Shown here: positions 1-55,216 of the stretch, one piece after another
Layout: every line of letters begins with the position of its first letter
Numbering within the stretch: position 1 is the stretch's first letter
Assembly: GCA_947627565.1 (NCBI GenBank)
Contig: CANQWO010000010.1
Coordinates: 1 to 55,216, forward strand
Direction of reading: 5' to 3'
Origin: an uncultured Clostridia bacterium
Lineage (GTDB): Bacteria; Bacillota; Clostridia; Christensenellales; Borkfalkiaceae
Length of the DNA: 55,216 nt
Translations under genes and position numbers: made by a program
The notes under the pieces: model-generated
What the model saw: only the letters and a program-made list of their open reading frames with translations
The model's database searches: none
What the model was told of the DNA's origin: nothing

Positions 1-533
1 CCCGAAGTCTTGCCTTCCTTGTGCTCGACATCCTCGCCCTTATAGCGGATGCCGTAGCCATGGTAGGGCTCGGGGGTGCGGAAAGCTCTGAGATCCGCGG
101 CGACCTGTCCGACGAGGACCTTGTCGATCCCCGAGACGGTGATCTCCGTCTGGTTGGGACACTCGAGCTTGATGCCCTCGGGCTGCACGAACTCGATGGG
201 GTGCGAATAGCCGATGTTCATAACGAGCTTGTTGCCCTGCATCTGCGCTTTCCAGCCGACGCCCTTGATCTCGAGCCCCTTCGTGAAGCCCTCGGAAACG
301 CCCTTGACCATGTCCGCGATGAGTGCGCGGTAAAGGCCGTGGAGCGCGTTGGTCTCTTCCTTTTCGTCCAGCGCGACGACGTGCACTTCCGCACCGTCGC
401 ACTTGACGCCGACGTTTCCCTTGATCTCACGCGTGAGCGTGCCCTTGGGGCCCTTGACGGTGACGACGTTCTCACTGTATGCAACGGTGACGCCGGCGGG
501 AACTGCGATTACCTTTTTACCGATTCTCGACAT
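1..533 (-). CDS. rplF: 50S ribosomal protein L6, 3' end outside window
   Basis: Large-subunit protein L6, which binds 23S rRNA near the sarcin-ricin loop. Reading the minus strand from the ATG at 533 gives MSRIGKKVIAVPAGV and, near the far end, the conserved L6 C-terminal stretch around YHGYGIRYKGE. About 177 residues are visible and bacterial L6 is usually about 180, so only the last few residues and the stop lie beyond position 1. It follows rpsH by 11 bases in the spc part of the operon. The frame is open to the window edge, which makes it partial rather than broken. Confidence 0.96.
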   Translation of the reverse strand, partial: MSRIGKKVIAVPAGVTVAYSENVVTVKGPKGTLTREIKGNVGVKCDGAEVHVVALDEKEETNALHGLYRALIADMVKGVSEGFTKGLEIKGVGWKAQMQGNKLVMNIGYSHPIEFVQPEGIKLECPNQTEITVSGIDKVLVGQVAADLRAFRTPEPYHGYGIRYKGEDVEHKEGKTS

Positions 534-544
534 AAGTTCCCTCC

Positions 545-934
545 TTAATAGACGTAGCAGAGCACTTCGCCGCCGACATTCGCGGCCTTCGCCTGCTTAT
601 CCGTCATGATGCCCTTGCTCGTGGAGACGATGGCAATGCCGTAGCCGCCGAGCACCTTGGGCATATTCTTTGCGCCGCTATACGTGCGGAGACCGGGTTT
701 CGACACTCTCTCGAGGCCGCCGATGACCGACTTCCCGTTGTTATATTTCAGCGTGACGACGATGGTCTCCCCTTTCTCGCCCTGCTTTAGTTCCACGCCC
801 GCGACATACCCCTCCGCAAGGAGAATGTTCGCGATCGCTTTCTTCATGTTGGAAGCGGGGATCTCCACCGAGTCCTTTCTGACCATGAGCGCGTTTCTGA
901 TTCTTGTGAGCATATCTGCGATCGGATCTGTCAT
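545..934 (-). CDS. rpsH: 30S ribosomal protein S8
   Basis: S8 binds the central domain of 16S rRNA and in many bacteria represses the spc operon. The 129-residue product begins [15 protein letters not shown] and ends with the glycine-rich S8 signature (around [17 protein letters not shown], then GGEVLCYVY). Length is normal (about 130). It sits 11 bases after rpsZ and 11 before rplF, as usual in Bacillota, with a GAGG-type ribosome binding site in each gap. Confidence 0.98.
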
Positions 935-945
935 TTCTTGCCTCC

Positions 946-1131
946 TTACCAGCTCGACTTCTTCACGCCGGGGATCTGTCCCTTATAGGCAAGCTCTCTG
1001 AAGCAAATACGGCAGATCCCGTACTTCCTGAGCACCGCGTGAGGTCTGCCGCAGATCGAGCAGCGCGTATAGGCTCTGGTCGAAAACTTCGGCGTCTTTT
1101 GCTGTTTATTGATCATTGATTTCTTTGCCAT
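946..1131 (-). CDS. rpsZ: 30S ribosomal protein S14, zinc-binding type Z
   Basis: Short S14 (61 residues) of the zinc-containing type. Two CxxC pairs are visible, CSIC at about residues 23-26 and CRIC at about 39-42, and together they would hold one Zn2+. Type Z S14 at this place between rplE and rpsH is the standard arrangement in Bacillota. Zinc-independent S14 paralogues are about 90-100 residues and lack these cysteines. None is present in the window. Confidence 0.97.
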
Positions 1132-1143
1132 ACCCGTCTCTCC

Positions 1144-1740
1144 TTACTTCTTGAAAGGCATTCCGAGCGCTTTCAAAAGCTCTCTGGCCTCTTCGTCGGT
1201 CCTCGCCGTCGTGACGATCACGACGTCCATGCCTCTGATCTTCTCCACCTGATCGTAGCTGATCTCGGGGAAGATGAGCTGTTCCTTGAGGCCCAGCGCA
1301 TAGTTGCCTCTGCCGTCAAACGCCTTATCCGACACGCCGCGGAAGTCGCGCACGCGGGGCAAAGCGATCGAGACGAGCTTGTCGTAGAAGTCATACATCC
1401 TTCTGCCGCGAAGCGTCACTTTGAGGCCGACATTCATCCCCTCGCGGAGTTTGAAGTTCGCGACCGACTTGGTGGCCTTGCGATAGATGGGCTTCTGTCC
1501 CGTGATCTGAGCAAGCTCTTTTTCCACGATCTGCATGGACTTCTGGTTGTCCTTGATGTCGCCGAGACCCGTGTTGATGACGATCTTCTCGAGCTTGGGG
1601 CACTGCATGATCGACGTATATCCGAACTTCTTCATGAGATACGGCACGACTTCCGTTTCATACTGCACTCTGACTCTGCTCGGTTCGGAGGGTGCGGCGG
1701 GCGCTGCTTCAACTTTCTTCGCATTCTTCTTCTCTGCCAT
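1144..1740 (-). CDS. rplE: 50S ribosomal protein L5 with N-terminal extension
   Basis: L5 binds 5S rRNA in the central protuberance. The family core starts at about residue 20 ([14 protein letters not shown]) and ends with the conserved ALGMPFKK. The product is 198 residues against about 180 usually. The extra residues are an Ala/Lys/Glu-rich N-terminus ([20 protein letters not shown]). The ATG at 1740 is preceded by a GAGGGAATATC ribosome binding site, so the extension is probably translated. Similar low-complexity tails occur on L24, L16 and L22 in this operon. Confidence 0.96.
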
Positions 1741-1752
1741 GATATTCCCTCC

Positions 1753-2169
1753 TTATTCCTTTTCTTCCTCTGTCTTCTGGCTGCGCTTTCTCGTGCGCTT
1801 CTTGGGCGCCTCTTCCTGCACAGCTTCCGCGGCCTTGCCCTTGACTTTCTTCGCAAATTCCTTGTCGAGCGAAGCGCCGCACTTCTTGCAGACGCGCACC
1901 TTCTTCCCGTCGATCTCGGTATGCGCGACGCGGGTAGCCTTGCCGCACTTATCGCAGACGATCTCGACGTTGGAGACGTCGATGGGCGCCTCTTCCGTCA
2001 CGATGCGCGAGGTCTGGTCGGCCTTCTTCGCCTTCTCGTGCTTGTGCACGATCTGGACGCCTTCGACGATCACCGTATTCGCTTTCGGATCGGTCTTAAG
2101 AACCTTGCCCTGTCTGCCCTTGTATTTGCCCGTGATGACGAGCACGTTATCGTTGACCTTGATATTCAC
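1753..2169 (-). CDS. rplX: 50S ribosomal protein L24 with acidic-basic C-terminal tail
   Basis: Assembly-initiating protein L24. The KOW motif is at residues 1-30 (MNIKVNDNVLVITGKYKGRQ). Two CxxC pairs (CDKC near residue 70, CKKC near 94) could bind zinc, as in many L24 proteins. The product is 138 residues; L24 is usually about 100-105. The extra 35 or so residues form a charged tail, KKRTRKRSQKTEEEKE at the very end. The tail is in frame before a clean stop, so it is not a frameshift artefact. Confidence 0.95.
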   Translation of the reverse strand: MNIKVNDNVLVITGKYKGRQGKVLKTDPKANTVIVEGVQIVHKHEKAKKADQTSRIVTEEAPIDVSNVEIVCDKCGKATRVAHTEIDGKKVRVCKKCGASLDKEFAKKVKGKAAEAVQEEAPKKRTRKRSQKTEEEKE

Positions 2170-2181
2170 GTCGGGGCCTCC

Positions 2182-2550
2182 TTACAGTACTTCGGGAGCA
2201 AGAGAGATGATACGCATGTAATCCTTCTCTCTGAGTTCTCTCGCGATGGGTCCAAAGATACGGGTACCTTTGGGCTGCTTCTGTGCGTCGATGATGACGG
2301 CGGCGTTGTCGTCGAAACGGATGTAGGTCCCGTCTGCGCGGCGGATCCCCTGCGCCGTTCTCACGATGACGGCCTTGACGACTTCGCCCTTCTTGACGGC
2401 ACCGCCGGGGTTGGCCGTCTTGACGCTGGCTACGATGACGTCGCCGATGTTGCCGCTTCTTCTGAAGCTGCCGCCGAGGACGCGGATGCACATGATCTCT
2501 TTTGCGCCCGAATTGTCGGCGACTTTGAGTCTCGTTTGAGGTTGAATCAT
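2182..2550 (-). CDS. rplN: 50S ribosomal protein L14
   Basis: L14 sits at the subunit interface next to L19. The 122-residue product has the full family pattern: [18 protein letters not shown] at the start, [12 protein letters not shown] in the middle, and [16 protein letters not shown] near the end. Length is exactly that of the family. It lies between rpsQ and rplX in the normal order with short gaps. Confidence 0.98.
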
Positions 2551-2568
2551 ATTCGTCTATGCCTCCCC

Positions 2569-2823
2569 TTACTTCGCCTTTTCGACAATTTCGGAAACGC
2601 GCCAGTTCTTATCTTTGGAGAGCTTTCTCGTCTCCGTGATGCGAACGGTATCGCCCACGCCGCACTCGTTGAGCTCGTCGTGCGCCTTGAACTTCTTGGT
2701 ACGGGTGATCGTCTTCTTGTACACGGGGTGCTTGCGCTTGTCCGTGACGGCGACGACGACCGTCTTATCCATCTTGTCGGAGACGACAACTCCGACTCTC
2801 TCTTTTCTCAAATTTCTTTCCAT
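2569..2823 (-). CDS. rpsQ: 30S ribosomal protein S17
   Basis: S17, a primary 16S rRNA-binding protein with an OB fold. The 84-residue product shows [19 protein letters not shown] and the [15 protein letters not shown] region characteristic of bacterial S17. Length is normal. It follows rpmC by 12 bases, with a GGAGG-type ribosome binding site in the gap. Confidence 0.97.
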
Positions 2824-2835
2824 GTTGCTGCCTCC

Positions 2836-3027
2836 TTACTTCGCCTTGCGCGCGCGGATCTCGGTGTTGACTCGCGCGATATCCCGCTTGCACGTCCGGA
2901 TGGACACGGGATTCTCGAGCTGCCCGCTGGCGTGGCGGAAACGGAGATTGAAGAGTTCGCTCTTGAGCCCTTGGAGCTTCACTTCGAGCTCGGCATCGCT
3001 CATGGCTTTATATTCATTGCTTTTCAT
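2836..3027 (-). CDS. rpmC: 50S ribosomal protein L29
   Basis: L29 lies near the peptide exit tunnel and helps dock SRP and trigger factor. The 63-residue helical hairpin shows MSDAELEVKLQGLKSELFNLRF and the conserved ARVNTEIRARK end. Its ATG overlaps the rplP stop by one base (TAATG), which implies translational coupling. Confidence 0.96.
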   Translation of the reverse strand: MKSNEYKAMSDAELEVKLQGLKSELFNLRFRHASGQLENPVSIRTCKRDIARVNTEIRARKAK

Positions 3028-3476
3028 TACGCTTCACCGCCTGTCTCCGTATTTTCGGCGGACGCGGCCGCCTCTTTCTTCACGAATTTGCACTTGATGG
3101 GGAGCTTGTGCGCGGCAAGACGCATTGCCTCCCGCGCGACGTCCTCGGGAACGCCCGCCATCTCGAAAAGCACTCTGCCCGGCTTCACGACCGCGACCCA
3201 AAATTCGACCGCGCCTTTCCCGGAACCCATACGGGCTTCCGCAGGGTGACGCGTGATGGGCTTGTGCGGGAAGATGTCGATCCAGACCTGTCCGCCGCGC
3301 TTGATGAAACGGGTCATTGCGATACGCGCCGCCTCGATCTGGTTGGACTTGATCCACGCCGCCTCTTCGGCAACGAGGCCATATTCGCCGTATGCGACGA
3401 TATTGCCCTTATGCGCAGCGCCCTTCAAACTGCCGCGGTGCTGCTTTCTTCTCTTGACTCTCTTCGGAATTAACAT
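3027..3476 (-). CDS. rplP: 50S ribosomal protein L16
   Basis: L16 is needed for A-site tRNA positioning. It starts [15 protein letters not shown] and contains [22 protein letters not shown], the L16 signature. At 149 residues it is a few longer than usual (137-144) because of a C-terminal Ala/Glu-rich tail ([17 protein letters not shown]). The start overlaps the rpsC stop by one base and the stop overlaps the rpmC start by one base. Confidence 0.97.
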
Positions 3477-4135
3477 TATCTGCCTCCTTCCGGCTTCTTG
3501 GACGCTTTCAGAACATCGCCCTTATAGACCCAGCACTTGACGCCGATCATCCCGAACGTCGTGTGAGCCTCGGCAAAGCCGTACTCGATATCGGCGCGGA
3601 GCGTCTGAAGCGGGATAGAACCCTCGCTGTAGTGCTCGGTGCCCGCGATCTCGCGGCCGTCGAGACGGCCCGAAACCTGCATCTTGACGCCCTTGACGCC
3701 TGCGCGCATCGTCTTGCCGATGGCCTGCTTCATGGCGCGGCGGAACGACGTGCGCTTCTCAAGCTGCGCCGCGACATTCTCCGCGACGAGCTGGGCGTCG
3801 GCGTCGGGCTTCCTGACTTCGGTCACGTTGATCGAGACCTGCTTGCCCTTCGTGAGTTTGGCAAGATCCTTTTTGATGACCTCGATCTCGGAGCCGGCCT
3901 TGCCGATGAGGACGCCGGGACGGCCCGTATAGATGGTCACGACGATCTTGCCCGCCGCACGCTCGATGGTGATGCGGGAGATGGCCGCCGCATAGTACTT
4001 TTCCTTGAGGAAAGTACGGATCACATGGTCCTCTTTCAGATAGACGCTGAACTCTTTCTTATCGGCATACCACTGGGTGTCCCAGCCTTTATTGATTCCG
4101 ACTCTCAGTCCATGAGGATTTACTTTCTGGCCCAT
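3476..4135 (-). CDS. rpsC: 30S ribosomal protein S3
   Basis: S3 lines the mRNA entry channel and has helicase activity with S4 and S5. The 219-residue protein begins [14 protein letters not shown] and has a type-II KH domain with [15 protein letters not shown] (about residues 73-87) and the C-terminal [16 protein letters not shown] pattern. Length is normal. One-base TAATG overlaps join it to rplV upstream and rplP downstream. Confidence 0.98.
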
Positions 4136-4536
4136 TACAGTTCTCCCTCCGCTTTCTTCACGTCAAGAATGACGGTGATGTGACTCGTTCTCTTGAGGAT
4201 CGCATGTCCTCTGCCCTTGGAGACGGGCTGCATGCGCTTGAGGCTCGTGCCGCCGTCGGCAAAGCACTCGGCCACATAAAGGTCGCCCCTGTCCATGCCC
4301 CGGTTGTGTTCCGCGTTGGCCACGGCGCTCATCAAAACTTTCTTCGTGGGCGCTGCGCCGCCGTTCGGGCAGTTCTCCAAGATCGCCTGCGCCTCCGCGA
4401 CCGACTTGCCGCGGATCAGCGCCAAAACCGTTCTCACTTTGTAGGGAGAGATCCTGATATACCTTGCGACCGCATAAGGGCGCTTATCCCTGTTTTCGGC
4501 GATGCGCGCGGCCTTCTTCTTCATATTGCCTGCCAT
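4135..4536 (-). CDS. rplV: 50S ribosomal protein L22
   Basis: L22 has a loop that reaches into the peptide exit tunnel, where macrolides act. The core runs from about residue 20 ([18 protein letters not shown]) through [17 protein letters not shown] to [11 protein letters not shown]. The product is 133 residues against about 110-115. The surplus is a basic N-terminus ([20 protein letters not shown]) and a short C-terminal addition. The beta-hairpin carries the usual [15 protein letters not shown] sequence. Confidence 0.96.
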
Positions 4537-4548
4537 ATTCTCTCCTCC

Positions 4549-4827
4549 TTACTTCCCGGGCGTCGTGCTCTTGGCCGTATGGCCCTTGAATGTTCTTGTG
4601 GGAGCAAATTCCCCGAGCTTGCAGCCTACCATGTCTTCGGTGATGTAGACGGGCACATGCTTTCTGCCGTCGTAAACGGCGATCGTATGGCCGACCATCT
4701 GAGGGAAGATCGTCGATGCTCTCGACCAGGTCTTGAGGACCTTTTTCTCGTTCGTCTCGTTCATGGCCTCGATGCGGGCAAGCAGCTTGGCTTCCACATA
4801 GGGCCCTTTCTTTACGCTTCTCGACAT
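4549..4827 (-). CDS. rpsS: 30S ribosomal protein S19
   Basis: S19 in the head of the small subunit contacts S13 and tRNA. It begins [16 protein letters not shown] and ends with [15 protein letters not shown], both typical of the family. The 92-residue length is normal. The gene lies between rplB and rplV, as in nearly all bacterial S10 operons. Confidence 0.98.
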
Positions 4828-4841
4828 TTTTCATTCCCTCC

Positions 4842-5669
4842 TTAATTGATCCTCTTGAGGATGAACTTGCTCGTGGGATTCTTCTTCTTTCTCGTCTTAT
4901 ATCCGAGCGCGGGCTTGCCCCAAGGCGTCTCGGGACCGGCATGGCCGACGGGGCTCTTGCCTTCGCCGCCGCCGTGCGGGTGGTCGTTGGGGTTCATGAC
5001 CGAGCCGCGGACGGTGGGACGCGTGCCGAGATGGCGCGTTTTGCCCGCCTTGCCGACGCGGATGATCTCATGCTCGACATTGCCGACCTGACCGATCGTC
5101 GCGCGGCACTCCGCGGGAACGAGACGCATTTCGCCCGAAGGCATCCTGAGCGTCGCGTATTTCCCCTCGCGGGCCATGATCTGCGCCGAGATGCCCGCGG
5201 CCCGTGCGACCTGTCCGCCGCGGCCGGGCTTAAGCTCGATGTTGTGGACCATCGTACCGACGGGAATGCTCGAAAGCGGAAGCGCGTTGCCGACCTTGAT
5301 GTCCGCGTTCGCGCCGCTCATCACGACGTCGCCGACGTTGAGCCCCACGGGCGCGAGAATGTATCTCTTCTCGCCGTCCGCATAGACGAGGAGCGCGATG
5401 TTGGCGCTGCGGTTGGGATCGTATTGAATGGAGCCGACCTTGGCGGGGATCCCGTCTTTATTGCGCTTGTAGTCGATGATGCGGTACTTCTTCTTGTTGC
5501 CGCCGCCGATGTGGCGCACGGTGATGCGGCCCGCATTGTTTCTGCCGCCCGACTTTCTCTGGTCCTCGAGGAGGGCTCTTTCGGGCTTCGCCTTGGAAAT
5601 TTCGCCGTAGGCGGGGACCGTCATCAGACGGCGCGCGGGCGATGTCGGTTTATATCTCTTGACTGCCAT
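4842..5669 (-). CDS. rplB: 50S ribosomal protein L2
   Basis: L2 is needed for subunit association and peptidyl transfer. It starts [14 protein letters not shown] and carries the conserved [17 protein letters not shown] near residue 225, which includes the histidine important for activity. The 275-residue length is normal. It follows rplW by 15 bases with a GGAGG ribosome binding site. Confidence 0.98.
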
Positions 5670-5684
5670 TTTCCTTTCCTCCGA

Positions 5685-6011
5685 TTACTGAAGCGCGCTG
5701 AAGAACTCGATCTCTTTCGATTCTTTCGTGAGCTGCACGATGGCCTTCTTGGTCGTGGGCGTGTAGCCCTCGTTCCGGCCCATTCTCTTGAGCTTGCCGC
5801 GGCGGGTGACCGTGTTGACGCTCTGCACCTTGACGCCGAACATCTTCTCGACGGCGATCTTGATCTGCGTCTTGTTGGCCGTCTTTAAGACGAGGAACGT
5901 ATATTTCTTCCCGTAGCTCGTGCGATCGCTCTTCGCCGTCTCGTCGGCCTGCAGGCCGTCGGTTGCCTTTTCCGTGAGGACAGGCCTGATGATGATATCT
6001 TCGGGTGTCAT
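5685..6011 (-). CDS. rplW: 50S ribosomal protein L23
   Basis: L23 at the tunnel exit docks trigger factor and SRP. The 108-residue product has [17 protein letters not shown] at the N-terminus and [18 protein letters not shown] with a basic [18 protein letters not shown], matching the family. A 10-residue insertion around residues 25-35 ([12 protein letters not shown]) makes it slightly longer than usual. Its ATG overlaps the rplD stop by four bases. Confidence 0.96.
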
Positions 6012-6655
6012 TCTGCGACCTCCTCTTCGCTTATTCCATACATTGCTTCGAGCGCTTCGACCGAGCCCTTCGTGAGCACCACGACGGCGTTCGCGACGAG
6101 CTCATAGGTGTTGATCTCGCCGACGGAAATGGTCGTGAGCGTGGGCAGGTTGCGGGCTGCGAGAATGACGTCGGGATCGTTTTGGTCCATGACCACGACC
6201 GTGCGCTTCTCCAGCTTCAACGCCTTGCGGAACGCCTCCATCTCCTTCGTCTTGGGAGCGGACACTTTGAGCTCGTCCACAACGATGAGCTCGCCGTCCG
6301 TCAGCTTCTTGGAGAGGGCGGAAAGGATCGCCCCGCGGCGCGCGCCGATGTTCATCTTCTTGGAGAAGTCGCGGCTCTTGGGTGCGAACACCACGCCGCC
6401 GTGCGTCCACTGGGGCGCTCTCGTCGAGCCCTGGCGGGCACGGCCCGTGCCCTTCTGTCTCCAAGGCTTCACGCCGCCGCCGCGCACTTCCGTTCTCGTG
6501 AGCGTCGACTTCGTGCCCTGACGCTGATTTGCGAGATAGGTGACGACCGCCTGATGAATGAGCGGTTCGTTGTATTCGACGCCGAAGACATCTTCGGAAA
6601 GCTCGAGCGTTCCGACCTCCGCGCCTTTCATATTGTATACCTTAACGTTTGCCAT
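6008..6655 (-). CDS. rplD: 50S ribosomal protein L4
   Basis: L4 contacts the exit tunnel and in Gammaproteobacteria also represses the S10 operon. The 215-residue product has the L4 loop pattern ([19 protein letters not shown], then [20 protein letters not shown]). Because L4 is a known autoregulator elsewhere, the structured leader before rpsJ and the repeat-bearing spacer before rplC are candidate targets. That link is inference only. Confidence 0.97.
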
Positions 6656-6668
6656 GTCTCTACGCTCC

Positions 6669-7292
6669 TTACTTCACGGTTGTTCTCAGGGTCACGATGC
6701 TGCCCTTGGGGCCGGGGATCGCACCCTTCACAAGGATGGCGTTTCTCGCTACGTCCACCTTCACGACCTCGAGGTTCTGGACGGTGACGTTCTCGACGCC
6801 CCAGTGCCCCGCGAGGTGCTTGTGCTTGAACACGCGCGAGGGATCGCTGATGGATCCCATGGAACCGGGCTCCCTGTGCACAGGGCCGACGCCGTGCGTC
6901 TCTTTGAGACGGTGTTGGTTCCACTTCTTGATGACGCCCGTGTAGCCGTGGCCCTTGCTGACGCCGGATACATCGATGTGATCGCCCGCCGCGAAGACGT
7001 CTGCCTTCACTTCGTCGCCGACCTGGAAGCCCTCGACACCCCGCACTTCCTTGAGGACCTTGCAGGGTTTGACGCCGGCCTTCTTGAACTGGCCGAGATC
7101 GGGCTTGGAGAGGCTCTTTTCTTTCACCTCGCCGAATCCGAGCTTGAGCGCCTGGTAGCCGTCACTCTCAACCGTCTTCACCTGCACGACGGGGCAGGGA
7201 CCTGCCTCGACGACCGTGACGGGAATGACTTTCCCGTCTTCCGCAAAGATTTGGGTCATCCCGACTTTGCGACCGATGATTGCTTTACTCAT
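6669..7292 (-). CDS. rplC: 50S ribosomal protein L3
   Basis: L3 is an early assembly protein reaching the peptidyl transferase centre. It starts [16 protein letters not shown] and has [19 protein letters not shown] and the [21 protein letters not shown] loop. Length is 207 residues, as in the family. It is separated from rpsJ by 148 bases, far more than any other gap in this operon, and has its own ribosome binding site (AAGGAGTGAAC). Confidence 0.97.
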
Positions 7293-7440
7293 TAGATAAA
7301 GTTCACTCCTTGAAATTTATTTGCGAATACCGCTCCTTGCAGTATTTCAACAGTGGGTTTTTGGTTCACGAAATTTCTTGTGCCCTTATTATAAAAGGTT
7401 TCTATATGATAGAAATTCGTGAATAGAATTTCGTGAAATC
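7293..7440 (-). promoter_or_regulatory. repeat-bearing spacer between rpsJ and rplC
   Basis: This 148-base gap holds two tandem 14-mers read on the minus strand, TTCACGAAATTCTA (7437-7424) and TTCACGAATTTCTA (7423-7410), which differ at one base. Their near-complement AAATTTCGTGAA lies at 7375-7364. Either repeat could pair with the single complementary arm, which would give two alternative stems. A small perfect hairpin (TTTCTAT-CAT-ATAGAAA) and a TATAAT (in CCTTTTATAATAAGG) lie between them. A good -35 box is lacking, so a promoter is only possible. Confidence 0.5.
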
Positions 7441-7740
7441 TTACAGCTTCACTTTGATATCAACGCCGGCGGGCAGGTGGATGCTGTCGAGAAGTTTCGC
7501 ATTGGGCGAATAGATGTCGATGATGCGCTTGTAGGTGCGAAGTTCGAACTGCTCGCGGGAATCCTTATCCTTATGAGGACTTCTGAGAATGGTCACGATC
7601 TCGCGCTCCGTCGGAAGCGGGATGGGCCCGGAGATCTTCGCTCCGCCCTTTTGCATCGTCTCGACGATGCGGCTCGCGGCCTGGTCGACGAGTTCGTGGT
7701 CGTATGCCGACAACTTGATCCTGATTTTTTGGCTTGCCAT
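7441..7740 (-). CDS. rpsJ: 30S ribosomal protein S10
   Basis: S10 acts in the small-subunit head and, as NusE, in transcription antitermination. Reading from the ATG at 7740 gives [20 protein letters not shown] and later GPIPLPTE and [10 protein letters not shown]. It has 99 residues, and the family usually has 102. An upstream in-frame ATG at 7785 would add 15 residues unlike any S10. The ATG at 7740 follows an AAAGGAG ribosome binding site, so it is chosen. First gene of the operon. Confidence 0.97.
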
Positions 7741-7998
7741 TTTTTTCTTGCTCCTTTTTCTACGAACTTGTGATTTCCATGTCAACGCATCCGTGCGTGT
7801 CGAGGCCGTTTCATCAAAAAAACACGCGCTTTGCGGTGTTTTCTCGCAAAAGCCTCGGTTCGTCGCAGGAATCTATGTCCCACACTTGTCAGCGGAAATT
7901 ATCTGCCGAGGGGCTTTTTTCCTCGATTTTTCAGTAACTTCCCGCCTCAACCCTACACGCGTCGGAAACAGCATAAAAGAATGCCGCAATGACACAGC
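7741..7998 (-). promoter_or_regulatory. leader of the S10 operon with terminator-like hairpin
   Basis: From the predicted start site near 7998 the mRNA would have a leader of about 258 bases. On the minus strand an AACAC-CGC-AAA-GCG-GTGTT hairpin followed by seven T (7840-7815) resembles an intrinsic terminator. The flanking CGAGGC (about 7858-7852) and GCCTCG (7806-7801) could pair around it. A second small stem, CGAGG...CCTCG, lies near 7895-7915. This is the layout of an attenuated ribosomal protein operon, but I recognise no named leader family. Confidence 0.45.
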
Positions 7999-8004
7999 GT
8001 ACTA

Positions 8005-8033
8005 ATCATAACATCCTGTCAAGGTTTTGTCAA
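8005..8033 (-). promoter_or_regulatory. promoter of the S10 operon
   Basis: Minus strand: -35 TTGACA (8033-8028), 17-base spacer, -10 TATGAT (8010-8005). This is nearly consensus for a housekeeping sigma factor and is the only strong promoter between the upstream membrane-protein gene and rpsJ. Confidence 0.75.
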
Positions 8034-8137
8034 GGATTTCACGCGGGTTTTTGAAGGTTTTTTCGGAAAATTTCCCGTTTTTTTGCTGCTTTTTCGCGAA
8101 TTGTGTCCGATTTCCCCCATGGGCACAATATATAGTA

Positions 8138-9121
8138 TTAATTTGTAGCGCACACCCGCGCGCGTGCGCGCGCTGAGAGCTTGGAGACGGCATAGACGGC
8201 GGCAAGCGCCGTATACGCCAAAAGGAGCACGCCCATTCCCACCAAAAGGGAGATCTCTCCCCAAAACTCCTGCTCGAGGGTCACGCCGATATCGATATGG
8301 TCGATCGCCGACTCGATCGCAGGTTGCAAATATAGCGTGAGCGAAACCAGCGTCAACGTGGCTACCGAACACGCGAACATAGACATGGTATAGGCCTTTT
8401 CCGTCCAACAGCATAAAAAGTCGAAGACCGTGAGCGTTAAGACATAGCGCAGAAGATAGATGCTATCCCCTACGCCGACCACATACCGGTTGATCGGAAA
8501 CATCAAATTCGGCCTTACCAACACGGTGAGATTTTCCTGCATATGCGTGACGCAGACGGCGAAGACGGCGGCCGTAAGCGAGAGAAACACCGCCCAACGA
8601 AAGGCGTTTGCAGGCGCGTTTGCATGGTAAGCCCGCGCGCCGGACTTTTTCATGCGCGCCTTGGAGAGGATATAGACGGCGGCAAGCGCGGCGAAGGCGG
8701 CAAGCGTTACGCCCTCCCCGATGACGACCGGGGTCATGCTGTAAAAGACCCGCTTATCGTCGTCTGTCCGGAGCAGGGAGGAGACATAGCTCTGCGTATA
8801 CGGCCGAAAGGCAACCGTGAGCACGGTGAGGACCAAAAGGGCTACCGAAGAGGCGAACATGGACATGGTATACCGCTTTTCGGTCATACAGCAGAGAAAA
8901 TCGAAGATCGCCAGCGCCAAAATGATGCGTATGCCGTAAAGACCTTCGGGGAGCTCGCGCAACGAGGGATTGAAAAAGACATACGGCCAAAAGACATACG
9001 GCCGCGTCTCCCTTGCGAACGCCTGCGCGATCTCGATGATCGCCATGATGATATTGTTTAAGCACCCTGCCGCGAGGCCCCCCGCGAGCACGATCAAAAA
9101 GATCCTTCTCAAATCCTTCAT
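8138..9121 (-). CDS. membrane protein made of two homologous halves
   Basis: 327 residues, family not recognised. The start at 9121 (MKDLRRIFLIVLAGG) follows GAGGGGG. The product is strongly hydrophobic, with about four membrane segments in each half. The halves are homologous: the first has IFDFLCCMTEKRYTMSMFAS and the second VFDFLCCWTEKAYTMSMFAC. Each half ends in a hydrophobic segment with LAAVYxxSK. This is an internal duplication of one about 150-residue unit. It follows an XRE/membrane regulator by 10 bases, so the pair is probably one operon. No enzyme motif is visible; a transporter or signalling role cannot be decided. Confidence 0.75.
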   Translation of the reverse strand: MKDLRRIFLIVLAGGLAAGCLNNIIMAIIEIAQAFARETRPYVFWPYVFFNPSLRELPEGLYGIRIILALAIFDFLCCMTEKRYTMSMFASSVALLVLTVLTVAFRPYTQSYVSSLLRTDDDKRVFYSMTPVVIGEGVTLAAFAALAAVYILSKARMKKSGARAYHANAPANAFRWAVFLSLTAAVFAVCVTHMQENLTVLVRPNLMFPINRYVVGVGDSIYLLRYVLTLTVFDFLCCWTEKAYTMSMFACSVATLTLVSLTLYLQPAIESAIDHIDIGVTLEQEFWGEISLLVGMGVLLLAYTALAAVYAVSKLSARARARVCATN

Positions 9122-9131
9122 ACGCACCCCC

Positions 9132-9647
9132 TCACATGCCGCCCACGAGCGCGATCCTGAGAAGATAGAGGATAAGAAATTGCAGCAAGAAGCCGGTGAG
9201 CGTCGCGCCGACGGAAATGCCCGCGACCGACAGGTGCCCGACTTCTTCCAGCCTTCCTTCCCGCCATGCGGCGACAGCGCTGACAACGAGGCCCGCGATA
9301 CACACTAAAAACGACAAGATGAACCCGACGATCGAGAGCGTTCTGCACGTCTTTCGTTCTTCTTCCCGTTCTTGCCTTTTTTGCGTCTCCTCGGACATGC
9401 CCCCCTCGGATTCGCTCTCCCGCGCCTCCGATACTTCCTGCGCGTGCGGAGTTTTCCCGAGGAGCAAGTCGTCGATGCTCACGCCGAAGAGCTTGGCCAT
9501 TTTCACGACGTACTCCGTATCGGGGATCGACGCGCCCGTCTCCCATTTGGAGACAGACTGCCGCGAGACGCCGACTTCCTCGGCAAGCGCCTCCTGCGAC
9601 ATCCCCTTTTCCATGCGGAACAAATAGATCGTTTCACCGATAGTCAT
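9132..9647 (-). CDS. XRE-family HTH protein with two membrane segments
   Basis: 171 residues. Residues 1-65 form a Cro/CI-type helix-turn-helix (MSQEALAEEVGVSRQSVSKWE). A charged linker follows (about 66-97), then two membrane helices (about 103-128 and 140-165). The DNA-binding domain is therefore tethered to the membrane. The ATG at 9647 has a GGAGG site and the promoter at 9667-9695. It probably regulates its own operon, which includes the duplicated membrane protein downstream. Confidence 0.85.
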   Translation of the reverse strand: MTIGETIYLFRMEKGMSQEALAEEVGVSRQSVSKWETGASIPDTEYVVKMAKLFGVSIDDLLLGKTPHAQEVSEARESESEGGMSEETQKRQEREEERKTCRTLSIVGFILSFLVCIAGLVVSAVAAWREGRLEEVGHLSVAGISVGATLTGFLLQFLILYLLRIALVGGM

Positions 9648-9666
9648 AGCCGCCTCCTATGCGGAA

Positions 9667-9695
9667 AGTATAGCAAATCTTTTCTGTTTTGTCTA
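9667..9695 (-). promoter_or_regulatory. promoter of the XRE/membrane protein operon
   Basis: Minus strand: -35 TAGACA (9695-9690), 17-base spacer, -10 TATACT (9672-9667), about 20 bases before the ATG at 9647. Confidence 0.55.
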
Positions 9696-9782
9696 TCAAC
9701 TTGCGTTGGAAATTGCCGAAAAGCCCTGCCAACTTTGGTTTACATCGCCGTTTTCCGACCCGATATGTGCATTTTAACCAAA

Positions 9783-9808
9783 AAAAGGACGGCCGAAGCC
9801 GTCCTTTT
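9783..9808 (-). terminator. intrinsic terminator after the GGGtGRT gene
   Basis: An 11-bp perfect stem, AAAAGGACGGC with GCCGTCCTTTT, around a tetraloop that reads TTCG on the minus strand. On that strand it is followed by a T-run (9786-9779). It lies 13 bases past the GGGtGRT stop and may work in both directions. Confidence 0.85.
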
Positions 9809-9821
9809 CCGTGCTGCATAT

Positions 9822-10823
9822 TTACTTTGTCATGCCCTCTTGGACGGCGACCGCAACGGCGACCGTCGCACCGACCATCGGGTTGTTGCCCATGCCGATG
9901 AGGCCCATCATCTCGACGTGCGCGGGAACGGAGGAAGAGCCTGCGAACTGCGCGTCGGAGTGCATGCGGCCCATCGTGTCCGTCATGCCGTAGGAGGAAG
10001 GACCTGCCGCCATGTTGTCGGGATGGAGCGTTCTGCCCGTGCCGCCGCCCGAAGCGACGGAGAAGTACTTCACGCCGTTCTCGACGCACCACTTCTTATA
10101 GGTGCCCGCAACGGGGTGCTGGAAACGGGTGGGATTGGTGGAATTGCCCGTGATGGACACGCCGACGTTCTCGAGCTTCATGATGGCGACGCCCTCGGGG
10201 ACGTTGTCCGCACCGTAGCACTTGACTTTGGCGCGCGGGCCCTCGGAATAGGAGATGGTCTTGGTGACCTCGACCGTCTCCGTATAGGGATCGAACACTG
10301 TCTCGCAGTAGGTGAAGCCGTTGATGCGGGAGATGATCATCGCCGCGTCCTTGCCGAGGCCGTTCAGAATGACGCGAAGGGGATTCTTTCTGACCTTGTT
10401 GGCGTTGAGCGCGATGGAGATTGCGCCCTCTGCCGCCGCAAACGATTCGTGCCCCGCGAGGAAGCAGAAGCACTCGGTCTCGTCGGAGAGGAGCATCTTG
10501 CCGAGGTTGCCGTGGCCGCGGCCGACCTGACGGTTTTCGGCGACGGAGCCGGGAATGCAGAACGACTGCAACCCGATCCCGATGGCTTCGGCGGCGTCGG
10601 CGGCCGTCGTGCAGCCCTTCTTGATGGCGATGGCCGCGCCCACCGTGTAGGCCCAAACGGCGTTTTCGAAGCAGATGGGCTGCGTCCCGCGGACGAGCTT
10701 ATCGCAATCGACGCCCTTCGCAAGGCAGATCTCCTTGCATTCCTCGACAGAGGAGATGCCGTATTCCTGCAGGGTCTTGTTGATTTTTTCGATCCTTCTT
10801 TCATAACCTTCAAACAGAGCCAT
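9822..10823 (-). CDS. GGGtGRT family protein
   Basis: 333 residues. It carries the motif that names the family, SGGGTGRT, at about residue 267, and is rich in glycine and alanine. It has several cysteines (CFCF near 125, CET near 180) and the SYGMTDTMGRMHSDAQ region. In Clostridia this family is found beside a NifU-like scaffold, as here, where the partner lies 11 bases upstream in the same operon. The biochemical function is not known to me; a role in Fe-S cluster or metal handling is inferred from the neighbour only. It ends before a strong terminator. Confidence 0.88.
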   Translation of the reverse strand: MALFEGYERRIEKINKTLQEYGISSVEECKEICLAKGVDCDKLVRGTQPICFENAVWAYTVGAAIAIKKGCTTAADAAEAIGIGLQSFCIPGSVAENRQVGRGHGNLGKMLLSDETECFCFLAGHESFAAAEGAISIALNANKVRKNPLRVILNGLGKDAAMIISRINGFTYCETVFDPYTETVEVTKTISYSEGPRAKVKCYGADNVPEGVAIMKLENVGVSITGNSTNPTRFQHPVAGTYKKWCVENGVKYFSVASGGGTGRTLHPDNMAAGPSSYGMTDTMGRMHSDAQFAGSSSVPAHVEMMGLIGMGNNPMVGATVAVAVAVQEGMTK

Positions 10824-10834
10824 AATGCACCTCC

Positions 10835-11536
10835 TTATTCCTTACGGGGGTCAATATACTTGACCGCGCCGGCTTCCTCGGTGAATCTGCCATAGTGGCC
10901 GATGGACTTCTCCCATGCCTCATTGGGAGTGAGCCCTTTCTTCACGAAGTCGGTCATCTTGCCGAGGGACAAAAATTCATAGCCGCAGACCTGGTTGTCC
11001 TTATCGAGCGCGAGACGGGTGACATACCCTTCCGCCATCTCGAGATAGCGGACGCCCTTGCGCGCCGTCCCGTACATGGTACCCACCTGCGAGCGGAGCC
11101 CCTTGCCGAGATCTTCGAGCCCGGCGCCGATGACGAGGCCGTCGTCGGAGAACGCGGACTGTGTTCTGCCGTAGACGATCTGCAGGAAGAGCTCGCGCAT
11201 CGCCGTATTGATGGCGTCGCACACAAGGTCGGTATTGAGGGCTTCGAGAATGGTCTTGTGGGGCAGGATCTCCGCCGCCATCGCGGCCGAGTGGGTCATG
11301 CCCGAGCAGCCGATGGTCTCGACGAGCGCCTCCTGAATGACGCCGCCTTTGACGTTCAGCGTGAGTTTGCAGGCGCCCTGCTGCGGTGCGCACCAGCCTA
11401 CGCCGTGCGTGAACCCGCTGATGTCGGTGATGAGCTTGGCGCATACCCACTTTCCCTCTTCGGGAATGGGAGCGGGGTCATGTTTGGGGCCCTTCGCCAC
11501 GCAGCACATCTCTTCCACTTCGCGTGAATATTGCAT
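10835..11536 (-). CDS. NifU/IscU-like scaffold protein paired with the GGGtGRT protein
   Basis: 233 residues. Residues about 30-140 resemble the NifU N-terminal (IscU) fold, with the cysteine loop in GCSGMTHSAAMAAE near residue 95 and an N-terminal MCCVAKG. It is longer than housekeeping IscU (about 125-150) because of a C-terminal extension (EFLSLGKMTDFVKKGLTPNE). No iscS/sufS gene is nearby, so this looks like a dedicated partner of the GGGtGRT protein rather than the general Fe-S scaffold. First gene of its two-gene operon, with its own promoter. Confidence 0.85.
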   Translation of the reverse strand: MQYSREVEEMCCVAKGPKHDPAPIPEEGKWVCAKLITDISGFTHGVGWCAPQQGACKLTLNVKGGVIQEALVETIGCSGMTHSAAMAAEILPHKTILEALNTDLVCDAINTAMRELFLQIVYGRTQSAFSDDGLVIGAGLEDLGKGLRSQVGTMYGTARKGVRYLEMAEGYVTRLALDKDNQVCGYEFLSLGKMTDFVKKGLTPNEAWEKSIGHYGRFTEEAGAVKYIDPRKE

Positions 11537-11587
11537 GTTGATTCCTCCATTTTCATTTTCCCTTTGAACGGGATTTCTTTCTCTCCT

Positions 11588-11616
11588 ATTTTAGCATATT
11601 TTCCGCCGAAATACAA
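11588..11616 (-). promoter_or_regulatory. promoter of the scaffold/GGGtGRT operon
   Basis: Minus strand: -35 TTGTAT (11616-11611), 17-base spacer, -10 TAAAAT (11593-11588). It is followed by a GGAGG site before the ATG at 11536. Confidence 0.6.
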
Positions 11617-11645
11617 GCGGTCGGAGCAAAAAAATCCCCGACAAC

Positions 11646-11674
11646 TTGACTTTTTACGCTTTCCGTGCTATAAT
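11646..11674 (+). promoter_or_regulatory. promoter of the 59-residue protein gene
   Basis: Plus strand: -35 TTGACT (11646-11651), 17-base spacer, -10 TATAAT (11669-11674). It diverges from the scaffold promoter, the two -35 boxes being about 30 bases apart. Confidence 0.75.
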
Positions 11675-11718
11675 CAAGAAAAGCAACGGCGACGGCCGGA
11701 GAATAAGGAGAGCGAACG

Positions 11719-11898
11719 ATGGCGAAAAACGTCTATTTCGATCCGCTGCTGTCCTCCAAACAGAACGCGATGCTGCTGCGCTCCGACATCGTGCAGGAAC
11801 AGCTCGCGGAGAACGAACGGCATGCCCGCGACCTCGAAGCGGCCCGCGAAGACAAGAAACGGGGCGGATTTTTCCGCCGTCTGTTCAAGAAAAAATAA
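11719..11898 (+). CDS. small basic-tailed protein, 59 residues
   Basis: Reading from the ATG at 11719 gives MAKNVYFDPLLSSKQNAM and continues through a predicted helix to the tail KKRGGFFRRLFKKK. The ATG follows AAGGAG by 8 bases and a consensus promoter, and a strong hairpin lies about 100 bases past the stop. The helix is amphipathic and the C-terminal basic/aromatic patch suggests membrane or nucleic-acid contact. I do not recognise a family. It is one of few plus-strand genes in this half of the window. Confidence 0.7.
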   Translation: MAKNVYFDPLLSSKQNAMLLRSDIVQEQLAENERHARDLEAAREDKKRGGFFRRLFKKK

Positions 11899-11996
11899 TT
11901 TTTCAACGGGGAACGCCTCTTTCCGCGGCCTCTTGTTTTAACGCGAAACATTTTGGGGCGATTCCGTGAATGCGCTCCGACCGATCCATACGATTT

Positions 11997-12026
11997 CCGC
12001 CCGCGGCTTGCCGCGGGCGGTTTCTT
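11997..12026 (+). terminator. hairpin with T-rich tail after the small protein gene
   Basis: An 11-bp GC stem, CCGCCCGCGGC with GCCGCGGGCGG (11997-12020), is followed by TTTCTTG on the plus strand. The rest of 11899-12149 shows no gene. It does hold a copy of the dispersed CCATGTCCG motif at 12085. Confidence 0.65.
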
Positions 12027-12082
12027 GTGATCATCGGCGCGTTTTTGCGTCCCAATGCGGGCCTACTCGCATAAAACGGCCA

Positions 12083-12093
12083 TACCATGTCCG
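12083..12093 (+). repeat. copy of dispersed motif TACCATGTCCG in non-coding DNA
   Basis: The 11-mer TACCATGTCCG lies between a terminator and the 3' end of yhbY. It is one of four non-coding copies of a motif found at least 13 times in extended form. Its orientation is opposite to most copies left of dnaA. Confidence 0.6.
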
Positions 12094-12149
12094 AAAGCAG
12101 CCCTCAGGTTTTCCCGAAAGCGACATAAAGCGCGGAGCGTTCGATCCCC

Positions 12150-12443
12150 TTAAAACCGGATATGGTCGAAGCCCTCGCGCGAGGACCTTCTGTATAAGAT
12201 CGCCTTCCTGCCGATGACCGCGACGACTTCGGCGTTCAGGAGGTCGGCAAGATTGGCGGCGAGATTTTCGCCGTCGTCGCCCGAAGCGGGCAGAAGGGTC
12301 AGCTTGATGAGCTCGTGCGCCTCGAGCGCGTCCGAAAGCCCCGCGATGAGGTTCTCGGAAATGCCCTCCTTCCCCACCTGCCCGATGGGCTTCAAAGTGG
12401 AGGCCATTGACCGCAAATTTGCGCGTTGTTTGGAAGTAAACAT
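12150..12443 (-). CDS. yhbY: CRS1/YhbY domain RNA-binding protein
   Basis: 97 residues covering one CRS1/YhbY (CRM) domain. It starts MFTSKQRANLRSMASTLKP, has the GKEGISENLI loop that replaces the KH GxxG, and ends with VIGRKAILYRRS. YhbY proteins bind pre-50S particles. Location downstream of obgE, another 50S assembly factor, matches the common Bacillota arrangement and supports a ribosome-assembly role. A TAAGGAG site precedes the ATG. Confidence 0.92.
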   Translation of the reverse strand: MFTSKQRANLRSMASTLKPIGQVGKEGISENLIAGLSDALEAHELIKLTLLPASGDDGENLAANLADLLNAEVVAVIGRKAILYRRSSREGFDHIRF

Positions 12444-12455
12444 CGTATTTTCTCC

Positions 12456-13946
12456 TTATTTCCCGTCGAGCGGGGTAAATTCGAAGGCGCAGTCGTAGGC
12501 CATCATGCCCTCCGCGCCGATAAAGACCAACTTCGCGCCGTAATGCATGAGCAGGGGCGCAAGGCACCGCAGATTCCTGAAAAATTTCCGCTCGCTCGTT
12601 ACGGCGTAATCCACAATGAACGCCTCGCCGCCGCAATCTGCCACCCCGATCCCGGCGCCGCCGTATTCGTCGTCGCCCGCAAGCATAATGGGCGCTGGAA
12701 TCAGATTTTTGGCGTTGGAAGCATAGTAGGTGAGCGTCTCGAAGGCGCGCTCCACGCCATACATGGGGCGCGGAACATAGAGATAGGCGAAGGCGACCAG
12801 CGGCAGAATGGGCGGGCTCTCCGTGAGGGCGGTGCGGTCCATGAAGGAAAAATCGGGACAGCTCGTGACGCCGTCGGTGATCTGTTCGCGGAAGGGAAGC
12901 TCGTATTCGCCCGCCTCCTCCTTGCCGTAACCGATCGGCGCGGGGAATACCGACTCCTCGCCATATTCCTCGAAATACTGCGCCTCCAATTGGCTCGCGA
13001 CCTCATCGAGGGGTATCATGTCCGCATTGTCGGCCGTCAAATCGTATTGGAAGACGGTGGCGAACACCCGCTCCTCGCCGATGCGCCGAGAGAGCGCGGC
13101 ATGCAGTTCGTTTATGATCTTCGCGCGCGTTTGCTCCTTCAAACTGTCCGCCTTGGGGTGGTAGAGCAGAAGATTTCTCTGCGACGGGATCCCCGAGGGG
13201 ACGAGGCGCAGGATGTTGCCTTCGAATTTCCGCTTGCCCGCGCCGCGATAGACGCCCTTCTTGCGGAAGGGATACACCCGCCAGCCCGCCTCCGCCATCG
13301 GGCCGTCCTGCGCGCTGCCGACATATGCCAAAAAGGCAATGACCTCGCGCGCGATCGGCGTATGGTCGGCGTCCGGGCAAAACAGCAGCGTGTATTGTCC
13401 GTCCTCCACGCCGCCGTAGAAGCGGACGGGAAAACAGAAGTTGGAAAGCTCCCGAACCAGCATGCGGTTGAGCTTGGTTTGGTCGCCGGCGTCGATGCAC
13501 CGGCCGAGTTCCTCCGTCTTTGCGGCGACGCACATCCAAAAATACTGCGCGCACTGCGCGAAGGTCCAGCCGTCCTCCCGCCCCTCCCGTTCATAGCAGA
13601 GGCCGGAGAGCGAGATCTCGCGGTGGTGCCCCGTAAGGTCGCTACTGTCGCCGCCGAAGCGCGCGCAACCGGGGCAGATGCGCTGCACCTGCACCCTGAG
13701 GAGCGCATCGTACTCCTCGGAGGAATAGAGATTGACGCGCACCTCGAAGAGACGAGCCGCGTCTCCGAGAGTAAGTTCCTCCTCGAAGATGCTCTCATAG
13801 ACAAAGTCCGGCGCCATGCAATTTTGCTCTGCGAGCCTTCTGACGCGGACATGGGTATGCCGTTTGAGCTCTGAAAGGGTGGGCGCCTCCTCGGGAAAGA
13901 GATAATATTTATAGTCGTAGAAGAATGCCGGGACCTGTTTTTCCAT
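12456..13946 (-). CDS. unknown protein between obgE and yhbY
   Basis: 496 residues, family not recognised. No signal peptide or membrane helix is evident. Features visible are CPGCARFGG near residue 90, a cysteine-containing segment around CAQYFWMCVAAKTEELGRC (about 131-149), and an acidic middle. The C-terminus (MLAGDDEYGGAGIGVADCGG) looks like a compact alpha/beta fold. It sits 26 bases after obgE and 12 before yhbY, so it is probably co-transcribed with two 50S-assembly factors. A ribosome-associated job is only guilt by association. The ATG at 13946 has GGAG 10 bases upstream. Confidence 0.7.
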   Translation of the reverse strand: MEKQVPAFFYDYKYYLFPEEAPTLSELKRHTHVRVRRLAEQNCMAPDFVYESIFEEELTLGDAARLFEVRVNLYSSEEYDALLRVQVQRICPGCARFGGDSSDLTGHHREISLSGLCYEREGREDGWTFAQCAQYFWMCVAAKTEELGRCIDAGDQTKLNRMLVRELSNFCFPVRFYGGVEDGQYTLLFCPDADHTPIAREVIAFLAYVGSAQDGPMAEAGWRVYPFRKKGVYRGAGKRKFEGNILRLVPSGIPSQRNLLLYHPKADSLKEQTRAKIINELHAALSRRIGEERVFATVFQYDLTADNADMIPLDEVASQLEAQYFEEYGEESVFPAPIGYGKEEAGEYELPFREQITDGVTSCPDFSFMDRTALTESPPILPLVAFAYLYVPRPMYGVERAFETLTYYASNAKNLIPAPIMLAGDDEYGGAGIGVADCGGEAFIVDYAVTSERKFFRNLRCLAPLLMHYGAKLVFIGAEGMMAYDCAFEFTPLDGK

Positions 13947-13972
13947 GGTAAATTTCTCCGATTTCGCCGCGC

Positions 13973-15247
13973 TTACACGTATTCGAACTCCACGTCCCCC
14001 ACGACGACGGTGTCGCCCGCCTTACAGCCCATCTTTTCAAGCTCCTTGAAGACGCCGCGCAGCTTCAGAACTCTCTGGAAGTAACTCATGCTGTCGGGAT
14101 TGTTCAAGACGACATTGCGGCATAGCATGTCCACGAGTCCCCCCACGACAACATAGCAATCGTTCTCGTCGACGAAGATCTCGTACTGCGCGTTGTCTGC
14201 CTCCTCGAACTCAAATTCATCGGCGGGGATGCGCTCTGCGGGCGGAAGCTCTTTGAGTTTTTCCGCGATGCGGGCGACGAGCTCCGCCGTCCCCTCGCCG
14301 CGAAGCGCCGTGATTTCAAAGAGTTCGTATTTCTTGCCGTACTTCTTTTTGAACTTTTTGATGTTCTCCTCCGCGCCCGCGATGTCGCACTTGTTGAGCG
14401 CGACGAGGGTGGGAAGCGCGGCGAGCTTTTCGGAGTATTGCCTGAGCTCGGCCCCGATCGTCTCGAAATCCTTCAGAGGATCGCGCCCCTCCACGCCCGA
14501 AATGTCCACGACATGGACGAGCATGCGGGTGCGTTCGATGTGCCGGAGGAAGGCATGCCCGAGACCGGCCCCCTCCGCGGCCCCCTCGATGAGGCCGGGA
14601 ATGTCCGCGGCGATAAAGCTCTCGTCATAGTGGCGCACGACGCCCAAATTGGGGGAGAGGGTCGTGAAATGATAGTCCGCGATCTTGGGCTTTGCCGCCG
14701 AAATTTTGGAGAGCAACGTACTCTTGCCCACGTTGGGGAAGCCCACGAAGCCGACGTCGGCGATGACCTTCATCTCGAGGATGACGGCATGGGGCTTGAC
14801 CGCCTGCCCCTTCTGCGCGAAGTTGGGCGCATGACGGCGGGCCGTCGTAAAGCGGACGTTGCCCTTTCCGCCCCGTCCCCCCTTCAGAATGACGTGCCGC
14901 TCGCCGTCCTCATAGACGTCGCAGACCACTTTGCCCGTATCCATGTCGCGGATCAGGGTGCCGCAAGGCACTTTTACGACGATATCGGCGCCGCGCTTTC
15001 CGAAGCACTGGTTGGTGCCTCCGCGCTCGCCGTTCCCCGCAAAGTATTTGGCCGTATAGCGGAAGGACAGGAGGTCGTGCATGTCCTTATCGCCGACAAA
15101 AATGACGTCGCCGCCGTCGCCGCCGTCGCCGCCGTCCGGGCCGCACGCGGGCTTGCCCTTGTAGGCCTTGAACGAGTTCATGCCGTCGCCGCCGTCGCCC
15201 GCCTTGATGGTGATTTTCACTCTATCGGTAAATCCATTGGTTGCCAT
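13973..15247 (-). CDS. obgE: GTPase ObgE/CgtA
   Basis: Late 50S assembly GTPase that also responds to ppGpp. The Obg glycine-rich domain is at residues 1-158, with the repeated GPDGGDGGDGGDVIF. The G domain follows, with GFPNVGKSTLL (G1), DIPGLIEGA (G3) and NKCD (G4). The C-terminal OCT domain has DNDxYVVVG- and VLKLRGVFKELEKMG-like patterns. 424 residues, as usual. The long upstream open frame is not part of the gene: homology begins at MATNGFTDRVKI. That ATG has no Shine-Dalgarno sequence, and a -10 box ends 6 bases before it, so the mRNA may be leaderless. Confidence 0.96.
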   Translation of the reverse strand: MATNGFTDRVKITIKAGDGGDGMNSFKAYKGKPACGPDGGDGGDGGDVIFVGDKDMHDLLSFRYTAKYFAGNGERGGTNQCFGKRGADIVVKVPCGTLIRDMDTGKVVCDVYEDGERHVILKGGRGGKGNVRFTTARRHAPNFAQKGQAVKPHAVILEMKVIADVGFVGFPNVGKSTLLSKISAAKPKIADYHFTTLSPNLGVVRHYDESFIAADIPGLIEGAAEGAGLGHAFLRHIERTRMLVHVVDISGVEGRDPLKDFETIGAELRQYSEKLAALPTLVALNKCDIAGAEENIKKFKKKYGKKYELFEITALRGEGTAELVARIAEKLKELPPAERIPADEFEFEEADNAQYEIFVDENDCYVVVGGLVDMLCRNVVLNNPDSMSYFQRVLKLRGVFKELEKMGCKAGDTVVVGDVEFEYV

Positions 15248-15253
15248 AGCATG

Positions 15254-15282
15254 AGTATAGCAAATTTTTCTCCGCTTGGCAA
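15254..15282 (-). promoter_or_regulatory. obgE promoter, probably leaderless
   Basis: Minus strand: -35 TTGCCA (15282-15277), 17-base spacer, -10 TATACT (15259-15254). Six bases then separate the -10 box from the ATG at 15247, so transcription should start at or next to the A of the start codon. The -35 box lies inside TTGCCAAG, the same half-site that forms the palindrome at 15345-15364. Confidence 0.65.
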
Positions 15283-15311
15283 GAATTTCCGAAGAAATTT
15301 TCAAAAAACGC

Positions 15312-15340
15312 TTGACAAGTATACTTGGCAGTGGTATGAT
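15312..15340 (+). promoter_or_regulatory. promoter of the DUF6442/HTH operon
   Basis: Plus strand: -35 TTGACA (15312-15317), 17-base spacer, -10 TATGAT (15335-15340). A CTTGGCA half-site lies in the spacer at 15324. Confidence 0.8.
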
Positions 15341-15344
15341 TCTA

Positions 15345-15364
15345 TTGCCAAGCAAACTTGGCAA
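15345..15364. promoter_or_regulatory. operator palindrome TTGCCAAG-N4-CTTGGCAA
   Basis: A perfect 8-bp inverted repeat with CAAA spacer lies just after the DUF6442 promoter and before the ribosome binding site. Further half-sites are CTTGGCAA at 15275-15282 (in the obgE -35) and CTTGGCAG at 15324-15331. The likely ligand is the HTH protein encoded at 15802, acting as autorepressor. Confidence 0.6.
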
Positions 15365-15376
15365 AGGAGAATTTCT

Positions 15377-15793
15377 ATGGAAGAATATGAACTTGCTTCG
15401 GAAGAGAATGAGAGAGCCGAAACGGAGCCGGAAGGCGCGCGGGAAGCGCTTTCGCGGGATGAGATCCTCTCGCGGGCGAGGACCGAGAATACGAAAAACG
15501 GCGACGAGCGACAGCGCTCGCAGATGCAATGGGCGAACTATGCGGGATTCATCGCCATGGAGTTTGCATGCATTATCGTCATGTTCTCCAAAATTTTCAT
15601 GAGCGACGAATTTACGCCCGAGTTCTTCTGTATCATGTTCACGGGGATCGCGGCCCAGAACATCGTGCAGGCGTGCGTCAACAAAAACAGGAAAACGAGG
15701 ACGGTCTTTATCGTCTGCGCTGCCCTCGTTACGGCGTGCGCGGTCATCTATTGGGTCTTCTGGATCCTCGGGCTGTGCGGGATCCGACTGTGA
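15377..15793 (+). CDS. DUF6442-like membrane protein
   Basis: 138 residues. An acidic N-terminus is followed by SRDEILSRARTENTKNGDE and then three membrane helices (about 61-80, 84-102 and 110-132). This layout, together with a small HTH gene directly downstream, matches the DUF6442 family pairs common in Clostridia; the family call is from memory. Function unknown. The ATG at 15377 follows AAAGGAG. The HTH gene begins 8 bases after its stop. Confidence 0.75.
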   Translation: MEEYELASEENERAETEPEGAREALSRDEILSRARTENTKNGDERQRSQMQWANYAGFIAMEFACIIVMFSKIFMSDEFTPEFFCIMFTGIAAQNIVQACVNKNRKTRTVFIVCAALVTACAVIYWVFWILGLCGIRL

Positions 15794-15801
15794 GGGGAAC
15801 A

Positions 15802-16008
15802 ATGAACGATAAACTCATTCTTCACAACCGCGTGAAGGAGTTCCGTGCGGAAAAGGGCCTCTCGCAGGGGGAGCTCGCGGCCATGGTGGGCGTCTCGCGC
15901 AACACGATCAGCTCGATCGAGACGGGGCAGTATTGTCCCACGGCCAAGCTCGCGCTCGTCCTCTGTCTCGCGCTCGAAAAGAAATTCGAAGAAGTCTTCT
16001 ACTTCTGA
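15802..16008 (+). CDS. small HTH transcriptional regulator
   Basis: 68 residues, essentially a single Cro/CI-like HTH: EFRAEKGLSQGELAAMVGVS with recognition helix RNTISSIETGQYCPT. It is cotranscribed with the DUF6442-like gene (GAGGGGAAC site before the ATG). It probably binds the TTGCCAAG palindrome upstream of its own operon. Because one half-site overlaps the obgE -35 box, it may also affect obgE. Confidence 0.88.
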   Translation: MNDKLILHNRVKEFRAEKGLSQGELAAMVGVSRNTISSIETGQYCPTAKLALVLCLALEKKFEEVFYF

Positions 16009-16032
16009 GAATTTTCCAATATGACGTGAAAC

Positions 16033-16209
16033 GAAGGGGGGCATGTCTGCGATCCCCCTTCACGGAAGGCGATCTCTCCGTGAGATCGAACGCTACTCTT
16101 TTCCGCGCTCTCCCCTGCTCCCGCGGGGCGAAGGGCAAGAGCAGCGACGGCGGGGCCATTCGTCGGACTTCGTCTCTTGCCCCTTTCGGCGGCGCCGAGG
16201 GGGGCGTAA
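16033..16209. repeat. GC-rich intergenic palindrome cluster
   Basis: Several nested inverted repeats fill this gene-free stretch. They are GAAGGGGG/CCCCCTTC (16033-16061), CGATCTC/GAGATCG (about 16070-16088), GGGCAAGAG/CTCTTGCCC (16133-16141 and 16174-16182), and a CCCCT...CGGC/GCCG...GGGG stem after that. The composition resembles the non-coding GC-rich dispersed elements seen between genes in many gut Clostridia, but that resemblance is from memory. Confidence 0.45.
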
Positions 16210-16244
16210 AAAACTTCCCGGAAATGAAAATATCGTGAATTTTG

Positions 16245-16272
16245 TTGTAAACGCGGAAAATTGTGGTACAAT
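16245..16272 (+). promoter_or_regulatory. promoter of the YugP-like peptidase gene
   Basis: Plus strand: -35 TTGTAA (16245-16250), 16-base spacer, -10 TACAAT (16267-16272), followed closely by AGAGGAGG and the ATG at 16288. Confidence 0.6.
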
Positions 16273-16287
16273 AAAGAGGAGGTCATT

Positions 16288-17016
16288 ATGGATTACTTAT
16301 TGTTTTTACTCATCCTGCTTCCGCTCATCGCGCTTTCGGGCTGGGCGAGCGCCAAGGTCAACTCCACCTACGCCGCGTTCGACAGCGTGCCCAACGCCTC
16401 CCATATGACGGGTTACGACACGGCCGTGCGCCTTTTGCAAACCCACGGCGTGACGGATATCTCGGTCAACCGCATCCGCGGCAGGCTCTCCGACCACTAC
16501 CATCCGACCAAAAAACAGGTCAACCTTTCGGAGAGCACCTACGGTTCGGCCTCGGTCGCGGCGGTCGCGGTCGCCGCCCATGAGATCGGGCACGTCATGC
16601 AGAAGAAGGAGGGATATTTCCCCTATAAACTCCGCGCGGCGCTCGTGCCTGCGGCCAACATCGGGTCGCGGCTCGCGCTCCCGCTCATTTTGCTCGGCAT
16701 CATTTTCGATTTATCGTTCTTCGCCGCGATGGGCTCCAAGGCCGGCCAATGGATGATGATCGCGGGCATCATCCTCTATTCGCTCTCCACCCTCTTCATG
16801 CTCGTGACGCTCCCCGTCGAGCTCAACGCCTCGCGGCGCGCGAAGAAGATGCTCGTCGAGGAGGGGATTCTGACCGAGGAAGAGCTTCCCGGCGCCAAAA
16901 AAGTTTTGACCGCCGCGGCCATGACCTACGTCGCCTCCCTCCTCATCTCGCTCGTCTACTTCCTGCGCTATCTCGTCATCGTGCTGTCGCTGCTCGGCCG
17001 AAACAACAAAAATTGA
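16288..17016 (+). CDS. zinc metallopeptidase, YugP family
   Basis: 242 residues. An N-terminal membrane helix (about 2-22) is followed by the peptidase region with HEIGH (about residue 101), the zinc-binding HExxH type. Three further helices lie at about 128-152, 156-178 and 210-235, so the catalytic site is membrane-associated. ELNASRRA near residue 183 fits the family's third metal-ligand region. The ATG at 16288 is chosen because of the perfect AGAGGAGG site; an ATG 27 bases earlier lacks one. Monocistronic, with its own promoter and terminator. Confidence 0.88.
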   Translation: MDYLLFLLILLPLIALSGWASAKVNSTYAAFDSVPNASHMTGYDTAVRLLQTHGVTDISVNRIRGRLSDHYHPTKKQVNLSESTYGSASVAAVAVAAHEIGHVMQKKEGYFPYKLRAALVPAANIGSRLALPLILLGIIFDLSFFAAMGSKAGQWMMIAGIILYSLSTLFMLVTLPVELNASRRAKKMLVEEGILTEEELPGAKKVLTAAAMTYVASLLISLVYFLRYLVIVLSLLGRNNKN

Positions 17017-17031
17017 ATGAGATCGAAGATT

Positions 17032-17074
17032 GCGGCCCGCCGTGCCAAGGCACGGCGGGCCGCTTGATATTTTT
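17032..17074 (+). terminator. terminator of the YugP-like gene
   Basis: A perfect 15-bp stem (17032-17046 with 17049-17063, GC-rich) is followed by TTGATATTTTT on the plus strand. It faces the 3' end of ddl and probably serves as a transcription barrier. Confidence 0.85.
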
Positions 17075-17108
17075 AAGCCTTGTTCCCGATGGACTTTCGG
17101 CGAGCTTA

Positions 17109-18200
17109 CTACCGTTTTTTCGCGCTCTTGCCACCCCCGAAGAGATCGCCCTCCAAAATGCCGGAGACCAGCACCTCCTTCGACATGGGTGGCTCGTTTA
17201 ACGTCTCCTCGATGAGTTTTATGAGAAAATCGCGGCTGCCCGTCAGGCTGTTGGAAAAGAGATGGCACGCGAGAGAACCGGGCACGGTATTCAGTTCGTT
17301 GAAGTAGACCTCGTCGCCCGCAATGAGAAAATCCGCCCGCACGACGCCCCTGCCGCCGAACGTCTCATAGAGCAACTTGGTGTATGTACGGATGCGCGCC
17401 GCCGTCTCCTCCTTGAGCCGCGCGGGGAGCTCGCTCGTGCGCGTATTTCTCTCGTATTTTTCGGAAAATGTGAGAATTTCTCGATCGGAAAAAACTTCCT
17501 CGAGCGGCGAGAGCACCGTCTCGCCCCCGACGCGATAGGCGGCGCAATTCACGTCGCGCTTGCCCTCGGCGTACGCTTCGACAAGGGCGGCGCTATCCAA
17601 ACGAAAGGCGAGATCGAGCGCTCGGTCGAGTTCCTCCGCGTCCTTTGCGACCTTGATCCCGATGCTGGAACCGAGCCGCGCCGGCTTGACGATCACGGGG
17701 TAGCCGAGCGCTTCAGCCTCCGCATGATACGTCGCGCCGCGCCCTTCGTAGGCGAAAAATGCGGGGAGCGTCGGAATGTCCAAACCGCGCGCGACGACCT
17801 TCGTCAGAATTTTGTCCATGAAGACCGCGGACATGGGTACCTCGGGCGACGCCGAAGGGACGCCGTGAAAGCGAAGAAGCGCCGAAAGCGTGCCGTCCTC
17901 CCCCTGCCCTCCATGACAGCAATTGAGCGCGCAGTCGATCGTCGCCACCTTTCTGCGGCGGGAGAAAAGGGCGCGCCCCGCAAGATGCACGGGCACGAAT
18001 TTCGTCTTGCTCCCCTTTTTGAAATCGGCGGGGCCGCGAAAAGCCCCCGTGGCCATCCCCCCTTCGGGCAGGAGATAGACGGGGACAATGCGATAGGTTT
18101 CCCGCAGGAGATTGGCGGCGAGCATGCCGGTGATGACGGAGATCTCCCGCTCGTTGGAGTTCCCGCCGAAAAAAACCGCAACCGTAATTTTTGACTTCAT
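17109..18200 (-). CDS. ddl: D-alanine--D-alanine ligase family protein
   Basis: ATP-grasp ligase that makes D-Ala-D-Ala for peptidoglycan. Visible motifs are FFGGNSNEREISVITG at the N-terminus, CHGGQGEDGT (about 94), KPARLGSSIGI (about 171) and FNELNTVPGS (about 310). The metal-binding ADF/NELN pair is intact. At 363 residues it is a normal VanA/Ddl length. Substrate (D-Ala versus D-Ser or D-Lac at the second site) cannot be read from sequence by eye. The next gene upstream is murF, which uses the product. Confidence 0.93.
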   Translation of the reverse strand: MKSKITVAVFFGGNSNEREISVITGMLAANLLRETYRIVPVYLLPEGGMATGAFRGPADFKKGSKTKFVPVHLAGRALFSRRRKVATIDCALNCCHGGQGEDGTLSALLRFHGVPSASPEVPMSAVFMDKILTKVVARGLDIPTLPAFFAYEGRGATYHAEAEALGYPVIVKPARLGSSIGIKVAKDAEELDRALDLAFRLDSAALVEAYAEGKRDVNCAAYRVGGETVLSPLEEVFSDREILTFSEKYERNTRTSELPARLKEETAARIRTYTKLLYETFGGRGVVRADFLIAGDEVYFNELNTVPGSLACHLFSNSLTGSRDFLIKLIEETLNEPPMSKEVLVSGILEGDLFGGGKSAKKR

Positions 18201-18254
18201 AAAACACCTCCGAAGATTTTTTCATCGGGGGTGTTTCTTGCGTACTTTATGGAA

Positions 18255-19844
18255 TTACAGATATTTATCGGGCAGGTCGTTCAAAAACAGCACGCAGTCG
18301 CCCGGTGCGAGCTCGCGCGCAAGGATCTCCTGCGCCTTTTCGAGCGTGGGAACGACGCGAAGCGCCCTATCGTCGCCGCCGGCGTCGAGATAGCCCTGCC
18401 GCACGGAGAGCACGAGCGTCTCCCCGACGAGGATGACGCCGTCGAGCCCCGCAAGCTGCGCGCCCAAATTGGCATTTTCGCGCTCTTCGAGCTCGCCCAA
18501 CTCGACGAGCCCGGGCGTCACGACATACTTCTTCCCGCCGAACAGTTTCAAAGTCTCCACGGCGTCGCGCGCGCCCTGCACGTTGGAATTATAGGAATCG
18601 TCCAAAATGACGAGCCCGTTGGAATCGATGCGCTCGAGGCGATGTCTTACGGGCCCGAGCTCGGGAACGCGGGCTGCGATCTCCCCGGGCGTCATGCCGA
18701 GCATGAATGCGAGCGCCGCCGCAAGCGCGACGTCCTCCGCCGCATGACGGCCGAGCAAAGCGCTCCCGACTTGCATGCGCTCGCCGCCGAGGACGAGATC
18801 GAACGAGGTGCCTTCGGGCGACAATTTCACGTTCTCCGCCCCGAAATCCCGCCCCGCGAGGAGCGCGCCCGGCCGATCGCACGCCTTCGCCGAAGCGCCC
18901 AGCACGACGTTTTCCGCGCGCGCCGCAAGGACGCCCTTTTCCGCTTCGATGGCCGAAACGGAGCCGAACGTCTCGAGATGCTGCGGGCCGATCCCGGTGA
19001 CAATGGCGAAAGACGGGCATACCATGTCGCAAAGCTCGGCGATGTCTCCGCGTTTGCGCGCCCCCATCTCGGCGAGGAAGATCTCGCAGTCGAGGCCGCC
19101 GTCGTTGACGCATTTGGCGATGCCGACGGGCGTATTGTAGGAGGCGGGCGTCGCGATCACGCGGTACTTCTCCCGCAGGATCTCCTGCAGGAAGTGCTTG
19201 ACGCTCGTCTTCCCGAAAGAGCCTGTAATGCCCACTTTGATGCAGTTGCTCTCCCGCAGTTTTTTCTCCGCGAGACGGAGAAACTTGTGCGTGTGCGGGA
19301 CCTCGTAGCACAGCATCATGCCGTTTGCCGCGGCCAAAAGATGGGGCAGCGCGGACGGCGCAAGCGCGAACGGGACGGCGCGGAGCAGCACAAAGGCGAG
19401 CGGATGCCCGATGGCGGAAGCCAGTGCGTATGCCGCGAGCGCCACGCCGTAGAGCACCGCCGCGAGCAGGATATAATAGGCGATCGAGAGGCGGACGGCG
19501 CGGGGCGTATCCCTGAGCGGGACCTTGAGCGCCGCGCGGAACGCATAGACAAAGAGCGCGCAGAGGCCCGCGAACCCGAGAAGCGCGAGCAGCGTCGAGA
19601 CGCCGTCGCCGGCAAAGGAAAAGCAGAGCGCGAGCAGCGCCGTCATGAGGACGGACGTCAGCCCGAGGAGCAAGTAGCGCTTGCGGACCTCGTTGCCCCT
19701 GTGGTAATACCACTTCAAGAACGCGCCGCCCGCGTACCCCTCCTGTTGCAGGATCCCCAAAAGAGGACGGGCCGCCGCATAGAGCAGGAGGCCCAGAACA
19801 ATGGCGTATGCCGCAGATGTCAAAAAGATGTCAAATGGGATCAT
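18255..19844 (-). CDS. murF: MurF-like ligase with N-terminal membrane domain
   Basis: Adds D-Ala-D-Ala to UDP-MurNAc-tripeptide. The Mur ligase part starts near residue 200: P-loop GITGSFGKTS (about 207-216), NTPVGIAKCVN, and the MurF-type DDSYNSNVQGARDAVE in the C-terminal third. Before it lie about 190 residues with five or so membrane helices (about 6-27, 58-78, 83-103, 118-140 and 146-178), absent from ordinary MurF (about 450 residues). The start at 19844 has GGAGGAATT and overlaps the upstream hydrolase by 14 bases. The ddl neighbour supports the assignment. Membrane tethering of the last cytoplasmic step is the oddity. Confidence 0.88.
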   Translation of the reverse strand: MIPFDIFLTSAAYAIVLGLLLYAAARPLLGILQQEGYAGGAFLKWYYHRGNEVRKRYLLLGLTSVLMTALLALCFSFAGDGVSTLLALLGFAGLCALFVYAFRAALKVPLRDTPRAVRLSIAYYILLAAVLYGVALAAYALASAIGHPLAFVLLRAVPFALAPSALPHLLAAANGMMLCYEVPHTHKFLRLAEKKLRESNCIKVGITGSFGKTSVKHFLQEILREKYRVIATPASYNTPVGIAKCVNDGGLDCEIFLAEMGARKRGDIAELCDMVCPSFAIVTGIGPQHLETFGSVSAIEAEKGVLAARAENVVLGASAKACDRPGALLAGRDFGAENVKLSPEGTSFDLVLGGERMQVGSALLGRHAAEDVALAAALAFMLGMTPGEIAARVPELGPVRHRLERIDSNGLVILDDSYNSNVQGARDAVETLKLFGGKKYVVTPGLVELGELEERENANLGAQLAGLDGVILVGETLVLSVRQGYLDAGGDDRALRVVPTLEKAQEILARELAPGDCVLFLNDLPDKYL

Positions 19845-20538
19845 GGTAAAATTCCTCCGCCGCAAGCCGAAAGGCGAGCGGGTCGTCGAGAAAGGCAAAA
19901 TGGCCGCAGCCGGGAAGGACTTTGAGCTCGGAGCCGCGGACGGCGGCATGCAAGAGCTCCCCCGAAGCGAGCGGCGTTTCACGGTCGCGATCGCCGTAGA
20001 GAAAGAGCACGGGGCGCGCGATCCTGCCGGCGTCCACCCTGAGGTCCTCGCCGACGATCTTCTTGAAACTCTCCCGCATCACGGGCGGGAGCGCGCGGTA
20101 GTCGCTGCTCCCGAAGTGCCGTTCGGAAAACGCGGGCGCAAACCGCCGCACAAGGCGGTACGTCCCCACTTTGATGCGATACGAGACGCCCCGCTTGGGC
20201 ACGACGCCCGCACAGCCGACGAGCACGGCGCGGTCGAAACAATCCCCGCGCGAAAGAAGTTTGATGGCGACTCTCCCGCCGAACGAATGAGCCAGCACAT
20301 GCGGGAAAACGATGCCGAGCGCGGCGAGCTGCTCCGCCGTCCAATCGGCGTAATCGCCGACGGAAAACGGCTGTGTGAGCGCGTCCGCCCCACCCATGCC
20401 CAAGAAGTCGAGTGCGGTAACGCGGTAGAACCGAGAAAAATATTCGATCTCCGCGAGAAAACTTTCCTTGGAGGCAAGGTATCCGTGCAGCATGACGAGA
20501 TCCTTTCCCTCCCCCCTTTGTATGAACGAAAGGCTCAA
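19831..20538 (-). CDS. alpha/beta hydrolase
   Basis: 235 residues. It has the full serine-hydrolase set: LHGYLASKESF oxyanion region near residue 17, nucleophile elbow AHSFGGR near 81, acid in LYGDRDRETP near 191, and histidine in GCGHFAFLDDP near 219. The reading frame continues upstream, but homology begins with LSFIQRGEGKDLVMLHGY. A TTG at 20538 overlaps the rimI stop (TTGA) and has GGGAG upstream, so I take TTG as the start. The substrate is unknown. It is translationally coupled to rimI and murF. Confidence 0.85.
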   Translation of the reverse strand: MSLSFIQRGEGKDLVMLHGYLASKESFLAEIEYFSRFYRVTALDFLGMGGADALTQPFSVGDYADWTAEQLAALGIVFPHVLAHSFGGRVAIKLLSRGDCFDRAVLVGCAGVVPKRGVSYRIKVGTYRLVRRFAPAFSERHFGSSDYRALPPVMRESFKKIVGEDLRVDAGRIARPVLFLYGDRDRETPLASGELLHAAVRGSELKVLPGCGHFAFLDDPLAFRLAAEEFYHDPI

Positions 20539-20969
20539 GCGAGCTCCCGCATCATCACGATGGCGTCCTCCCCGTCGGGATAGTAGCGGGTCCGGCAATA
20601 GAGCCCCGTAAACCCGCTCTTGAGATAGAGAATTTGCGCGCTTGCATTGGAGACGCGCACCTCCAAAAAGACGCGCCGCACCCCTTTCCCCGCCGCGATC
20701 TCCAAAAGATCCTGCAGGATCTTCCTCCCGCGGCCGCATCTGCGGTACATTTCACTCACCGCGACCAGTTGGATCTCCGCCTCGTCGAGAATGACGCGGA
20801 CGCCGCCGTAGGCCACGATCGCGCCGTCCTCCTCGAGCAAAACGCCGTAAAATTTATCGGAGAGGAAGCTGTCGGCCAGCATTCTGCGGCTCCACGGGTC
20901 GGAAAAACACTCCCGCTCGATCTGCGCGATCGCGTCGAGATCGCTCATCTTCCAGCATCGTCCGTTCAT
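20535..20969 (-). CDS. rimI: ribosomal protein S18-alanine N-acetyltransferase RimI
   Basis: GNAT acetyltransferase of 144 residues. It has ECFSDPWSRRMLADSF at the start, LVAVSEMYRRCGRGRKILQDLL (acetyl-CoA loop) and EVRVSNASAQILYLKSGF, the last two being diagnostic of RimI. The ATG at 20969 overlaps the tsaB stop by four bases (ATGA). The position after tsaE-tsaB is the classic cluster. The tsaD partner that often follows is not here. Confidence 0.93.
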   Translation of the reverse strand: MNGRCWKMSDLDAIAQIERECFSDPWSRRMLADSFLSDKFYGVLLEEDGAIVAYGGVRVILDEAEIQLVAVSEMYRRCGRGRKILQDLLEIAAGKGVRRVFLEVRVSNASAQILYLKSGFTGLYCRTRYYPDGEDAIVMMRELA

Positions 20970-21568
20970 CGCCGTTCCTCCGCCGAAGATCTTCTGAGGT
21001 ACACCGCGGCCAGCGCGGAATGCGGGACCGTCTCCGTCCGCTTTGCGGATGCCGCCGCCGACAGACCGGCCGCCGCGTCCACGACGCAAGTTTCGAGCCC
21101 CGCGATCGTCTCGCCCGAGAGGAGCTTTGCGCCGCACCGTTCCGCGGCGGCCGCAACCTCGCCTGCGGGATAGTAGCCGGCCTCGAGATGAGCCCCGCCG
21201 TACCCTTGGGCATAGACATAGCCGTGCCCCGCGTCGACGAGAGCGATCTTCGTCTCGCTCTCTTCAGCGTATGCGATTTCGTCGAAGGAGGTGACGGGGA
21301 GCACCGCGCGCCCCGTGCCCATCGCAAGGCCCTTGACGGCCGAGATCCCGATGCGGATGCCCGTGAAGGACCCCGGGCCCACCACGCAGGCGATGAAGTC
21401 GCAATCGCATACTTTCATCTGTGCGCGAGAGAGGACTTCCTCGATCGCGGGGAACAGATTCACGGAGTGTTGCATGGCGCTTTCGGCAACAAATGAGGCC
21501 ACCATGTCCGCGTTCCGCGCGACGACAGTCAATTTTTTCGCACCCGTATCAATGGCAAGAAATTTCAA
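20966..21568 (-). CDS. tsaB: tRNA t6A biosynthesis protein TsaB
   Basis: Partner of TsaD and TsaE in making N6-threonylcarbamoyladenosine at tRNA position 37. 200 residues with the ASKHA-fold start MKFLAIDTGAKKLTVV and the GPGSFTGIRIGISAVKGLA signature. Normal length is about 220. It overlaps tsaE by four bases at its start and rimI by four at its end. Confidence 0.94.
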   Translation of the reverse strand: MKFLAIDTGAKKLTVVARNADMVASFVAESAMQHSVNLFPAIEEVLSRAQMKVCDCDFIACVVGPGSFTGIRIGISAVKGLAMGTGRAVLPVTSFDEIAYAEESETKIALVDAGHGYVYAQGYGGAHLEAGYYPAGEVAAAAERCGAKLLSGETIAGLETCVVDAAAGLSAAASAKRTETVPHSALAAVYLRRSSAEERR

Positions 21569-21969
21569 AACTCAATCTCCCGCACGCCGTCCCCTTCCCC
21601 CGTGACGCGCACAACTTTGCAATGTGCGGGCAACAGCCCGCGGATGTTTTCCGACCACTCGATGAGGCAGACCCCGCCCCGTTCGAAATAGTCGCAAAGG
21701 CCCAATCCGATCGCCTGCGCTTCGGAAGCGATCCGATAGCAATCGAAGTGAAAAACACGGCCGCCGCCATACTCGTTGACATAGGCATACGTCGGGCTCG
21801 TGACCTCATCGGAGATACCCATGCCCGCGATCATCCCCTTTGCGAGGACGGTTTTCCCCGCGCCCATGGGGCCCTCGAGGAGCACGACGTCGAAGGGCTT
21901 CAAGGTCTTTGCAAAGTCCTTGCCCCACGAAAACGTCTCAAATTCGCTGTGAGAATCAAAAACGGCCAT
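21565..21969 (-). CDS. tsaE: tRNA t6A biosynthesis ATPase TsaE
   Basis: P-loop ATPase of the t6A complex. 134 residues. Walker A is EGPMGAGKTVLAKGM, followed by SPTYAYVNEY and HFDCYRI, the TsaE pattern. The homologous region begins at MAVFDSHSEFETFS (ATG at 21969); the 19 residues upstream in frame are not conserved-looking. There is no Shine-Dalgarno sequence, and a -10 TATAAT ends 7 bases before this ATG, so the mRNA is probably leaderless. First gene of the tsaE-tsaB-rimI-hydrolase-murF-ddl run. Confidence 0.94.
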   Translation of the reverse strand: MAVFDSHSEFETFSWGKDFAKTLKPFDVVLLEGPMGAGKTVLAKGMIAGMGISDEVTSPTYAYVNEYGGGRVFHFDCYRIASEAQAIGLGLCDYFERGGVCLIEWSENIRGLLPAHCKVVRVTGEGDGVREIEF

Positions 21970-21976
21970 ATGCAAT

Positions 21977-22005
21977 ATTATATCGCATACGGCCGCATTT
22001 TGCAA
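21977..22005 (-). promoter_or_regulatory. tsaE operon promoter, probably leaderless
   Basis: Minus strand: -35 TTGCAA (22005-22000), 17-base spacer, -10 TATAAT (21982-21977), then ATTGCAT and the ATG at 21969. Confidence 0.7.
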
Positions 22006-22088
22006 GGATTTCGAGATCGTTTTCAAAAATTACGCTACGCCGCACCCAATCTGCCGCGGCGCGGCCCGTTCTCCCCCGCCGCCCCCCT

Positions 22089-23756
22089 TTACGCGGGAAG
22101 AATGGCGATGGCGAGGCCGCAAAAGACGATGAGGGAAACGGCGTCGACGATGGTCGTGATGAAGGGAGACGCCACGGCCGCGGGGTCGAGCTTGCACTTC
22201 TTCACGAGGAGCGGAAGAAGACAGCCGACGAGCTTCGCGATCACGATGGTGCAGGCGAGCGCCAACGACACGACGGAGCACAGCAGCGGCGTATAGTCCT
22301 TGTATCCGAAGATGAGGTTGTCGATGAGCATGAGCTTCAAGAAACATGCGATGCCGAGCGTCACGGAGAGGAGCAGCGAGGCGCGGAACTCCTTCCAGAC
22401 GACTTTGAGCGTATCGGCCGTCGTGAGTTCGCCGAGCGCGAGCGCGCGGATGACGGTGACGGAGGCCTGCGAGCCCGAATTTCCGCCCGTATCCATGAGC
22501 ATGGGGACGCACGCAAACAGCACCGTGCTGATGGCGTTGAGGCGGCTCTCGAACGTGTTGATGATGAGGCCCGTGAACGTCGCCGACACCATGAGAATGA
22601 GCAGCCACGGCACGCGGTTCTTCCAGATCGAGAAGACGCCGGTCTTGAGGTAGGGCGTCTTATCGTGGACGATACCGACCATGTGCTCGAGGTCTTCGGT
22701 GTTCTCTTCTTCGAGGACGGTCATGGCGTCGTCGACGGTGACGATGCCGACGAGCCGCCGCTCACGGTCTACGACGGGGATCGCGAGAAAGCCGTAGTCG
22801 GAGATCTTCATGGCGACCTCTTCGCGGTCGTCGAGCGTGTTCACATAGATGACGTTATCTTCCATGATATCCGAGATGAGCGCGTCGGGATCGGCCAGCA
22901 TCAGGTCCTTGGCCGTCACGAGCCCGATGAGCTCGTTCTTGGTATCGGTGACGTAGCAAGTATAGATGGTCTCCTTGTCGATGGCCGTCGCGCGGATGCG
23001 ATCGAAGGCGTCTCTTACGGACATGGTGGGCAGGAAACGCACGAACTCGATGGTCATGATGCTTCCCGCGCTGTCTTTGGGATACTTCAGAAGCTCGTTG
23101 ATGTAGGCGCGCGTCTCGCTGTCGCTCTGGGCGAGAAGGCGTTTGACGACGCTCGACGGCATCTCCTCGATGAGGTCGACGGTATCGTCGAGGAAGAGTT
23201 CATCCATGATGCCCTTGACTTCCCGGTCGTTGAGCTTTTTGAGAAGTTTTTCCTGCGTGTCCTTGTCGATCTCGACGAACATGTCGGCGGCAAGGTCCTT
23301 GGGCAAGATGCGGAACAGGACGGGCAGGTCCTCCTCCTTGACGTTTTCGAAAATGGCGGCGAGGTCGATCTCGTTCATCGAGGAGAGGAGCGGCTTCAAA
23401 ACGGAGAACTTCCGCTCCTCCAAAAGTTTCAGGATTTCGTCTTCCTCGGCGATGCGAAGCGCCACGCCCTCGGGCATCTCTTCGATGATGTCGACGGTAT
23501 CGTCGACGGAGACGTCCTCCATGACCTCCTCGAGTTCATCGTCGCGCAAACCCTTGACAATGGCCTGCTGCAAATTGGGTTCCAGCAGGACGAGAATGTC
23601 GGCAAGGAAGTCGGGATCGAGGACATGGCATAGGGAAACGACGTCCTCCTCCGGCAATTCAGACAATAGAGAAGCTGCCTCGTCTGGTTTTTTCAGCAAC
23701 GCGGCAGCCTCTTCGAACTTCTTTGCTTCGAGCAAAGTCTTCAATTCTTCATTCAT
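22089..23756 (-). CDS. mgtE: magnesium transporter MgtE with duplicated N-domain
   Basis: Mg2+ channel of the MgtE family. Order of parts: an extra superhelical N-domain-like segment (about 1-108), the usual N-domain (about 109-235), two CBS domains (about 245-365, including VTDTKNELIGLVTAKDLM and VVDRERRLVGIVTVDD) and five membrane helices (about 385-555, with MLMDTGGNSGSQA). At 555 residues it is about 100 longer than usual. VSVDDTVDIIEEMP and LFLDDTVDLIEEMP mark equivalent points of the two N-domains. A GGAGGAATT site precedes the ATG. Regulation may involve the leader ORF upstream. Confidence 0.94.
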   Translation of the reverse strand: MNEELKTLLEAKKFEEAAALLKKPDEAASLLSELPEEDVVSLCHVLDPDFLADILVLLEPNLQQAIVKGLRDDELEEVMEDVSVDDTVDIIEEMPEGVALRIAEEDEILKLLEERKFSVLKPLLSSMNEIDLAAIFENVKEEDLPVLFRILPKDLAADMFVEIDKDTQEKLLKKLNDREVKGIMDELFLDDTVDLIEEMPSSVVKRLLAQSDSETRAYINELLKYPKDSAGSIMTIEFVRFLPTMSVRDAFDRIRATAIDKETIYTCYVTDTKNELIGLVTAKDLMLADPDALISDIMEDNVIYVNTLDDREEVAMKISDYGFLAIPVVDRERRLVGIVTVDDAMTVLEEENTEDLEHMVGIVHDKTPYLKTGVFSIWKNRVPWLLILMVSATFTGLIINTFESRLNAISTVLFACVPMLMDTGGNSGSQASVTVIRALALGELTTADTLKVVWKEFRASLLLSVTLGIACFLKLMLIDNLIFGYKDYTPLLCSVVSLALACTIVIAKLVGCLLPLLVKKCKLDPAAVASPFITTIVDAVSLIVFCGLAIAILPA

Positions 23757-23819
23757 AGCAATTCCTCCGTAGGCAAGCGATCAAAAGGAAAAAAACGCAG
23801 ACGGAGAATATGCCGTGGG

Positions 23820-23888
23820 TCAGGCGGAAACATACGCCGAGAGAGCCCGCAGCACTATTTCGCCCACGTTCGTACTTCGTCCTTTCAC
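23820..23888 (-). CDS. 22-residue leader ORF upstream of mgtE
   Basis: A GTG at 23888 preceded by GAGGAGGG opens a 22-codon frame (reads MKGRSTNVGEIV, then ALSAYVSA) ending in TGA at 23820. It lies within the mgtE 5' leader, between the promoter and the mgtE ATG. The sequence around its 3' half can form hairpins (for example GTGGGC with GACCCAC), and a seven-T run follows at about 23790-23796. The layout recalls leader peptides of magnesium transporter genes, but no homology is claimed. Confidence 0.45.
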   Translation of the reverse strand: MKGRSTNVGEIVLRALSAYVSA

Positions 23889-23919
23889 GGCAAATTCCCT
23901 CCTCTGATTTCTTACCTCT

Positions 23920-23948
23920 ATCATACTATATGCGGCGGAAAAAGTCAA
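23920..23948 (-). promoter_or_regulatory. mgtE promoter
   Basis: Minus strand: -35 TTGACT (23948-23943), 17-base spacer, -10 TATGAT (23925-23920). The start site near 23913 would give a leader of about 155 bases before mgtE. I looked for the conserved M-box riboswitch and did not find it. The rest of 23949-24054 holds a CGGCTCC/GGAGCCG hairpin (24007-24030) after ribU, without a T-run. Confidence 0.75.
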
Positions 23949-24054
23949 ACGTTTGGCCGCAGTTGGTGAAAGAAAAAATTGCAAAGCGGCAATTCATGTG
24001 AAATCGGCTCCTCATGGGCGGGGAGCCGGGTGAGAAAAATATGATTTCTGCGCT

Positions 24055-24744
24055 TTATTCGCGGCCGTCTTCCGCGCTTTCCGAATGGGAAGTCTCGGAC
24101 ACGGGTGCCTCATTTTTCGTCTCGGCCGCTTCCGCGAGGGCGACGTCGCGGCGCATCTTCCGATGGACCTTTTCGTCCGTCATGCGGATAACGCGCGAGA
24201 GCGGCTTGTAGATGAGGAAGACGATGAGGCTTATGCCCACGCTCTTGATGATGTTGAAGTAGATGACGAAGGGCCAGAGCTGATAAAACATCGCCACGCC
24301 GTCAAAATGCCAAAGGGTGCCGAACACGGGGAAATTGATGTAGCGGTTGACGAGCAGGCTCGCGCCGATCTGCACGACGCAGGCAAGGAAGAGATAGAGG
24401 CACACCCACCATTTCCCCTTCTTGAAGCGGTAGATGACGGAGGGCACGATGACGTATGCCGTCGACATCAAAAAGTTCGCAAGCTCGCCCACGCCGCCCG
24501 TCGAGGATTTTGTCCAGCAGAGAAGTTCTTTGACGCCGATGGAGAAGATCGCCTCCACGGGGCCGAAGATGAAGCCCTCGATCATGAAGAAGACGTTTGC
24601 GAAGTCGAGTTTCAGGAAGTCCGCGGCGGGGAAGATGGGAAATTCGAGAAAGCTCACCGCAAACGCGAGCGCCGTGAAGAGCGCCATATACGCGATGTTC
24701 GTTGCGGAAAAATGCGCCTTCAGCCTGCTTTTTTCATTTGTCAT
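24055..24744 (-). CDS. ribU: riboflavin ECF transporter substrate-binding subunit RibU
   Basis: S-component of an energy-coupling-factor transporter for riboflavin. 229 residues with five or six membrane helices. The ALFTALAFAVSFLEFPIFPA start, the KLDFANVFFMIEGFIFGP segment and GVGELANFLMSTAYVIVPS fit the ECF-S fold. The ATG at 24744 (MTNEKSRLKAHF) has GAGGTG upstream and lies after the FMN riboswitch, so the in-frame ATG at 24885 inside the riboswitch is rejected. The shared A/T module is not encoded in this window. The C-terminal 40 residues are charged and cytoplasmic. Confidence 0.93.
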   Translation of the reverse strand: MTNEKSRLKAHFSATNIAYMALFTALAFAVSFLEFPIFPAADFLKLDFANVFFMIEGFIFGPVEAIFSIGVKELLCWTKSSTGGVGELANFLMSTAYVIVPSVIYRFKKGKWWVCLYLFLACVVQIGASLLVNRYINFPVFGTLWHFDGVAMFYQLWPFVIYFNIIKSVGISLIVFLIYKPLSRVIRMTDEKVHRKMRRDVALAEAAETKNEAPVSETSHSESAEDGRE

Positions 24745-24781
24745 AAAACACCTCAAAAAGTTTTTTCGGATATTCTTTGAC

Positions 24782-24816
24782 AAAAAACGAGCACCCCATG
24801 TCTGAGACAGGGGCGC
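24782..24816 (-). terminator. expression-platform terminator of the FMN riboswitch
   Basis: On the minus strand GCGCCCCTGTC, loop TCA, GACA-T-GGGGTGC (24816-24791) forms an 11-bp stem with one bulged T, followed by six T (24787-24782). It lies between the aptamer and the ribU ribosome binding site, as expected for transcription-terminating riboswitches. The 3' arm contains ACATGGGGTGC, close to the dispersed motif. Confidence 0.8.
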
Positions 24817-24828
24817 GCAAAAACATGT

Positions 24829-24936
24829 TTCTTTTCTCATCCGGACTATACCGTCGGTACGGGAATCGCACCCGTTCGGGCCCAAAGGCTTCGCAGACTA
24901 TACTGCCGGTGGAGAATCGCACTCCGCCCCAAAGAA
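24829..24936 (-). promoter_or_regulatory. FMN riboswitch (RFN element)
   Basis: Minus strand. Conserved blocks appear in the correct order: GGGGCGGAGTGCGATTCTCC, ACCGGCAGTATAGTC, GAAGCCTTTGGGCCCGAAC, GGGTGCGATTCCCGTACCGA and CGGTATAGTCCGGATGAGA. The P1 stem is closed by TTCTTT (24936-24931) and AAAGAA (24834-24829). FMN binding would favour the downstream terminator and shut off ribU. Confidence 0.95.
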
Positions 24937-24951
24937 TATTCGATTATCGGT

Positions 24952-24980
24952 ATTATATCCCATCGGCGCCGCGATGTCAA
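24952..24980 (-). promoter_or_regulatory. promoter of the riboswitch-ribU unit
   Basis: Minus strand: -35 TTGACA (24980-24975), 17-base spacer, -10 TATAAT (24957-24952), a perfect consensus. Transcription should start about 8-10 bases before the RFN P1 stem. Confidence 0.85.
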
Positions 24981-25035
24981 GCGTTTGAAGCAAACAAATT
25001 GCCGTTCGCCGCGCTTTGCCGCAAAGGCCTGTTCG

Positions 25036-26289
25036 TTACGAAATCACGTCGCCCGCATAGACGGGAAACCGCTCGCAGAGCACCGCGACTTCCTCCGCAA
25101 CGGCGGGAACGGCCGCCTCCTTCCTCCGGATGACCTCGGTGATGAGGTCGGCGATGCGCGCCGCCTCCCCCTCCTTCATTCCGCGGGAGGTGATCGCCGG
25201 CGTCCCGATGCGGATGCCGCTCGTCACGAAAGGCGAGGCCGTTTCAAAAGGAACGGTATTTTTATTGACGGTGATGTGCGCCGCGTCAAGCAGCGCCTCG
25301 AGCGCTTTGCCCGTGAGCCCCTCCTTGCGGAGATCGACCAGCATGAGATGATTGTCCGTCCCGTTTGAGACGAGTTTTATGCCGTTCTGCATCAGCCTTT
25401 CGGACATGGTATGGGCGTTTTTTATGATCTGCCGCTGATATTTGCGAAATTCCGGCGTCAGCGCCTCCCTGAACGCGACGGCCTTGGCGGCGATGACGTG
25501 CATGAGCGGGCCGCCCTGCGTCCCCGGGAAAACGGCCTTGTCGATGGCCTTGGCATACTGCTCCCTGCACAAAATCACGCCGCCGCGCGGGCCGCGGAGC
25601 GTCTTGTGCGTCGTCGTGGTGACGAAATCGGCATACGGAACGGGCGAGGGATGAAGCCCCGCCGCCACAAGACCCGCGATGTGCGCCATGTCCACAAACA
25701 TCACCGCGCCCACCTTGTCGCAAATTCGGCGGATCCGCGCAAAATCAATGGCGCGCGGATAGGCGCTTGCGCCCGCAACGATCATCTTCGGACGGCAAGC
25801 CAGTGCGATCCGCTCCATCTCGTCGTAGTCGATGGTCTCCGTCTCCCGCGAGACGCCGTAGGGCACAAAATGATAACCGATGCCCGAAAAATTGACGGGC
25901 GAGCCGTGCGTGAGATGCCCACCGTGGGCAAGATCCATGCCCATGACGGTATCCCCCGGCTGCAGCGCGGCGAAGTAGACGGCAAAGTTGGCCTGCGCGC
26001 CGCTGTGGGGCTGAACGTTGGCATGGTCGCACCCGAAGAGCTCTTTGAGCCGTTTTTGCGCGAGTTCCTCGGCGACATCGACAAATTCGCAGCCGCCGTA
26101 GTACCGCTTCCCCGGGTACCCTTCCGCGTACTTATTGGTGAGATGCGACCCCATGGCCGCCATGACGGCGGGCGAGACGATATTTTCACTGGCGATGAGC
26201 TCGAGATTTCCGCGCTGGCGGGCGAGCTCCTTCTCCATGGCGTCGGCGAGTTCGGGATCGGCGGTTCGGATGCAGGCGAGATCGATCAT
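25036..26289 (-). CDS. glyA: serine hydroxymethyltransferase
   Basis: PLP enzyme converting serine plus tetrahydrofolate to glycine and methylene-THF. 417 residues. It has [23 protein letters not shown], the [13 protein letters not shown] region, and the PLP-lysine motif [13 protein letters not shown] near residue 227. The ATG at 26289 ([14 protein letters not shown]) follows GAGGAG. The much longer upstream open frame is low-complexity and antisense-like and is not included. It has its own promoter and lies before the ribU unit. Confidence 0.96.
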
Positions 26290-26315
26290 GCGTTTCTCCT
26301 CGTGGATTTTCTTCG

Positions 26316-26344
26316 ATTGTACCATATCCCCCCGCAAAAAGCAA
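26316..26344 (-). promoter_or_regulatory. glyA promoter
   Basis: Minus strand: -35 TTGCTT (26344-26339), 17-base spacer, -10 TACAAT (26321-26316). It diverges from the M48 gene promoter 40 bases away. Confidence 0.6.
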
Positions 26345-26380
26345 GCGGCGGACGGCCGCCGACGGAAATTTCGGAAACTC

Positions 26381-26409
26381 TTGCCAAACCTGCCGCTCTG
26401 TGATACAAT
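26381..26409 (+). promoter_or_regulatory. promoter of the M48 peptidase gene, probably leaderless
   Basis: Plus strand: -35 TTGCCA (26381-26386), 17-base spacer, -10 TACAAT (26404-26409). Only CAAACC separates the -10 box from the ATG at 26416, and no Shine-Dalgarno sequence is present. Confidence 0.65.
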
Positions 26410-26415
26410 CAAACC

Positions 26416-28395
26416 ATGAAACGACAATTTGCAACCGTCCGCGTCTGCCTCTTCGCGATCCTCATCCCCCTCGTGTGCCTCCTGGGCGTCCCCGCGTTGG
26501 GCCTCAAACTTTCCGCGAAGTTCGCCATCGCGTTTGCCGCGGCGGGGGGCGGCGCCCTCCTCGTTGTGCTTCTCTGCAACCTCATTCTCTATCTGAACAT
26601 GCGCAGGAAAATCCTGACCGTCTCCGCGCGCACCATCCAAACGGCGAGTTTGGCCTACCGGGAGAAGGTCGTCGAAAACCCCGGGCGGGCCCGAAGGCGG
26701 CTCGTTCGGCATATGCGCCTCCTGCGCCTTCTCAACGTCTGCATCCTCCTCTTTTGGGCGGTATTTGCCTGCGGCGCGTGCAGGCTCTGCACGCTTTCCG
26801 TTCCCGAACATGACGCCTATTTCGTCGCCTTTCTGGTGACGAGCGCCCTCCTCATTCTCATCGCCTTCGTCCCCATTCTAACGCTCGCGCCGCGCATCGA
26901 GACGCGTTCGCCGCAGGTGACGGAACTCCCGCTCGCGCGGGAGGAATATCCCCGATTCTACGCCGTCGCCGAGCAGGCCGCAAAAGAGGCGGGGTACGGC
27001 GGGAAGTTCTTTCTCGTCTACAATCTCGGGCCGGAGTCGATCTGCGTCAGAGAACAGGGCGGGGTCTCATACGTCGCGCTGCCGCCCGTCACGGTGCGGC
27101 TCTTTGCCGAGGAGGAACTGCTTGCCGTCCTGATCCACGAATTTGCGCATGTCCGCTTCCGCGACACGGCGTGGACGGAGCGGCTGAGAAAATTCAATCG
27201 CAGCTACCTGCCCGAGGGCGGGCGCTTCCTCGGGCGCATGCAAAATATTTGGTTCTACGGATTTGCCCAATTGGTCGGCTCCGAGGCCGACACCTTTACA
27301 CAATTCCAAAGTCTCGCCCTCGAACGGCGCGCCGATGAGATCGCCATGAAAGACCATGCCGCATCATTCGTCGCCGCCATTGCAAAAAACGCGCTCTACG
27401 CCGCGTTCTACCGCGCCCCGCGCCGGCCCGTAGATCATGAGATCTATGCCGCCGAGGTACAGCCCGAAGACTACTTTAAGCGGTACTTCACGTTATTCGA
27501 GGGGGGCATGCCCGCGTTCTGGGCGCAGAAAAGGGCCGAGCTGCTTCGCACGCTCCCTGCGCGCGGGGATACGCACCCCACCCTCAAAATGCGCATGGAG
27601 GCGGGCGGGATCGGCGAGCCCGATCTCTCCCAAAAGCCCGCGGGCGACTATCTCGAAGCGGCGGAGGCCTATCTTCTCGACTGCGGCAGGCTCCGCGCCG
27701 CATGGGAGGATTGGGAGGAGGCGCATGCGGACTATGTCGCGCGGGAGGCCCGTATGGAGCACCCCGAAGGGCATGCGAAAGCGCAGCTCCTACTCGACTA
27801 CTTCGAAACGGAGGACGCGCGCTTTTTGCCGCTTGCGGACGAACTTCTCGCGGAGCACAATCTGTTGGCCGCGAGTTTGAAGGGCTGTTATCTTGCGGAG
27901 CGCGACGAGGCGGAGGGTCTTGCGCTACTCAGGGAAGCCGCCGGCGATTCCCCCTACTTCGGACTGCTCGCCTATCGGCATTATGGGGACGCCGTACTCC
28001 GCACGGGCGATGAGGCGCTTTTGGAGCGGGCGCGCGGCGAACAGGCCGAACTCGCCCAGCGGCAGATGGACGTCATGCGAAAGCTCTTCTTCAAACTGCG
28101 GCCGGCGCGGGACGCAAAAAAGCTCGTGCCATGCGATCTGCCCGAGGCGTCGATCTGCGCTATGCGAGCCGCAATCGCGGACATGGGTGCCTCCGAAGTC
28201 TTCCTCGCCAAGCCCAGCTTGCGCGGCGCACCGCCCCTCTACTTTGTCTTTTTCCTCTCCGAACGCGAAGAAGACGCGGCGGAACTGTCGCTCTATTGGG
28301 AGTCGGTCAGCCGCATCGGAACGGCGATCTTTTATCCCGTCCGCACAAAAAATATCCCCGTTTCCGTGCGGGAACGGGGAATCAGGCTCAAATAG
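26416..28395 (+). CDS. membrane-bound M48-type metallopeptidase
   Basis: 659 residues. Four membrane helices in two pairs (about 10-32, 38-60, 108-128 and 135-155) precede the peptidase region with the zinc motif HEFAH (about residue 238) and the distal ERRADE (about 303), the M48 layout. The long C-terminal half (about 400-659) is helical and acidic with no recognised domain. It resembles tetratricopeptide-like repeats in composition, which is a guess. The start codon directly follows the -10 box. Its stop is four bases from the stop of the convergent VWA gene. Confidence 0.82.
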
Positions 28396-28399
28396 ATCA

Positions 28400-29914
28400 T
28401 CAGGCGCCGTAGAAGCCGCTCGTCTGCGCCTTTTTGACGAGTTGCACAAACTCCGCCTTGTAGACGTCGCCCGCGGTATAGGCGGCGAGCTCCTCCAGCC
28501 GTGCGGCGACGTTTGCGAGCGACGCTTCGCCGCGGTATTCGGAGGCGCGGAGCACGAGACCGAACTCGGCGACGCATGCAAGAAACGCCGCGTCGTCGCC
28601 GGAAGCGCTTCCCGCGCTGAGCTCGGAGACGGCGTTTTTCGCCTCTCCGTCGGCCCCCGACTTATAGCGGATCTCCGCCGTCGCAAGCAGGGTATCCGCG
28701 GACATGGGTGCCCCGTCTTCCGTCTCATGCAGTTCCAATTCATACATGACTGAGACGCAGAGGTTGCTCCCGATCTCGCCCGCGTCCCGATCGGGATCGT
28801 TGAAATCGCTCTCCGACATCATCTTCATATCGTAGCCGATGATGCGGTATTTCGAGACCGCGGCCGCTTCGAACGTCACCCCCGCCTTTGCGTCCTTTGC
28901 GACGGTGACGAGCGTCCCGCCGAGTTCCTCCGAGAGCACCTTTTTGGCCTCGATCGGGCTGTCGATGTAGGCATAGTTGCCGTTGCCCGCAAGCGCCAGC
29001 GTCTCCATGATGTCGTCGCGCATGTTGCCCATGCCGACGCCGATGACGGAGAGATAGACGCCGCTCTCCGCCTTTTCGCGGATGAACGAGCGGAGCGCGT
29101 CCCGATTGCTGATGCCGACGTTGAAATCGCCGTCCGTCATGAGGATGACGCGGTTGTTGCCGTCCGCGGCATAGTAGCCCTCGGCCAGCGCATAGGCCAG
29201 TTCCAGCCCGCCCGCGCCGTTGGTCGAACCGCCGCTCTCCAAGTTGTTGACGGCCCTCATGATCTCGGATTTTCCATCCCCTGTCGCATATGTGGGCTCG
29301 AGAACGGTCTTAACGTTCGAGGCGTAGGTGACGACGGACACGCTGTCCCGCTCGCCGAGCCCCGTCAAAAGCTCCTCGATGCCGAGCTTGATGAGGTCGA
29401 GGCGGTTGATGCGCTCCTCCCCCTCTAAATTCCAGCTCATGGAGCCCGAGACGTCGATGAGGAACGTATAGTTGTTGCGCGAAGCGGAGAGCGCGCGCTC
29501 CTCCGTGCGGATGCCGAAGATCCCGAGCTTGTGCGCGGCGTTCCACGGGCAGTCCGTGAGGTAGGAAGAGACCGCTACCTCGGCCCCATTCTCGGGCATG
29601 GTATAGGCGTCGAACGTGAAGTAGTTCATGAGCTCCTCGATGCGAACGGAGTCGTAAGACACCTTTCTGCCCGCGTTGAGTTGGGAGCGCACCATGGCAT
29701 AGTTGGCCGTATTGCGGTCGAGCGAGAAGTAGCTCGCGGGCTCCTCGGCCGTCTCTCGGAACCCCTGCTCCACAATGGAATCGTAGGAATAATTGGGCGC
29801 GTCGTTCTCCCCCGAGTCCGAGCCCCAGAGATTGGTCTCCGCCTTGGAAGCGCCGCATGCCCCGAGAATGAGCGCGAGCGCGAGCGTAGGGATCATAAAA
29901 AATTTCTTGTTCAT
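28400..29914 (-). CDS. VWA-domain lipoprotein, YfbK-like
   Basis: 504 residues. Signal peptide with lipobox LILGACG (Cys at about 20), so a surface lipoprotein. The YfbK N-terminal region (about 50-150, with YFSLDRNTANYAMVRSQL) precedes a von Willebrand A domain with MIDAS motif DVSGSMS near 161. A C-terminal region follows, ending KAEFVQLVKKAQ. The ATG at 29914 has AGGAGG. Third gene after an ECF sigma factor and its likely anti-sigma, an arrangement seen for YfbK homologues in Bacillota. Partner ligand unknown. Confidence 0.88.
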   Translation of the reverse strand: MNKKFFMIPTLALALILGACGASKAETNLWGSDSGENDAPNYSYDSIVEQGFRETAEEPASYFSLDRNTANYAMVRSQLNAGRKVSYDSVRIEELMNYFTFDAYTMPENGAEVAVSSYLTDCPWNAAHKLGIFGIRTEERALSASRNNYTFLIDVSGSMSWNLEGEERINRLDLIKLGIEELLTGLGERDSVSVVTYASNVKTVLEPTYATGDGKSEIMRAVNNLESGGSTNGAGGLELAYALAEGYYAADGNNRVILMTDGDFNVGISNRDALRSFIREKAESGVYLSVIGVGMGNMRDDIMETLALAGNGNYAYIDSPIEAKKVLSEELGGTLVTVAKDAKAGVTFEAAAVSKYRIIGYDMKMMSESDFNDPDRDAGEIGSNLCVSVMYELELHETEDGAPMSADTLLATAEIRYKSGADGEAKNAVSELSAGSASGDDAAFLACVAEFGLVLRASEYRGEASLANVAARLEELAAYTAGDVYKAEFVQLVKKAQTSGFYGA

Positions 29915-29974
29915 CTTGACCTCCTGCCTTTCCAACGAACGGCGCACAGGTTTGTCCCGCAGGACGGGAAAATT

Positions 29975-30652
29975 TTAAGAAATCAGCGAGAGAAAGTATC
30001 CGAGCCCGTCGGCGCTGTTCGAAACAAGGTCGATATAGGCGGGGACGCGCCGCTCCCAATACGCCTTGGAGTAATACTCGGCATTTTCGTAGACGGTCTC
30101 GTAGCGGTAGCCGTAGCGAGAATCGGCGAGGCCGCGGAAATCCGCAAGCTCCTCCGCCCGCTTGGCGCCGCCCGTGAGATCGAGATAGACGGTCCCCTTG
30201 AGCTGAACGCGCCCGAGATAGGCGAACTCGACGCGCACGAGCACGACGTCCCCCTCGAGCGAATAGCTCGTAAAGCGGGCATCGGCATTGTCGGCCAGCA
30301 CGAATTTTTCATACGGGGCGAGCGCGTCGCGATAGGAATCGTACAGTTCGGTATAGGAGACTGCGGCCTCCGCCGTTTCGGAGATCGAATAGGCGGACCC
30401 GACGGCGGGGTCGGCGGGAACGCCGTCGCCCACGCGCCGAGGCAGCATCTGCAAAACCACGGTGACGAGGAGGATGACGGAAGCCGCGACAGCCATTGCG
30501 GCCGCCCAAATTTTTCCGTTGCGGCGGCTGCGCGAACGTTTTCTCACCGCCGCTTTGGCCGCGGAGAGATCGATTTCGGGGAGCGAAACGCCGTCGAGAT
30601 AGGTTTTGAATGTCTGTTCGAGCGTCGAATTTTTCATATCATCCGCTATCAT
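29975..30652 (-). CDS. probable membrane anti-sigma factor
   Basis: 225 residues. A short cytoplasmic N-terminus (about 1-47, basic near KAAVRKRSRSRRNGK), one membrane helix (about 49-69), then an extracytoplasmic domain of about 150 residues. No zinc-binding HxxxCxxC motif is visible, so it is not a ZAS anti-sigma. Assignment rests on topology and on the position 6 bases after an ECF sigma gene. The ATG at 30652 has GGAGG; an alternative ATG lies five codons inside. Confidence 0.72.
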   Translation of the reverse strand: MIADDMKNSTLEQTFKTYLDGVSLPEIDLSAAKAAVRKRSRSRRNGKIWAAAMAVAASVILLVTVVLQMLPRRVGDGVPADPAVGSAYSISETAEAAVSYTELYDSYRDALAPYEKFVLADNADARFTSYSLEGDVVLVRVEFAYLGRVQLKGTVYLDLTGGAKRAEELADFRGLADSRYGYRYETVYENAEYYSKAYWERRVPAYIDLVSNSADGLGYFLSLIS

Positions 30653-30658
30653 AACGTT

Positions 30659-31207
30659 TCAGTCCTCCTTTTTTCCCGCAAGATGCGCGAGAAGTTTTTG
30701 TTCGGCGGCTTGCAGCCTGCGCGCCGCGGTGGATTTTCCGACGTCCAGTTCCTTCGCAATGTCGCGGACGGTGAGATCGAGATAGTAACGGAAGTAAATG
30801 AGCCGCTTCTCCTCACGGTCCAAATGTTGCATCGCGGCCTCGAGCGCGACGGCCTCCACCATGCGATCGGGGGAATACCGCTCGTCGGTGAGATGGAAAA
30901 ACGCCTCGAGGTCCTCCTCGGCGCGGATCTTCCGCTTGCGGAGGAAGTCCAGCGCGGTGTTGCGCGCAATGCGCATGCACCAGGCGTATCCGTTGGTGCC
31001 CGGGCGGAAGGAACGCGCAAAGCGCGCAATCTTCAAAAAGCTCTCCGAGAGCACGTCTTCCGCGTCGGCCTCCCTTCGAACGATGCCGCGCGCGAGCACG
31101 AACATCCGCTTTCCGACGAGCGCGAAGATCCCGTCGAGCGCCGCGGCGTTGCCCTCCGCGACCATGACGATGAGCCGATTCAGTTGTTCCAGATCGAGCG
31201 GCGGCAC
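30659..31207 (-). CDS. ECF-type RNA polymerase sigma factor
   Basis: 182 residues. Region 2 contains GNAAALDGIFALVGKRMFVLARGI and AEDVLSESFLKIARFA. Region 4 contains EKRLIYFRYYLDLTVRDIAKEL, then DVGKSTAARRL. The start is GTG at 31207 with AAGGAGGG. It heads a three-gene module with an anti-sigma factor and a VWA lipoprotein, probably an envelope stress response. Target promoters are not identified in the window. Its own promoter looks SigA-type. Confidence 0.92.
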   Translation of the reverse strand: MPPLDLEQLNRLIVMVAEGNAAALDGIFALVGKRMFVLARGIVRREADAEDVLSESFLKIARFARSFRPGTNGYAWCMRIARNTALDFLRKRKIRAEEDLEAFFHLTDERYSPDRMVEAVALEAAMQHLDREEKRLIYFRYYLDLTVRDIAKELDVGKSTAARRLQAAEQKLLAHLAGKKED

Positions 31208-31228
31208 GGTTCCCTCCTTGTTGTTTTC

Positions 31229-31257
31229 ATTGTAGCATAGCCGGCCGCAAATTGCAA
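31229..31257 (-). promoter_or_regulatory. promoter of the ECF sigma operon
   Basis: Minus strand: -35 TTGCAA (31257-31252), 17-base spacer, -10 TACAAT (31234-31229). The sigma GTG lies 21 bases downstream of the -10 box. Confidence 0.65.
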
Positions 31258-31305
31258 GGATCTGATTTCACATTTTCCTTCGTTTCTTGTCACCGTTATT
31301 TTGAC

Positions 31306-31385
31306 AAAAATCGAAATAACGATTTTTTTGCGAAATTTTATTAAATTTTACCTGTTTTTTATGTATTTCGATTAAAATCGAAATA
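31306..31385. promoter_or_regulatory. AT-rich palindromes upstream of the ECF sigma promoter
   Basis: Two inverted repeats share the half-site AATCGAAAT or its core. One is AAAAATCG-aaataa-CGATTTTT (31306-31327). The other is a perfect 10-bp TATTTCGATT-AA-AATCGAAATA (31364-31385). The stretch is much more AT-rich than its surroundings. No gene lies in 31258-31400. A DNA-binding site or an imported fragment is possible. Confidence 0.4.
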
Positions 31386-31400
31386 AAAAGTCATAATAAT

Positions 31401-31421
31401 AGGACGGCTCGACGCCGTCCT
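31401..31421 (-). terminator. terminator of the hisS-trxA operon
   Basis: AGGACGGC / GCCGTCCT stem (31401-31408 with 31414-31421, loop of five). On the minus strand it is followed by TATTATTATGACTTTTTATTT. It lies 16 bases past the trxA stop. Confidence 0.75.
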
Positions 31422-31436
31422 GTCCATTGCGTTTTG

Positions 31437-31751
31437 TCAGAGATTTTCCTTTAGAAATGCGCGCATTTGCTCCTCTGGAAGATAGCCGAGATTGTGCGTC
31501 TTCACGCCGCCGTCCGCAAAGATATAAACGTCGGGAATGGAGAAGATGCCGAGCGACGCGGCGAGATCGCCGTTTTCGTCGACATCGACTTTGACAAATT
31601 CCGCCTTCTCGCCAAATTCCTCCGAGAGCTTCTCCATGACGGGGGCGAGCATGCGGCAGGGTCCGCACCAGCCGGCCCAAAAATCGCACACCACGGTGCC
31701 GCCCTTTTCCACCAATTCGTCGAGCGCCCTGCCCGTAAGTTGTTTTACCAT
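31437..31751 (-). CDS. trxA: thioredoxin
   Basis: 104 residues with the active site WAGWCGPCRM near residue 25 and the cis-proline loop in GIFSIPDVYIF. Length and fold are standard. It follows hisS by one base, with AGGAGG overlapping the hisS end. As a thiol reductant it would serve general protein disulfide reduction; a second thioredoxin elsewhere in the genome is likely. Confidence 0.94.
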   Translation of the reverse strand: MVKQLTGRALDELVEKGGTVVCDFWAGWCGPCRMLAPVMEKLSEEFGEKAEFVKVDVDENGDLAASLGIFSIPDVYIFADGGVKTHNLGYLPEEQMRAFLKENL

Positions 31752-31752
31752 G

Positions 31753-33015
31753 TCAGTTCCTCCTGTAATTTTTGATATACTGTGCGATATCCTCGAATTT
31801 TACGCGCTCCGAAGTGGAACCGAACATGTTGCGCACCTCCGCGGCGCCCTCCTCGAGCTCGCTCTCGCCGATCGTGATGACAAAGGAAGCGTAGAGCTTA
31901 TCCGCATATTTGAACTGCGCCTTGAGCGAACGCTCCATCAGATCGCACACGACGACATAGCCTCGCCCGCGCAGTTCCTCGGCGAGGAGCAGCCCGCGCC
32001 TACGCGACTGCGCGTCCATCCCCGCGATATAGATGTCGGGGACGCGATCCGCGAAGGGCGCGTCCAACGCCTGCAGCGCGAGGATGAGCCGTTCGATGCC
32101 CGCCGCGAATCCGACGGCAGGCGTGGGCTTCGCGTCCATCTGTTCGAGCAGGCCGTCGTATCGCCCGCCGCCGAGCACGGTGGATTGCGCGCCGATGAGG
32201 TCGGTCGTAAATTCGAAGACTGTGCGGCTGTAATAATCGAGACCGCGGACGATGCGGGGGTCGACGACAAACTTGACGCCGGCCGCCGTCAAAAGCTCCT
32301 TGAGCGTTTCGAAGTGCGCGCGGCAGTCGTCGCAGAGGTAGTCGAGCATACTCGGCGCGTCCGCCGTGTATTTTCGGCACGCGTCGTTTTTGCAGTCGAG
32401 GATGCGGAGCGGATTCTTCTCGAATCGCGCGCGGCAGTCCTCGCACATCTCCCCGATATGCGGGCGAAAATAGTCGCGCAGGGCCTCGCTGTAGCGCGCC
32501 CGGCACTGTTTGCAGCCGATGGAATTGAGGTGCAGGGTGACATCATCGCCCAGCCCCAAGCCGTTCAAAAACCGTGCGGCGAGCAGGATGGCCTCGGCGT
32601 CCGCGGAGGGCGAAGCCGCGCCGTAGAGCTCGGCGCCGAATTGGTGAAACTCGCGCAATCTGCCGGCCTGCGGGCGCTCGTAACGAAACGCCGAAATGAG
32701 ATAGTAGGCCTTGAAGGGGAGCGTTCCGCCCTGCAGCCCGTTTTCCACAAAGGCCCGGGCGACGCCCGCCGTCCCCTCCGGGCGAAGCGTGATCGAACGG
32801 CCGCCCTTATCGAGGAAGGTATACATCTCCTTGTTGACGATATCCGTCGTATCGCCGACGCCGCGCAAAAAGAGCTCGGTGTGCTCAAAGACAGGCGTGC
32901 GGATCTCTTTGAACCCATAGAGTTCGGCCGCCGTGCGCGCCTCGTCTTCGATGGCCTGCCAAATGTGGGCCTCCGCCGGCAACATATCCTTACAGCCTTT
33001 CGGAATGCGGATCAT
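31753..33015 (-). CDS. hisS: histidyl-tRNA synthetase
   Basis: Class II synthetase, 420 residues. Motif 1 lies in the MIRIPKGCKDMLPAEA region, motif 2 FRYERPQAGRLREFHQFGAE lies near residue 110, the histidine-specific GLDYYSRTVFEF near 265, and motif 3 GGGRYDGL near 287. A C-terminal anticodon-binding domain ends at KNYRRN. Two cysteine pairs (CKQC, CEDC, also CDDC) lie in the insertion at about 170-235 and may bind zinc. No T-box leader is seen; it follows the Sel1 gene. Confidence 0.96.
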   Translation of the reverse strand: MIRIPKGCKDMLPAEAHIWQAIEDEARTAAELYGFKEIRTPVFEHTELFLRGVGDTTDIVNKEMYTFLDKGGRSITLRPEGTAGVARAFVENGLQGGTLPFKAYYLISAFRYERPQAGRLREFHQFGAELYGAASPSADAEAILLAARFLNGLGLGDDVTLHLNSIGCKQCRARYSEALRDYFRPHIGEMCEDCRARFEKNPLRILDCKNDACRKYTADAPSMLDYLCDDCRAHFETLKELLTAAGVKFVVDPRIVRGLDYYSRTVFEFTTDLIGAQSTVLGGGRYDGLLEQMDAKPTPAVGFAAGIERLILALQALDAPFADRVPDIYIAGMDAQSRRRGLLLAEELRGRGYVVVCDLMERSLKAQFKYADKLYASFVITIGESELEEGAAEVRNMFGSTSERVKFEDIAQYIKNYRRN

Positions 33016-33068
33016 TTGCTTTTTCTCCTTGTATCGTTTTCGTTTTACGGTCGTTTTCGATTGCGTAT

Positions 33069-33079
33069 CGCGGACATGG
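33069..33079 (-). repeat. copy of dispersed motif ACCCATGTCCG in non-coding DNA
   Basis: On the plus strand CGGACATGGGT begins at 33071, in the 69-base gap between the Sel1 gene stop and hisS. The minus strand reads ACCCATGTCCG, the polarity seen in most copies left of dnaA. Confidence 0.6.
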
Positions 33080-33084
33080 GTAGG

Positions 33085-33915
33085 TCATTTTACGTCAAGC
33101 CGCTCCAAAGCGTCCCATGCTTCGGCGTCGCCGCCGTCCGCCGCTTTTCGGTAATATTCGGCCGCCGACGCAAGATCTTGGTCTACGCCGACGCCGGTTT
33201 CATAGCATCTGCCCACCGCGCTCTGCGCCCACGGATTCCCGAGATCGGCGGAGAGACGGTACATGGAAAACGCCTCCTCTTCGCTCTTGCCGACCCCCGT
33301 TCCCTCTTCGAGACAGCGGGCGAGGAAGTAGAGCGCGAGCGCGTCGCCCCGGGCCGCGGCGCGTTTCAGCCAAAAGACCGCCTTGGAATGATCCTGCGGC
33401 ACGGCCACGGTGCCCCTTACCGATTCGTCCACACCGTAATAATACTCCATGGCGAGATCGTACTCGGCCAAAACATACCCCTTCTCCGCGGCTTCGACAA
33501 GCAGCGCGTGTCCCTTCTCGGGATAAACGGCGGTACCCATGCCCGCGGTATAGCACGCCGAAAGCGCATAGAGTGCATTCAGATCGCCCTGCGCGGCGGC
33601 CTTTTCAAACCATGAGAAGGCATTCCGGCGGTCCTCTGCGACAAGTTCGGAAAAAATATCCCGGTCGTAGAGCCCGAACGGAACGCGCATGTTGGGGCTG
33701 CCCGAGGGGACATTGCCCTGCAGATAGGCGAGCTTTTCATCCGCCTGCGCGCGGTACGCACAGCCGGCGAGATATTGCGCCGCGGCGTCGCCCGCCGCGG
33801 CATTTTTGAGCAGAAGCTGAAATTCTTCCTCGGTTTGGGGCAAGTCCGGCTCCTCCGTCTCCCCCTTTTTGACGACGAACGGTCCGCCGTCGATGTGGAA
33901 CACGATCGGGATCAT
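33085..33915 (-). CDS. Sel1-repeat (SLR) protein
   Basis: 276 residues with about six Sel1-like repeats between residues 30 and 270, for example AFSWFEKAAAQGDLNALYAL, AVFWLKRAAARGDALALYFL and ASAAEYYRKAADGGDAEAW. No signal peptide is evident, so a cytoplasmic scaffold is likely. The ATG at 33915 is chosen for its AAGGAGG site; the frame runs on upstream through a palindromic intergenic region. It precedes hisS, but a functional link is not apparent. Confidence 0.85.
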   Translation of the reverse strand: MIPIVFHIDGGPFVVKKGETEEPDLPQTEEEFQLLLKNAAAGDAAAQYLAGCAYRAQADEKLAYLQGNVPSGSPNMRVPFGLYDRDIFSELVAEDRRNAFSWFEKAAAQGDLNALYALSACYTAGMGTAVYPEKGHALLVEAAEKGYVLAEYDLAMEYYYGVDESVRGTVAVPQDHSKAVFWLKRAAARGDALALYFLARCLEEGTGVGKSEEEAFSMYRLSADLGNPWAQSAVGRCYETGVGVDQDLASAAEYYRKAADGGDAEAWDALERLDVK

Positions 33916-33929
33916 TGCAAGCGTCCTCC

Positions 33930-33940
33930 TTCGGACATGG
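33930..33940 (-). repeat. copy of dispersed motif TACCATGTCCG in non-coding DNA
   Basis: Plus strand CGGACATGGTA begins at 33932, 17 bases upstream of the Sel1 gene start. It almost touches that gene's AAGGAGG ribosome binding site. Confidence 0.6.
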
Positions 33941-33960
33941 TATGGGGCAATGACTTCATC

Positions 33961-34048
33961 CCCACCCCCTTTTGTTCCCCCTCCCCAAGGAGGGGGTAGG
34001 CAAAAATACTCTCCAAGAAGGTAGGCGGAACTGCCCCGAGGGGGCATG
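33961..34048. repeat. palindromic intergenic element between hslU and the Sel1 gene
   Basis: It contains a CCCCCTCC-CCAA-GGAGGGGG hairpin (33977-33996) and a TGCCCC-GAG-GGGGCA hairpin near 34032-34046, joined by a non-coding stretch. Neither stem has a T-run in the hslU direction. Its G/C-block style is like the cluster at 16033-16209. Confidence 0.45.
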
Positions 34049-34068
34049 CGGTCTCCCCGCAAGACGGA

Positions 34069-35379
34069 TCACAATACGTATTTCTTCAAATTTCTGTCGC
34101 TGGTCATGTTCTTGAGATGCTCTTCGACGTAGGCGCGGTTGATCTCGACGGGAATGACGGGATAATCGCCGCCGCCCGCGTTGAAGGAAATATCTTCGAG
34201 AAGATACTCCATGACCGTATGCAACCGCCTTGCGCCGATGTCCTCGCTCGTCAGATTGATCTCCTCGGAGATCTCCGCGATGGCCTCGATGGCGTCGGGC
34301 GTAAACTTGAGGTCGATGTTGTCGACGGCGAGCAGAACGGCGTATTGCTGGGTGAGCGAGTGCTCGGTATTCGTCAAAATCTGCACGAAGTCCTCTTTGG
34401 TGAGCGATTTGAGCTCGACGGACACGGGGAAACGGCCCTGCAGCTCGGGGATGAGGTCTTCCACGCGGGAGACGTGGAACGCGCCCGCCGCAATAAAGAG
34501 CATGTAGTCCGTCTTGACGGGGCCGTATTTGGTCATGACGGTGCTGCCCTCCACGATGGGAAGGATGTCGCGCTGGACGCCCTCGCGGGAGACGTCTGCC
34601 CCCGACGTGTTGCCCTTGCCCGCGATCTTATCGATCTCATCGATAAAGATGATGCCGTCGTTTTCGGCACGGCGCAGGGCCTCGTCGGTCACGGCGTCGT
34701 CGTCGATGAGTTTTTCCGCCTCCTCGTTGAAGAACAGCTTCATGGCCTCCTTGACGGTCAGCTTGCGCTTCTTCTTGCGCGCAGGCAGCATGTCGCCGAA
34801 AATAGAGCCGAGGTTGATGGCGGCGCCGCCGGGAACGAGTTCCATGTTCTTGGGCTCGTCCCGCACTTCCGCCTCGATGACGGTGTTGTCGAACGTCCCC
34901 TTGCGGAGCGATTGCAGAAGATTTTCCTCGAAAATTTTGCGGTCGAGCTCGCCGCGGTCGTTCTTTTTGAGCTCTACGAGGATGGAGAGCATGCGGCGCT
35001 CCGCGGCTTCGGTGGCCTTGACGGAGACCTCGGCCGTCTTCTCGTCCTTGACGAGGCGGATGGCGCATTCGACGAGATCGCGCACCATGCCCTCGACGTC
35101 CTTCCCGACATATCCCACTTCGGTATATTTGGTCGCCTCGACTTTGATGAACGGCGCCTTGACGAGCTTGGCGAGCCGCCTTGCGATCTCGGTCTTGCCG
35201 ACGCCCGTCGGCCCCTTCATGATGATGTTCTTGGGCGTGATCTCCTCGCGAAGTTCGGGGGAGAGCTGCGCGCGGCGATAGCGGTTGCGGAGCGCGATCG
35301 CGACGGCCTTTTTGGCCTCCTCCTGCCCGATGATATGTTTATTGAGTTCATTTACGATCTGTTTGGGTGAAAGGTCCAT
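34069..35379 (-). CDS. hslU: ATP-dependent protease ATPase subunit HslU
   Basis: AAA+ unfoldase of the HslVU protease. 436 residues. Walker A GPTGVGKTE near residue 56, the pore-loop TKYTEVGYVGKDVE near 84, Walker B IIFIDEIDKIA near 243, and the C-terminal SDRNLKKYVL tail that docks into HslV. The intermediate I-domain covers about 110-235. Directly downstream of hslV with a 74-base gap. Confidence 0.97.
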   Translation of the reverse strand: MDLSPKQIVNELNKHIIGQEEAKKAVAIALRNRYRRAQLSPELREEITPKNIIMKGPTGVGKTEIARRLAKLVKAPFIKVEATKYTEVGYVGKDVEGMVRDLVECAIRLVKDEKTAEVSVKATEAAERRMLSILVELKKNDRGELDRKIFEENLLQSLRKGTFDNTVIEAEVRDEPKNMELVPGGAAINLGSIFGDMLPARKKKRKLTVKEAMKLFFNEEAEKLIDDDAVTDEALRRAENDGIIFIDEIDKIAGKGNTSGADVSREGVQRDILPIVEGSTVMTKYGPVKTDYMLFIAAGAFHVSRVEDLIPELQGRFPVSVELKSLTKEDFVQILTNTEHSLTQQYAVLLAVDNIDLKFTPDAIEAIAEISEEINLTSEDIGARRLHTVMEYLLEDISFNAGGGDYPVIPVEINRAYVEEHLKNMTSDRNLKKYVL

Positions 35380-35453
35380 AAATCACTACTCCTTCATTTT
35401 TTAGAGCAAAGGTTCTGCGAAACACGGCGCCGCATTGCAATGCAGACGGGCGC

Positions 35454-35987
35454 TCAGACCGTCTCGCAGATGATGTGGTCGTTGGTATAGACGCAGATCT
35501 CCGACGCGATCTTGAGCGACTTTCTCGCGATCTCCTCGGCCGAAAAATCCGTGTTTTGCGCCAGCGCGCGGGCCGCCGCGAGCGCATAATTTCCGCCGCT
35601 CCCGATGGCGCAGATGCCCTCGTCGGGCTCGATGACCTCCCCCGTCCCCGAGAGGATGAGGAGCGTGTCCTTGTCCGCCGTGATCATCATGGCGTCGAGC
35701 TTGCGGCCGATCTTATCGCTCCGCCACAGGTCGGCGAGTTCGACCGCCGAGCGCATCAGGTTGCCCGCGAATTTATTCAGCATCCCCTCGAACCGCTCCG
35801 AGAGGGAGAACGCGTCGGTGACGCTCCCCGCAAAGCCCAAAATGACTTTGCCGCCGTAGATCCTTCTCACCTTGACGGCCGTATTTTTGAAGACGACGGA
35901 TTCGCCCATGGTGACCTGCCCGTCCCCCGCAATGGCCGTGACGCCATCCCGTTTCACGGCGCAAATGGTTGTTCCTCGAAATTCCAT
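35454..35987 (-). CDS. hslV: HslU-associated peptidase HslV
   Basis: Proteasome-like peptidase, 177 residues. It starts [15 protein letters not shown] and has [29 protein letters not shown] and [16 protein letters not shown]. The conserved TT pair is at residues 6-7, so activation would require removal of five residues. Bacillus CodW instead uses an N-terminal serine, which is absent here (residue 2 is Glu). The xerC gene often found between trmFO and hslV is missing. AAGGAG precedes the ATG. Confidence 0.96.
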
Positions 35988-36024
35988 AGCATTCTCCTTA
36001 AAAATGTGGATACCCTATCTATTA

Positions 36025-37314
36025 TTACCCGAAAATTTCCGCTTTGAAACGCTCGATCTCGGAAAGTGCGCGCTCCGCCAAAAGTTTTTTGCGCGCCTTC
36101 TTGTCGCGCACGCCTTCGAATCCGCCCGCGAGGACGCCGTAGTTGGCATTCATGGGCTGGAAATCGGCATTGGGCGCGGCGATGTACCGCGAGAGCGCGC
36201 CCGCCATCGTCGTATCCGGCGGGACGATCGTCGGCTTTTTGAGCGCCCTCCTCAAGACATGGTACCCACATAAGAGGCCTGAGGCCGCGCTCTCCACATA
36301 TCCTTCGACGCCCGTCATCTGCCCCGCGAAGAAGAGTGCGGGGTTGTCCCGCGCCGAGAAATCGGCGTTCAGACACTTGGGCGACTGCAGGTACGTATTG
36401 CGGTGCATGACGCCGTAGCGCTCAAATTCGGCCGCTTTCAGCGCGGGAATCATGGAAAATACCCGCTTCTGCTCGCCGAATTTCAAGTTGGTCTGGCATC
36501 CGACGAGATTATAGCTCGTCCCCGCCGCGTTCTCCTTGCGCAGTTGCAATACGGCGTAAGGCCGCACCCCCTCGAACTCCAATCCGACGGGTTTGAACGG
36601 GCCGAAACGGAGCGTATCTTTGCCCCGCGCGGCCATGACCTCCACAGGCATGCACCCCTCAAAGATGTCCCCCCGCTCGAAATCGCGCAGGGTCGCGCGC
36701 TCGGCGGAGACAAGCGCCTCCCAAAAGGCCTCGTACTCCTCCCTGTTCATGGGGCAATTCACATAATCGCCCGTGCCGCGGCCGTAGCGGTCCTGCGTGA
36801 AGGCCCGCGTAAAATCGATGCTCTCGGCCGAGACAATGGGCGCGGAGGCGTCGAAAAAATGCAAAGTGCCGAACCGCCGCACGAGGTCCGCGGCGAGCGC
36901 CTCCGAGGTGAGCGGCCCCGTCGCGACGATCCCCGCCGCGGGCAATTCTCGGATCTCTTCGCTCACGATCGAGACATGGGGGTGGGCTTTGAGGTGTTCG
37001 GTGACAAAATCCGCAAATTTTTCGCGGTCTACCGCGAGCGCGCCGCCCGCAGGAACGCGGGCATAATCCGCCGCCTGCATCGTGAGACTGCCGAGCCTGC
37101 GCATCTCCTCCTTCAAGAGGCCGCAGGCATTGCCGTAGACGTCGTCGCTCTTGAGGGAATTGGAGCACACGAGCTCGCAGAATTTTTCGCTGGTATGGGC
37201 GGGCGTAAATTTTTTCGGCTTCATGTCGTAAAGCACGACCGAAAGGCCGTGCTCTGCGAGAAAATATGCCGCCTCGCTGCCCGCGAGGCCCGCACCGATG
37301 ACGGAGACGTTCAC
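36025..37314 (-). CDS. trmFO: methylenetetrahydrofolate--tRNA U54 methyltransferase TrmFO
   Basis: FAD/folate enzyme that makes ribothymidine at tRNA position 54. 429 residues. It starts with the FAD-binding SVIGAGLAGSEAAYFLA. CELVCSNSLKS and the CPMNREEYEAFWEAL region hold the conserved cysteines. The GTG at 37314 overlaps the topA stop (GTGA) and has GGAAGAG upstream; the open frame further upstream lies inside topA and is rejected. Confidence 0.95.
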   Translation of the reverse strand: MNVSVIGAGLAGSEAAYFLAEHGLSVVLYDMKPKKFTPAHTSEKFCELVCSNSLKSDDVYGNACGLLKEEMRRLGSLTMQAADYARVPAGGALAVDREKFADFVTEHLKAHPHVSIVSEEIRELPAAGIVATGPLTSEALAADLVRRFGTLHFFDASAPIVSAESIDFTRAFTQDRYGRGTGDYVNCPMNREEYEAFWEALVSAERATLRDFERGDIFEGCMPVEVMAARGKDTLRFGPFKPVGLEFEGVRPYAVLQLRKENAAGTSYNLVGCQTNLKFGEQKRVFSMIPALKAAEFERYGVMHRNTYLQSPKCLNADFSARDNPALFFAGQMTGVEGYVESAASGLLCGYHVLRRALKKPTIVPPDTTMAGALSRYIAAPNADFQPMNANYGVLAGGFEGVRDKKARKKLLAERALSEIERFKAEIFG

Positions 37315-39518
37315 TTCTCTTCCTTGGGCTGCTTGGGCGCCCGATAGTTGCATTCTTTGCCGGAGCATTTGACGACTCCGCGAGGCGATCTCACGAGCGC
37401 CGCACCGCATTTCGGGCACTTTTCGCCCGTCGGGACGTCCCAGCTCATGAATTTACAGACGGGATAGCCGCTGCAACCGTAGTATGTCTTGCCCGTGCGC
37501 GTCTTAAGGCGCTTGGTGGGCTTGCCGCATTCGGGGCAGACGCCCTCATAGACGTCGTCCTGCGGCGCGTCGCCGTAGGGAAGGGTGGATTTGCAGGCGG
37601 GATAGTTGGGGCACGCGAGGAATTTGCCGAACCGGCCCGACTTCACGACCATGAGTTTGCCGCATTTGGGGCAGGGCGTGTCCGAGACCTCGGCCTCGCC
37701 TTCGCTCACGATGTTGGAGCAGGCGGGATAGTTGGAGCAGGCGAGATATTTGCCGTATTTGCCCGTCTTGCGGACCATGGGATGGCCGCATTTGGGACAG
37801 AGGATGTCGGTCATTTCGTCGCCGTCCGTCGAAGCGAAGCGCAATTTCTCCTCAAACGGCGGATAGAAATCGGCGATGATCTTGTGCCAATCCGTCCCGC
37901 CCTCTTCGATCTCGTCGAGCTTCTCCTCCATGTCCGCCGTAAAACCGACGTCCATGATGTCCGTGAAATATTTGAGCAGCATGTCGGTGATGCGGTATGC
38001 GATCTCGGTCGGCTTCATATATTTTCCGTCTTTCTCGACGTACTTCCGCTTGGTGAGCACGGAGATGATGGAGGCATATGTGGACGGGCGGCCGATGCCC
38101 TTGTCTTCCATGGCTTTGACGAGGGAGGCGTCGGTATAGCGCACGGGCGGCTTCGTGAACTTCTGCTCCGCATTCAGGCCGAGCGCTTTGAGCGATTGCC
38201 CCTCGTCGAGCGCGGGAAGAAGGCCCTTCGTCTCCTCCTCGTCGTCCTTACGGAAGTCGGCATAGATGACGGTGAAGCCGGCAAAGCGGAGCGCCTTCCC
38301 GCTTGCCTTGAGCCCGTAGTCGCCGTTTTCGATCTCGATCTGCATCGAATCGTATTGCGCTTCCGACATCTGCGACGCGATGAAGCGCTCATAGATGAGT
38401 TTATAGACGTTGTAGTGCTTGCGGTCGAGCAGTTTTTTGACGGACTCGGGCGTCCTCGCAAGGTCGATGGGACGGATGGCCTCGTGCGCGTCCTGCGCGC
38501 CCTTCTTGGAGGCGTAGAAATTGGGCTTTGCGGGCAGATATTCGGGGCCGAATTTCTCCCTGATATAGTCGCGGGCGGCCGCCTGCGCGTCGGCGGAGAC
38601 ACGGGTGGAATCGGTACGGATATACGTCACGAATGCGACATGCCCCTCCCCTTCGAGGTCCATGCCCTCATAGAGGTGCTGTGCCATGAGCATGGTCTCG
38701 GGGGCCGTCATGCCCAACTTGTTGGAGGCGTCCTGTTGGAGGGTAGACGTCGTAAACGGCGCGGGCGCATGCGATTTCGTCACCGATTTCTTGACGGAAG
38801 CGACGATGTAATTCCCCGCCTTGAGCGCGGCGAGGACCTCGTCTGCCGTCGCCTTGTCGGTCACCTTGAACTTCTTGCCCTTCTTCTTCTCGAGCAGCGC
38901 CCGGAACGCGGGGAAGTTCTCCTCGCTGTCCCGAAGGTCGGCCGCGATCGTCCAATACTCTTCGGGCACAAACGCCTCGATCTCCCGCTCCCGTTCGACG
39001 ACGAGGCGGAGCGCCACCGACTGCACGCGGCCCGCCGAGAGCCCGTTCTGGATCTTGTTGTTGAGGAGGGGCGAGAGTTTGTAGCCGACGAGACGGTCTA
39101 AAACCCGCCGCGCCTGTTGGGCGTCGACGAGGTTATAGTTGATGGTGCGCGGATGCTCCAGCGCGTGTTGGACGGCCTTGGGCGAGATCTCGTTAAATTC
39201 GATGCGGTTGGCGCCCGTCTCCGGAAGCCCCAAAACCGTCTGCAAATGCCACGAAATGGCCTCGCCTTCGCGGTCGGGGTCGGTGGCGAGATACACTCTG
39301 CCCGCCTTTGCCGCCTCCTCCGTGAGGCGGTGGATGGTCTCCTCCTTCCCGGGGGAAGTGACATAGCGCGGCTCGTAATTCTTATCCACCGCGACCCCGA
39401 GTTTCTTGGGGGGCAAGTCGCGGATATGGCCGCCCGACGCGTCGACGCGGTATTTCCCCTTGAGGTATCTTGCGATCGTCTTCGCCTTGCTCGGCGATTC
39501 CACAATGATCAGATCCAT
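37311..39518 (-). CDS. topA: DNA topoisomerase I
   Basis: Type IA topoisomerase, relaxing negative supercoils. 735 residues. The TOPRIM domain starts MDLIIVESPSKAKTIARYLKG. The catalytic tyrosine is in TYIRTDSTRVS near residue 300. Four C-terminal CxxC zinc ribbons lie after about residue 575 (CPKC, CSNYPAC, CPEC, CSGYPVC and so on). It lies between dprA and trmFO, as in Bacillus subtilis. Confidence 0.97.
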   Translation of the reverse strand: MDLIIVESPSKAKTIARYLKGKYRVDASGGHIRDLPPKKLGVAVDKNYEPRYVTSPGKEETIHRLTEEAAKAGRVYLATDPDREGEAISWHLQTVLGLPETGANRIEFNEISPKAVQHALEHPRTINYNLVDAQQARRVLDRLVGYKLSPLLNNKIQNGLSAGRVQSVALRLVVEREREIEAFVPEEYWTIAADLRDSEENFPAFRALLEKKKGKKFKVTDKATADEVLAALKAGNYIVASVKKSVTKSHAPAPFTTSTLQQDASNKLGMTAPETMLMAQHLYEGMDLEGEGHVAFVTYIRTDSTRVSADAQAAARDYIREKFGPEYLPAKPNFYASKKGAQDAHEAIRPIDLARTPESVKKLLDRKHYNVYKLIYERFIASQMSEAQYDSMQIEIENGDYGLKASGKALRFAGFTVIYADFRKDDEEETKGLLPALDEGQSLKALGLNAEQKFTKPPVRYTDASLVKAMEDKGIGRPSTYASIISVLTKRKYVEKDGKYMKPTEIAYRITDMLLKYFTDIMDVGFTADMEEKLDEIEEGGTDWHKIIADFYPPFEEKLRFASTDGDEMTDILCPKCGHPMVRKTGKYGKYLACSNYPACSNIVSEGEAEVSDTPCPKCGKLMVVKSGRFGKFLACPNYPACKSTLPYGDAPQDDVYEGVCPECGKPTKRLKTRTGKTYYGCSGYPVCKFMSWDVPTGEKCPKCGAALVRSPRGVVKCSGKECNYRAPKQPKEEK

Positions 39519-39559
39519 ATAGTGTTCTCCGAATGAAATGAATTTTCAATATTATATCT

Positions 39560-40633
39560 TTATGATACGGCGCTGTATTGGTTGCCGCCCGCCTTGACCG
39601 CCAGCCCCTTGATCTCCAGCGCGGAAAGGATCGCGGAGACCTCATACGCGGGCATGCCCATCCTCTCGGCGATCGCCGCGGTGTGCATCTCCCCCGTCTC
39701 ACGCAAAATTTCGAGGGCGCGGGCCTCGTCCGGCGTGAGGTCCTGCCGAACCTTTTGCGTCCGCTCCATGCCGTATGCGGAGAGAATATCCGCGGAGCCC
39801 GTCGCAAGGTAAGCGCCCTTTTTGATGAGTTCGTTACAGCCCTCGCCGCGGCTCGCGCCGACGTTGTGCGGAAGCGCAAAGACGTCTCTGCCGTAGTCGA
39901 GCGCGCAGTTCGCCGTGATGAGCGTGCCGCTCTTGGCGCCCGCCGCCAGCACGAGAACGCCCTCGGAGAGCCCCGCAAGCAGGCGGTTGCGCGCATGGAA
40001 GGAATATTTTTTGGCCGTCTCGGAAGGCAGGAGCTCGGAGAGGAGCAGACCGCCCCGCCGGATGCGCTCTTTGAGGGAGGCGTGCGCGGCGGGATAGCAC
40101 TCGTCGAGCCCGCAGGGAAGCACCGAAATGAGATTTCCCGAGGGGAGCGCGCCCTCGATGGCGGCGTTGTCGCCGCCCTCGGCGAGACCCGTCACGATGA
40201 CGAATTTCTCGGCGATTTCCTCGGACATGGTACGCCCCAATTTCTCCGCCCACGGCGGAATGATGCGTGAACCGACGATGCAGAATTTGCGTTTTTCGAG
40301 CAGTTCCCGTCTGCCCGCGCCGAAGAGCACGAGGGGCGGGAGCGAGATGTGTTTGAGCGATTCGGGATAGGCGTCGGAGACGAGCGTTACGGCGAAATAT
40401 CCCTTCCGCGCGAGTTCTCCGAGAAAGGCATCCGCCTCGGCCTCCCGCTTCTCCCGTTCACTGTGATATGCGCACGCTTCCCCCTTGCAGACCGCGGGAA
40501 AATACTTCTCCGGCGTCTCCAAGAGCGCAACGGGGGATGGCGCACGCCCGAGGAGCGCGACGCGTTCGCGATAATCGGTTTGCGTACAGGCACACAGCCA
40601 TAGATATGCCCGTTCTTCTGCGCTGTAATTCAT
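39560..40633 (-). CDS. dprA: DNA-processing protein DprA
   Basis: Loads RecA on incoming single-stranded DNA during transformation. 357 residues with an N-terminal helical region, the Rossmann-like core (FCIVGSRIIPPWAEKLG near residue 116, IVTGLAEGGDNAAIEGAL near 145, NRLLAGLSEGVLVLAA near 217) and a C-terminal winged helix (about 300-357, DEARALEILRETGEMHTAAI). It begins five bases after comM, so the two are co-transcribed. Their presence suggests a capacity for DNA uptake, although no com pseudopilus genes are in view. Confidence 0.94.
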   Translation of the reverse strand: MNYSAEERAYLWLCACTQTDYRERVALLGRAPSPVALLETPEKYFPAVCKGEACAYHSEREKREAEADAFLGELARKGYFAVTLVSDAYPESLKHISLPPLVLFGAGRRELLEKRKFCIVGSRIIPPWAEKLGRTMSEEIAEKFVIVTGLAEGGDNAAIEGALPSGNLISVLPCGLDECYPAAHASLKERIRRGGLLLSELLPSETAKKYSFHARNRLLAGLSEGVLVLAAGAKSGTLITANCALDYGRDVFALPHNVGASRGEGCNELIKKGAYLATGSADILSAYGMERTQKVRQDLTPDEARALEILRETGEMHTAAIAERMGMPAYEVSAILSALEIKGLAVKAGGNQYSAVS

Positions 40634-40638
40634 CGTCG

Positions 40639-42159
40639 TCAGATCTTATCGTAGATTCGGTAGGAAACGGCCTCGAACACATGCTTGGGAAGGATCTCCT
40701 CCGAACTGTCGAGGTCGGCAATGGTGCGCGCGACTTTGATGATACGCCCGCGCGCCCGCGCGGAGAGATGCATGCGCTCAAAAGCGGCGCGGAGGATCTC
40801 GTCCCCTTCGCGGCTGAGTCCGCAAAAGTCGGCGATCTCCCGCTCCCCCATCTCCGCATTGGTCAAAATGCCGCTCTCTTCGAAGCGATTGCGCTGGATC
40901 CGCCGCGCCCGGTCGACGCGCTCTTTCACCGCCTTCGAACTCTCCTGTTCCGCTCCCGCGGTGAGGTCGTCATAGGCGATGTCGTCCACCTCCACCTGCA
41001 GATCGATCCTGTCGAGCAGCGGCCCGGAAACTTTTTTGCGGTACCGCCTGATCTCGGCCGGCGTACATGTGCAGGTGCGTTCGGAGGACCCGAAATTGCC
41101 GCAGGGGCAGGGATTCATGCTCGCGCAGAGCATGAAGCGCGCGGGGAAAGTGACCGTGCCGCCCGCGCGGGAGACGGTGATCTTGCCGTCTTCGAGGGGC
41201 TGGCGGAGCGCTTCGAGCGTCGAGCGCTGATATTCGGGGAGCTCGTCCAAAAAGAGTACGCCGCCGTGCGCGAGAGACATCTCGCCGGGGTGCACCGTCT
41301 TATTGCCGCCGCCGCACATGGAGACGGTCGTCGCCGTATGGTGCGGCGTTCGGAAGGGCCGCTCGGTGACGATCCCCTCTTCGCCGAGGACGCCGGCCAC
41401 CGAATGGATCTTCGTGATCTCCAGCGCCTCCTCGAAGGAGAGATCGGGCATGATCGTGGGAAGACAGCGCGCCAGCATCGTCTTGCCCGTGCCGGGCGGG
41501 CCGATCATGAGGAGGTTGTGCCCGCCGGCGACGGCGATCTCGATCGCCCGCCGCGCCATGGGCTGTCCCTTGACGAATTTCAGGTCCGAAGACGTGCGAG
41601 CGCCGGCATGGGGTACAAAGACCGCCGTATCGAGCGGCGCGATGGGCTCCGTGCCGACGAGGTGCCGCACGACGCTTTGGAGCGTCTTGGCGGGATAAAT
41701 TTCCGCGCCGCCGAGGTAGCGCGCCTCCTCGGAATTGCCCGCGGGAATGACAAAGCGGGTGAATCCGTGCCCCTTGGCCGAGATCAGAATGGGCAGCAGC
41801 CCCGCGATGGGTCGCAAATCGCCGTTCAGGGCGAGTTCGCCCAAAAAGACGGTGTCTCCCACATTGACCCCGACGAGCTGATCGCTGGCTTTGAGAAGGC
41901 TGATCGCCACGGCGAGGTCGAAACCTGCGCCCTCCTTGCGGATATCCGCAGGGGCGAAGTTGATGGTGATGCGGTTCATGGGGAACAGCAGTCCGCTGTT
42001 CTTGAGTGCGGAGCGCACGCGCTCCTTGCTCTCCTTGACGGCCGTATCGGGAAGCCCCACCATGTCGTAGGACGGAACGCCCCGGTTGACGTCGGTCTCC
42101 ACTTCGACCGGCACGCCCTCAAGACCGAGCAAAGTATAGCAGACGATCTTGGCAATCAT
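40639..42159 (-). CDS. comM: YifB/ComM family Mg-chelatase-like AAA+ helicase
   Basis: 506 residues. The N-terminal lon-protease-like fold (MIAKIVCYTLLGLEGVPVEV) precedes the AAA+ core with Walker A GPPGTGKTMLARCLP near residue 216 and GVLFLDELPEY. A zinc-like CPCGNFG...CTC cluster (about 347-360) is followed by the ADLDSSEEILPKHVFEA end. ComM-type proteins promote branch migration in natural transformation. A G-rich ribosome binding site precedes the ATG at 42159. Confidence 0.94.
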   Translation of the reverse strand: MIAKIVCYTLLGLEGVPVEVETDVNRGVPSYDMVGLPDTAVKESKERVRSALKNSGLLFPMNRITINFAPADIRKEGAGFDLAVAISLLKASDQLVGVNVGDTVFLGELALNGDLRPIAGLLPILISAKGHGFTRFVIPAGNSEEARYLGGAEIYPAKTLQSVVRHLVGTEPIAPLDTAVFVPHAGARTSSDLKFVKGQPMARRAIEIAVAGGHNLLMIGPPGTGKTMLARCLPTIMPDLSFEEALEITKIHSVAGVLGEEGIVTERPFRTPHHTATTVSMCGGGNKTVHPGEMSLAHGGVLFLDELPEYQRSTLEALRQPLEDGKITVSRAGGTVTFPARFMLCASMNPCPCGNFGSSERTCTCTPAEIRRYRKKVSGPLLDRIDLQVEVDDIAYDDLTAGAEQESSKAVKERVDRARRIQRNRFEESGILTNAEMGEREIADFCGLSREGDEILRAAFERMHLSARARGRIIKVARTIADLDSSEEILPKHVFEAVSYRIYDKI

Positions 42160-42177
42160 GGTTCCCCCCCCTTTCGG

Positions 42178-44271
42178 TCAACCGAGAATTGCCGTCAAGA
42201 ACGTTGCGGGAAGCGGGATGGAAAACGTGAAGACCGCAAGCGCCGCAAAGCCGAGGACGAGCAATACGAATCCGACCACATTCACGACCTTCATCGGCGT
42301 CGCCAACTTGCCCTCAAACGAGGCGCCGAACAGGCAGGACGCGAGAAGAAAATAGAAGAGATAGAGAAGGAGCACGAACGGCGCGCATTCTCGAACGGTC
42401 AGCGCCGCAACGAGCGTGACCGCGAGCCCGCAGAGCAAAATGCACACCCGCCGCATCTCGGCGCGCCAGACTTTGTCGCGCTCCTTGACGCCCAGCAGGA
42501 TAATCAGCCGATAGATGCCGTAGGCCAAGCCTGCGGCGCCCGCGGCCAGCGCGACGGGATTGAGCGCGATCATGGTGACGGCGTGCATATAATTCGTGCC
42601 GCTGTATACGGTGCGGAAGATGTTCCACGGCGTACCCGCGCCATAGGCATTGCTGCCCGCAAAGCCGTTGGCGAACGTCTTCCATGCGAGCGCGAAGACG
42701 TTCATCGTCGGCGCGGCGGGATCGTCGTAGAACTTGACATAGGTGAAGTAGGCGGGCAGCATCCCGAGCAGCGCCAAGAGGAACGTGCCGAGCACCAATC
42801 CCACAAAGAACATCACGGGCGCGGCGCGGTTGCGGAATTTATATTCCGCCGCCACTCTGCCGACGCGCAGCGCGGGCGTATCCTCCGCATCCTCCGTCGC
42901 CTCGTTTTCGGGCGCGGGAGCCGCTTCGGCCTCCGCCGCCGCTTTCTCGAGATGATAGCGTTTGGCCGTCTGTTGGCGTACCATGCCCGCGACGAAGAGC
43001 GCGATAACGCCCACGAGCGGGATGAGGAAGGCGCCGTCGACGCACATCGCCGCCGCCCCGAAGAGCCCCGCAAAGAGGAGCGGGAGCGCCGAGAAAACGC
43101 TTGCGCGCTTCATGCCGTTCGCATAGAAGCGGTAGGTCAGCCCGAGCGCGCAGGCAAAGAAGAATACGCCGAGCATGAGGGGCGTGCCGAGATGCCCGTA
43201 GCCCAAGGTGATGCAGGAAAGCGAATAGAGGAGCGTGAAGACGAAACCCGCCTTTTCGCTCTTCATGAGCTTTGTGATGAGGCGCGCAAGGATGAGAAGC
43301 GCTCCGAACGCCGCCAACATGGGGAAGAAGCGGAGGCCGAACGGGCTCATGCCGAAGACGGCCGTCCCGAGCGCGAGAATGTCGTGGCCGAACGCCCCAT
43401 AGACGCCGTCGATGGTATAGGCGTCCGTCGCCACGTTGTCATTGGTCGAAGCAAATTCGCTGCCCCGCCGCATCTCGGAGATGGTCATGAGCGTATAGAT
43501 CTCATCGGCGGAGAAGACGTCGAACGTCGATTGCGCGCCGGCGGGCATGGTCTGCGCGTCCAAAAGCGCCTCCGCGCGTTTTTTCGCCGTCTCGGAGGAT
43601 TCGTTGCCGTAGGGCGTCGCCGAATAGACGGTGGCGGGCACGACTTGCAGCTTTCCCGTGGGCTTGTAGTCGGAATCCAGCCGTTCACCCACAAAGACGA
43701 CTTCGTTCAAGAGCACATTGGGGCTGTCCGATTTCAATTGCAGTTTGACATAGGGATATGTGGATACGCGCCACCCGTCTCCGAAGGAAAACGGCGAAAC
43801 ATAGCGGAAGAGCGCATCCGTCGCGTCGGGCGCGGGAATATCCTGCACGGGCTTGCCGTTCTCATCGAGATCGGCCGTGGGCGTATAGAAGTTCTCGATG
43901 ACGCAGTCGATGGGCGACGAGAACGACGTGGACGTCCCCGAATAGCTACGCTCTATGCGGAACTTGGCGGGCGTACCCGGGTCGCCGTAGATGATGGCGA
44001 TATTGAGATGCACCGCGACCAAACGCAGGTTGACGGTCGTCGTGCCGCCCTCCCCGTTGGGTTCGGTGGGGTTGGTAAGACGGAAGACGACGCCGGGCTG
44101 CTCTTCCGCCTCGGTGGAAGTGCCGAGCTTCGTCATGAGCTCGAACGCATTGCCCGTCCCGCGGACGGAGCCGAGCGTGCCGAGCCCGACCGCCAAGAAA
44201 ACGAGCGCCGCGATGAGAAACGCGAGAAAATAACCTTTCGGGCCCTTCCGGACAAACTTGGTGTTTTTCAT
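42178..44271 (-). CDS. polytopic membrane protein resembling GT39/PMT glycosyltransferases
   Basis: 697 residues. One N-terminal helix (about 14-36) is followed by a large extracytoplasmic domain (about 40-290), then about ten helices. The segment DGVYGAFGHDILALGTAVFG, followed by FFPMLAAFGALLILARL, is like the first luminal loop and helix of protein O-mannosyltransferases, where an acidic residue is catalytic. The order, with a big beta domain before the helices, is unusual for the family. A cytoplasmic linker (about 432-470) is Ala/Glu-rich. Substrate unknown. Upstream ribosome binding is weak (AGGGA 14 bases before the ATG). Confidence 0.6.
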   Translation of the reverse strand: MKNTKFVRKGPKGYFLAFLIAALVFLAVGLGTLGSVRGTGNAFELMTKLGTSTEAEEQPGVVFRLTNPTEPNGEGGTTTVNLRLVAVHLNIAIIYGDPGTPAKFRIERSYSGTSTSFSSPIDCVIENFYTPTADLDENGKPVQDIPAPDATDALFRYVSPFSFGDGWRVSTYPYVKLQLKSDSPNVLLNEVVFVGERLDSDYKPTGKLQVVPATVYSATPYGNESSETAKKRAEALLDAQTMPAGAQSTFDVFSADEIYTLMTISEMRRGSEFASTNDNVATDAYTIDGVYGAFGHDILALGTAVFGMSPFGLRFFPMLAAFGALLILARLITKLMKSEKAGFVFTLLYSLSCITLGYGHLGTPLMLGVFFFACALGLTYRFYANGMKRASVFSALPLLFAGLFGAAAMCVDGAFLIPLVGVIALFVAGMVRQQTAKRYHLEKAAAEAEAAPAPENEATEDAEDTPALRVGRVAAEYKFRNRAAPVMFFVGLVLGTFLLALLGMLPAYFTYVKFYDDPAAPTMNVFALAWKTFANGFAGSNAYGAGTPWNIFRTVYSGTNYMHAVTMIALNPVALAAGAAGLAYGIYRLIILLGVKERDKVWRAEMRRVCILLCGLAVTLVAALTVRECAPFVLLLYLFYFLLASCLFGASFEGKLATPMKVVNVVGFVLLVLGFAALAVFTFSIPLPATFLTAILG

Positions 44272-44304
44272 AGTGGTACTATTCCCTATTATATTGATAA
44301 AACT

Positions 44305-44333
44305 ATTCTAACCGATTGCGGCCGAATTGTAAA
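44305..44333 (-). promoter_or_regulatory. promoter of the GT39-like gene
   Basis: Minus strand: -35 TTTACA (44333-44328), 17-base spacer, -10 TAGAAT (44310-44305). A second TATAAT lies 10 bases further on. Confidence 0.5.
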
Positions 44334-44394
44334 CGGATTTTTTGCCGTTTTTCGGAATTTTTATTTTTCTGTGAGAAAATTTCGGCAAATTACA

Positions 44395-44433
44395 GAAAAA
44401 AACAAAGGACCCGCGATCCGCAGGTCCTCTGTT
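44395..44433 (-). terminator. rplS terminator
   Basis: On the minus strand an AAACAGAGGACC arm pairs with GGTCCTTTGTT around an inner GCG/CGC step, followed by seven T (TTTGTTTTTTT). It begins directly after the rplS stop. Confidence 0.85.
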
Positions 44434-44775
44434 TTACTTCTTTTCCTTGATCTTGGCAGCTTTGCCCGTGAGTCCGCGAAGATAATAGAGCTTCGCCCTT
44501 CTCACCTTGCCCGCTCTCACCACGTTCACATACGCGATCTTGGGAGAATGGATGGGGAAGCAGCGTTCCACGCCGACGCCGAACGAAAGGCGGCGTACCG
44601 TGAAGCTCTCGCGGATCCCGCCGTGTTTCTTGGCAATGACCACGCCCTCGAAGTTCTGGATCCTCTCCTTGCCGCCTTCGATGATGCGGTAGCCCACTTT
44701 CACGGTGTCGCCGACATTGAACTGAGGAACGTTTTCCTTCATGTTCTCGGCTTCGATCGCCTCGATGAGTCCCAT
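44434..44775 (-). CDS. rplS: 50S ribosomal protein L19
   Basis: L19 is at the 30S-50S interface. 113 residues with [20 protein letters not shown], then [12 protein letters not shown], and the closing [17 protein letters not shown], all standard. The frame stays open far upstream, but the ATG at 44775 has TGGAGGTAAAG and matches the family start. It is transcribed alone, not in the usual rpsP-rimM-trmD-rplS operon. Confidence 0.97.
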
Positions 44776-44844
44776 GACTTTACCTCCATATTTTACGCGA
44801 CGTTCATGCCATTTTTGCAGAGGACCGCCCGAAGTCAATTCATG

Positions 44845-44873
44845 ATTATATCGGAAATCGCAGAAAAAGGCAA
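44845..44873 (-). promoter_or_regulatory. rplS promoter
   Basis: Minus strand: -35 TTGCCT (44873-44868), 17-base spacer, -10 TATAAT (44850-44845), giving a leader of about 65 bases. Confidence 0.65.
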
Positions 44874-44973
44874 GCGATTTTCGCGCGGTTTCCCGAATTT
44901 CTTGCGGATTCTTGCGAATTTCTTTCAGGCTCCCCCCTCTCGTCTGCATACCCCACATTCGGCGCCGCGCGGC

Positions 44974-45002
44974 AGCTCCTCCCCCCGAGAGGAGCTTTTT
45001 TT
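44974..45002 (+). terminator. hairpin with T-run, plus orientation
   Basis: AGCTCCTC (44974-44981) pairs with GAGGAGCT (44989-44996), and the plus strand continues with about seven T. No plus-strand gene precedes it. It may serve as a barrier at the 3' end of the minus-strand vanW gene, where the tail would be A-rich. The rest of 44874-45010 shows nothing else. Confidence 0.4.
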
Positions 45003-45010
45003 CACCTGCG

Positions 45011-46258
45011 TTACGGCTCGGGCGAGGCCTCTTCCGACAAAATCTCATCGGGTGTCGCGGGCATGGGTGCCCTCTCTTCGATCCCCTGTACGCATTGATA
45101 GCTGTCGCGGCGGATGAGCGAGCGGGAAATTTCCTCGTCTCCGTCGTAGACGACGAGATAGCTCTCGCTGGCGAGGCCCGCCTTTTCCTTGCGCACGGTG
45201 CGGTTCCTTTCGCCCTCGACGATCTTCGCGGGAGGCGGCTCCACGCGGTACAAAACCCTGCTCTCCACCTCATAGCGATAGCCGTCGGGAAGGCCGTAGA
45301 GCGTGAATGTGATGATCCCGTCCTCCGCGCTCGCCAAAATATAGATGGGAAATTCGCGGCCGTTGACGAACTTCAAGTCGCTGTACTCCGAAACCATGGC
45401 GTCCTGCGAGGGCGCGACATAGCCGACGGACAGCGAATGCGGATTGCTTTCGGCGATGTCCAGCCCCGCGCGCAATGCGGCGCCGAACAGCGTGGTGCTC
45501 GCCTGGCACACGCCCCCGCCGACGCCGCTCACAAACTCGCCCTCATAGATGACGGGCGCCTCTAAAAATCCGTTCTCCCGCGTGCGCTTCCCCACCGTCT
45601 CGTTGAAGGAAAAAGTCGCGCCGCTCTCGACGACGGTCCCCGCGATGCGCGACGCCGCCAGCGCCAAATTGTGACTGCGCGGCTTGTTGGAGGCGTCGTA
45701 TCGCGTCGAAAAGGAGGCGAGGGGCTGCGTGCGCGCCTTGAGATCCTCGACCGTCAGGGGCGCCGTCACCTCCTCGACGGGGAGCGTGACCTCCGTCCCG
45801 CCCGTCCGCAGCGCCGCATAGACGTCGGCCAAAAGTGCATGATAACGGCACGCCGTGCCGCTCTCCTCGGGGACATATGTGAACCCGGTTTTATCGAAAA
45901 GAAGTGCGGCGTCTTTGGGCGCTTTGACATGATTGCGGCATACCATGTCCAAAAACTCCTCTGCGTGGATCCATTCGCGGCGCTGCGTGACGGCATAATT
46001 TCCGCGCCGCGCCCTGTGCAGAATTTCCTCGGCGTCGTCGGCATAATCGAGCTCGCAGGCGATGTCGCCGGTCGGGGTATGCAGGGTGAGCGGCAGATCG
46101 GGCAAGGTCTTCCGGACCCGCTCCGCCGCCTCCGGATAGGACATCCCGCCCACGTCGACGCCGTTCACAACGACGCCCTTTCTGACCTTTCCGCCGCCGC
46201 ATCCGCCCAAAAAAAAGCTCCCCGCAAGGAGGAGCGCCGCCATCTTCATGTTCTTCAT
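45011..46258 (-). CDS. VanW family lipoprotein
   Basis: 415 residues. Signal peptide with lipobox FFLGGCG (Cys about 20). A YoaR-like/PG-binding region (about 28-200) precedes the VanW domain, with [20 protein letters not shown] and [18 protein letters not shown] (about 255). VanW domains occur on many clostridial surface proteins and are not by themselves a sign of vancomycin resistance. The ATG at 46258 overlaps the PHP gene stop by four bases, with GGGAG upstream. Confidence 0.9.
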
Positions 46259-47160
46259 ACGCTCCCTTTCAAAGAAAGGAGCAATTCCGCGATCTCCGAC
46301 GCATCGAATACGGGAGAGCCGACCGAGCGCGAACTGTTGGCCGAATGGAAATCCGAACCGCCCGTAACAAACAGGCCGTGCGCCTTGGCAAACGCGCGAA
46401 ATTCCTCCGTTTCCTCTGCAGTATGCGTCGAATGGACGCATTCTATGCCGTCCGCGCCCTCCTCGATCAGCCGCTCCATGAGCGCGTTCCGCGCGCCGGC
46501 ATAGGTGCGCTTGGCCTCCTCGCGCGCCTCCCTGTCAAAGTGCCGGAACCGGGCGGAGACGTCCTCGGGGAGCACGAGGATCTGCGCGGGATGTGCGATC
46601 ACGGCGAGCCCGCCCATGGCGTGGATGAGGTGCACGGCGTCGATGGGCGAAGGGCGGCAGAGATCGGAAAACGCAGGGGCGCCCGGGACAAAGATGGCGC
46701 CAAACAGGGCACCCATGTCCGAAGATAGGCGCTTCGCAAACGCGTTGACGACGTGCATCAAATGGATGGGCGCCTCCTTGCGCGTGTGGAAAACTTCCAC
46801 CTCATCCATGGTGACGTCGAGCGAGAGCGCCCGATTGGCCTTTTCGAGAATGTCCTCCGCGCGGCGGCGCGCGCCCTCCCTGCACGCCTCGAGATAGCGG
46901 AAATAGGCCGCGTTCTCCGCACAGCCATAGCCGAGCATATGGACTTTGGTCGGGCCGATGTATGCGGAGATCTCGATCCCCCGCACGAAATGCAGTCCCA
47001 GCGCCCGTGCGGCCTCCGCGGCCTCGCGGCAGCCCGCCATGTTATCGTGATCGGTGAGCGAAAAGAGTTCAACGCCGGCCTCCGCGGCAAGGCGGGCCAC
47101 CTCTGCGGGCGGATACGCCCCATCCGAGCAGAGCGAATGCAGATGAAGATCGGCTCTCAT
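46255..47160 (-). CDS. PHP-domain phosphoesterase
   Basis: 301 residues. Metal-binding PHP motifs are in order: DLHLHSLCSDGAYPP (residues 4-18), TDHDNM (about 36), HPAQI (about 192) and GGSDFH near the end. The length and motif pattern match the YciV/TrpH group (5'-nucleotidase or RNase AM-like 5'-exonuclease activity in known members). It starts four bases inside the recF end and its stop overlaps vanW, so the three genes form one operon. Confidence 0.88.
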   Translation of the reverse strand: MRADLHLHSLCSDGAYPPAEVARLAAEAGVELFSLTDHDNMAGCREAAEAARALGLHFVRGIEISAYIGPTKVHMLGYGCAENAAYFRYLEACREGARRRAEDILEKANRALSLDVTMDEVEVFHTRKEAPIHLMHVVNAFAKRLSSDMGALFGAIFVPGAPAFSDLCRPSPIDAVHLIHAMGGLAVIAHPAQILVLPEDVSARFRHFDREAREEAKRTYAGARNALMERLIEEGADGIECVHSTHTAEETEEFRAFAKAHGLFVTGGSDFHSANSSRSVGSPVFDASEIAELLLSLKGSV

Positions 47161-48242
47161 ACGATGATCTTACCTCCTTGAATGCGGATCTTTTTGCTCT
47201 CGGCGCCGCATAAGACGCGGGAGGCATGGGTACAAGTCAAAATGCACTGCAAATTTCCCACGCGCGAGAGAAGTTTTTTGCGGCGCGGAAGGTCGAGCTC
47301 GCTCAAGACGTCGTCGAGGATGAGCACGGGCGCCTCGCCCGAGAGCCGTTCGAAGATCTCGACTTCCGCCAGCTTCATGGCCAAGGCCGCCGTCCGCGCC
47401 TGCCCCTGCGAGGCAAATCCGCGGGCGTCCTGTCCGTCGATGCAAATTTTGATGTCGTCGCGATGCGGCCCCACCGAAGTGAAACCGAGGCGGATGTCGC
47501 GCTCGTAGTTTGCCGCGAGCTCCCGCCCGATTTTGGCCGCGACTTCCTCCTCCCCGCCTCGATACTCCCTGTCCGGCGCAAGCGACAGGGCCTCGCCGCC
47601 GTCCGTGAGATAGGCGTGCGCCTCGGTCGCGCGTGCGGAGAGCTCCTTGAGATACTCCCGCCGCCTGACCGCGATGCGCGCGGCATACACCGAGAACTGT
47701 TCGTCCCAAACGGGAAGCGTCTCGAGGACCATGCCCGCGTCCCGCTCCTTGAGAAGGTTGTTGCGCTGTTCGAGGATGCGCTGAAAACGGAGGAGCGCCG
47801 TGCAGTATTCGCGCGAGGTTTGGGAGATGGAGAGATTGAGAAAGCGCCGCCGCTCGTCGGGTCCGTCCTGGATGAGCCGAAGTTCGCCCGGGGAGAAGAA
47901 GACGCTGCGCATATTGCCGAGGAAGTCCACCGTCCGCGTGACGCGGTTCCCGTTGAGATAGAGTTCGCGGCGGCTCTCCGTGATGACGGCGCCGAGGCTG
48001 AGATCGCCGTAGCGGCTCTTCACCTCCGCCGTGACGCGGGCAAACTCCGCGCCTCTTCGGATGAGCTGCCGGTCGTGGCGGATGCGCAGCGACGACCCCG
48101 TGCAGAGATAAAACACCGCCTCGGCGCAGTTGGTCTTCCCCTGCGCGTTTTTGCCCGTAAGGATATTGAGCCCGTCGCAAAACGCAAACGTCTCGTTCTC
48201 ATAATTTCTGAAATTTTCCAGCGTCAATTTTTTTACGACCAT
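47157..48242 (-). CDS. recF: DNA replication and repair protein RecF
   Basis: SMC-like ATPase that helps load RecA at gaps. 361 residues: KKLTLENFRNYENETFAF, Walker A LTGKNAQGKTNCAEAV near residue 30, signature FASQGQARTAALAMKL near 276 and Walker B VLILDDVLSELD near 305. It usually follows dnaA-dnaN in Bacillota. Here it points away from dnaA across a 118-base gap, and dnaN is absent. Confidence 0.95.
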   Translation of the reverse strand: MVVKKLTLENFRNYENETFAFCDGLNILTGKNAQGKTNCAEAVFYLCTGSSLRIRHDRQLIRRGAEFARVTAEVKSRYGDLSLGAVITESRRELYLNGNRVTRTVDFLGNMRSVFFSPGELRLIQDGPDERRRFLNLSISQTSREYCTALLRFQRILEQRNNLLKERDAGMVLETLPVWDEQFSVYAARIAVRRREYLKELSARATEAHAYLTDGGEALSLAPDREYRGGEEEVAAKIGRELAANYERDIRLGFTSVGPHRDDIKICIDGQDARGFASQGQARTAALAMKLAEVEIFERLSGEAPVLILDDVLSELDLPRRKKLLSRVGNLQCILTCTHASRVLCGAESKKIRIQGGKIIV

Positions 48243-48360
48243 GGCGGCAAAAACACTTTTCTTTCGGACGGTTTTGTATTATAATGGAAGTACGGCGGAT
48301 GGCCGTCTGTTTCTATTATAACAAATTCCGCGGAAAAGCAAAAGCGTTTGAGAGGGAAAA
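48243..48360. promoter_or_regulatory. divergent recF/dnaA control region
   Basis: 118 bases. Two near-palindromic TATAAT/ATTATA elements lie at about 48276-48283 and 48315-48322 and could serve as -10 boxes in either direction; neither has a clear -35. GAGAGGG precedes the dnaA ATG. I see no TTATCCACA-type DnaA box here. Confidence 0.5.
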
Positions 48361-49707
48361 ATGTCCGAAAAAGCACAATTCGAAGTTTTATGGGAGAAAA
48401 TCAAAGAGCGGCTCGAAAAGCTCATCACCCCCATCACCTACGTTACGTTCTTTGAGGGACGGCTCGAAGCGACCGACGTCATCAACAAAAAAATCGTCCT
48501 GCGGGCGGATTCGGAAAATGTCGCCGATATCGTCACGCGGAACGGAGACAAAGTGAGAAAGGCCATCGCCTCCGCAGACGTCGGGCTCACGGACTTCGTC
48601 CTCTTCGTGGAGGGCAGCTCGAACTATACCCTCGACGAACTCCCCGATGCGCTCGAAGAGGTCTCCGTCGCCACGGACAAGCGGTTCACGTTCGATTCCT
48701 ATGTGGTCGGCGCCTCCAATAAGTTCGTCTATGCGGCCGCAAAATCGGTGGCAAGCGCGCCGGGAGAAAACTTCAATCCGCTCTACATCTATGGCGGGAC
48801 GGGGCTCGGCAAGACGCACCTCCTGCAGGCCATCGCCAACGAGATCGCCGATAAGAAGCCCTCGCTCAAGGTGCTCTATACGACGAGCGAGAAGTTTTTG
48901 AACGAATATGTGGATAGCATGTACGCGAGAAAGGGCGAGGGACGGGAAGCGGACGCGCGCTTTCGGAACCGCTACCGCAACGTCGACGTGCTTCTCATCG
49001 ACGACATCCAATTCTGGGCGGGCAAATACGGCGTGCAGGAGGCGTTCTTCCACACCTTCAACGAGCTCTTCTCGCAGAACAAGCAGATCGTCATCACGTC
49101 GGACTGTCCGGCAAAGGATCTGACGACGCTCGAAGAGCGCCTGCGGACCCGCTTCGAGGGCGGGCTCATCGCCGATATCCAGCCGCCCGACATCGAGACC
49201 AAGATCGCCATCCTCAAGAAAAAGGCGCTGGAAAAGAAATATATCGTGCCGGACGACGTGCTCCAGCTCCTCGTCAAAAATTCCGACAACAATGTGCGCA
49301 CGCTCGAGGGGCGGCTGAACACCGTCATCTTCGCCAGCAAACTGCATGAGGAGCCCATCTCGCTGCAACTCGCCGCCACGGCATTGCAGGAGGCCATCAA
49401 CGACGACGAGCCCGAGATGATCACGCCCGACGCCATCGTCCGCGCGACGTGCACGCACTTCAACCTCATGCGGCAAAACCTCCTCGGCAAGAACAAAAAG
49501 CAGGAATTTGTCCGCGCGCGGCAGATCTGCGCCTATCTCATGTGCGAAATGCTCTCGCTCCCGCTCGTCAACATCGGGCAGGAAATGGGCGGGATGCACT
49601 ATTCCACCGTCATCTACGCCCGCGACAAGATCGCGGAACTGATGCGCGTCAACGACAAGATCTTAAAGGACGTGAACGACATCAAGAGCATCGTCCTCAA
49701 ACAATAA
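48361..49707 (+). CDS. dnaA: chromosomal replication initiator DnaA, divergent DNA-binding signature
   Basis: 448 residues. Domain I covers about 1-80, a short linker follows, and the AAA+ domain III has IYGGTGLGKTHLLQA near residue 143, VLLIDDIQFWAG near 211 and the sensor region RLRTRFEGGL near 261. Domain IV (about 335-448) has VRARQICAYLMCEML and the signature helix-turn-helix. The usual GGRDHTTV is replaced by GGMHYSTVIYARDKI, which changes residues that contact the DnaA box in Escherichia coli (Arg432, Asp433, His434). The rest is orthodox. mnmG follows; dnaN does not. Confidence 0.96.
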   Translation: MSEKAQFEVLWEKIKERLEKLITPITYVTFFEGRLEATDVINKKIVLRADSENVADIVTRNGDKVRKAIASADVGLTDFVLFVEGSSNYTLDELPDALEEVSVATDKRFTFDSYVVGASNKFVYAAAKSVASAPGENFNPLYIYGGTGLGKTHLLQAIANEIADKKPSLKVLYTTSEKFLNEYVDSMYARKGEGREADARFRNRYRNVDVLLIDDIQFWAGKYGVQEAFFHTFNELFSQNKQIVITSDCPAKDLTTLEERLRTRFEGGLIADIQPPDIETKIAILKKKALEKKYIVPDDVLQLLVKNSDNNVRTLEGRLNTVIFASKLHEEPISLQLAATALQEAINDDEPEMITPDAIVRATCTHFNLMRQNLLGKNKKQEFVRARQICAYLMCEMLSLPLVNIGQEMGGMHYSTVIYARDKIAELMRVNDKILKDVNDIKSIVLKQ

Positions 49708-49721
49708 GGGGATCAAACATT

Positions 49722-49761
49722 GCGCCCGCCCCTTTCCCCGCGCGGGGAAAGGGGCGGGCGC
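49722..49761. repeat. perfect 20-base-arm palindrome between dnaA and mnmG
   Basis: The two 20-base arms (49722-49741 and 49742-49761) are exact complements, with a core reading CCCCTTTCCCCG-CGCGGGGAAAGGGG. As RNA it would form an 18-bp stem with a four-base loop. There is no T-run. It lies 14 bases past the dnaA stop and 14 before the mnmG start. Confidence 0.7.
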
Positions 49762-49775
49762 GCTTCGGAGCAGCT

Positions 49776-51641
49776 ATGCAGACTTTCCAAGAGACAACTT
49801 GCGACGCCGTCGTCATCGGCGCGGGCCACGCGGGCGCGGAGGCGGCTCTCGCCCTCGCAAGAACGGGGTGCCGCACCGTCGTGTTGACCCTCAATCTCGA
49901 CAGCATCGGCTTCATGCCCTGCAACCCCTCCGTCGGCGGCACCGCCAAGGGGCATCTCGTGCGCGAGATCGACGCGCTCGGCGGCGAAATGGGCGTCGTT
50001 GCCGACCGGTGCGCCCTGCAATACCGCATGCTCAACGAGGGCAAGGGCGCGGCCGTCCGGTCGCTCCGCGCGCAGGTCGATAAAAACCGCTACCATACCG
50101 AAATGAAGCGGGTCTTCGAGCATACGGAAAACCTCCGCGTCGTCCAAGGGGAAGCCGCCGAACTGCTCACGGAAAACGGCAAGATCGTCGGCGTGAAGAC
50201 GTCTTACGGCGGCGTATTTTCCTGCCGCGCCGTGGTCGTCGCAACGGGCGTCTATCTCGGCGCACGCACAATTACGGGCACCCATGTCCGCGAATCGGGC
50301 CCCAACGGCTTCGAACGCGCCACGCTACTGACGCAAAATCTGGCCGCGCTCGGCTTCCGCATCCGCCGCTTTAAGACGGGCACGCCCGCCCGCCTCGACG
50401 GACGGACGGTGGACTATTCCCTGCTCACCAAACAGCCGGGCGAGGCGACGTATCCCTTTTCCTATCTCACGCCGCACGTGCCCGAAGCGGAGGCGCAGAC
50501 GCCGTGCTATCTCGCCTACACCAACGCCCAAACGCACGCGCTCATCCTCGATAACCTCGACCGCGCTCCCCTCTACAACGGCGAAATTTCCTCGACGGGG
50601 CCGCGCTACTGCCCCTCCATCGAGACCAAAGTCGTGCGGTTCCGCGAGAAATCCCGCCATCAACTCTTTTTGGAGCCCGAAGGCGCGGACACGGGGGAAG
50701 TCTATGTGCAGGGGCTCTCCACCTCCCTCCCCCACGACCTCCAAAAGGAGGTCTACCGCTCCGTCGAAGGACTTGCGCACGCGGAGATCATGCGCTACGC
50801 CTATGCCATCGAATATGACTGCATCGACAGCCTCGACCTTTTGCCAACGCTGGAGAGCAAGCGCGTCGCGGGGCTGTATTTCGCGGGACAGATCAACGGC
50901 ACGAGCGGCTATGAAGAGGCCGCGGCGCAGGGGCTCATCGCGGGGCTGAACGCCTCCCTCGCCCTCCGCGGCAAGGCGCCCCTCGTCCTCCGGCGCGACC
51001 AGGCCTATATCGGCGTCCTCATCGACGACCTCGTCACCAAGGGCACCGAGGAACCCTACCGCATGATGACCTCGCGGGCGGAATTTCGCCTCGTTTTGCG
51101 GCAGGACAACGCCGACGAACGCCTCACCGAGATCGGCTACCGGGCGGGGCTCGTCAGCGAGGAGCGACATACGATCTTTTTGCAGCGCATGGCGATCAAG
51201 GGGCATACCATGTCCGCGCTCAATGCGCGCGCAGATCAAAAAACGGCCGATAGACTCGTGCAGGAACACGGCCAACCGCCGCTTACGGTGGGCGTGACTT
51301 ACGCCGATCTCATCCGCCGCGGCATCGGAATCGAGGAGATCAAAGACGTCTTCGGGCTCTTCGAGGGCGTGCCCGTCGATCTGCTCGGAAGCTGTGAGAC
51401 GGAGATCCGCTACGCCGGGTATCTGAAGCGCAGCGAGGAGGAGATCGCGCGGGCCCGCAAGATGGAATCCGCCCCCCTTCCGCCCGACCTCGACTATGCA
51501 AAACTCGAGGGGCTTCGCTTGGAAGCGCGGGAAAAACTCGCCGCGATCCGGCCGCTGAATTTGGGACAGGCGGCGCGCATCTCGGGCGTCTCCCCCGCCG
51601 ACATCGCCGTTCTGACCGTCTACCTGAGCATGAAGAAGTAA
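49776..51641 (+). CDS. mnmG: tRNA uridine-5-carboxymethylaminomethyl modification enzyme MnmG
   Basis: FAD-dependent partner of MnmE in wobble-uridine modification. 621 residues. VVIGAGHAGAEAALALARTG near residue 12, MPCNPSVGGTAKGHLVREID near 46, RYCPSIETKVVRF near 275, and the C-terminal helical domain ending SPADIAVLTVYLSMKK. The ATG at 49776 has CGGAG upstream and matches family starts. The long open frame upstream overlaps dnaA out of frame and is not used. mnmE is not in the window. Confidence 0.96.
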   Translation: MQTFQETTCDAVVIGAGHAGAEAALALARTGCRTVVLTLNLDSIGFMPCNPSVGGTAKGHLVREIDALGGEMGVVADRCALQYRMLNEGKGAAVRSLRAQVDKNRYHTEMKRVFEHTENLRVVQGEAAELLTENGKIVGVKTSYGGVFSCRAVVVATGVYLGARTITGTHVRESGPNGFERATLLTQNLAALGFRIRRFKTGTPARLDGRTVDYSLLTKQPGEATYPFSYLTPHVPEAEAQTPCYLAYTNAQTHALILDNLDRAPLYNGEISSTGPRYCPSIETKVVRFREKSRHQLFLEPEGADTGEVYVQGLSTSLPHDLQKEVYRSVEGLAHAEIMRYAYAIEYDCIDSLDLLPTLESKRVAGLYFAGQINGTSGYEEAAAQGLIAGLNASLALRGKAPLVLRRDQAYIGVLIDDLVTKGTEEPYRMMTSRAEFRLVLRQDNADERLTEIGYRAGLVSEERHTIFLQRMAIKGHTMSALNARADQKTADRLVQEHGQPPLTVGVTYADLIRRGIGIEEIKDVFGLFEGVPVDLLGSCETEIRYAGYLKRSEEEIARARKMESAPLPPDLDYAKLEGLRLEAREKLAAIRPLNLGQAARISGVSPADIAVLTVYLSMKK

Positions 51642-51699
51642 AATTTTCTCTTTGGTCCGATCCCGCTTCGCCCGATTTTCGGGCGGATCGCAGCATATC

Positions 51700-51730
51700 A
51701 AAAAAGAGTCCGCACGGGACTCTTTTTTTC
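51700..51730 (+). terminator. bidirectional terminator after mnmG
   Basis: AAAAAGAGTCC and GGACTCTTTTTTT around a five-base loop (stem 51701-51711 with 51717-51727). A-runs and T-runs on both sides allow it to stop mnmG and possibly queH transcripts. Confidence 0.85.
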
Positions 51731-51749
51731 ATTTGACAGAAAATGGCAC

Positions 51750-51760
51750 TACCATGTCCG
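51750..51760 (+). repeat. copy of dispersed motif TACCATGTCCG in non-coding DNA
   Basis: The 11-mer TACCATGTCCG lies between the mnmG terminator and the queH stop. With the copies at 50280 and 51206 it is one of three right of dnaA, all in the same orientation on the plus strand. Confidence 0.6.
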
Positions 51761-51774
51761 CGACAGAGGCTTCG

Positions 51775-52368
51775 CTACGACCTCTGTTTGCTGAAAACGC
51801 ACCCGCAATAGTTCTGCCGATAGAGCGCGTGCTCCTTGGAGAGCGCGATCGAACGCTGGTATCCCCCGCGCTTTTTGAAATCGGAGGGAAGGTAGGCGAC
51901 GCCAAGCTCCTCGCCGAGCGCAGACCCGATGGCGTTGATGCGGGCGGCGTCTTTGAGGGGAGAGACCGTCAGCGTGGTCGCAAAAAAATCGTACCCGCGC
52001 GCCTTGGCCTCCTCGGCCGTGCGGCGCAGCCGAAGTTCGAAGCACTTCGTGCACCTTGCGCCCCCCTCCCGTTCCGCCTCCAAGCCGCAGACGGCGCGCA
52101 TGTAATCCTCGGGCGCGTAATCGCAATCGAGGAAGTCCGCGAGGCCCGTCTCCCGAAGAAGGCGGAGCTGCTCGGCCTTGCGGCGGTCGTATTCCTCCCG
52201 CGAATCGAGATTGGGATTATAATAAAAGACGGTGGTCCGCATGGGCCCGGCCACCTGTTCGAGGCAATACGACGAACAGGGCGCGCAACAACTGTGGAGA
52301 AGCAACCGCTTCCCCCTTTGCGCGTCCAGAATCCGCAGCATTTCCTTGTCGTAATCGATGCGATTCAT
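51775..52368 (-). CDS. queH: epoxyqueuosine reductase QueH
   Basis: Fe-S enzyme reducing epoxyqueuosine to queuosine in tRNA. 197 residues. It has the LLHSCCAPCSSYCLEQV start, CTKCFELRLRRTAEEA and NYCGCVFSKQ, which hold the conserved cysteines. The ATG at 52368 (MNRIDYDKEML) is at the family start but lacks a clear ribosome binding site. An in-frame TTG 45 bases upstream is an alternative. Confidence 0.92.
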   Translation of the reverse strand: MNRIDYDKEMLRILDAQRGKRLLLHSCCAPCSSYCLEQVAGPMRTTVFYYNPNLDSREEYDRRKAEQLRLLRETGLADFLDCDYAPEDYMRAVCGLEAEREGGARCTKCFELRLRRTAEEAKARGYDFFATTLTVSPLKDAARINAIGSALGEELGVAYLPSDFKKRGGYQRSIALSKEHALYRQNYCGCVFSKQRS

Positions 52369-52428
52369 CCGTCCGGTCCCGCGCCCCCGCTCCGGTCGCC
52401 CTGCGCGACGCAAACACGGGGTTCGGCC

Positions 52429-52779
52429 TTACTCCTCGTCCGGCTCCAGCGCGGCCGCTTCGTCGGCGTCCTCGAAGTCGTCGTATTGATTGCAGAACTC
52501 CGCAAAGACTTCGTCGAGCAACGCGTCGTCCTCGATGGGCTCCAACTGTTCGTCGTCCTCGCCGCCGACCAAGTGATAGATGGCGACCTCGTCGCCCTCG
52601 TCTTCCTCGCTCTCGTCTTCGGGGGCCTCCTCGGCCGCCTTTTCGGGTGTGAGCGCGACGTACCACTCGTTCTTATATTCGAAGGTCATGAGGTGCTCAT
52701 AGCGGAACGTATTGCCCTCGTCGTCTACCAGTTCGACGATGTTGTCCTCTTCCTCATATTCTTCGCGATCTTCTTTCAT
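52429..52779 (-). CDS. DUF1292 protein, internal start within the ruvX frame
   Basis: 116 residues if translated alone. The ATG at 52779 follows AAAGGAGTTGCAAT, a strong ribosome binding site with good spacing, embedded in the last ruvX codons. The product is very acidic (runs such as EDESEEDEGDE) with a core of the YrzB/DUF1292 type. Expression as a separate protein, as a fusion, or both is possible. Function unknown. Confidence 0.65.
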   Translation of the reverse strand: MKEDREEYEEEDNIVELVDDEGNTFRYEHLMTFEYKNEWYVALTPEKAAEEAPEDESEEDEGDEVAIYHLVGGEDDEQLEPIEDDALLDEVFAEFCNQYDDFEDADEAAALEPDEE

Positions 52780-53214
52780 ATTGCAACTCCTTTCCCTGCT
52801 CTCCGCAAGGTAATTTTCCAAAATATATGCCGCGGCCAGCGAATCGACGGACTTCTTCTTTTTGTCCTTCTTCACGCTGACGCCGAGGAAATTGAGATCG
52901 GCGCGGGCGGCGCGCGTCGTATTGCGCTCATCGACGAACTCGACGGGGATCTTGAGGCATGCCCTGAGTTTTTCGACAAAGCGGCGCGTCTTTTCCGCCT
53001 GGATGCCCTCCGACCCGTCGGCATGGAGCGGCAGGCCGCAGACTACGCGCGCGGCGCCCTTTTCCATGACCAATTTTGCGACGGCTTCGACGTCCTCCGC
53101 CCATTTCCCGCTGCGGAAAAAGGTATCCGAAGGCACGGCGTACTGCCCGAACGGATCGGTGACGGCGACCCCGATGCGGCGGTCTCCGATATCCAATGCA
53201 ACGACCTGCTCCAT
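52429..53214 (-). CDS. ruvX: RuvX (YqgF) Holliday junction resolvase fused in frame to DUF1292
   Basis: 261 codons without interruption. Residues 1-145 are RuvX/YqgF: VVALDIGDRRIGVAVTDPFG, GLPLHADGSEG, FVDERNTTRAA and SVDSLAAAYILENYL, with the catalytic acids intact. From residue 146 the frame continues straight into a DUF1292 (YrzB-like) protein: NIVELVDDEGNTFRYEHLM, then an acidic tail. In other Bacillota these are separate adjacent genes. Here no stop separates them, yet an internal ATG at 52779 has its own AAAGGAG site. The ATG at 53214 is 7 bases after a -10 box. Confidence 0.85.
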   Translation of the reverse strand: MEQVVALDIGDRRIGVAVTDPFGQYAVPSDTFFRSGKWAEDVEAVAKLVMEKGAARVVCGLPLHADGSEGIQAEKTRRFVEKLRACLKIPVEFVDERNTTRAARADLNFLGVSVKKDKKKKSVDSLAAAYILENYLAESRERSCNMKEDREEYEEEDNIVELVDDEGNTFRYEHLMTFEYKNEWYVALTPEKAAEEAPEDESEEDEGDEVAIYHLVGGEDDEQLEPIEDDALLDEVFAEFCNQYDDFEDADEAAALEPDEE

Positions 53215-53221
53215 GCCTTTC

Positions 53222-53250
53222 AGTATACCACATTTCGCGGGCGTTGGCAA
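53222..53250 (-). promoter_or_regulatory. ruvX promoter, probably leaderless
   Basis: Minus strand: -35 TTGCCA (53250-53245), 17-base spacer, -10 TATACT (53227-53222), then GAAAGGC and the ATG at 53214. GAAAGG is too close to the ATG to work as a ribosome binding site. Confidence 0.65.
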
Positions 53251-53285
53251 ACGATTTGCGCGGCTTCTCCCAAATGAAAAGAAAA

Positions 53286-53313
53286 GATCACAAAACCGAG
53301 GCTTTGTGACCTT
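53286..53313 (-). terminator. terminator of the small membrane protein gene
   Basis: Minus strand GGTCACAAAGCC and GGTTTTGTGATC pair over 12 positions (two wobble), followed by TTTTCTTTTC. It lies just past the stop at 53319. Confidence 0.8.
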
Positions 53314-53318
53314 CCCTC

Positions 53319-53543
53319 TTACTTCTTGCTCTTTTTCTCGGTCTTTTCCGTCTGATCGCCCGATTGTTCGCAGCGATCGCCCTTTTCACAGGCTTTGAGC
53401 CGCTCATCCATCATTTCGTCTACCTTTTGCATGATTTCGGCCTGACTCTTTTTGACGAGCGAACGCGCCTTGTAGCTATTGGCGACGAGGAGAGCCCCGC
53501 CGACCATGCCGAGCACGACACCGAGACAAAATAATTTTTCCAT
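53319..53543 (-). CDS. small membrane-anchored helical protein
   Basis: 74 residues. An N-terminal membrane helix (about 4-22, FCLGVVLGMVGGALLVAN) is followed by a charged helix (KKSQAEIMQKVDEMMDERLK) and a Lys/Glu-rich tail (ending KTEKKSKK). The ATG at 53543 has GGAGGACGGT. The layout is like YtxH-type small envelope proteins, but no family is claimed. Confidence 0.7.
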   Translation of the reverse strand: MEKLFCLGVVLGMVGGALLVANSYKARSLVKKSQAEIMQKVDEMMDERLKACEKGDRCEQSGDQTEKTEKKSKK

Positions 53544-53616
53544 ACCGTCCTCCGACATGAATAGTTTGTGAAGCCATGCGCCGCGTATGCATTCATGCCC
53601 TTGGAACATTTTGGAA

Positions 53617-54183
53617 TCATTTCTCGCGCTTCAGCCGCTCGATCTCGGCGCGGAGCCGCGCATTTTCCTGCTTGAGATCCTCCGCGATGCGGGCGTAGAG
53701 CGCGTCGATCTCCCGCTCCAATCTGCGCTGCAGGAAGGGGTTGACCGCGGACATGCCTGCCGCGTTTGCCGCCTTCTCCACGCGCTCCGGCTGTTTTTTC
53801 AGGAGATTCCGATACTTATTCTGCATGCGAAGCATGAGCTTTTCGTCGCCGCCCGAGGCCTCCATGATGCTGCGGCGGACGGACAGCCCGCGCTTCTTCC
53901 CATCGATCACCTTCTCGAGAAGTTCGTCCGTCTCCTTCTCCGTAAACGGCTTGATGACCCCCGCGGAGAGGCCCTTCCCTTCGAGGATGCGCCGGACGCG
54001 CGCGTCGTCCTGCCGCTTCAAAAATGCGTAGTAATAGTTGCGCACGCTTCCCTTGGCACGGCTGTGTTCCTTCCCGTATGTCTCGAAGAGATAGGAGAGC
54101 GTCTTGCCCGCGTTCTTCCCCGTGTAGATGTACTCGATGAGGCCGATGGCCTCCTCTTCCGTATAGCCGTTGATCTTATTCAT
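53617..54183 (-). CDS. possible DNA-binding protein with C-terminal coiled coil
   Basis: 188 residues, family not certain. Residues 1-60 (YTEEEAIGLIEYIYTGKNAG, then GSVRNYYYAFLKR) look like a helical Myb/RsfA-type DNA-binding segment. Residues about 150-188 form a coiled coil with heptad leucines (LYARIAEDLKQENARLRAEI). The ATG at 54183 gives ideal spacing from GAGGTG; the ATG three bases earlier is too close. Residues 85-130 contain a basic GLSVRRSIMEA helix. Confidence 0.55.
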   Translation of the reverse strand: MNKINGYTEEEAIGLIEYIYTGKNAGKTLSYLFETYGKEHSRAKGSVRNYYYAFLKRQDDARVRRILEGKGLSAGVIKPFTEKETDELLEKVIDGKKRGLSVRRSIMEASGGDEKLMLRMQNKYRNLLKKQPERVEKAANAAGMSAVNPFLQRRLEREIDALYARIAEDLKQENARLRAEIERLKREK

Positions 54184-54244
54184 CATAACCACCTCGGGAG
54201 AATTATTGACATAATTTTGTCGCGTTATACATTTCTTATACTGT

Positions 54245-55129
54245 ATGCGAGTATATTTTTTATCCGAACTTCCGTGCATGCTCTCGGTGGGCGGCCTCAT
54301 GCTCGGCCATGTCGACGGCCATGAGCGCACCGCCGAACTCGACCCCGCCGATTCCCTGCTCCTCGAATTTTTCACGCCGGGGCACAGGACCGTCCGATTC
54401 TTCTTCGACGAGGCCTTCCTCCTCGACCCGCCCGCGCATGTGGACCTCTATTATACGCGCAGCGGCGTCGCGCTCGCGCTCTCGGGCGTCCCCGAGGAAG
54501 ACGGCAGCCTCAAACTCATCCGGCAGGAACGCATCGGCGGGACCCTCCTCACCCTCTACAAACAGGGCAGTCTGCAGCTCTCGCTCGAAAACGAGACCGG
54601 GTTTCATCTCGTCGATCTCCCCCCTTCGCTGGAGGGAGCCGGCTTCGCCGCCGCGGGCGACGGATTCGTCGTATTCTCCGACGTCGCGTTCTGCCTTCTC
54701 GGCCATGATGGCACGGTCGTGACCATTTCCGAGGGTACCGTGTCCGAAACAGGGGTGCGCGTAACGGCCGAAGTCCCCTTCCACGACAGCCTGCGGCACA
54801 CCGCGCTCTGCACCTATGAAAACGGGAAACTGACCGACTGCCGCATCCGCACGGGCATGACGCCGACCGCCGCGACCTATGCCCTCGCGCTCTTCGAATG
54901 CGCGCTCATCGGCGCCGATCCCACACCCTATCTGCATGAAAATCTTCTCGCCAAGGCCGGCGCGCTCCGGGAATTTTTGGGGGACTATACCTCCGTCGTG
55001 CTCACGCAGACGCCCGAGGAGGTCGGGCTCGTCTATGCGCGCAAGCCCCATGTCTATGAGGTCCGCTACTTCCGCGTGACGCTCGAGGAAAACGGCAAGA
55101 TCTCCAACATCCTTCCGCTCGAATCGTGA
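54245..55129 (+). CDS. unknown protein, 294 residues
   Basis: No family recognised. It is soluble and beta-rich in its first 200 residues (DGSLKLIRQERIGGTLLTLY, a FVVFSDVAFCLLGHDG turn and so on), then helical (TYALALFECALIGADPTPYL). It starts MRVYFLSELPCML with no Shine-Dalgarno sequence and an AT-rich promoter-like region upstream (TTGACA at 54208, several TATAC). It diverges from the coiled-coil gene by 61 bases. It ends before a strong terminator. Confidence 0.7.
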   Translation: MRVYFLSELPCMLSVGGLMLGHVDGHERTAELDPADSLLLEFFTPGHRTVRFFFDEAFLLDPPAHVDLYYTRSGVALALSGVPEEDGSLKLIRQERIGGTLLTLYKQGSLQLSLENETGFHLVDLPPSLEGAGFAAAGDGFVVFSDVAFCLLGHDGTVVTISEGTVSETGVRVTAEVPFHDSLRHTALCTYENGKLTDCRIRTGMTPTAATYALALFECALIGADPTPYLHENLLAKAGALREFLGDYTSVVLTQTPEEVGLVYARKPHVYEVRYFRVTLEENGKISNILPLES

Positions 55130-55148
55130 TCCGCGCAATAGTAAATAT

Positions 55149-55178
55149 CCCCCACTAAAGTGGGGGCTTTTATTTTCG
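55149..55178 (+). terminator. terminator of the 54245 gene
   Basis: CCCCCAC-TAAA-GTGGGGG is followed by CTTTTATTTT on the plus strand, 20 bases past the stop. Confidence 0.8.
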
Positions 55179-55216
55179 CCCTAAAGGGCATGAATACCAG
55201 CCGGTGCTCAAGCACC
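55179..55216. repeat. consecutive palindromes at the window end
   Basis: GCCCT-AA-AGGGC and, ending the window, GGTGCT-CA-AGCACC. The closely spaced hairpins with the preceding terminator look like the subterminal hairpins of IS200/IS605-type elements. The element, if any, lies outside the window. Confidence 0.35.

Follow-up and report, generated by a model that had tools for sequence, protein, structure and literature searches.

A ~30-bp motif excluded from the replication terminus and probably nucleoid-occlusion-like in an uncultured gut Clostridia bacterium

A motif of about 30 bp without strand polarity was found dispersed over most of the chromosome of an uncultured gut Clostridia bacterium (draft genome of 1.80 Mb, 99.6% complete), with rapid turnover and sequence dialects among its relatives and with exclusion from the terminus in four species (this genome, G009, G016 and G176). 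The sites are probably chromosome-organising and nucleoid-occlusion-like, and the best explanation, to which we give about an even chance, is that they are terminus-excluded sites for a putative chromosome-binding protein.

Genome-wide over-representation and architecture of the motif

The window, which is the whole stretch of 55,216 nucleotides analysed, contains the exact 9-mer CGGACATGG 17 times against 0.43 expected, a number reached in 0 of 100 shuffles, and a recount reproduced every position and strand given in the preliminary description. The whole draft genome contains 333 copies (175 forward and 158 reverse) compared to 4 (3 and 1) when the pattern is reversed. Sampling 455 kb of the genome gave 65 in-gene copies versus 17.7 +/- 3.5 in 200 synonymous-codon shuffles (maximum 27 copies), and 17 intergenic copies versus 0.25 expected. 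Protein constraint is thus insufficient as a cause, as first suggested, and a motif over-represented genome-wide, far above the codon-shuffled level, is confirmed. The four copies described as non-coding (12085, 33071, 33932 and 51752) were intergenic by independent gene calls, and comM (YifB, 40639-42159) and dprA are indeed nearby, both on the minus strand.

All but one of the exact cores in the window (16/17) were part of a wider motif of about 30 bp, TC(G/T)CGG(A/G)CATGG(TAT or GTR)..C.C..WTT...GTC, more compactly rendered as TC-K-CGGRCATGG-TAT/GTR-SC.C.-WWTT-..-GTC, of which the window holds 37 copies. Thirteen of the 17 cores extend as described, 6 to CGGACATGGTA and 7 to CGGACATGGGT, which had been viewed as two versions offset by a single base in phase. 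They are instead alternative triplets, TAT or GTR, at +9..+11 with unchanged downstream spacing, and the two 11-mers are not phase-shifted because the distance to the T-tract and GTC is identical in both. No conserved flanks were seen beyond about +27, the site in this genus is not palindromic and spacing between sites looks random (CV 0.955 versus 0.959 simulated). G016 also has the downstream element (TC at +24 in 18/29 sites), as do the named relatives when pooled (19/42 sites). The features of the window are as follows.

290..319, minus: extended site with exact core 308-316, score 20.1, inside gene 3-533 (minus)
8857..8886, plus: extended site, core TGGACATGG, score 19.5
12067..12096, minus: intergenic extended site, TAT form, core 12085-12093, score 29.6
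13843..13872, plus: extended site, GTR form, core 13846-13854, score 27.0
17825..17854, plus: extended site, GTR form, core 17828-17836, score 23.6, also in L027 and L030
21484..21513, minus: extended site, core 21502-21510, score 24.7
21801..21830, minus: extended site, CGGGCATGG core, score 28.4
23015..23044, plus: weaker site in mgtE, core 23018-23026, score 17.0
24093..24122, plus: extended site, CGGACACGG core, score 24.3
24778..24807, minus: intergenic extended site, CAGACATGG core, score 25.2
25398..25427, plus: extended site in glyA, TAT form, core 25401-25409, score 29.5
28175..28204, plus: extended site, GTR form, core 28178-28186, score 25.9
28696..28725, plus: extended site, GTR form, core 28699-28707, score 31.1
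29590..29619, plus: extended site, CGGGCATGG core, score 25.3
33068..33097, plus: extended site, GTR form, core 33071-33079 intergenic, score 32.2
33519..33548, minus: extended site, CGGGCATGG core, score 23.8
33929..33958, plus: intergenic extended site, TAT form, core 33932-33940, score 26.7
37928..37936, minus: exact core copy in topA, below extended-motif threshold
39560..40633, minus: dprA, context gene only
40219..40248, plus: extended site in dprA, TA form, core 40222-40230, score 27.1
42963..42992, minus: extended site, CGGGCATGG core, score 20.2
45055..45084, plus: extended site, CGGGCATGG core, score 24.5
45925..45954, minus: extended site, TGGACATGG core, score 21.4
46695..46724, minus: extended site, GTR form, core 46713-46721, score 26.2
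48361..49707, plus: dnaA, context gene and basis of the tree of relatives
50264..50293, minus: extended site in mnmG, GTR form, core 50282-50290, score 23.0
51190..51219, minus: extended site in mnmG, TAT form, core 51208-51216, score 27.0
51734..51763, minus: intergenic extended site, TA form, core 51752-51760, score 30.6
54720..54749, minus: extended site, CGGACACGG core, score 20.4

Eleven further extended sites in the window scored 12.3-17.6. The topA copy at 37928, the exception among the exact cores, is probably not a motif member since it is sub-threshold and its stretch is similar in four relatives, three of them motif-poor (L014, L045 and L051 with 0, 0 and 1 site per locus).

Strand orientation and exclusion from the terminus

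Orientation was scored against the local majority coding strand, and 91 sites were leading while 97 were lagging (n=188, 667 kb of the genome, p 0.72). The replication-linked polarity proposed from 11 of 13 leading copies therefore did not hold beyond the window.

The terminus was placed independently of the motif by a convergent coding-strand switch together with cumulative GC skew. On contig C9 the switch is located at ~33 kb and cumulative GC skew peaks at 28.7 kb, and the coding-strand switch was found at syntenic places in G016 (C1), G015 (C7) and G009 (C4). GC skew agrees with this placement here and in G015, and roughly in G016, and no peak was seen on G009 C4. Site density was ~0.05 per kb at the terminus versus ~0.50 per kb elsewhere. 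The broad terminus domain, which was drawn with its limits after counts were seen, contained 15 sites in 321 kb (reversed-matrix control 4) and the sequence outside it 173 sites in 346 kb (control 1), while a narrower synteny-linked domain contained 6 sites in 165 kb versus 182 in 502 kb (p 5e-16). Terminus genes were near the codon-shuffle level, with 6 cores versus 4.3 (100 shuffles, maximum 9), and the remaining genes were above it, with 71 cores versus 18.3 (maximum 27). The edge on contig C4, a boundary also drawn after counts were seen, is sharp, with 7 sites at 80-90 kb and 1 in 0-80 kb, and the C1 flank looks graded, site counts rising from 3 to 7 to 12 over consecutive blocks of ~50 kb. 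Contigs C4 and C9 were linked through G016, and C6 and C9 through G015 and G009; from this synteny the excluded stretches of C4, C9 and C6 would form one contiguous domain here.

The syntenic terminus was likewise depleted in G009 (3 sites/100 kb versus 8/20 kb elsewhere), G016 (4/113 kb versus 54/160 kb) and G176 (1/40 kb versus 35/140 kb). In G015, where the motif is weak, depletion was only 2.7-fold and not significant (p 0.063). GC content is lower in the terminus stretches. DNA polymerase III alpha, HtpG, CarB and a RarA type were among ten proteins sampled in the site-poor stretches, and because core proteins are encoded there these stretches are not simply foreign islands.

Turnover, dialects and alternative explanations

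Abundance shifts fast among close relatives, from 11 copies in G012 to 333 here, and L014 is a site-free member inside the motif-rich clade of the dnaA-based tree. Gap-free aligned sites were kept in 38/60 cases in motif-rich relatives versus 3/51 in motif-poor ones. Indels interrupted 18/78 sites in rich and 38/89 in poor aligned pairs, compared to 16/90 and 17/127 at nearby control places, with gaps of 1-7 bases in the printed alignments, and the motif was gained mostly by substitution. The mnmG site 50264..50293 retained the motif in L001-L005, L009, L015 and L017, 8 among the best ten alignments, and the translated alignment reads TGTHVRE here versus TGEVVSD in L037. Dialects were CGGACATGG in this genus and GGGCATGCCC, a palindrome, and GGGCATGGGT in a sister lineage. 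The rapid change in abundance and the site-free L014 are more typical of an uptake-type drive than of nucleoid-occlusion sites.

A DNA-uptake sequence of DUS or USS type, where a receptor prefers motif DNA and transformation spreads the motif as a molecular drive, had been among the first candidates and part of the evidence fits it. The motif is strongly over-represented on both strands with patchy dialects, is gained by substitution, is retained in rich rather than poor relatives and conflicts with protein sequence in mnmG; DprA and ComEC are present, and T2SSF was found in motif-rich L003 and L009 and moderately enriched G139. A 9-bp core with a T/AT tract resembles the Haemophilus USS, which has a 9-bp core and AT tract (PMC7811141), and uptake sequences are reported without strand bias (PMC1939737), as here. 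A site-poor terminus would follow from rarer recombination, since more DUS are expected in more recombining regions (PMC2397512 section 7), and the lower GC there is consistent with this. DNA uptake is weakened because type IV pilus genes are absent here and in most motif-rich relatives tested. Profile searches of this genome gave no T2SSE above cut-off, no T2SSF, and a sole ComEA match below cut-off in a 724-aa frame. T2SSF was also absent from G002, G004, G005, G009, G011, G015, G016, G018, G115, G176, G067, L001 (= G049), L002, L004, L005, L015, L027 and L030, the last a weak absence because that genome is only ~0.9 Mb; L017 (= G095) had a T2SSF match below cut-off, and a marginal T2SSE match occurred in G002 alone, within a frame of 279 aa. 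Pili are present in the low-copy relatives G001, G003, G012, G014, G132 and G181. A recombination gradient would not easily produce a near-background terminus whose left edge is sharp, and the portions of the uptake-sequence literature consulted contain no report of terminus exclusion. We consider uptake unlikely on balance. We know of no earlier sequence-specific uptake signal in a Gram-positive lineage, so that this would be the first known to us, and its occurrence mostly in genomes without pilus genes would be equally surprising.

Another terminus-excluded architectural system not tied to division, such as condensin loading, membrane anchoring or origin-domain segregation, draws on the same distribution evidence as the nucleoid-occlusion-like reading. 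On contig C12 parB is accompanied by a ParA-like gene, two parS sites and jag, and ParB segregation therefore looks separate. No specific evidence favours such a system, hundreds of sites have fewer known precedents there, and we judge it improbable.

Chi is a short single-stranded DNA signal with leading-strand bias. A Chi-type recombination hotspot read by AddAB/RecBCD, also put forward initially, would fit the overall density, as 333 in 1.8 Mb is of the order of that of E. coli Chi, and could turn over rapidly. The expected polarity and short core were both missing, the motif being ~30 bp with spaced elements, no strand bias and near absence at the terminus, and a Chi function is quite doubtful. 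Debris of mobile or repetitive elements (MITE/REP-like), or a transcription element, could be favoured by the intergenic site density (0.459 versus 0.260 per kb coding, or 1.8 times) and the indels at sites; it is very improbable given that most sites are genic (155/188 in 667 kb), flanks are not conserved beyond about +27, gaps are short, spacing looks random and an Rfam scan of the window gave one FMN riboswitch only, away from all sites. Least credible is the FtsK/SpoIIIE-orienting polar sequence (KOPS/SRS) of the preliminary description: exact cores in the window do number 9 plus and 5 minus left of dnaA and 0 and 3 to the right, but polarity is absent in the 188 sites, and the expected rise toward dif is reversed because sites almost disappear around the terminus, whereas KOPS in E. 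coli favour the leading strand and are concentrated in the ter half (PMC4786541).

A putative chromosome-marking system and its comparison with known systems

For the preferred nucleoid-occlusion-like reading, we infer that a protein reads the motif, that terminus exclusion is selected and that the sites serve division and not some other architectural task. The dispersed double-stranded ~30-bp sites would be bound by this putative protein and maintained along the bulk of the chromosome, with a terminus domain of at least about 165 kb kept clear of them. Protein loaded on the sites would mark unsegregated chromosome, so that division is blocked or DNA is tethered, and its absence from the last-replicated region would license division once nothing but terminus DNA remains at mid-cell. 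Nucleoid-occlusion motifs are reported to be excluded around the terminus (PMC4786541), and the chromosome-wide spread with terminus exclusion seen here agrees with this. The lack of polarity also agrees with nucleoid-occlusion sites, which as palindromes have none; the non-palindromic form of the present site does not. Noc is a second ParB-family protein, and a PF02195 profile search gave one match in this genome and in most same-genus genomes (G005 2, G015 3, G024 2). The only ParB here adjoins parS, and therefore no Noc was found in this genome. No reader protein was identified.

Somewhat short of an even chance, we propose a new chromosome-marking system, with hundreds of ~30-bp non-palindromic sites, a putative reader that is neither Noc nor SlmA, an unlabelled terminus and fast-changing dialects. 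If true, it would add another, independent set of sites, several times more numerous and quick to change dialect, and with it one more means by which a large uncultured clade couples division to the replication of its chromosome; it would also be a fast-evolving code for that link in uncultured gut Clostridia. The motif could serve as sequence bait for fishing out the putative reader.

KOPS and Chi are likewise over-represented motifs; here the motif is longer, has no polarity and the terminus trend is opposite or not shared. Neisseria DUS are similar in abundance and dialect evolution and differ in that 34-42% lie in genes (table in PMC2397512) compared to 155/188 here, in a genome with no pilus genes. 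Haemophilus USS share a 9-bp core, downstream AT tract, many copies, point-mutation evolution and lineage variants (PMC7811141), and differ from the present motif in its terminus exclusion and the lack of pilus genes in most carriers tested. The 333 exact cores are several times more than the sites of Noc or SlmA. Two unrelated specific nucleoid-occlusion factors are described, the ParB-type Noc and the TetR-type SlmA, with ~70 and 24-52 sites respectively, both under-represented at Ter (PMC4726725). Noc of Bacillus subtilis similarly uses sequence-specific, chromosome-scattered sites (NBS), which are palindromic and 14 bp compared to hundreds of non-palindromic ~30-bp sites here, where a single ParB match and no Noc paralogue were seen. 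The SBS of Escherichia coli SlmA are also palindromic and far fewer, and share with the present sites their scarcity at Ter; that the SlmA reader is unrelated to ParB (PMC4726725) would be a further likeness to the system proposed here.

Abundance and architecture of the motif

The 9-bp core CGGACATGG was present 17 times in the window relative to 0.43 copies expected from dinucleotide shuffles, and all 17 positions listed in the preliminary description were exact. The draft genome holding the window, hereafter the source genome (1,804,522 bases in 63 contigs, 99.6% complete), contained 333 copies of the core and four of the reversed pattern. Within 455 kb of this genome, 65 copies were located in genes relative to 17.7 ± 3.5 in 200 synonymous-codon shuffles (maximum 27) and 17 were intergenic relative to a Markov expectation of 0.25, which bears out the proposal that the motif goes beyond protein constraint and is enriched between genes. 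Each of the 24 same-genus relatives searched held 7 to 260 copies of the core, and counts in 16 other families of the order (one genome each) were 1 to 48 with controls of 2 to 37. DnaA matches place the organism among uncultured Clostridia bacteria, and the closest hits bearing a name belong to Candidatus Gallimonas (70-76% DnaA identity). A literature search for this motif, including the 9-mer and its extensions, and for uptake signals in Firmicutes listed no report of it; the papers matching the 9-mer and its extensions were unrelated, judging by their titles.

An alignment of copies showed T/C at -3, C at -2 and G/T at -1 ahead of the core CGG(A/G)CATGG. After the core come a triplet, either TAT or GT(A/G), two positions rich in C (+13 and +15), a T-rich tract spanning +17 to +20, and finally GTC, which occupies +23 to +25. 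The two extended forms, previously described as one base out of phase, share identical downstream spacing and are therefore alternative triplets with no phase shift. In the source genome TC started at +24 relative to the core in 42 of 84 cores, at +20 in 13 and at +25 in none. The +24 position recurred in the relative G016 (18/29) and in pooled named relatives (19/42), and did not recur in the relative G015 (4/31).

Sites were called with a 30-column weight matrix (threshold 12) trained on the source genome, window included, and the reversed matrix served as control. The site survey took in 37% of the source genome, genes were called by a simple purpose-made gene caller, and all genomes compared were drafts or MAGs. 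The matrix returned 37 sites in the window, which between them cover 16 exact cores. The seventeenth, located in topA at 37928, scored under the threshold, and motif-poor relatives have a similar sequence there. Neither a terminator-like arrangement of inverted pairs (22 of 173 gaps were below 400 bp, with every orientation) nor even spacing (the coefficient of variation matched simulation) was supported, and spacings below 500 bp were slightly rarer than random (p 0.04).

Two further features were noted in the window:
24825-24940, minus strand: FMN riboswitch, upstream of the following gene
24055-24744: ECF transporter substrate-binding gene, probably ribU

Strand distribution and the terminus

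A replication-linked polarity switching at dnaA had been proposed from the window. It was rejected on 188 sites in 667 kb of the source genome, of which 91 followed the strand that carries most of the local coding sequence and 97 opposed it (p 0.72), and the orientation switch of the window is therefore not general. Sites within genes were located on the coding strand in 68 cases and on the template strand in 87 (p 0.15). An apparent polarity in the genome G191 consisted of plus-strand sites only among the matches listed, but the stretches read carry both strands and we take the pattern to be an effect of the listing. Only two matches to the DnaA-box pattern were present in the window, where recF and dnaA are divergent (47157-49707), and parB, two parS sites and jag are all located on contig C12 of the source genome. 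The origin may therefore be split from dnaA rather than lying exactly at it.

A search for dif with consensus sites gave no convincing match, and the terminus was therefore placed by coding-strand switch, synteny and partly GC skew. Genes on contig C9 of the source genome are mainly plus-coding to about 33 kb and minus-coding beyond, a convergent switch as expected at a terminus, and the cumulative GC skew has its maximum at 28.7 kb. The same switch occurred at syntenic positions in three relatives (G016 C1, G015 C7 and G009 C4). The skew peak and the switch were some 8 kb apart in G015 and some 14 kb apart in G016, and no internal skew peak was present in G009 C4.

Sites were largely excluded from this region. 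A broad domain (C4:0-80 kb, C5, C6, C9 and C1:0-50 kb), outlined after the counts were seen and including C5 and C1 without a synteny tie to C9, held 15 sites in 321 kb (control 4), whereas 173 were located in 346 kb elsewhere (control 1). A narrower, synteny-tied domain (C4:0-80 kb, C6:0-27 kb and C9) held 6 sites in 165 kb relative to 182 in 502 kb. C4 neighbours C9 in G016 while C6 neighbours C9 in G015 and G009, and since these neighbourhoods come from different relatives we infer rather than observe a single contiguous terminus domain in the source genome. Cores in genes of the broad domain numbered 6 relative to 4.3 in codon shuffles, and those in other genes 71 relative to 18.3. The left edge was sharp, with 7 sites in C4:80-90 kb and one in C4:0-80 kb, and density looked graded on the C1 flank. 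Terminus counts in relatives were 3 sites in 100 kb versus 8 in 20 kb (G009), 4 in 113 kb versus 54 in 160 kb (G016), 1 in 40 kb versus 35 in 140 kb (G176) and 3 in 90 kb versus 29 in 328 kb (G015, p 0.063).

A possible counter-example in G016, the stretch L137 with 10 sites and a partial match to C5, matched C8 best and C5 at 56-66%, so the C5 match is probably paralogous. Horizontal islands were not supported as the cause of the site-poor stretches, as ten proteins sampled from them include DNA polymerase III alpha, HtpG, CarB and a RarA-type ATPase; these stretches are therefore core genome. One site-poor stretch carried a long frame:
L093:793-19116 (genome G000, contig C5), minus strand: open reading frame, predicted, some 6,100 codons long

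Evolution and dialects among relatives

In a 60-row DnaA tree the 15 loci labelled site-rich clustered (7 changes relative to 13.4 in shuffles, with 0 of 500 as low). The rich clade comprised the window and L001-L005, L009, L015 and L017; a single locus inside it, L014, had no site. Other site-rich loci outside it included L027/L030, a few more and the distant locus L056. Among the best ten alignments, the mnmG site (50282) was kept by eight named relatives and differed in L037 and L042. Gap-free aligned sites were kept in 38 of 60 cases in rich relatives and 3 of 51 in poor ones, aligned pairs with indels (18 rich, 38 poor) having been set aside.

In a sample of 151 family genomes, CGGACATGGKW was strong in many of the same genus (258 copies in the source genome and up to 246 in others). 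Two other genera included some genomes with a weaker signal, at 13 to 47 copies. The variant GGRCATGS was enriched in the genomes of L054 (1276 versus 207 in the control) and L056 (676 versus 239); GGGCATGCCC stood out in both, and in that of L056 so did GGGCATGGGT. The same variant was strongly under-represented in the L055 genome G189 (67 versus 367 in the reversed control), the opposite of related lineages. When motif-poor G012 was searched for another motif, dispersed repeats alone stood out. Dispersed repeats resembling MITEs or REPs, such as those around TGACGTACTGA, CCTCCATTGGAG and TCGAAATGACA, were seen in motif-poor relatives (G012 stretches L139-L148; L028, L031, L032, L046 and L051). 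Two related genomes (L048 and L052) carried a repeated AATTAAAAAT-type sequence close to dnaA.

Candidate roles and known systems

Nucleoid-occlusion sites are described with terminus exclusion and no polarity in passages of two reports (PMC4726725, PMC4786541). The same two properties therefore favour a nucleoid-occlusion-like role with a putative reader protein, for which we judge the chances to be about even. One ParB match was present in the source genome, and no Noc paralogue was seen there.

A function as a DNA uptake sequence is rather unlikely. Architecture, turnover and dialects resemble those of uptake sequences as portrayed in parts of PMC7811141, PMC1939737 and PMC2397512, and a recombination-cold terminus could thin sites out, but this reading is graded lower because most carriers tested were without pilus genes. 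T2SSF was found in nine of 41 genomes, namely the same-genus G001, G003, G012 and G014, which carry 11 to 35 copies of the core, together with five from other families. In this search it was absent from the source genome and from every one of the eight same-genus relatives with at least 63 core copies (G002, G004, G005, G009, G011, G015, G016 and G018). T2SSE agreed with this distribution, the one exception being a marginal match in G002, within a frame of 279 aa. In another set, of 26 genomes, T2SSF exceeded the cut-off in seven (G139, G012, G003, G132, G181 and the genomes of L003 and L009, both rich in the motif), and the match in L017 (G095) was below it. Pili and motif neither go together nor exclude each other. 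Type IV pilus genes were patchy in the genus (G001, G003, G012, G014, G132, G139, G181 and the L003 and L009 genomes) with no clear relation to the motif. ComEC was present in 36 of the 41 genomes including the source genome, DprA is encoded within the window, and the ComEA model matched in the source genome a 724-aa frame alone, below the cut-off, which is presumably a Tex-like protein. Other architectural tasks for the motif are improbable.

The motif is not a proven member of the nucleoid-occlusion or uptake family. Its distribution is the reverse of that of the FtsK-orienting KOPS, while on the features tested it works most like nucleoid-occlusion sites, which it resembles in terminus exclusion and absent polarity.
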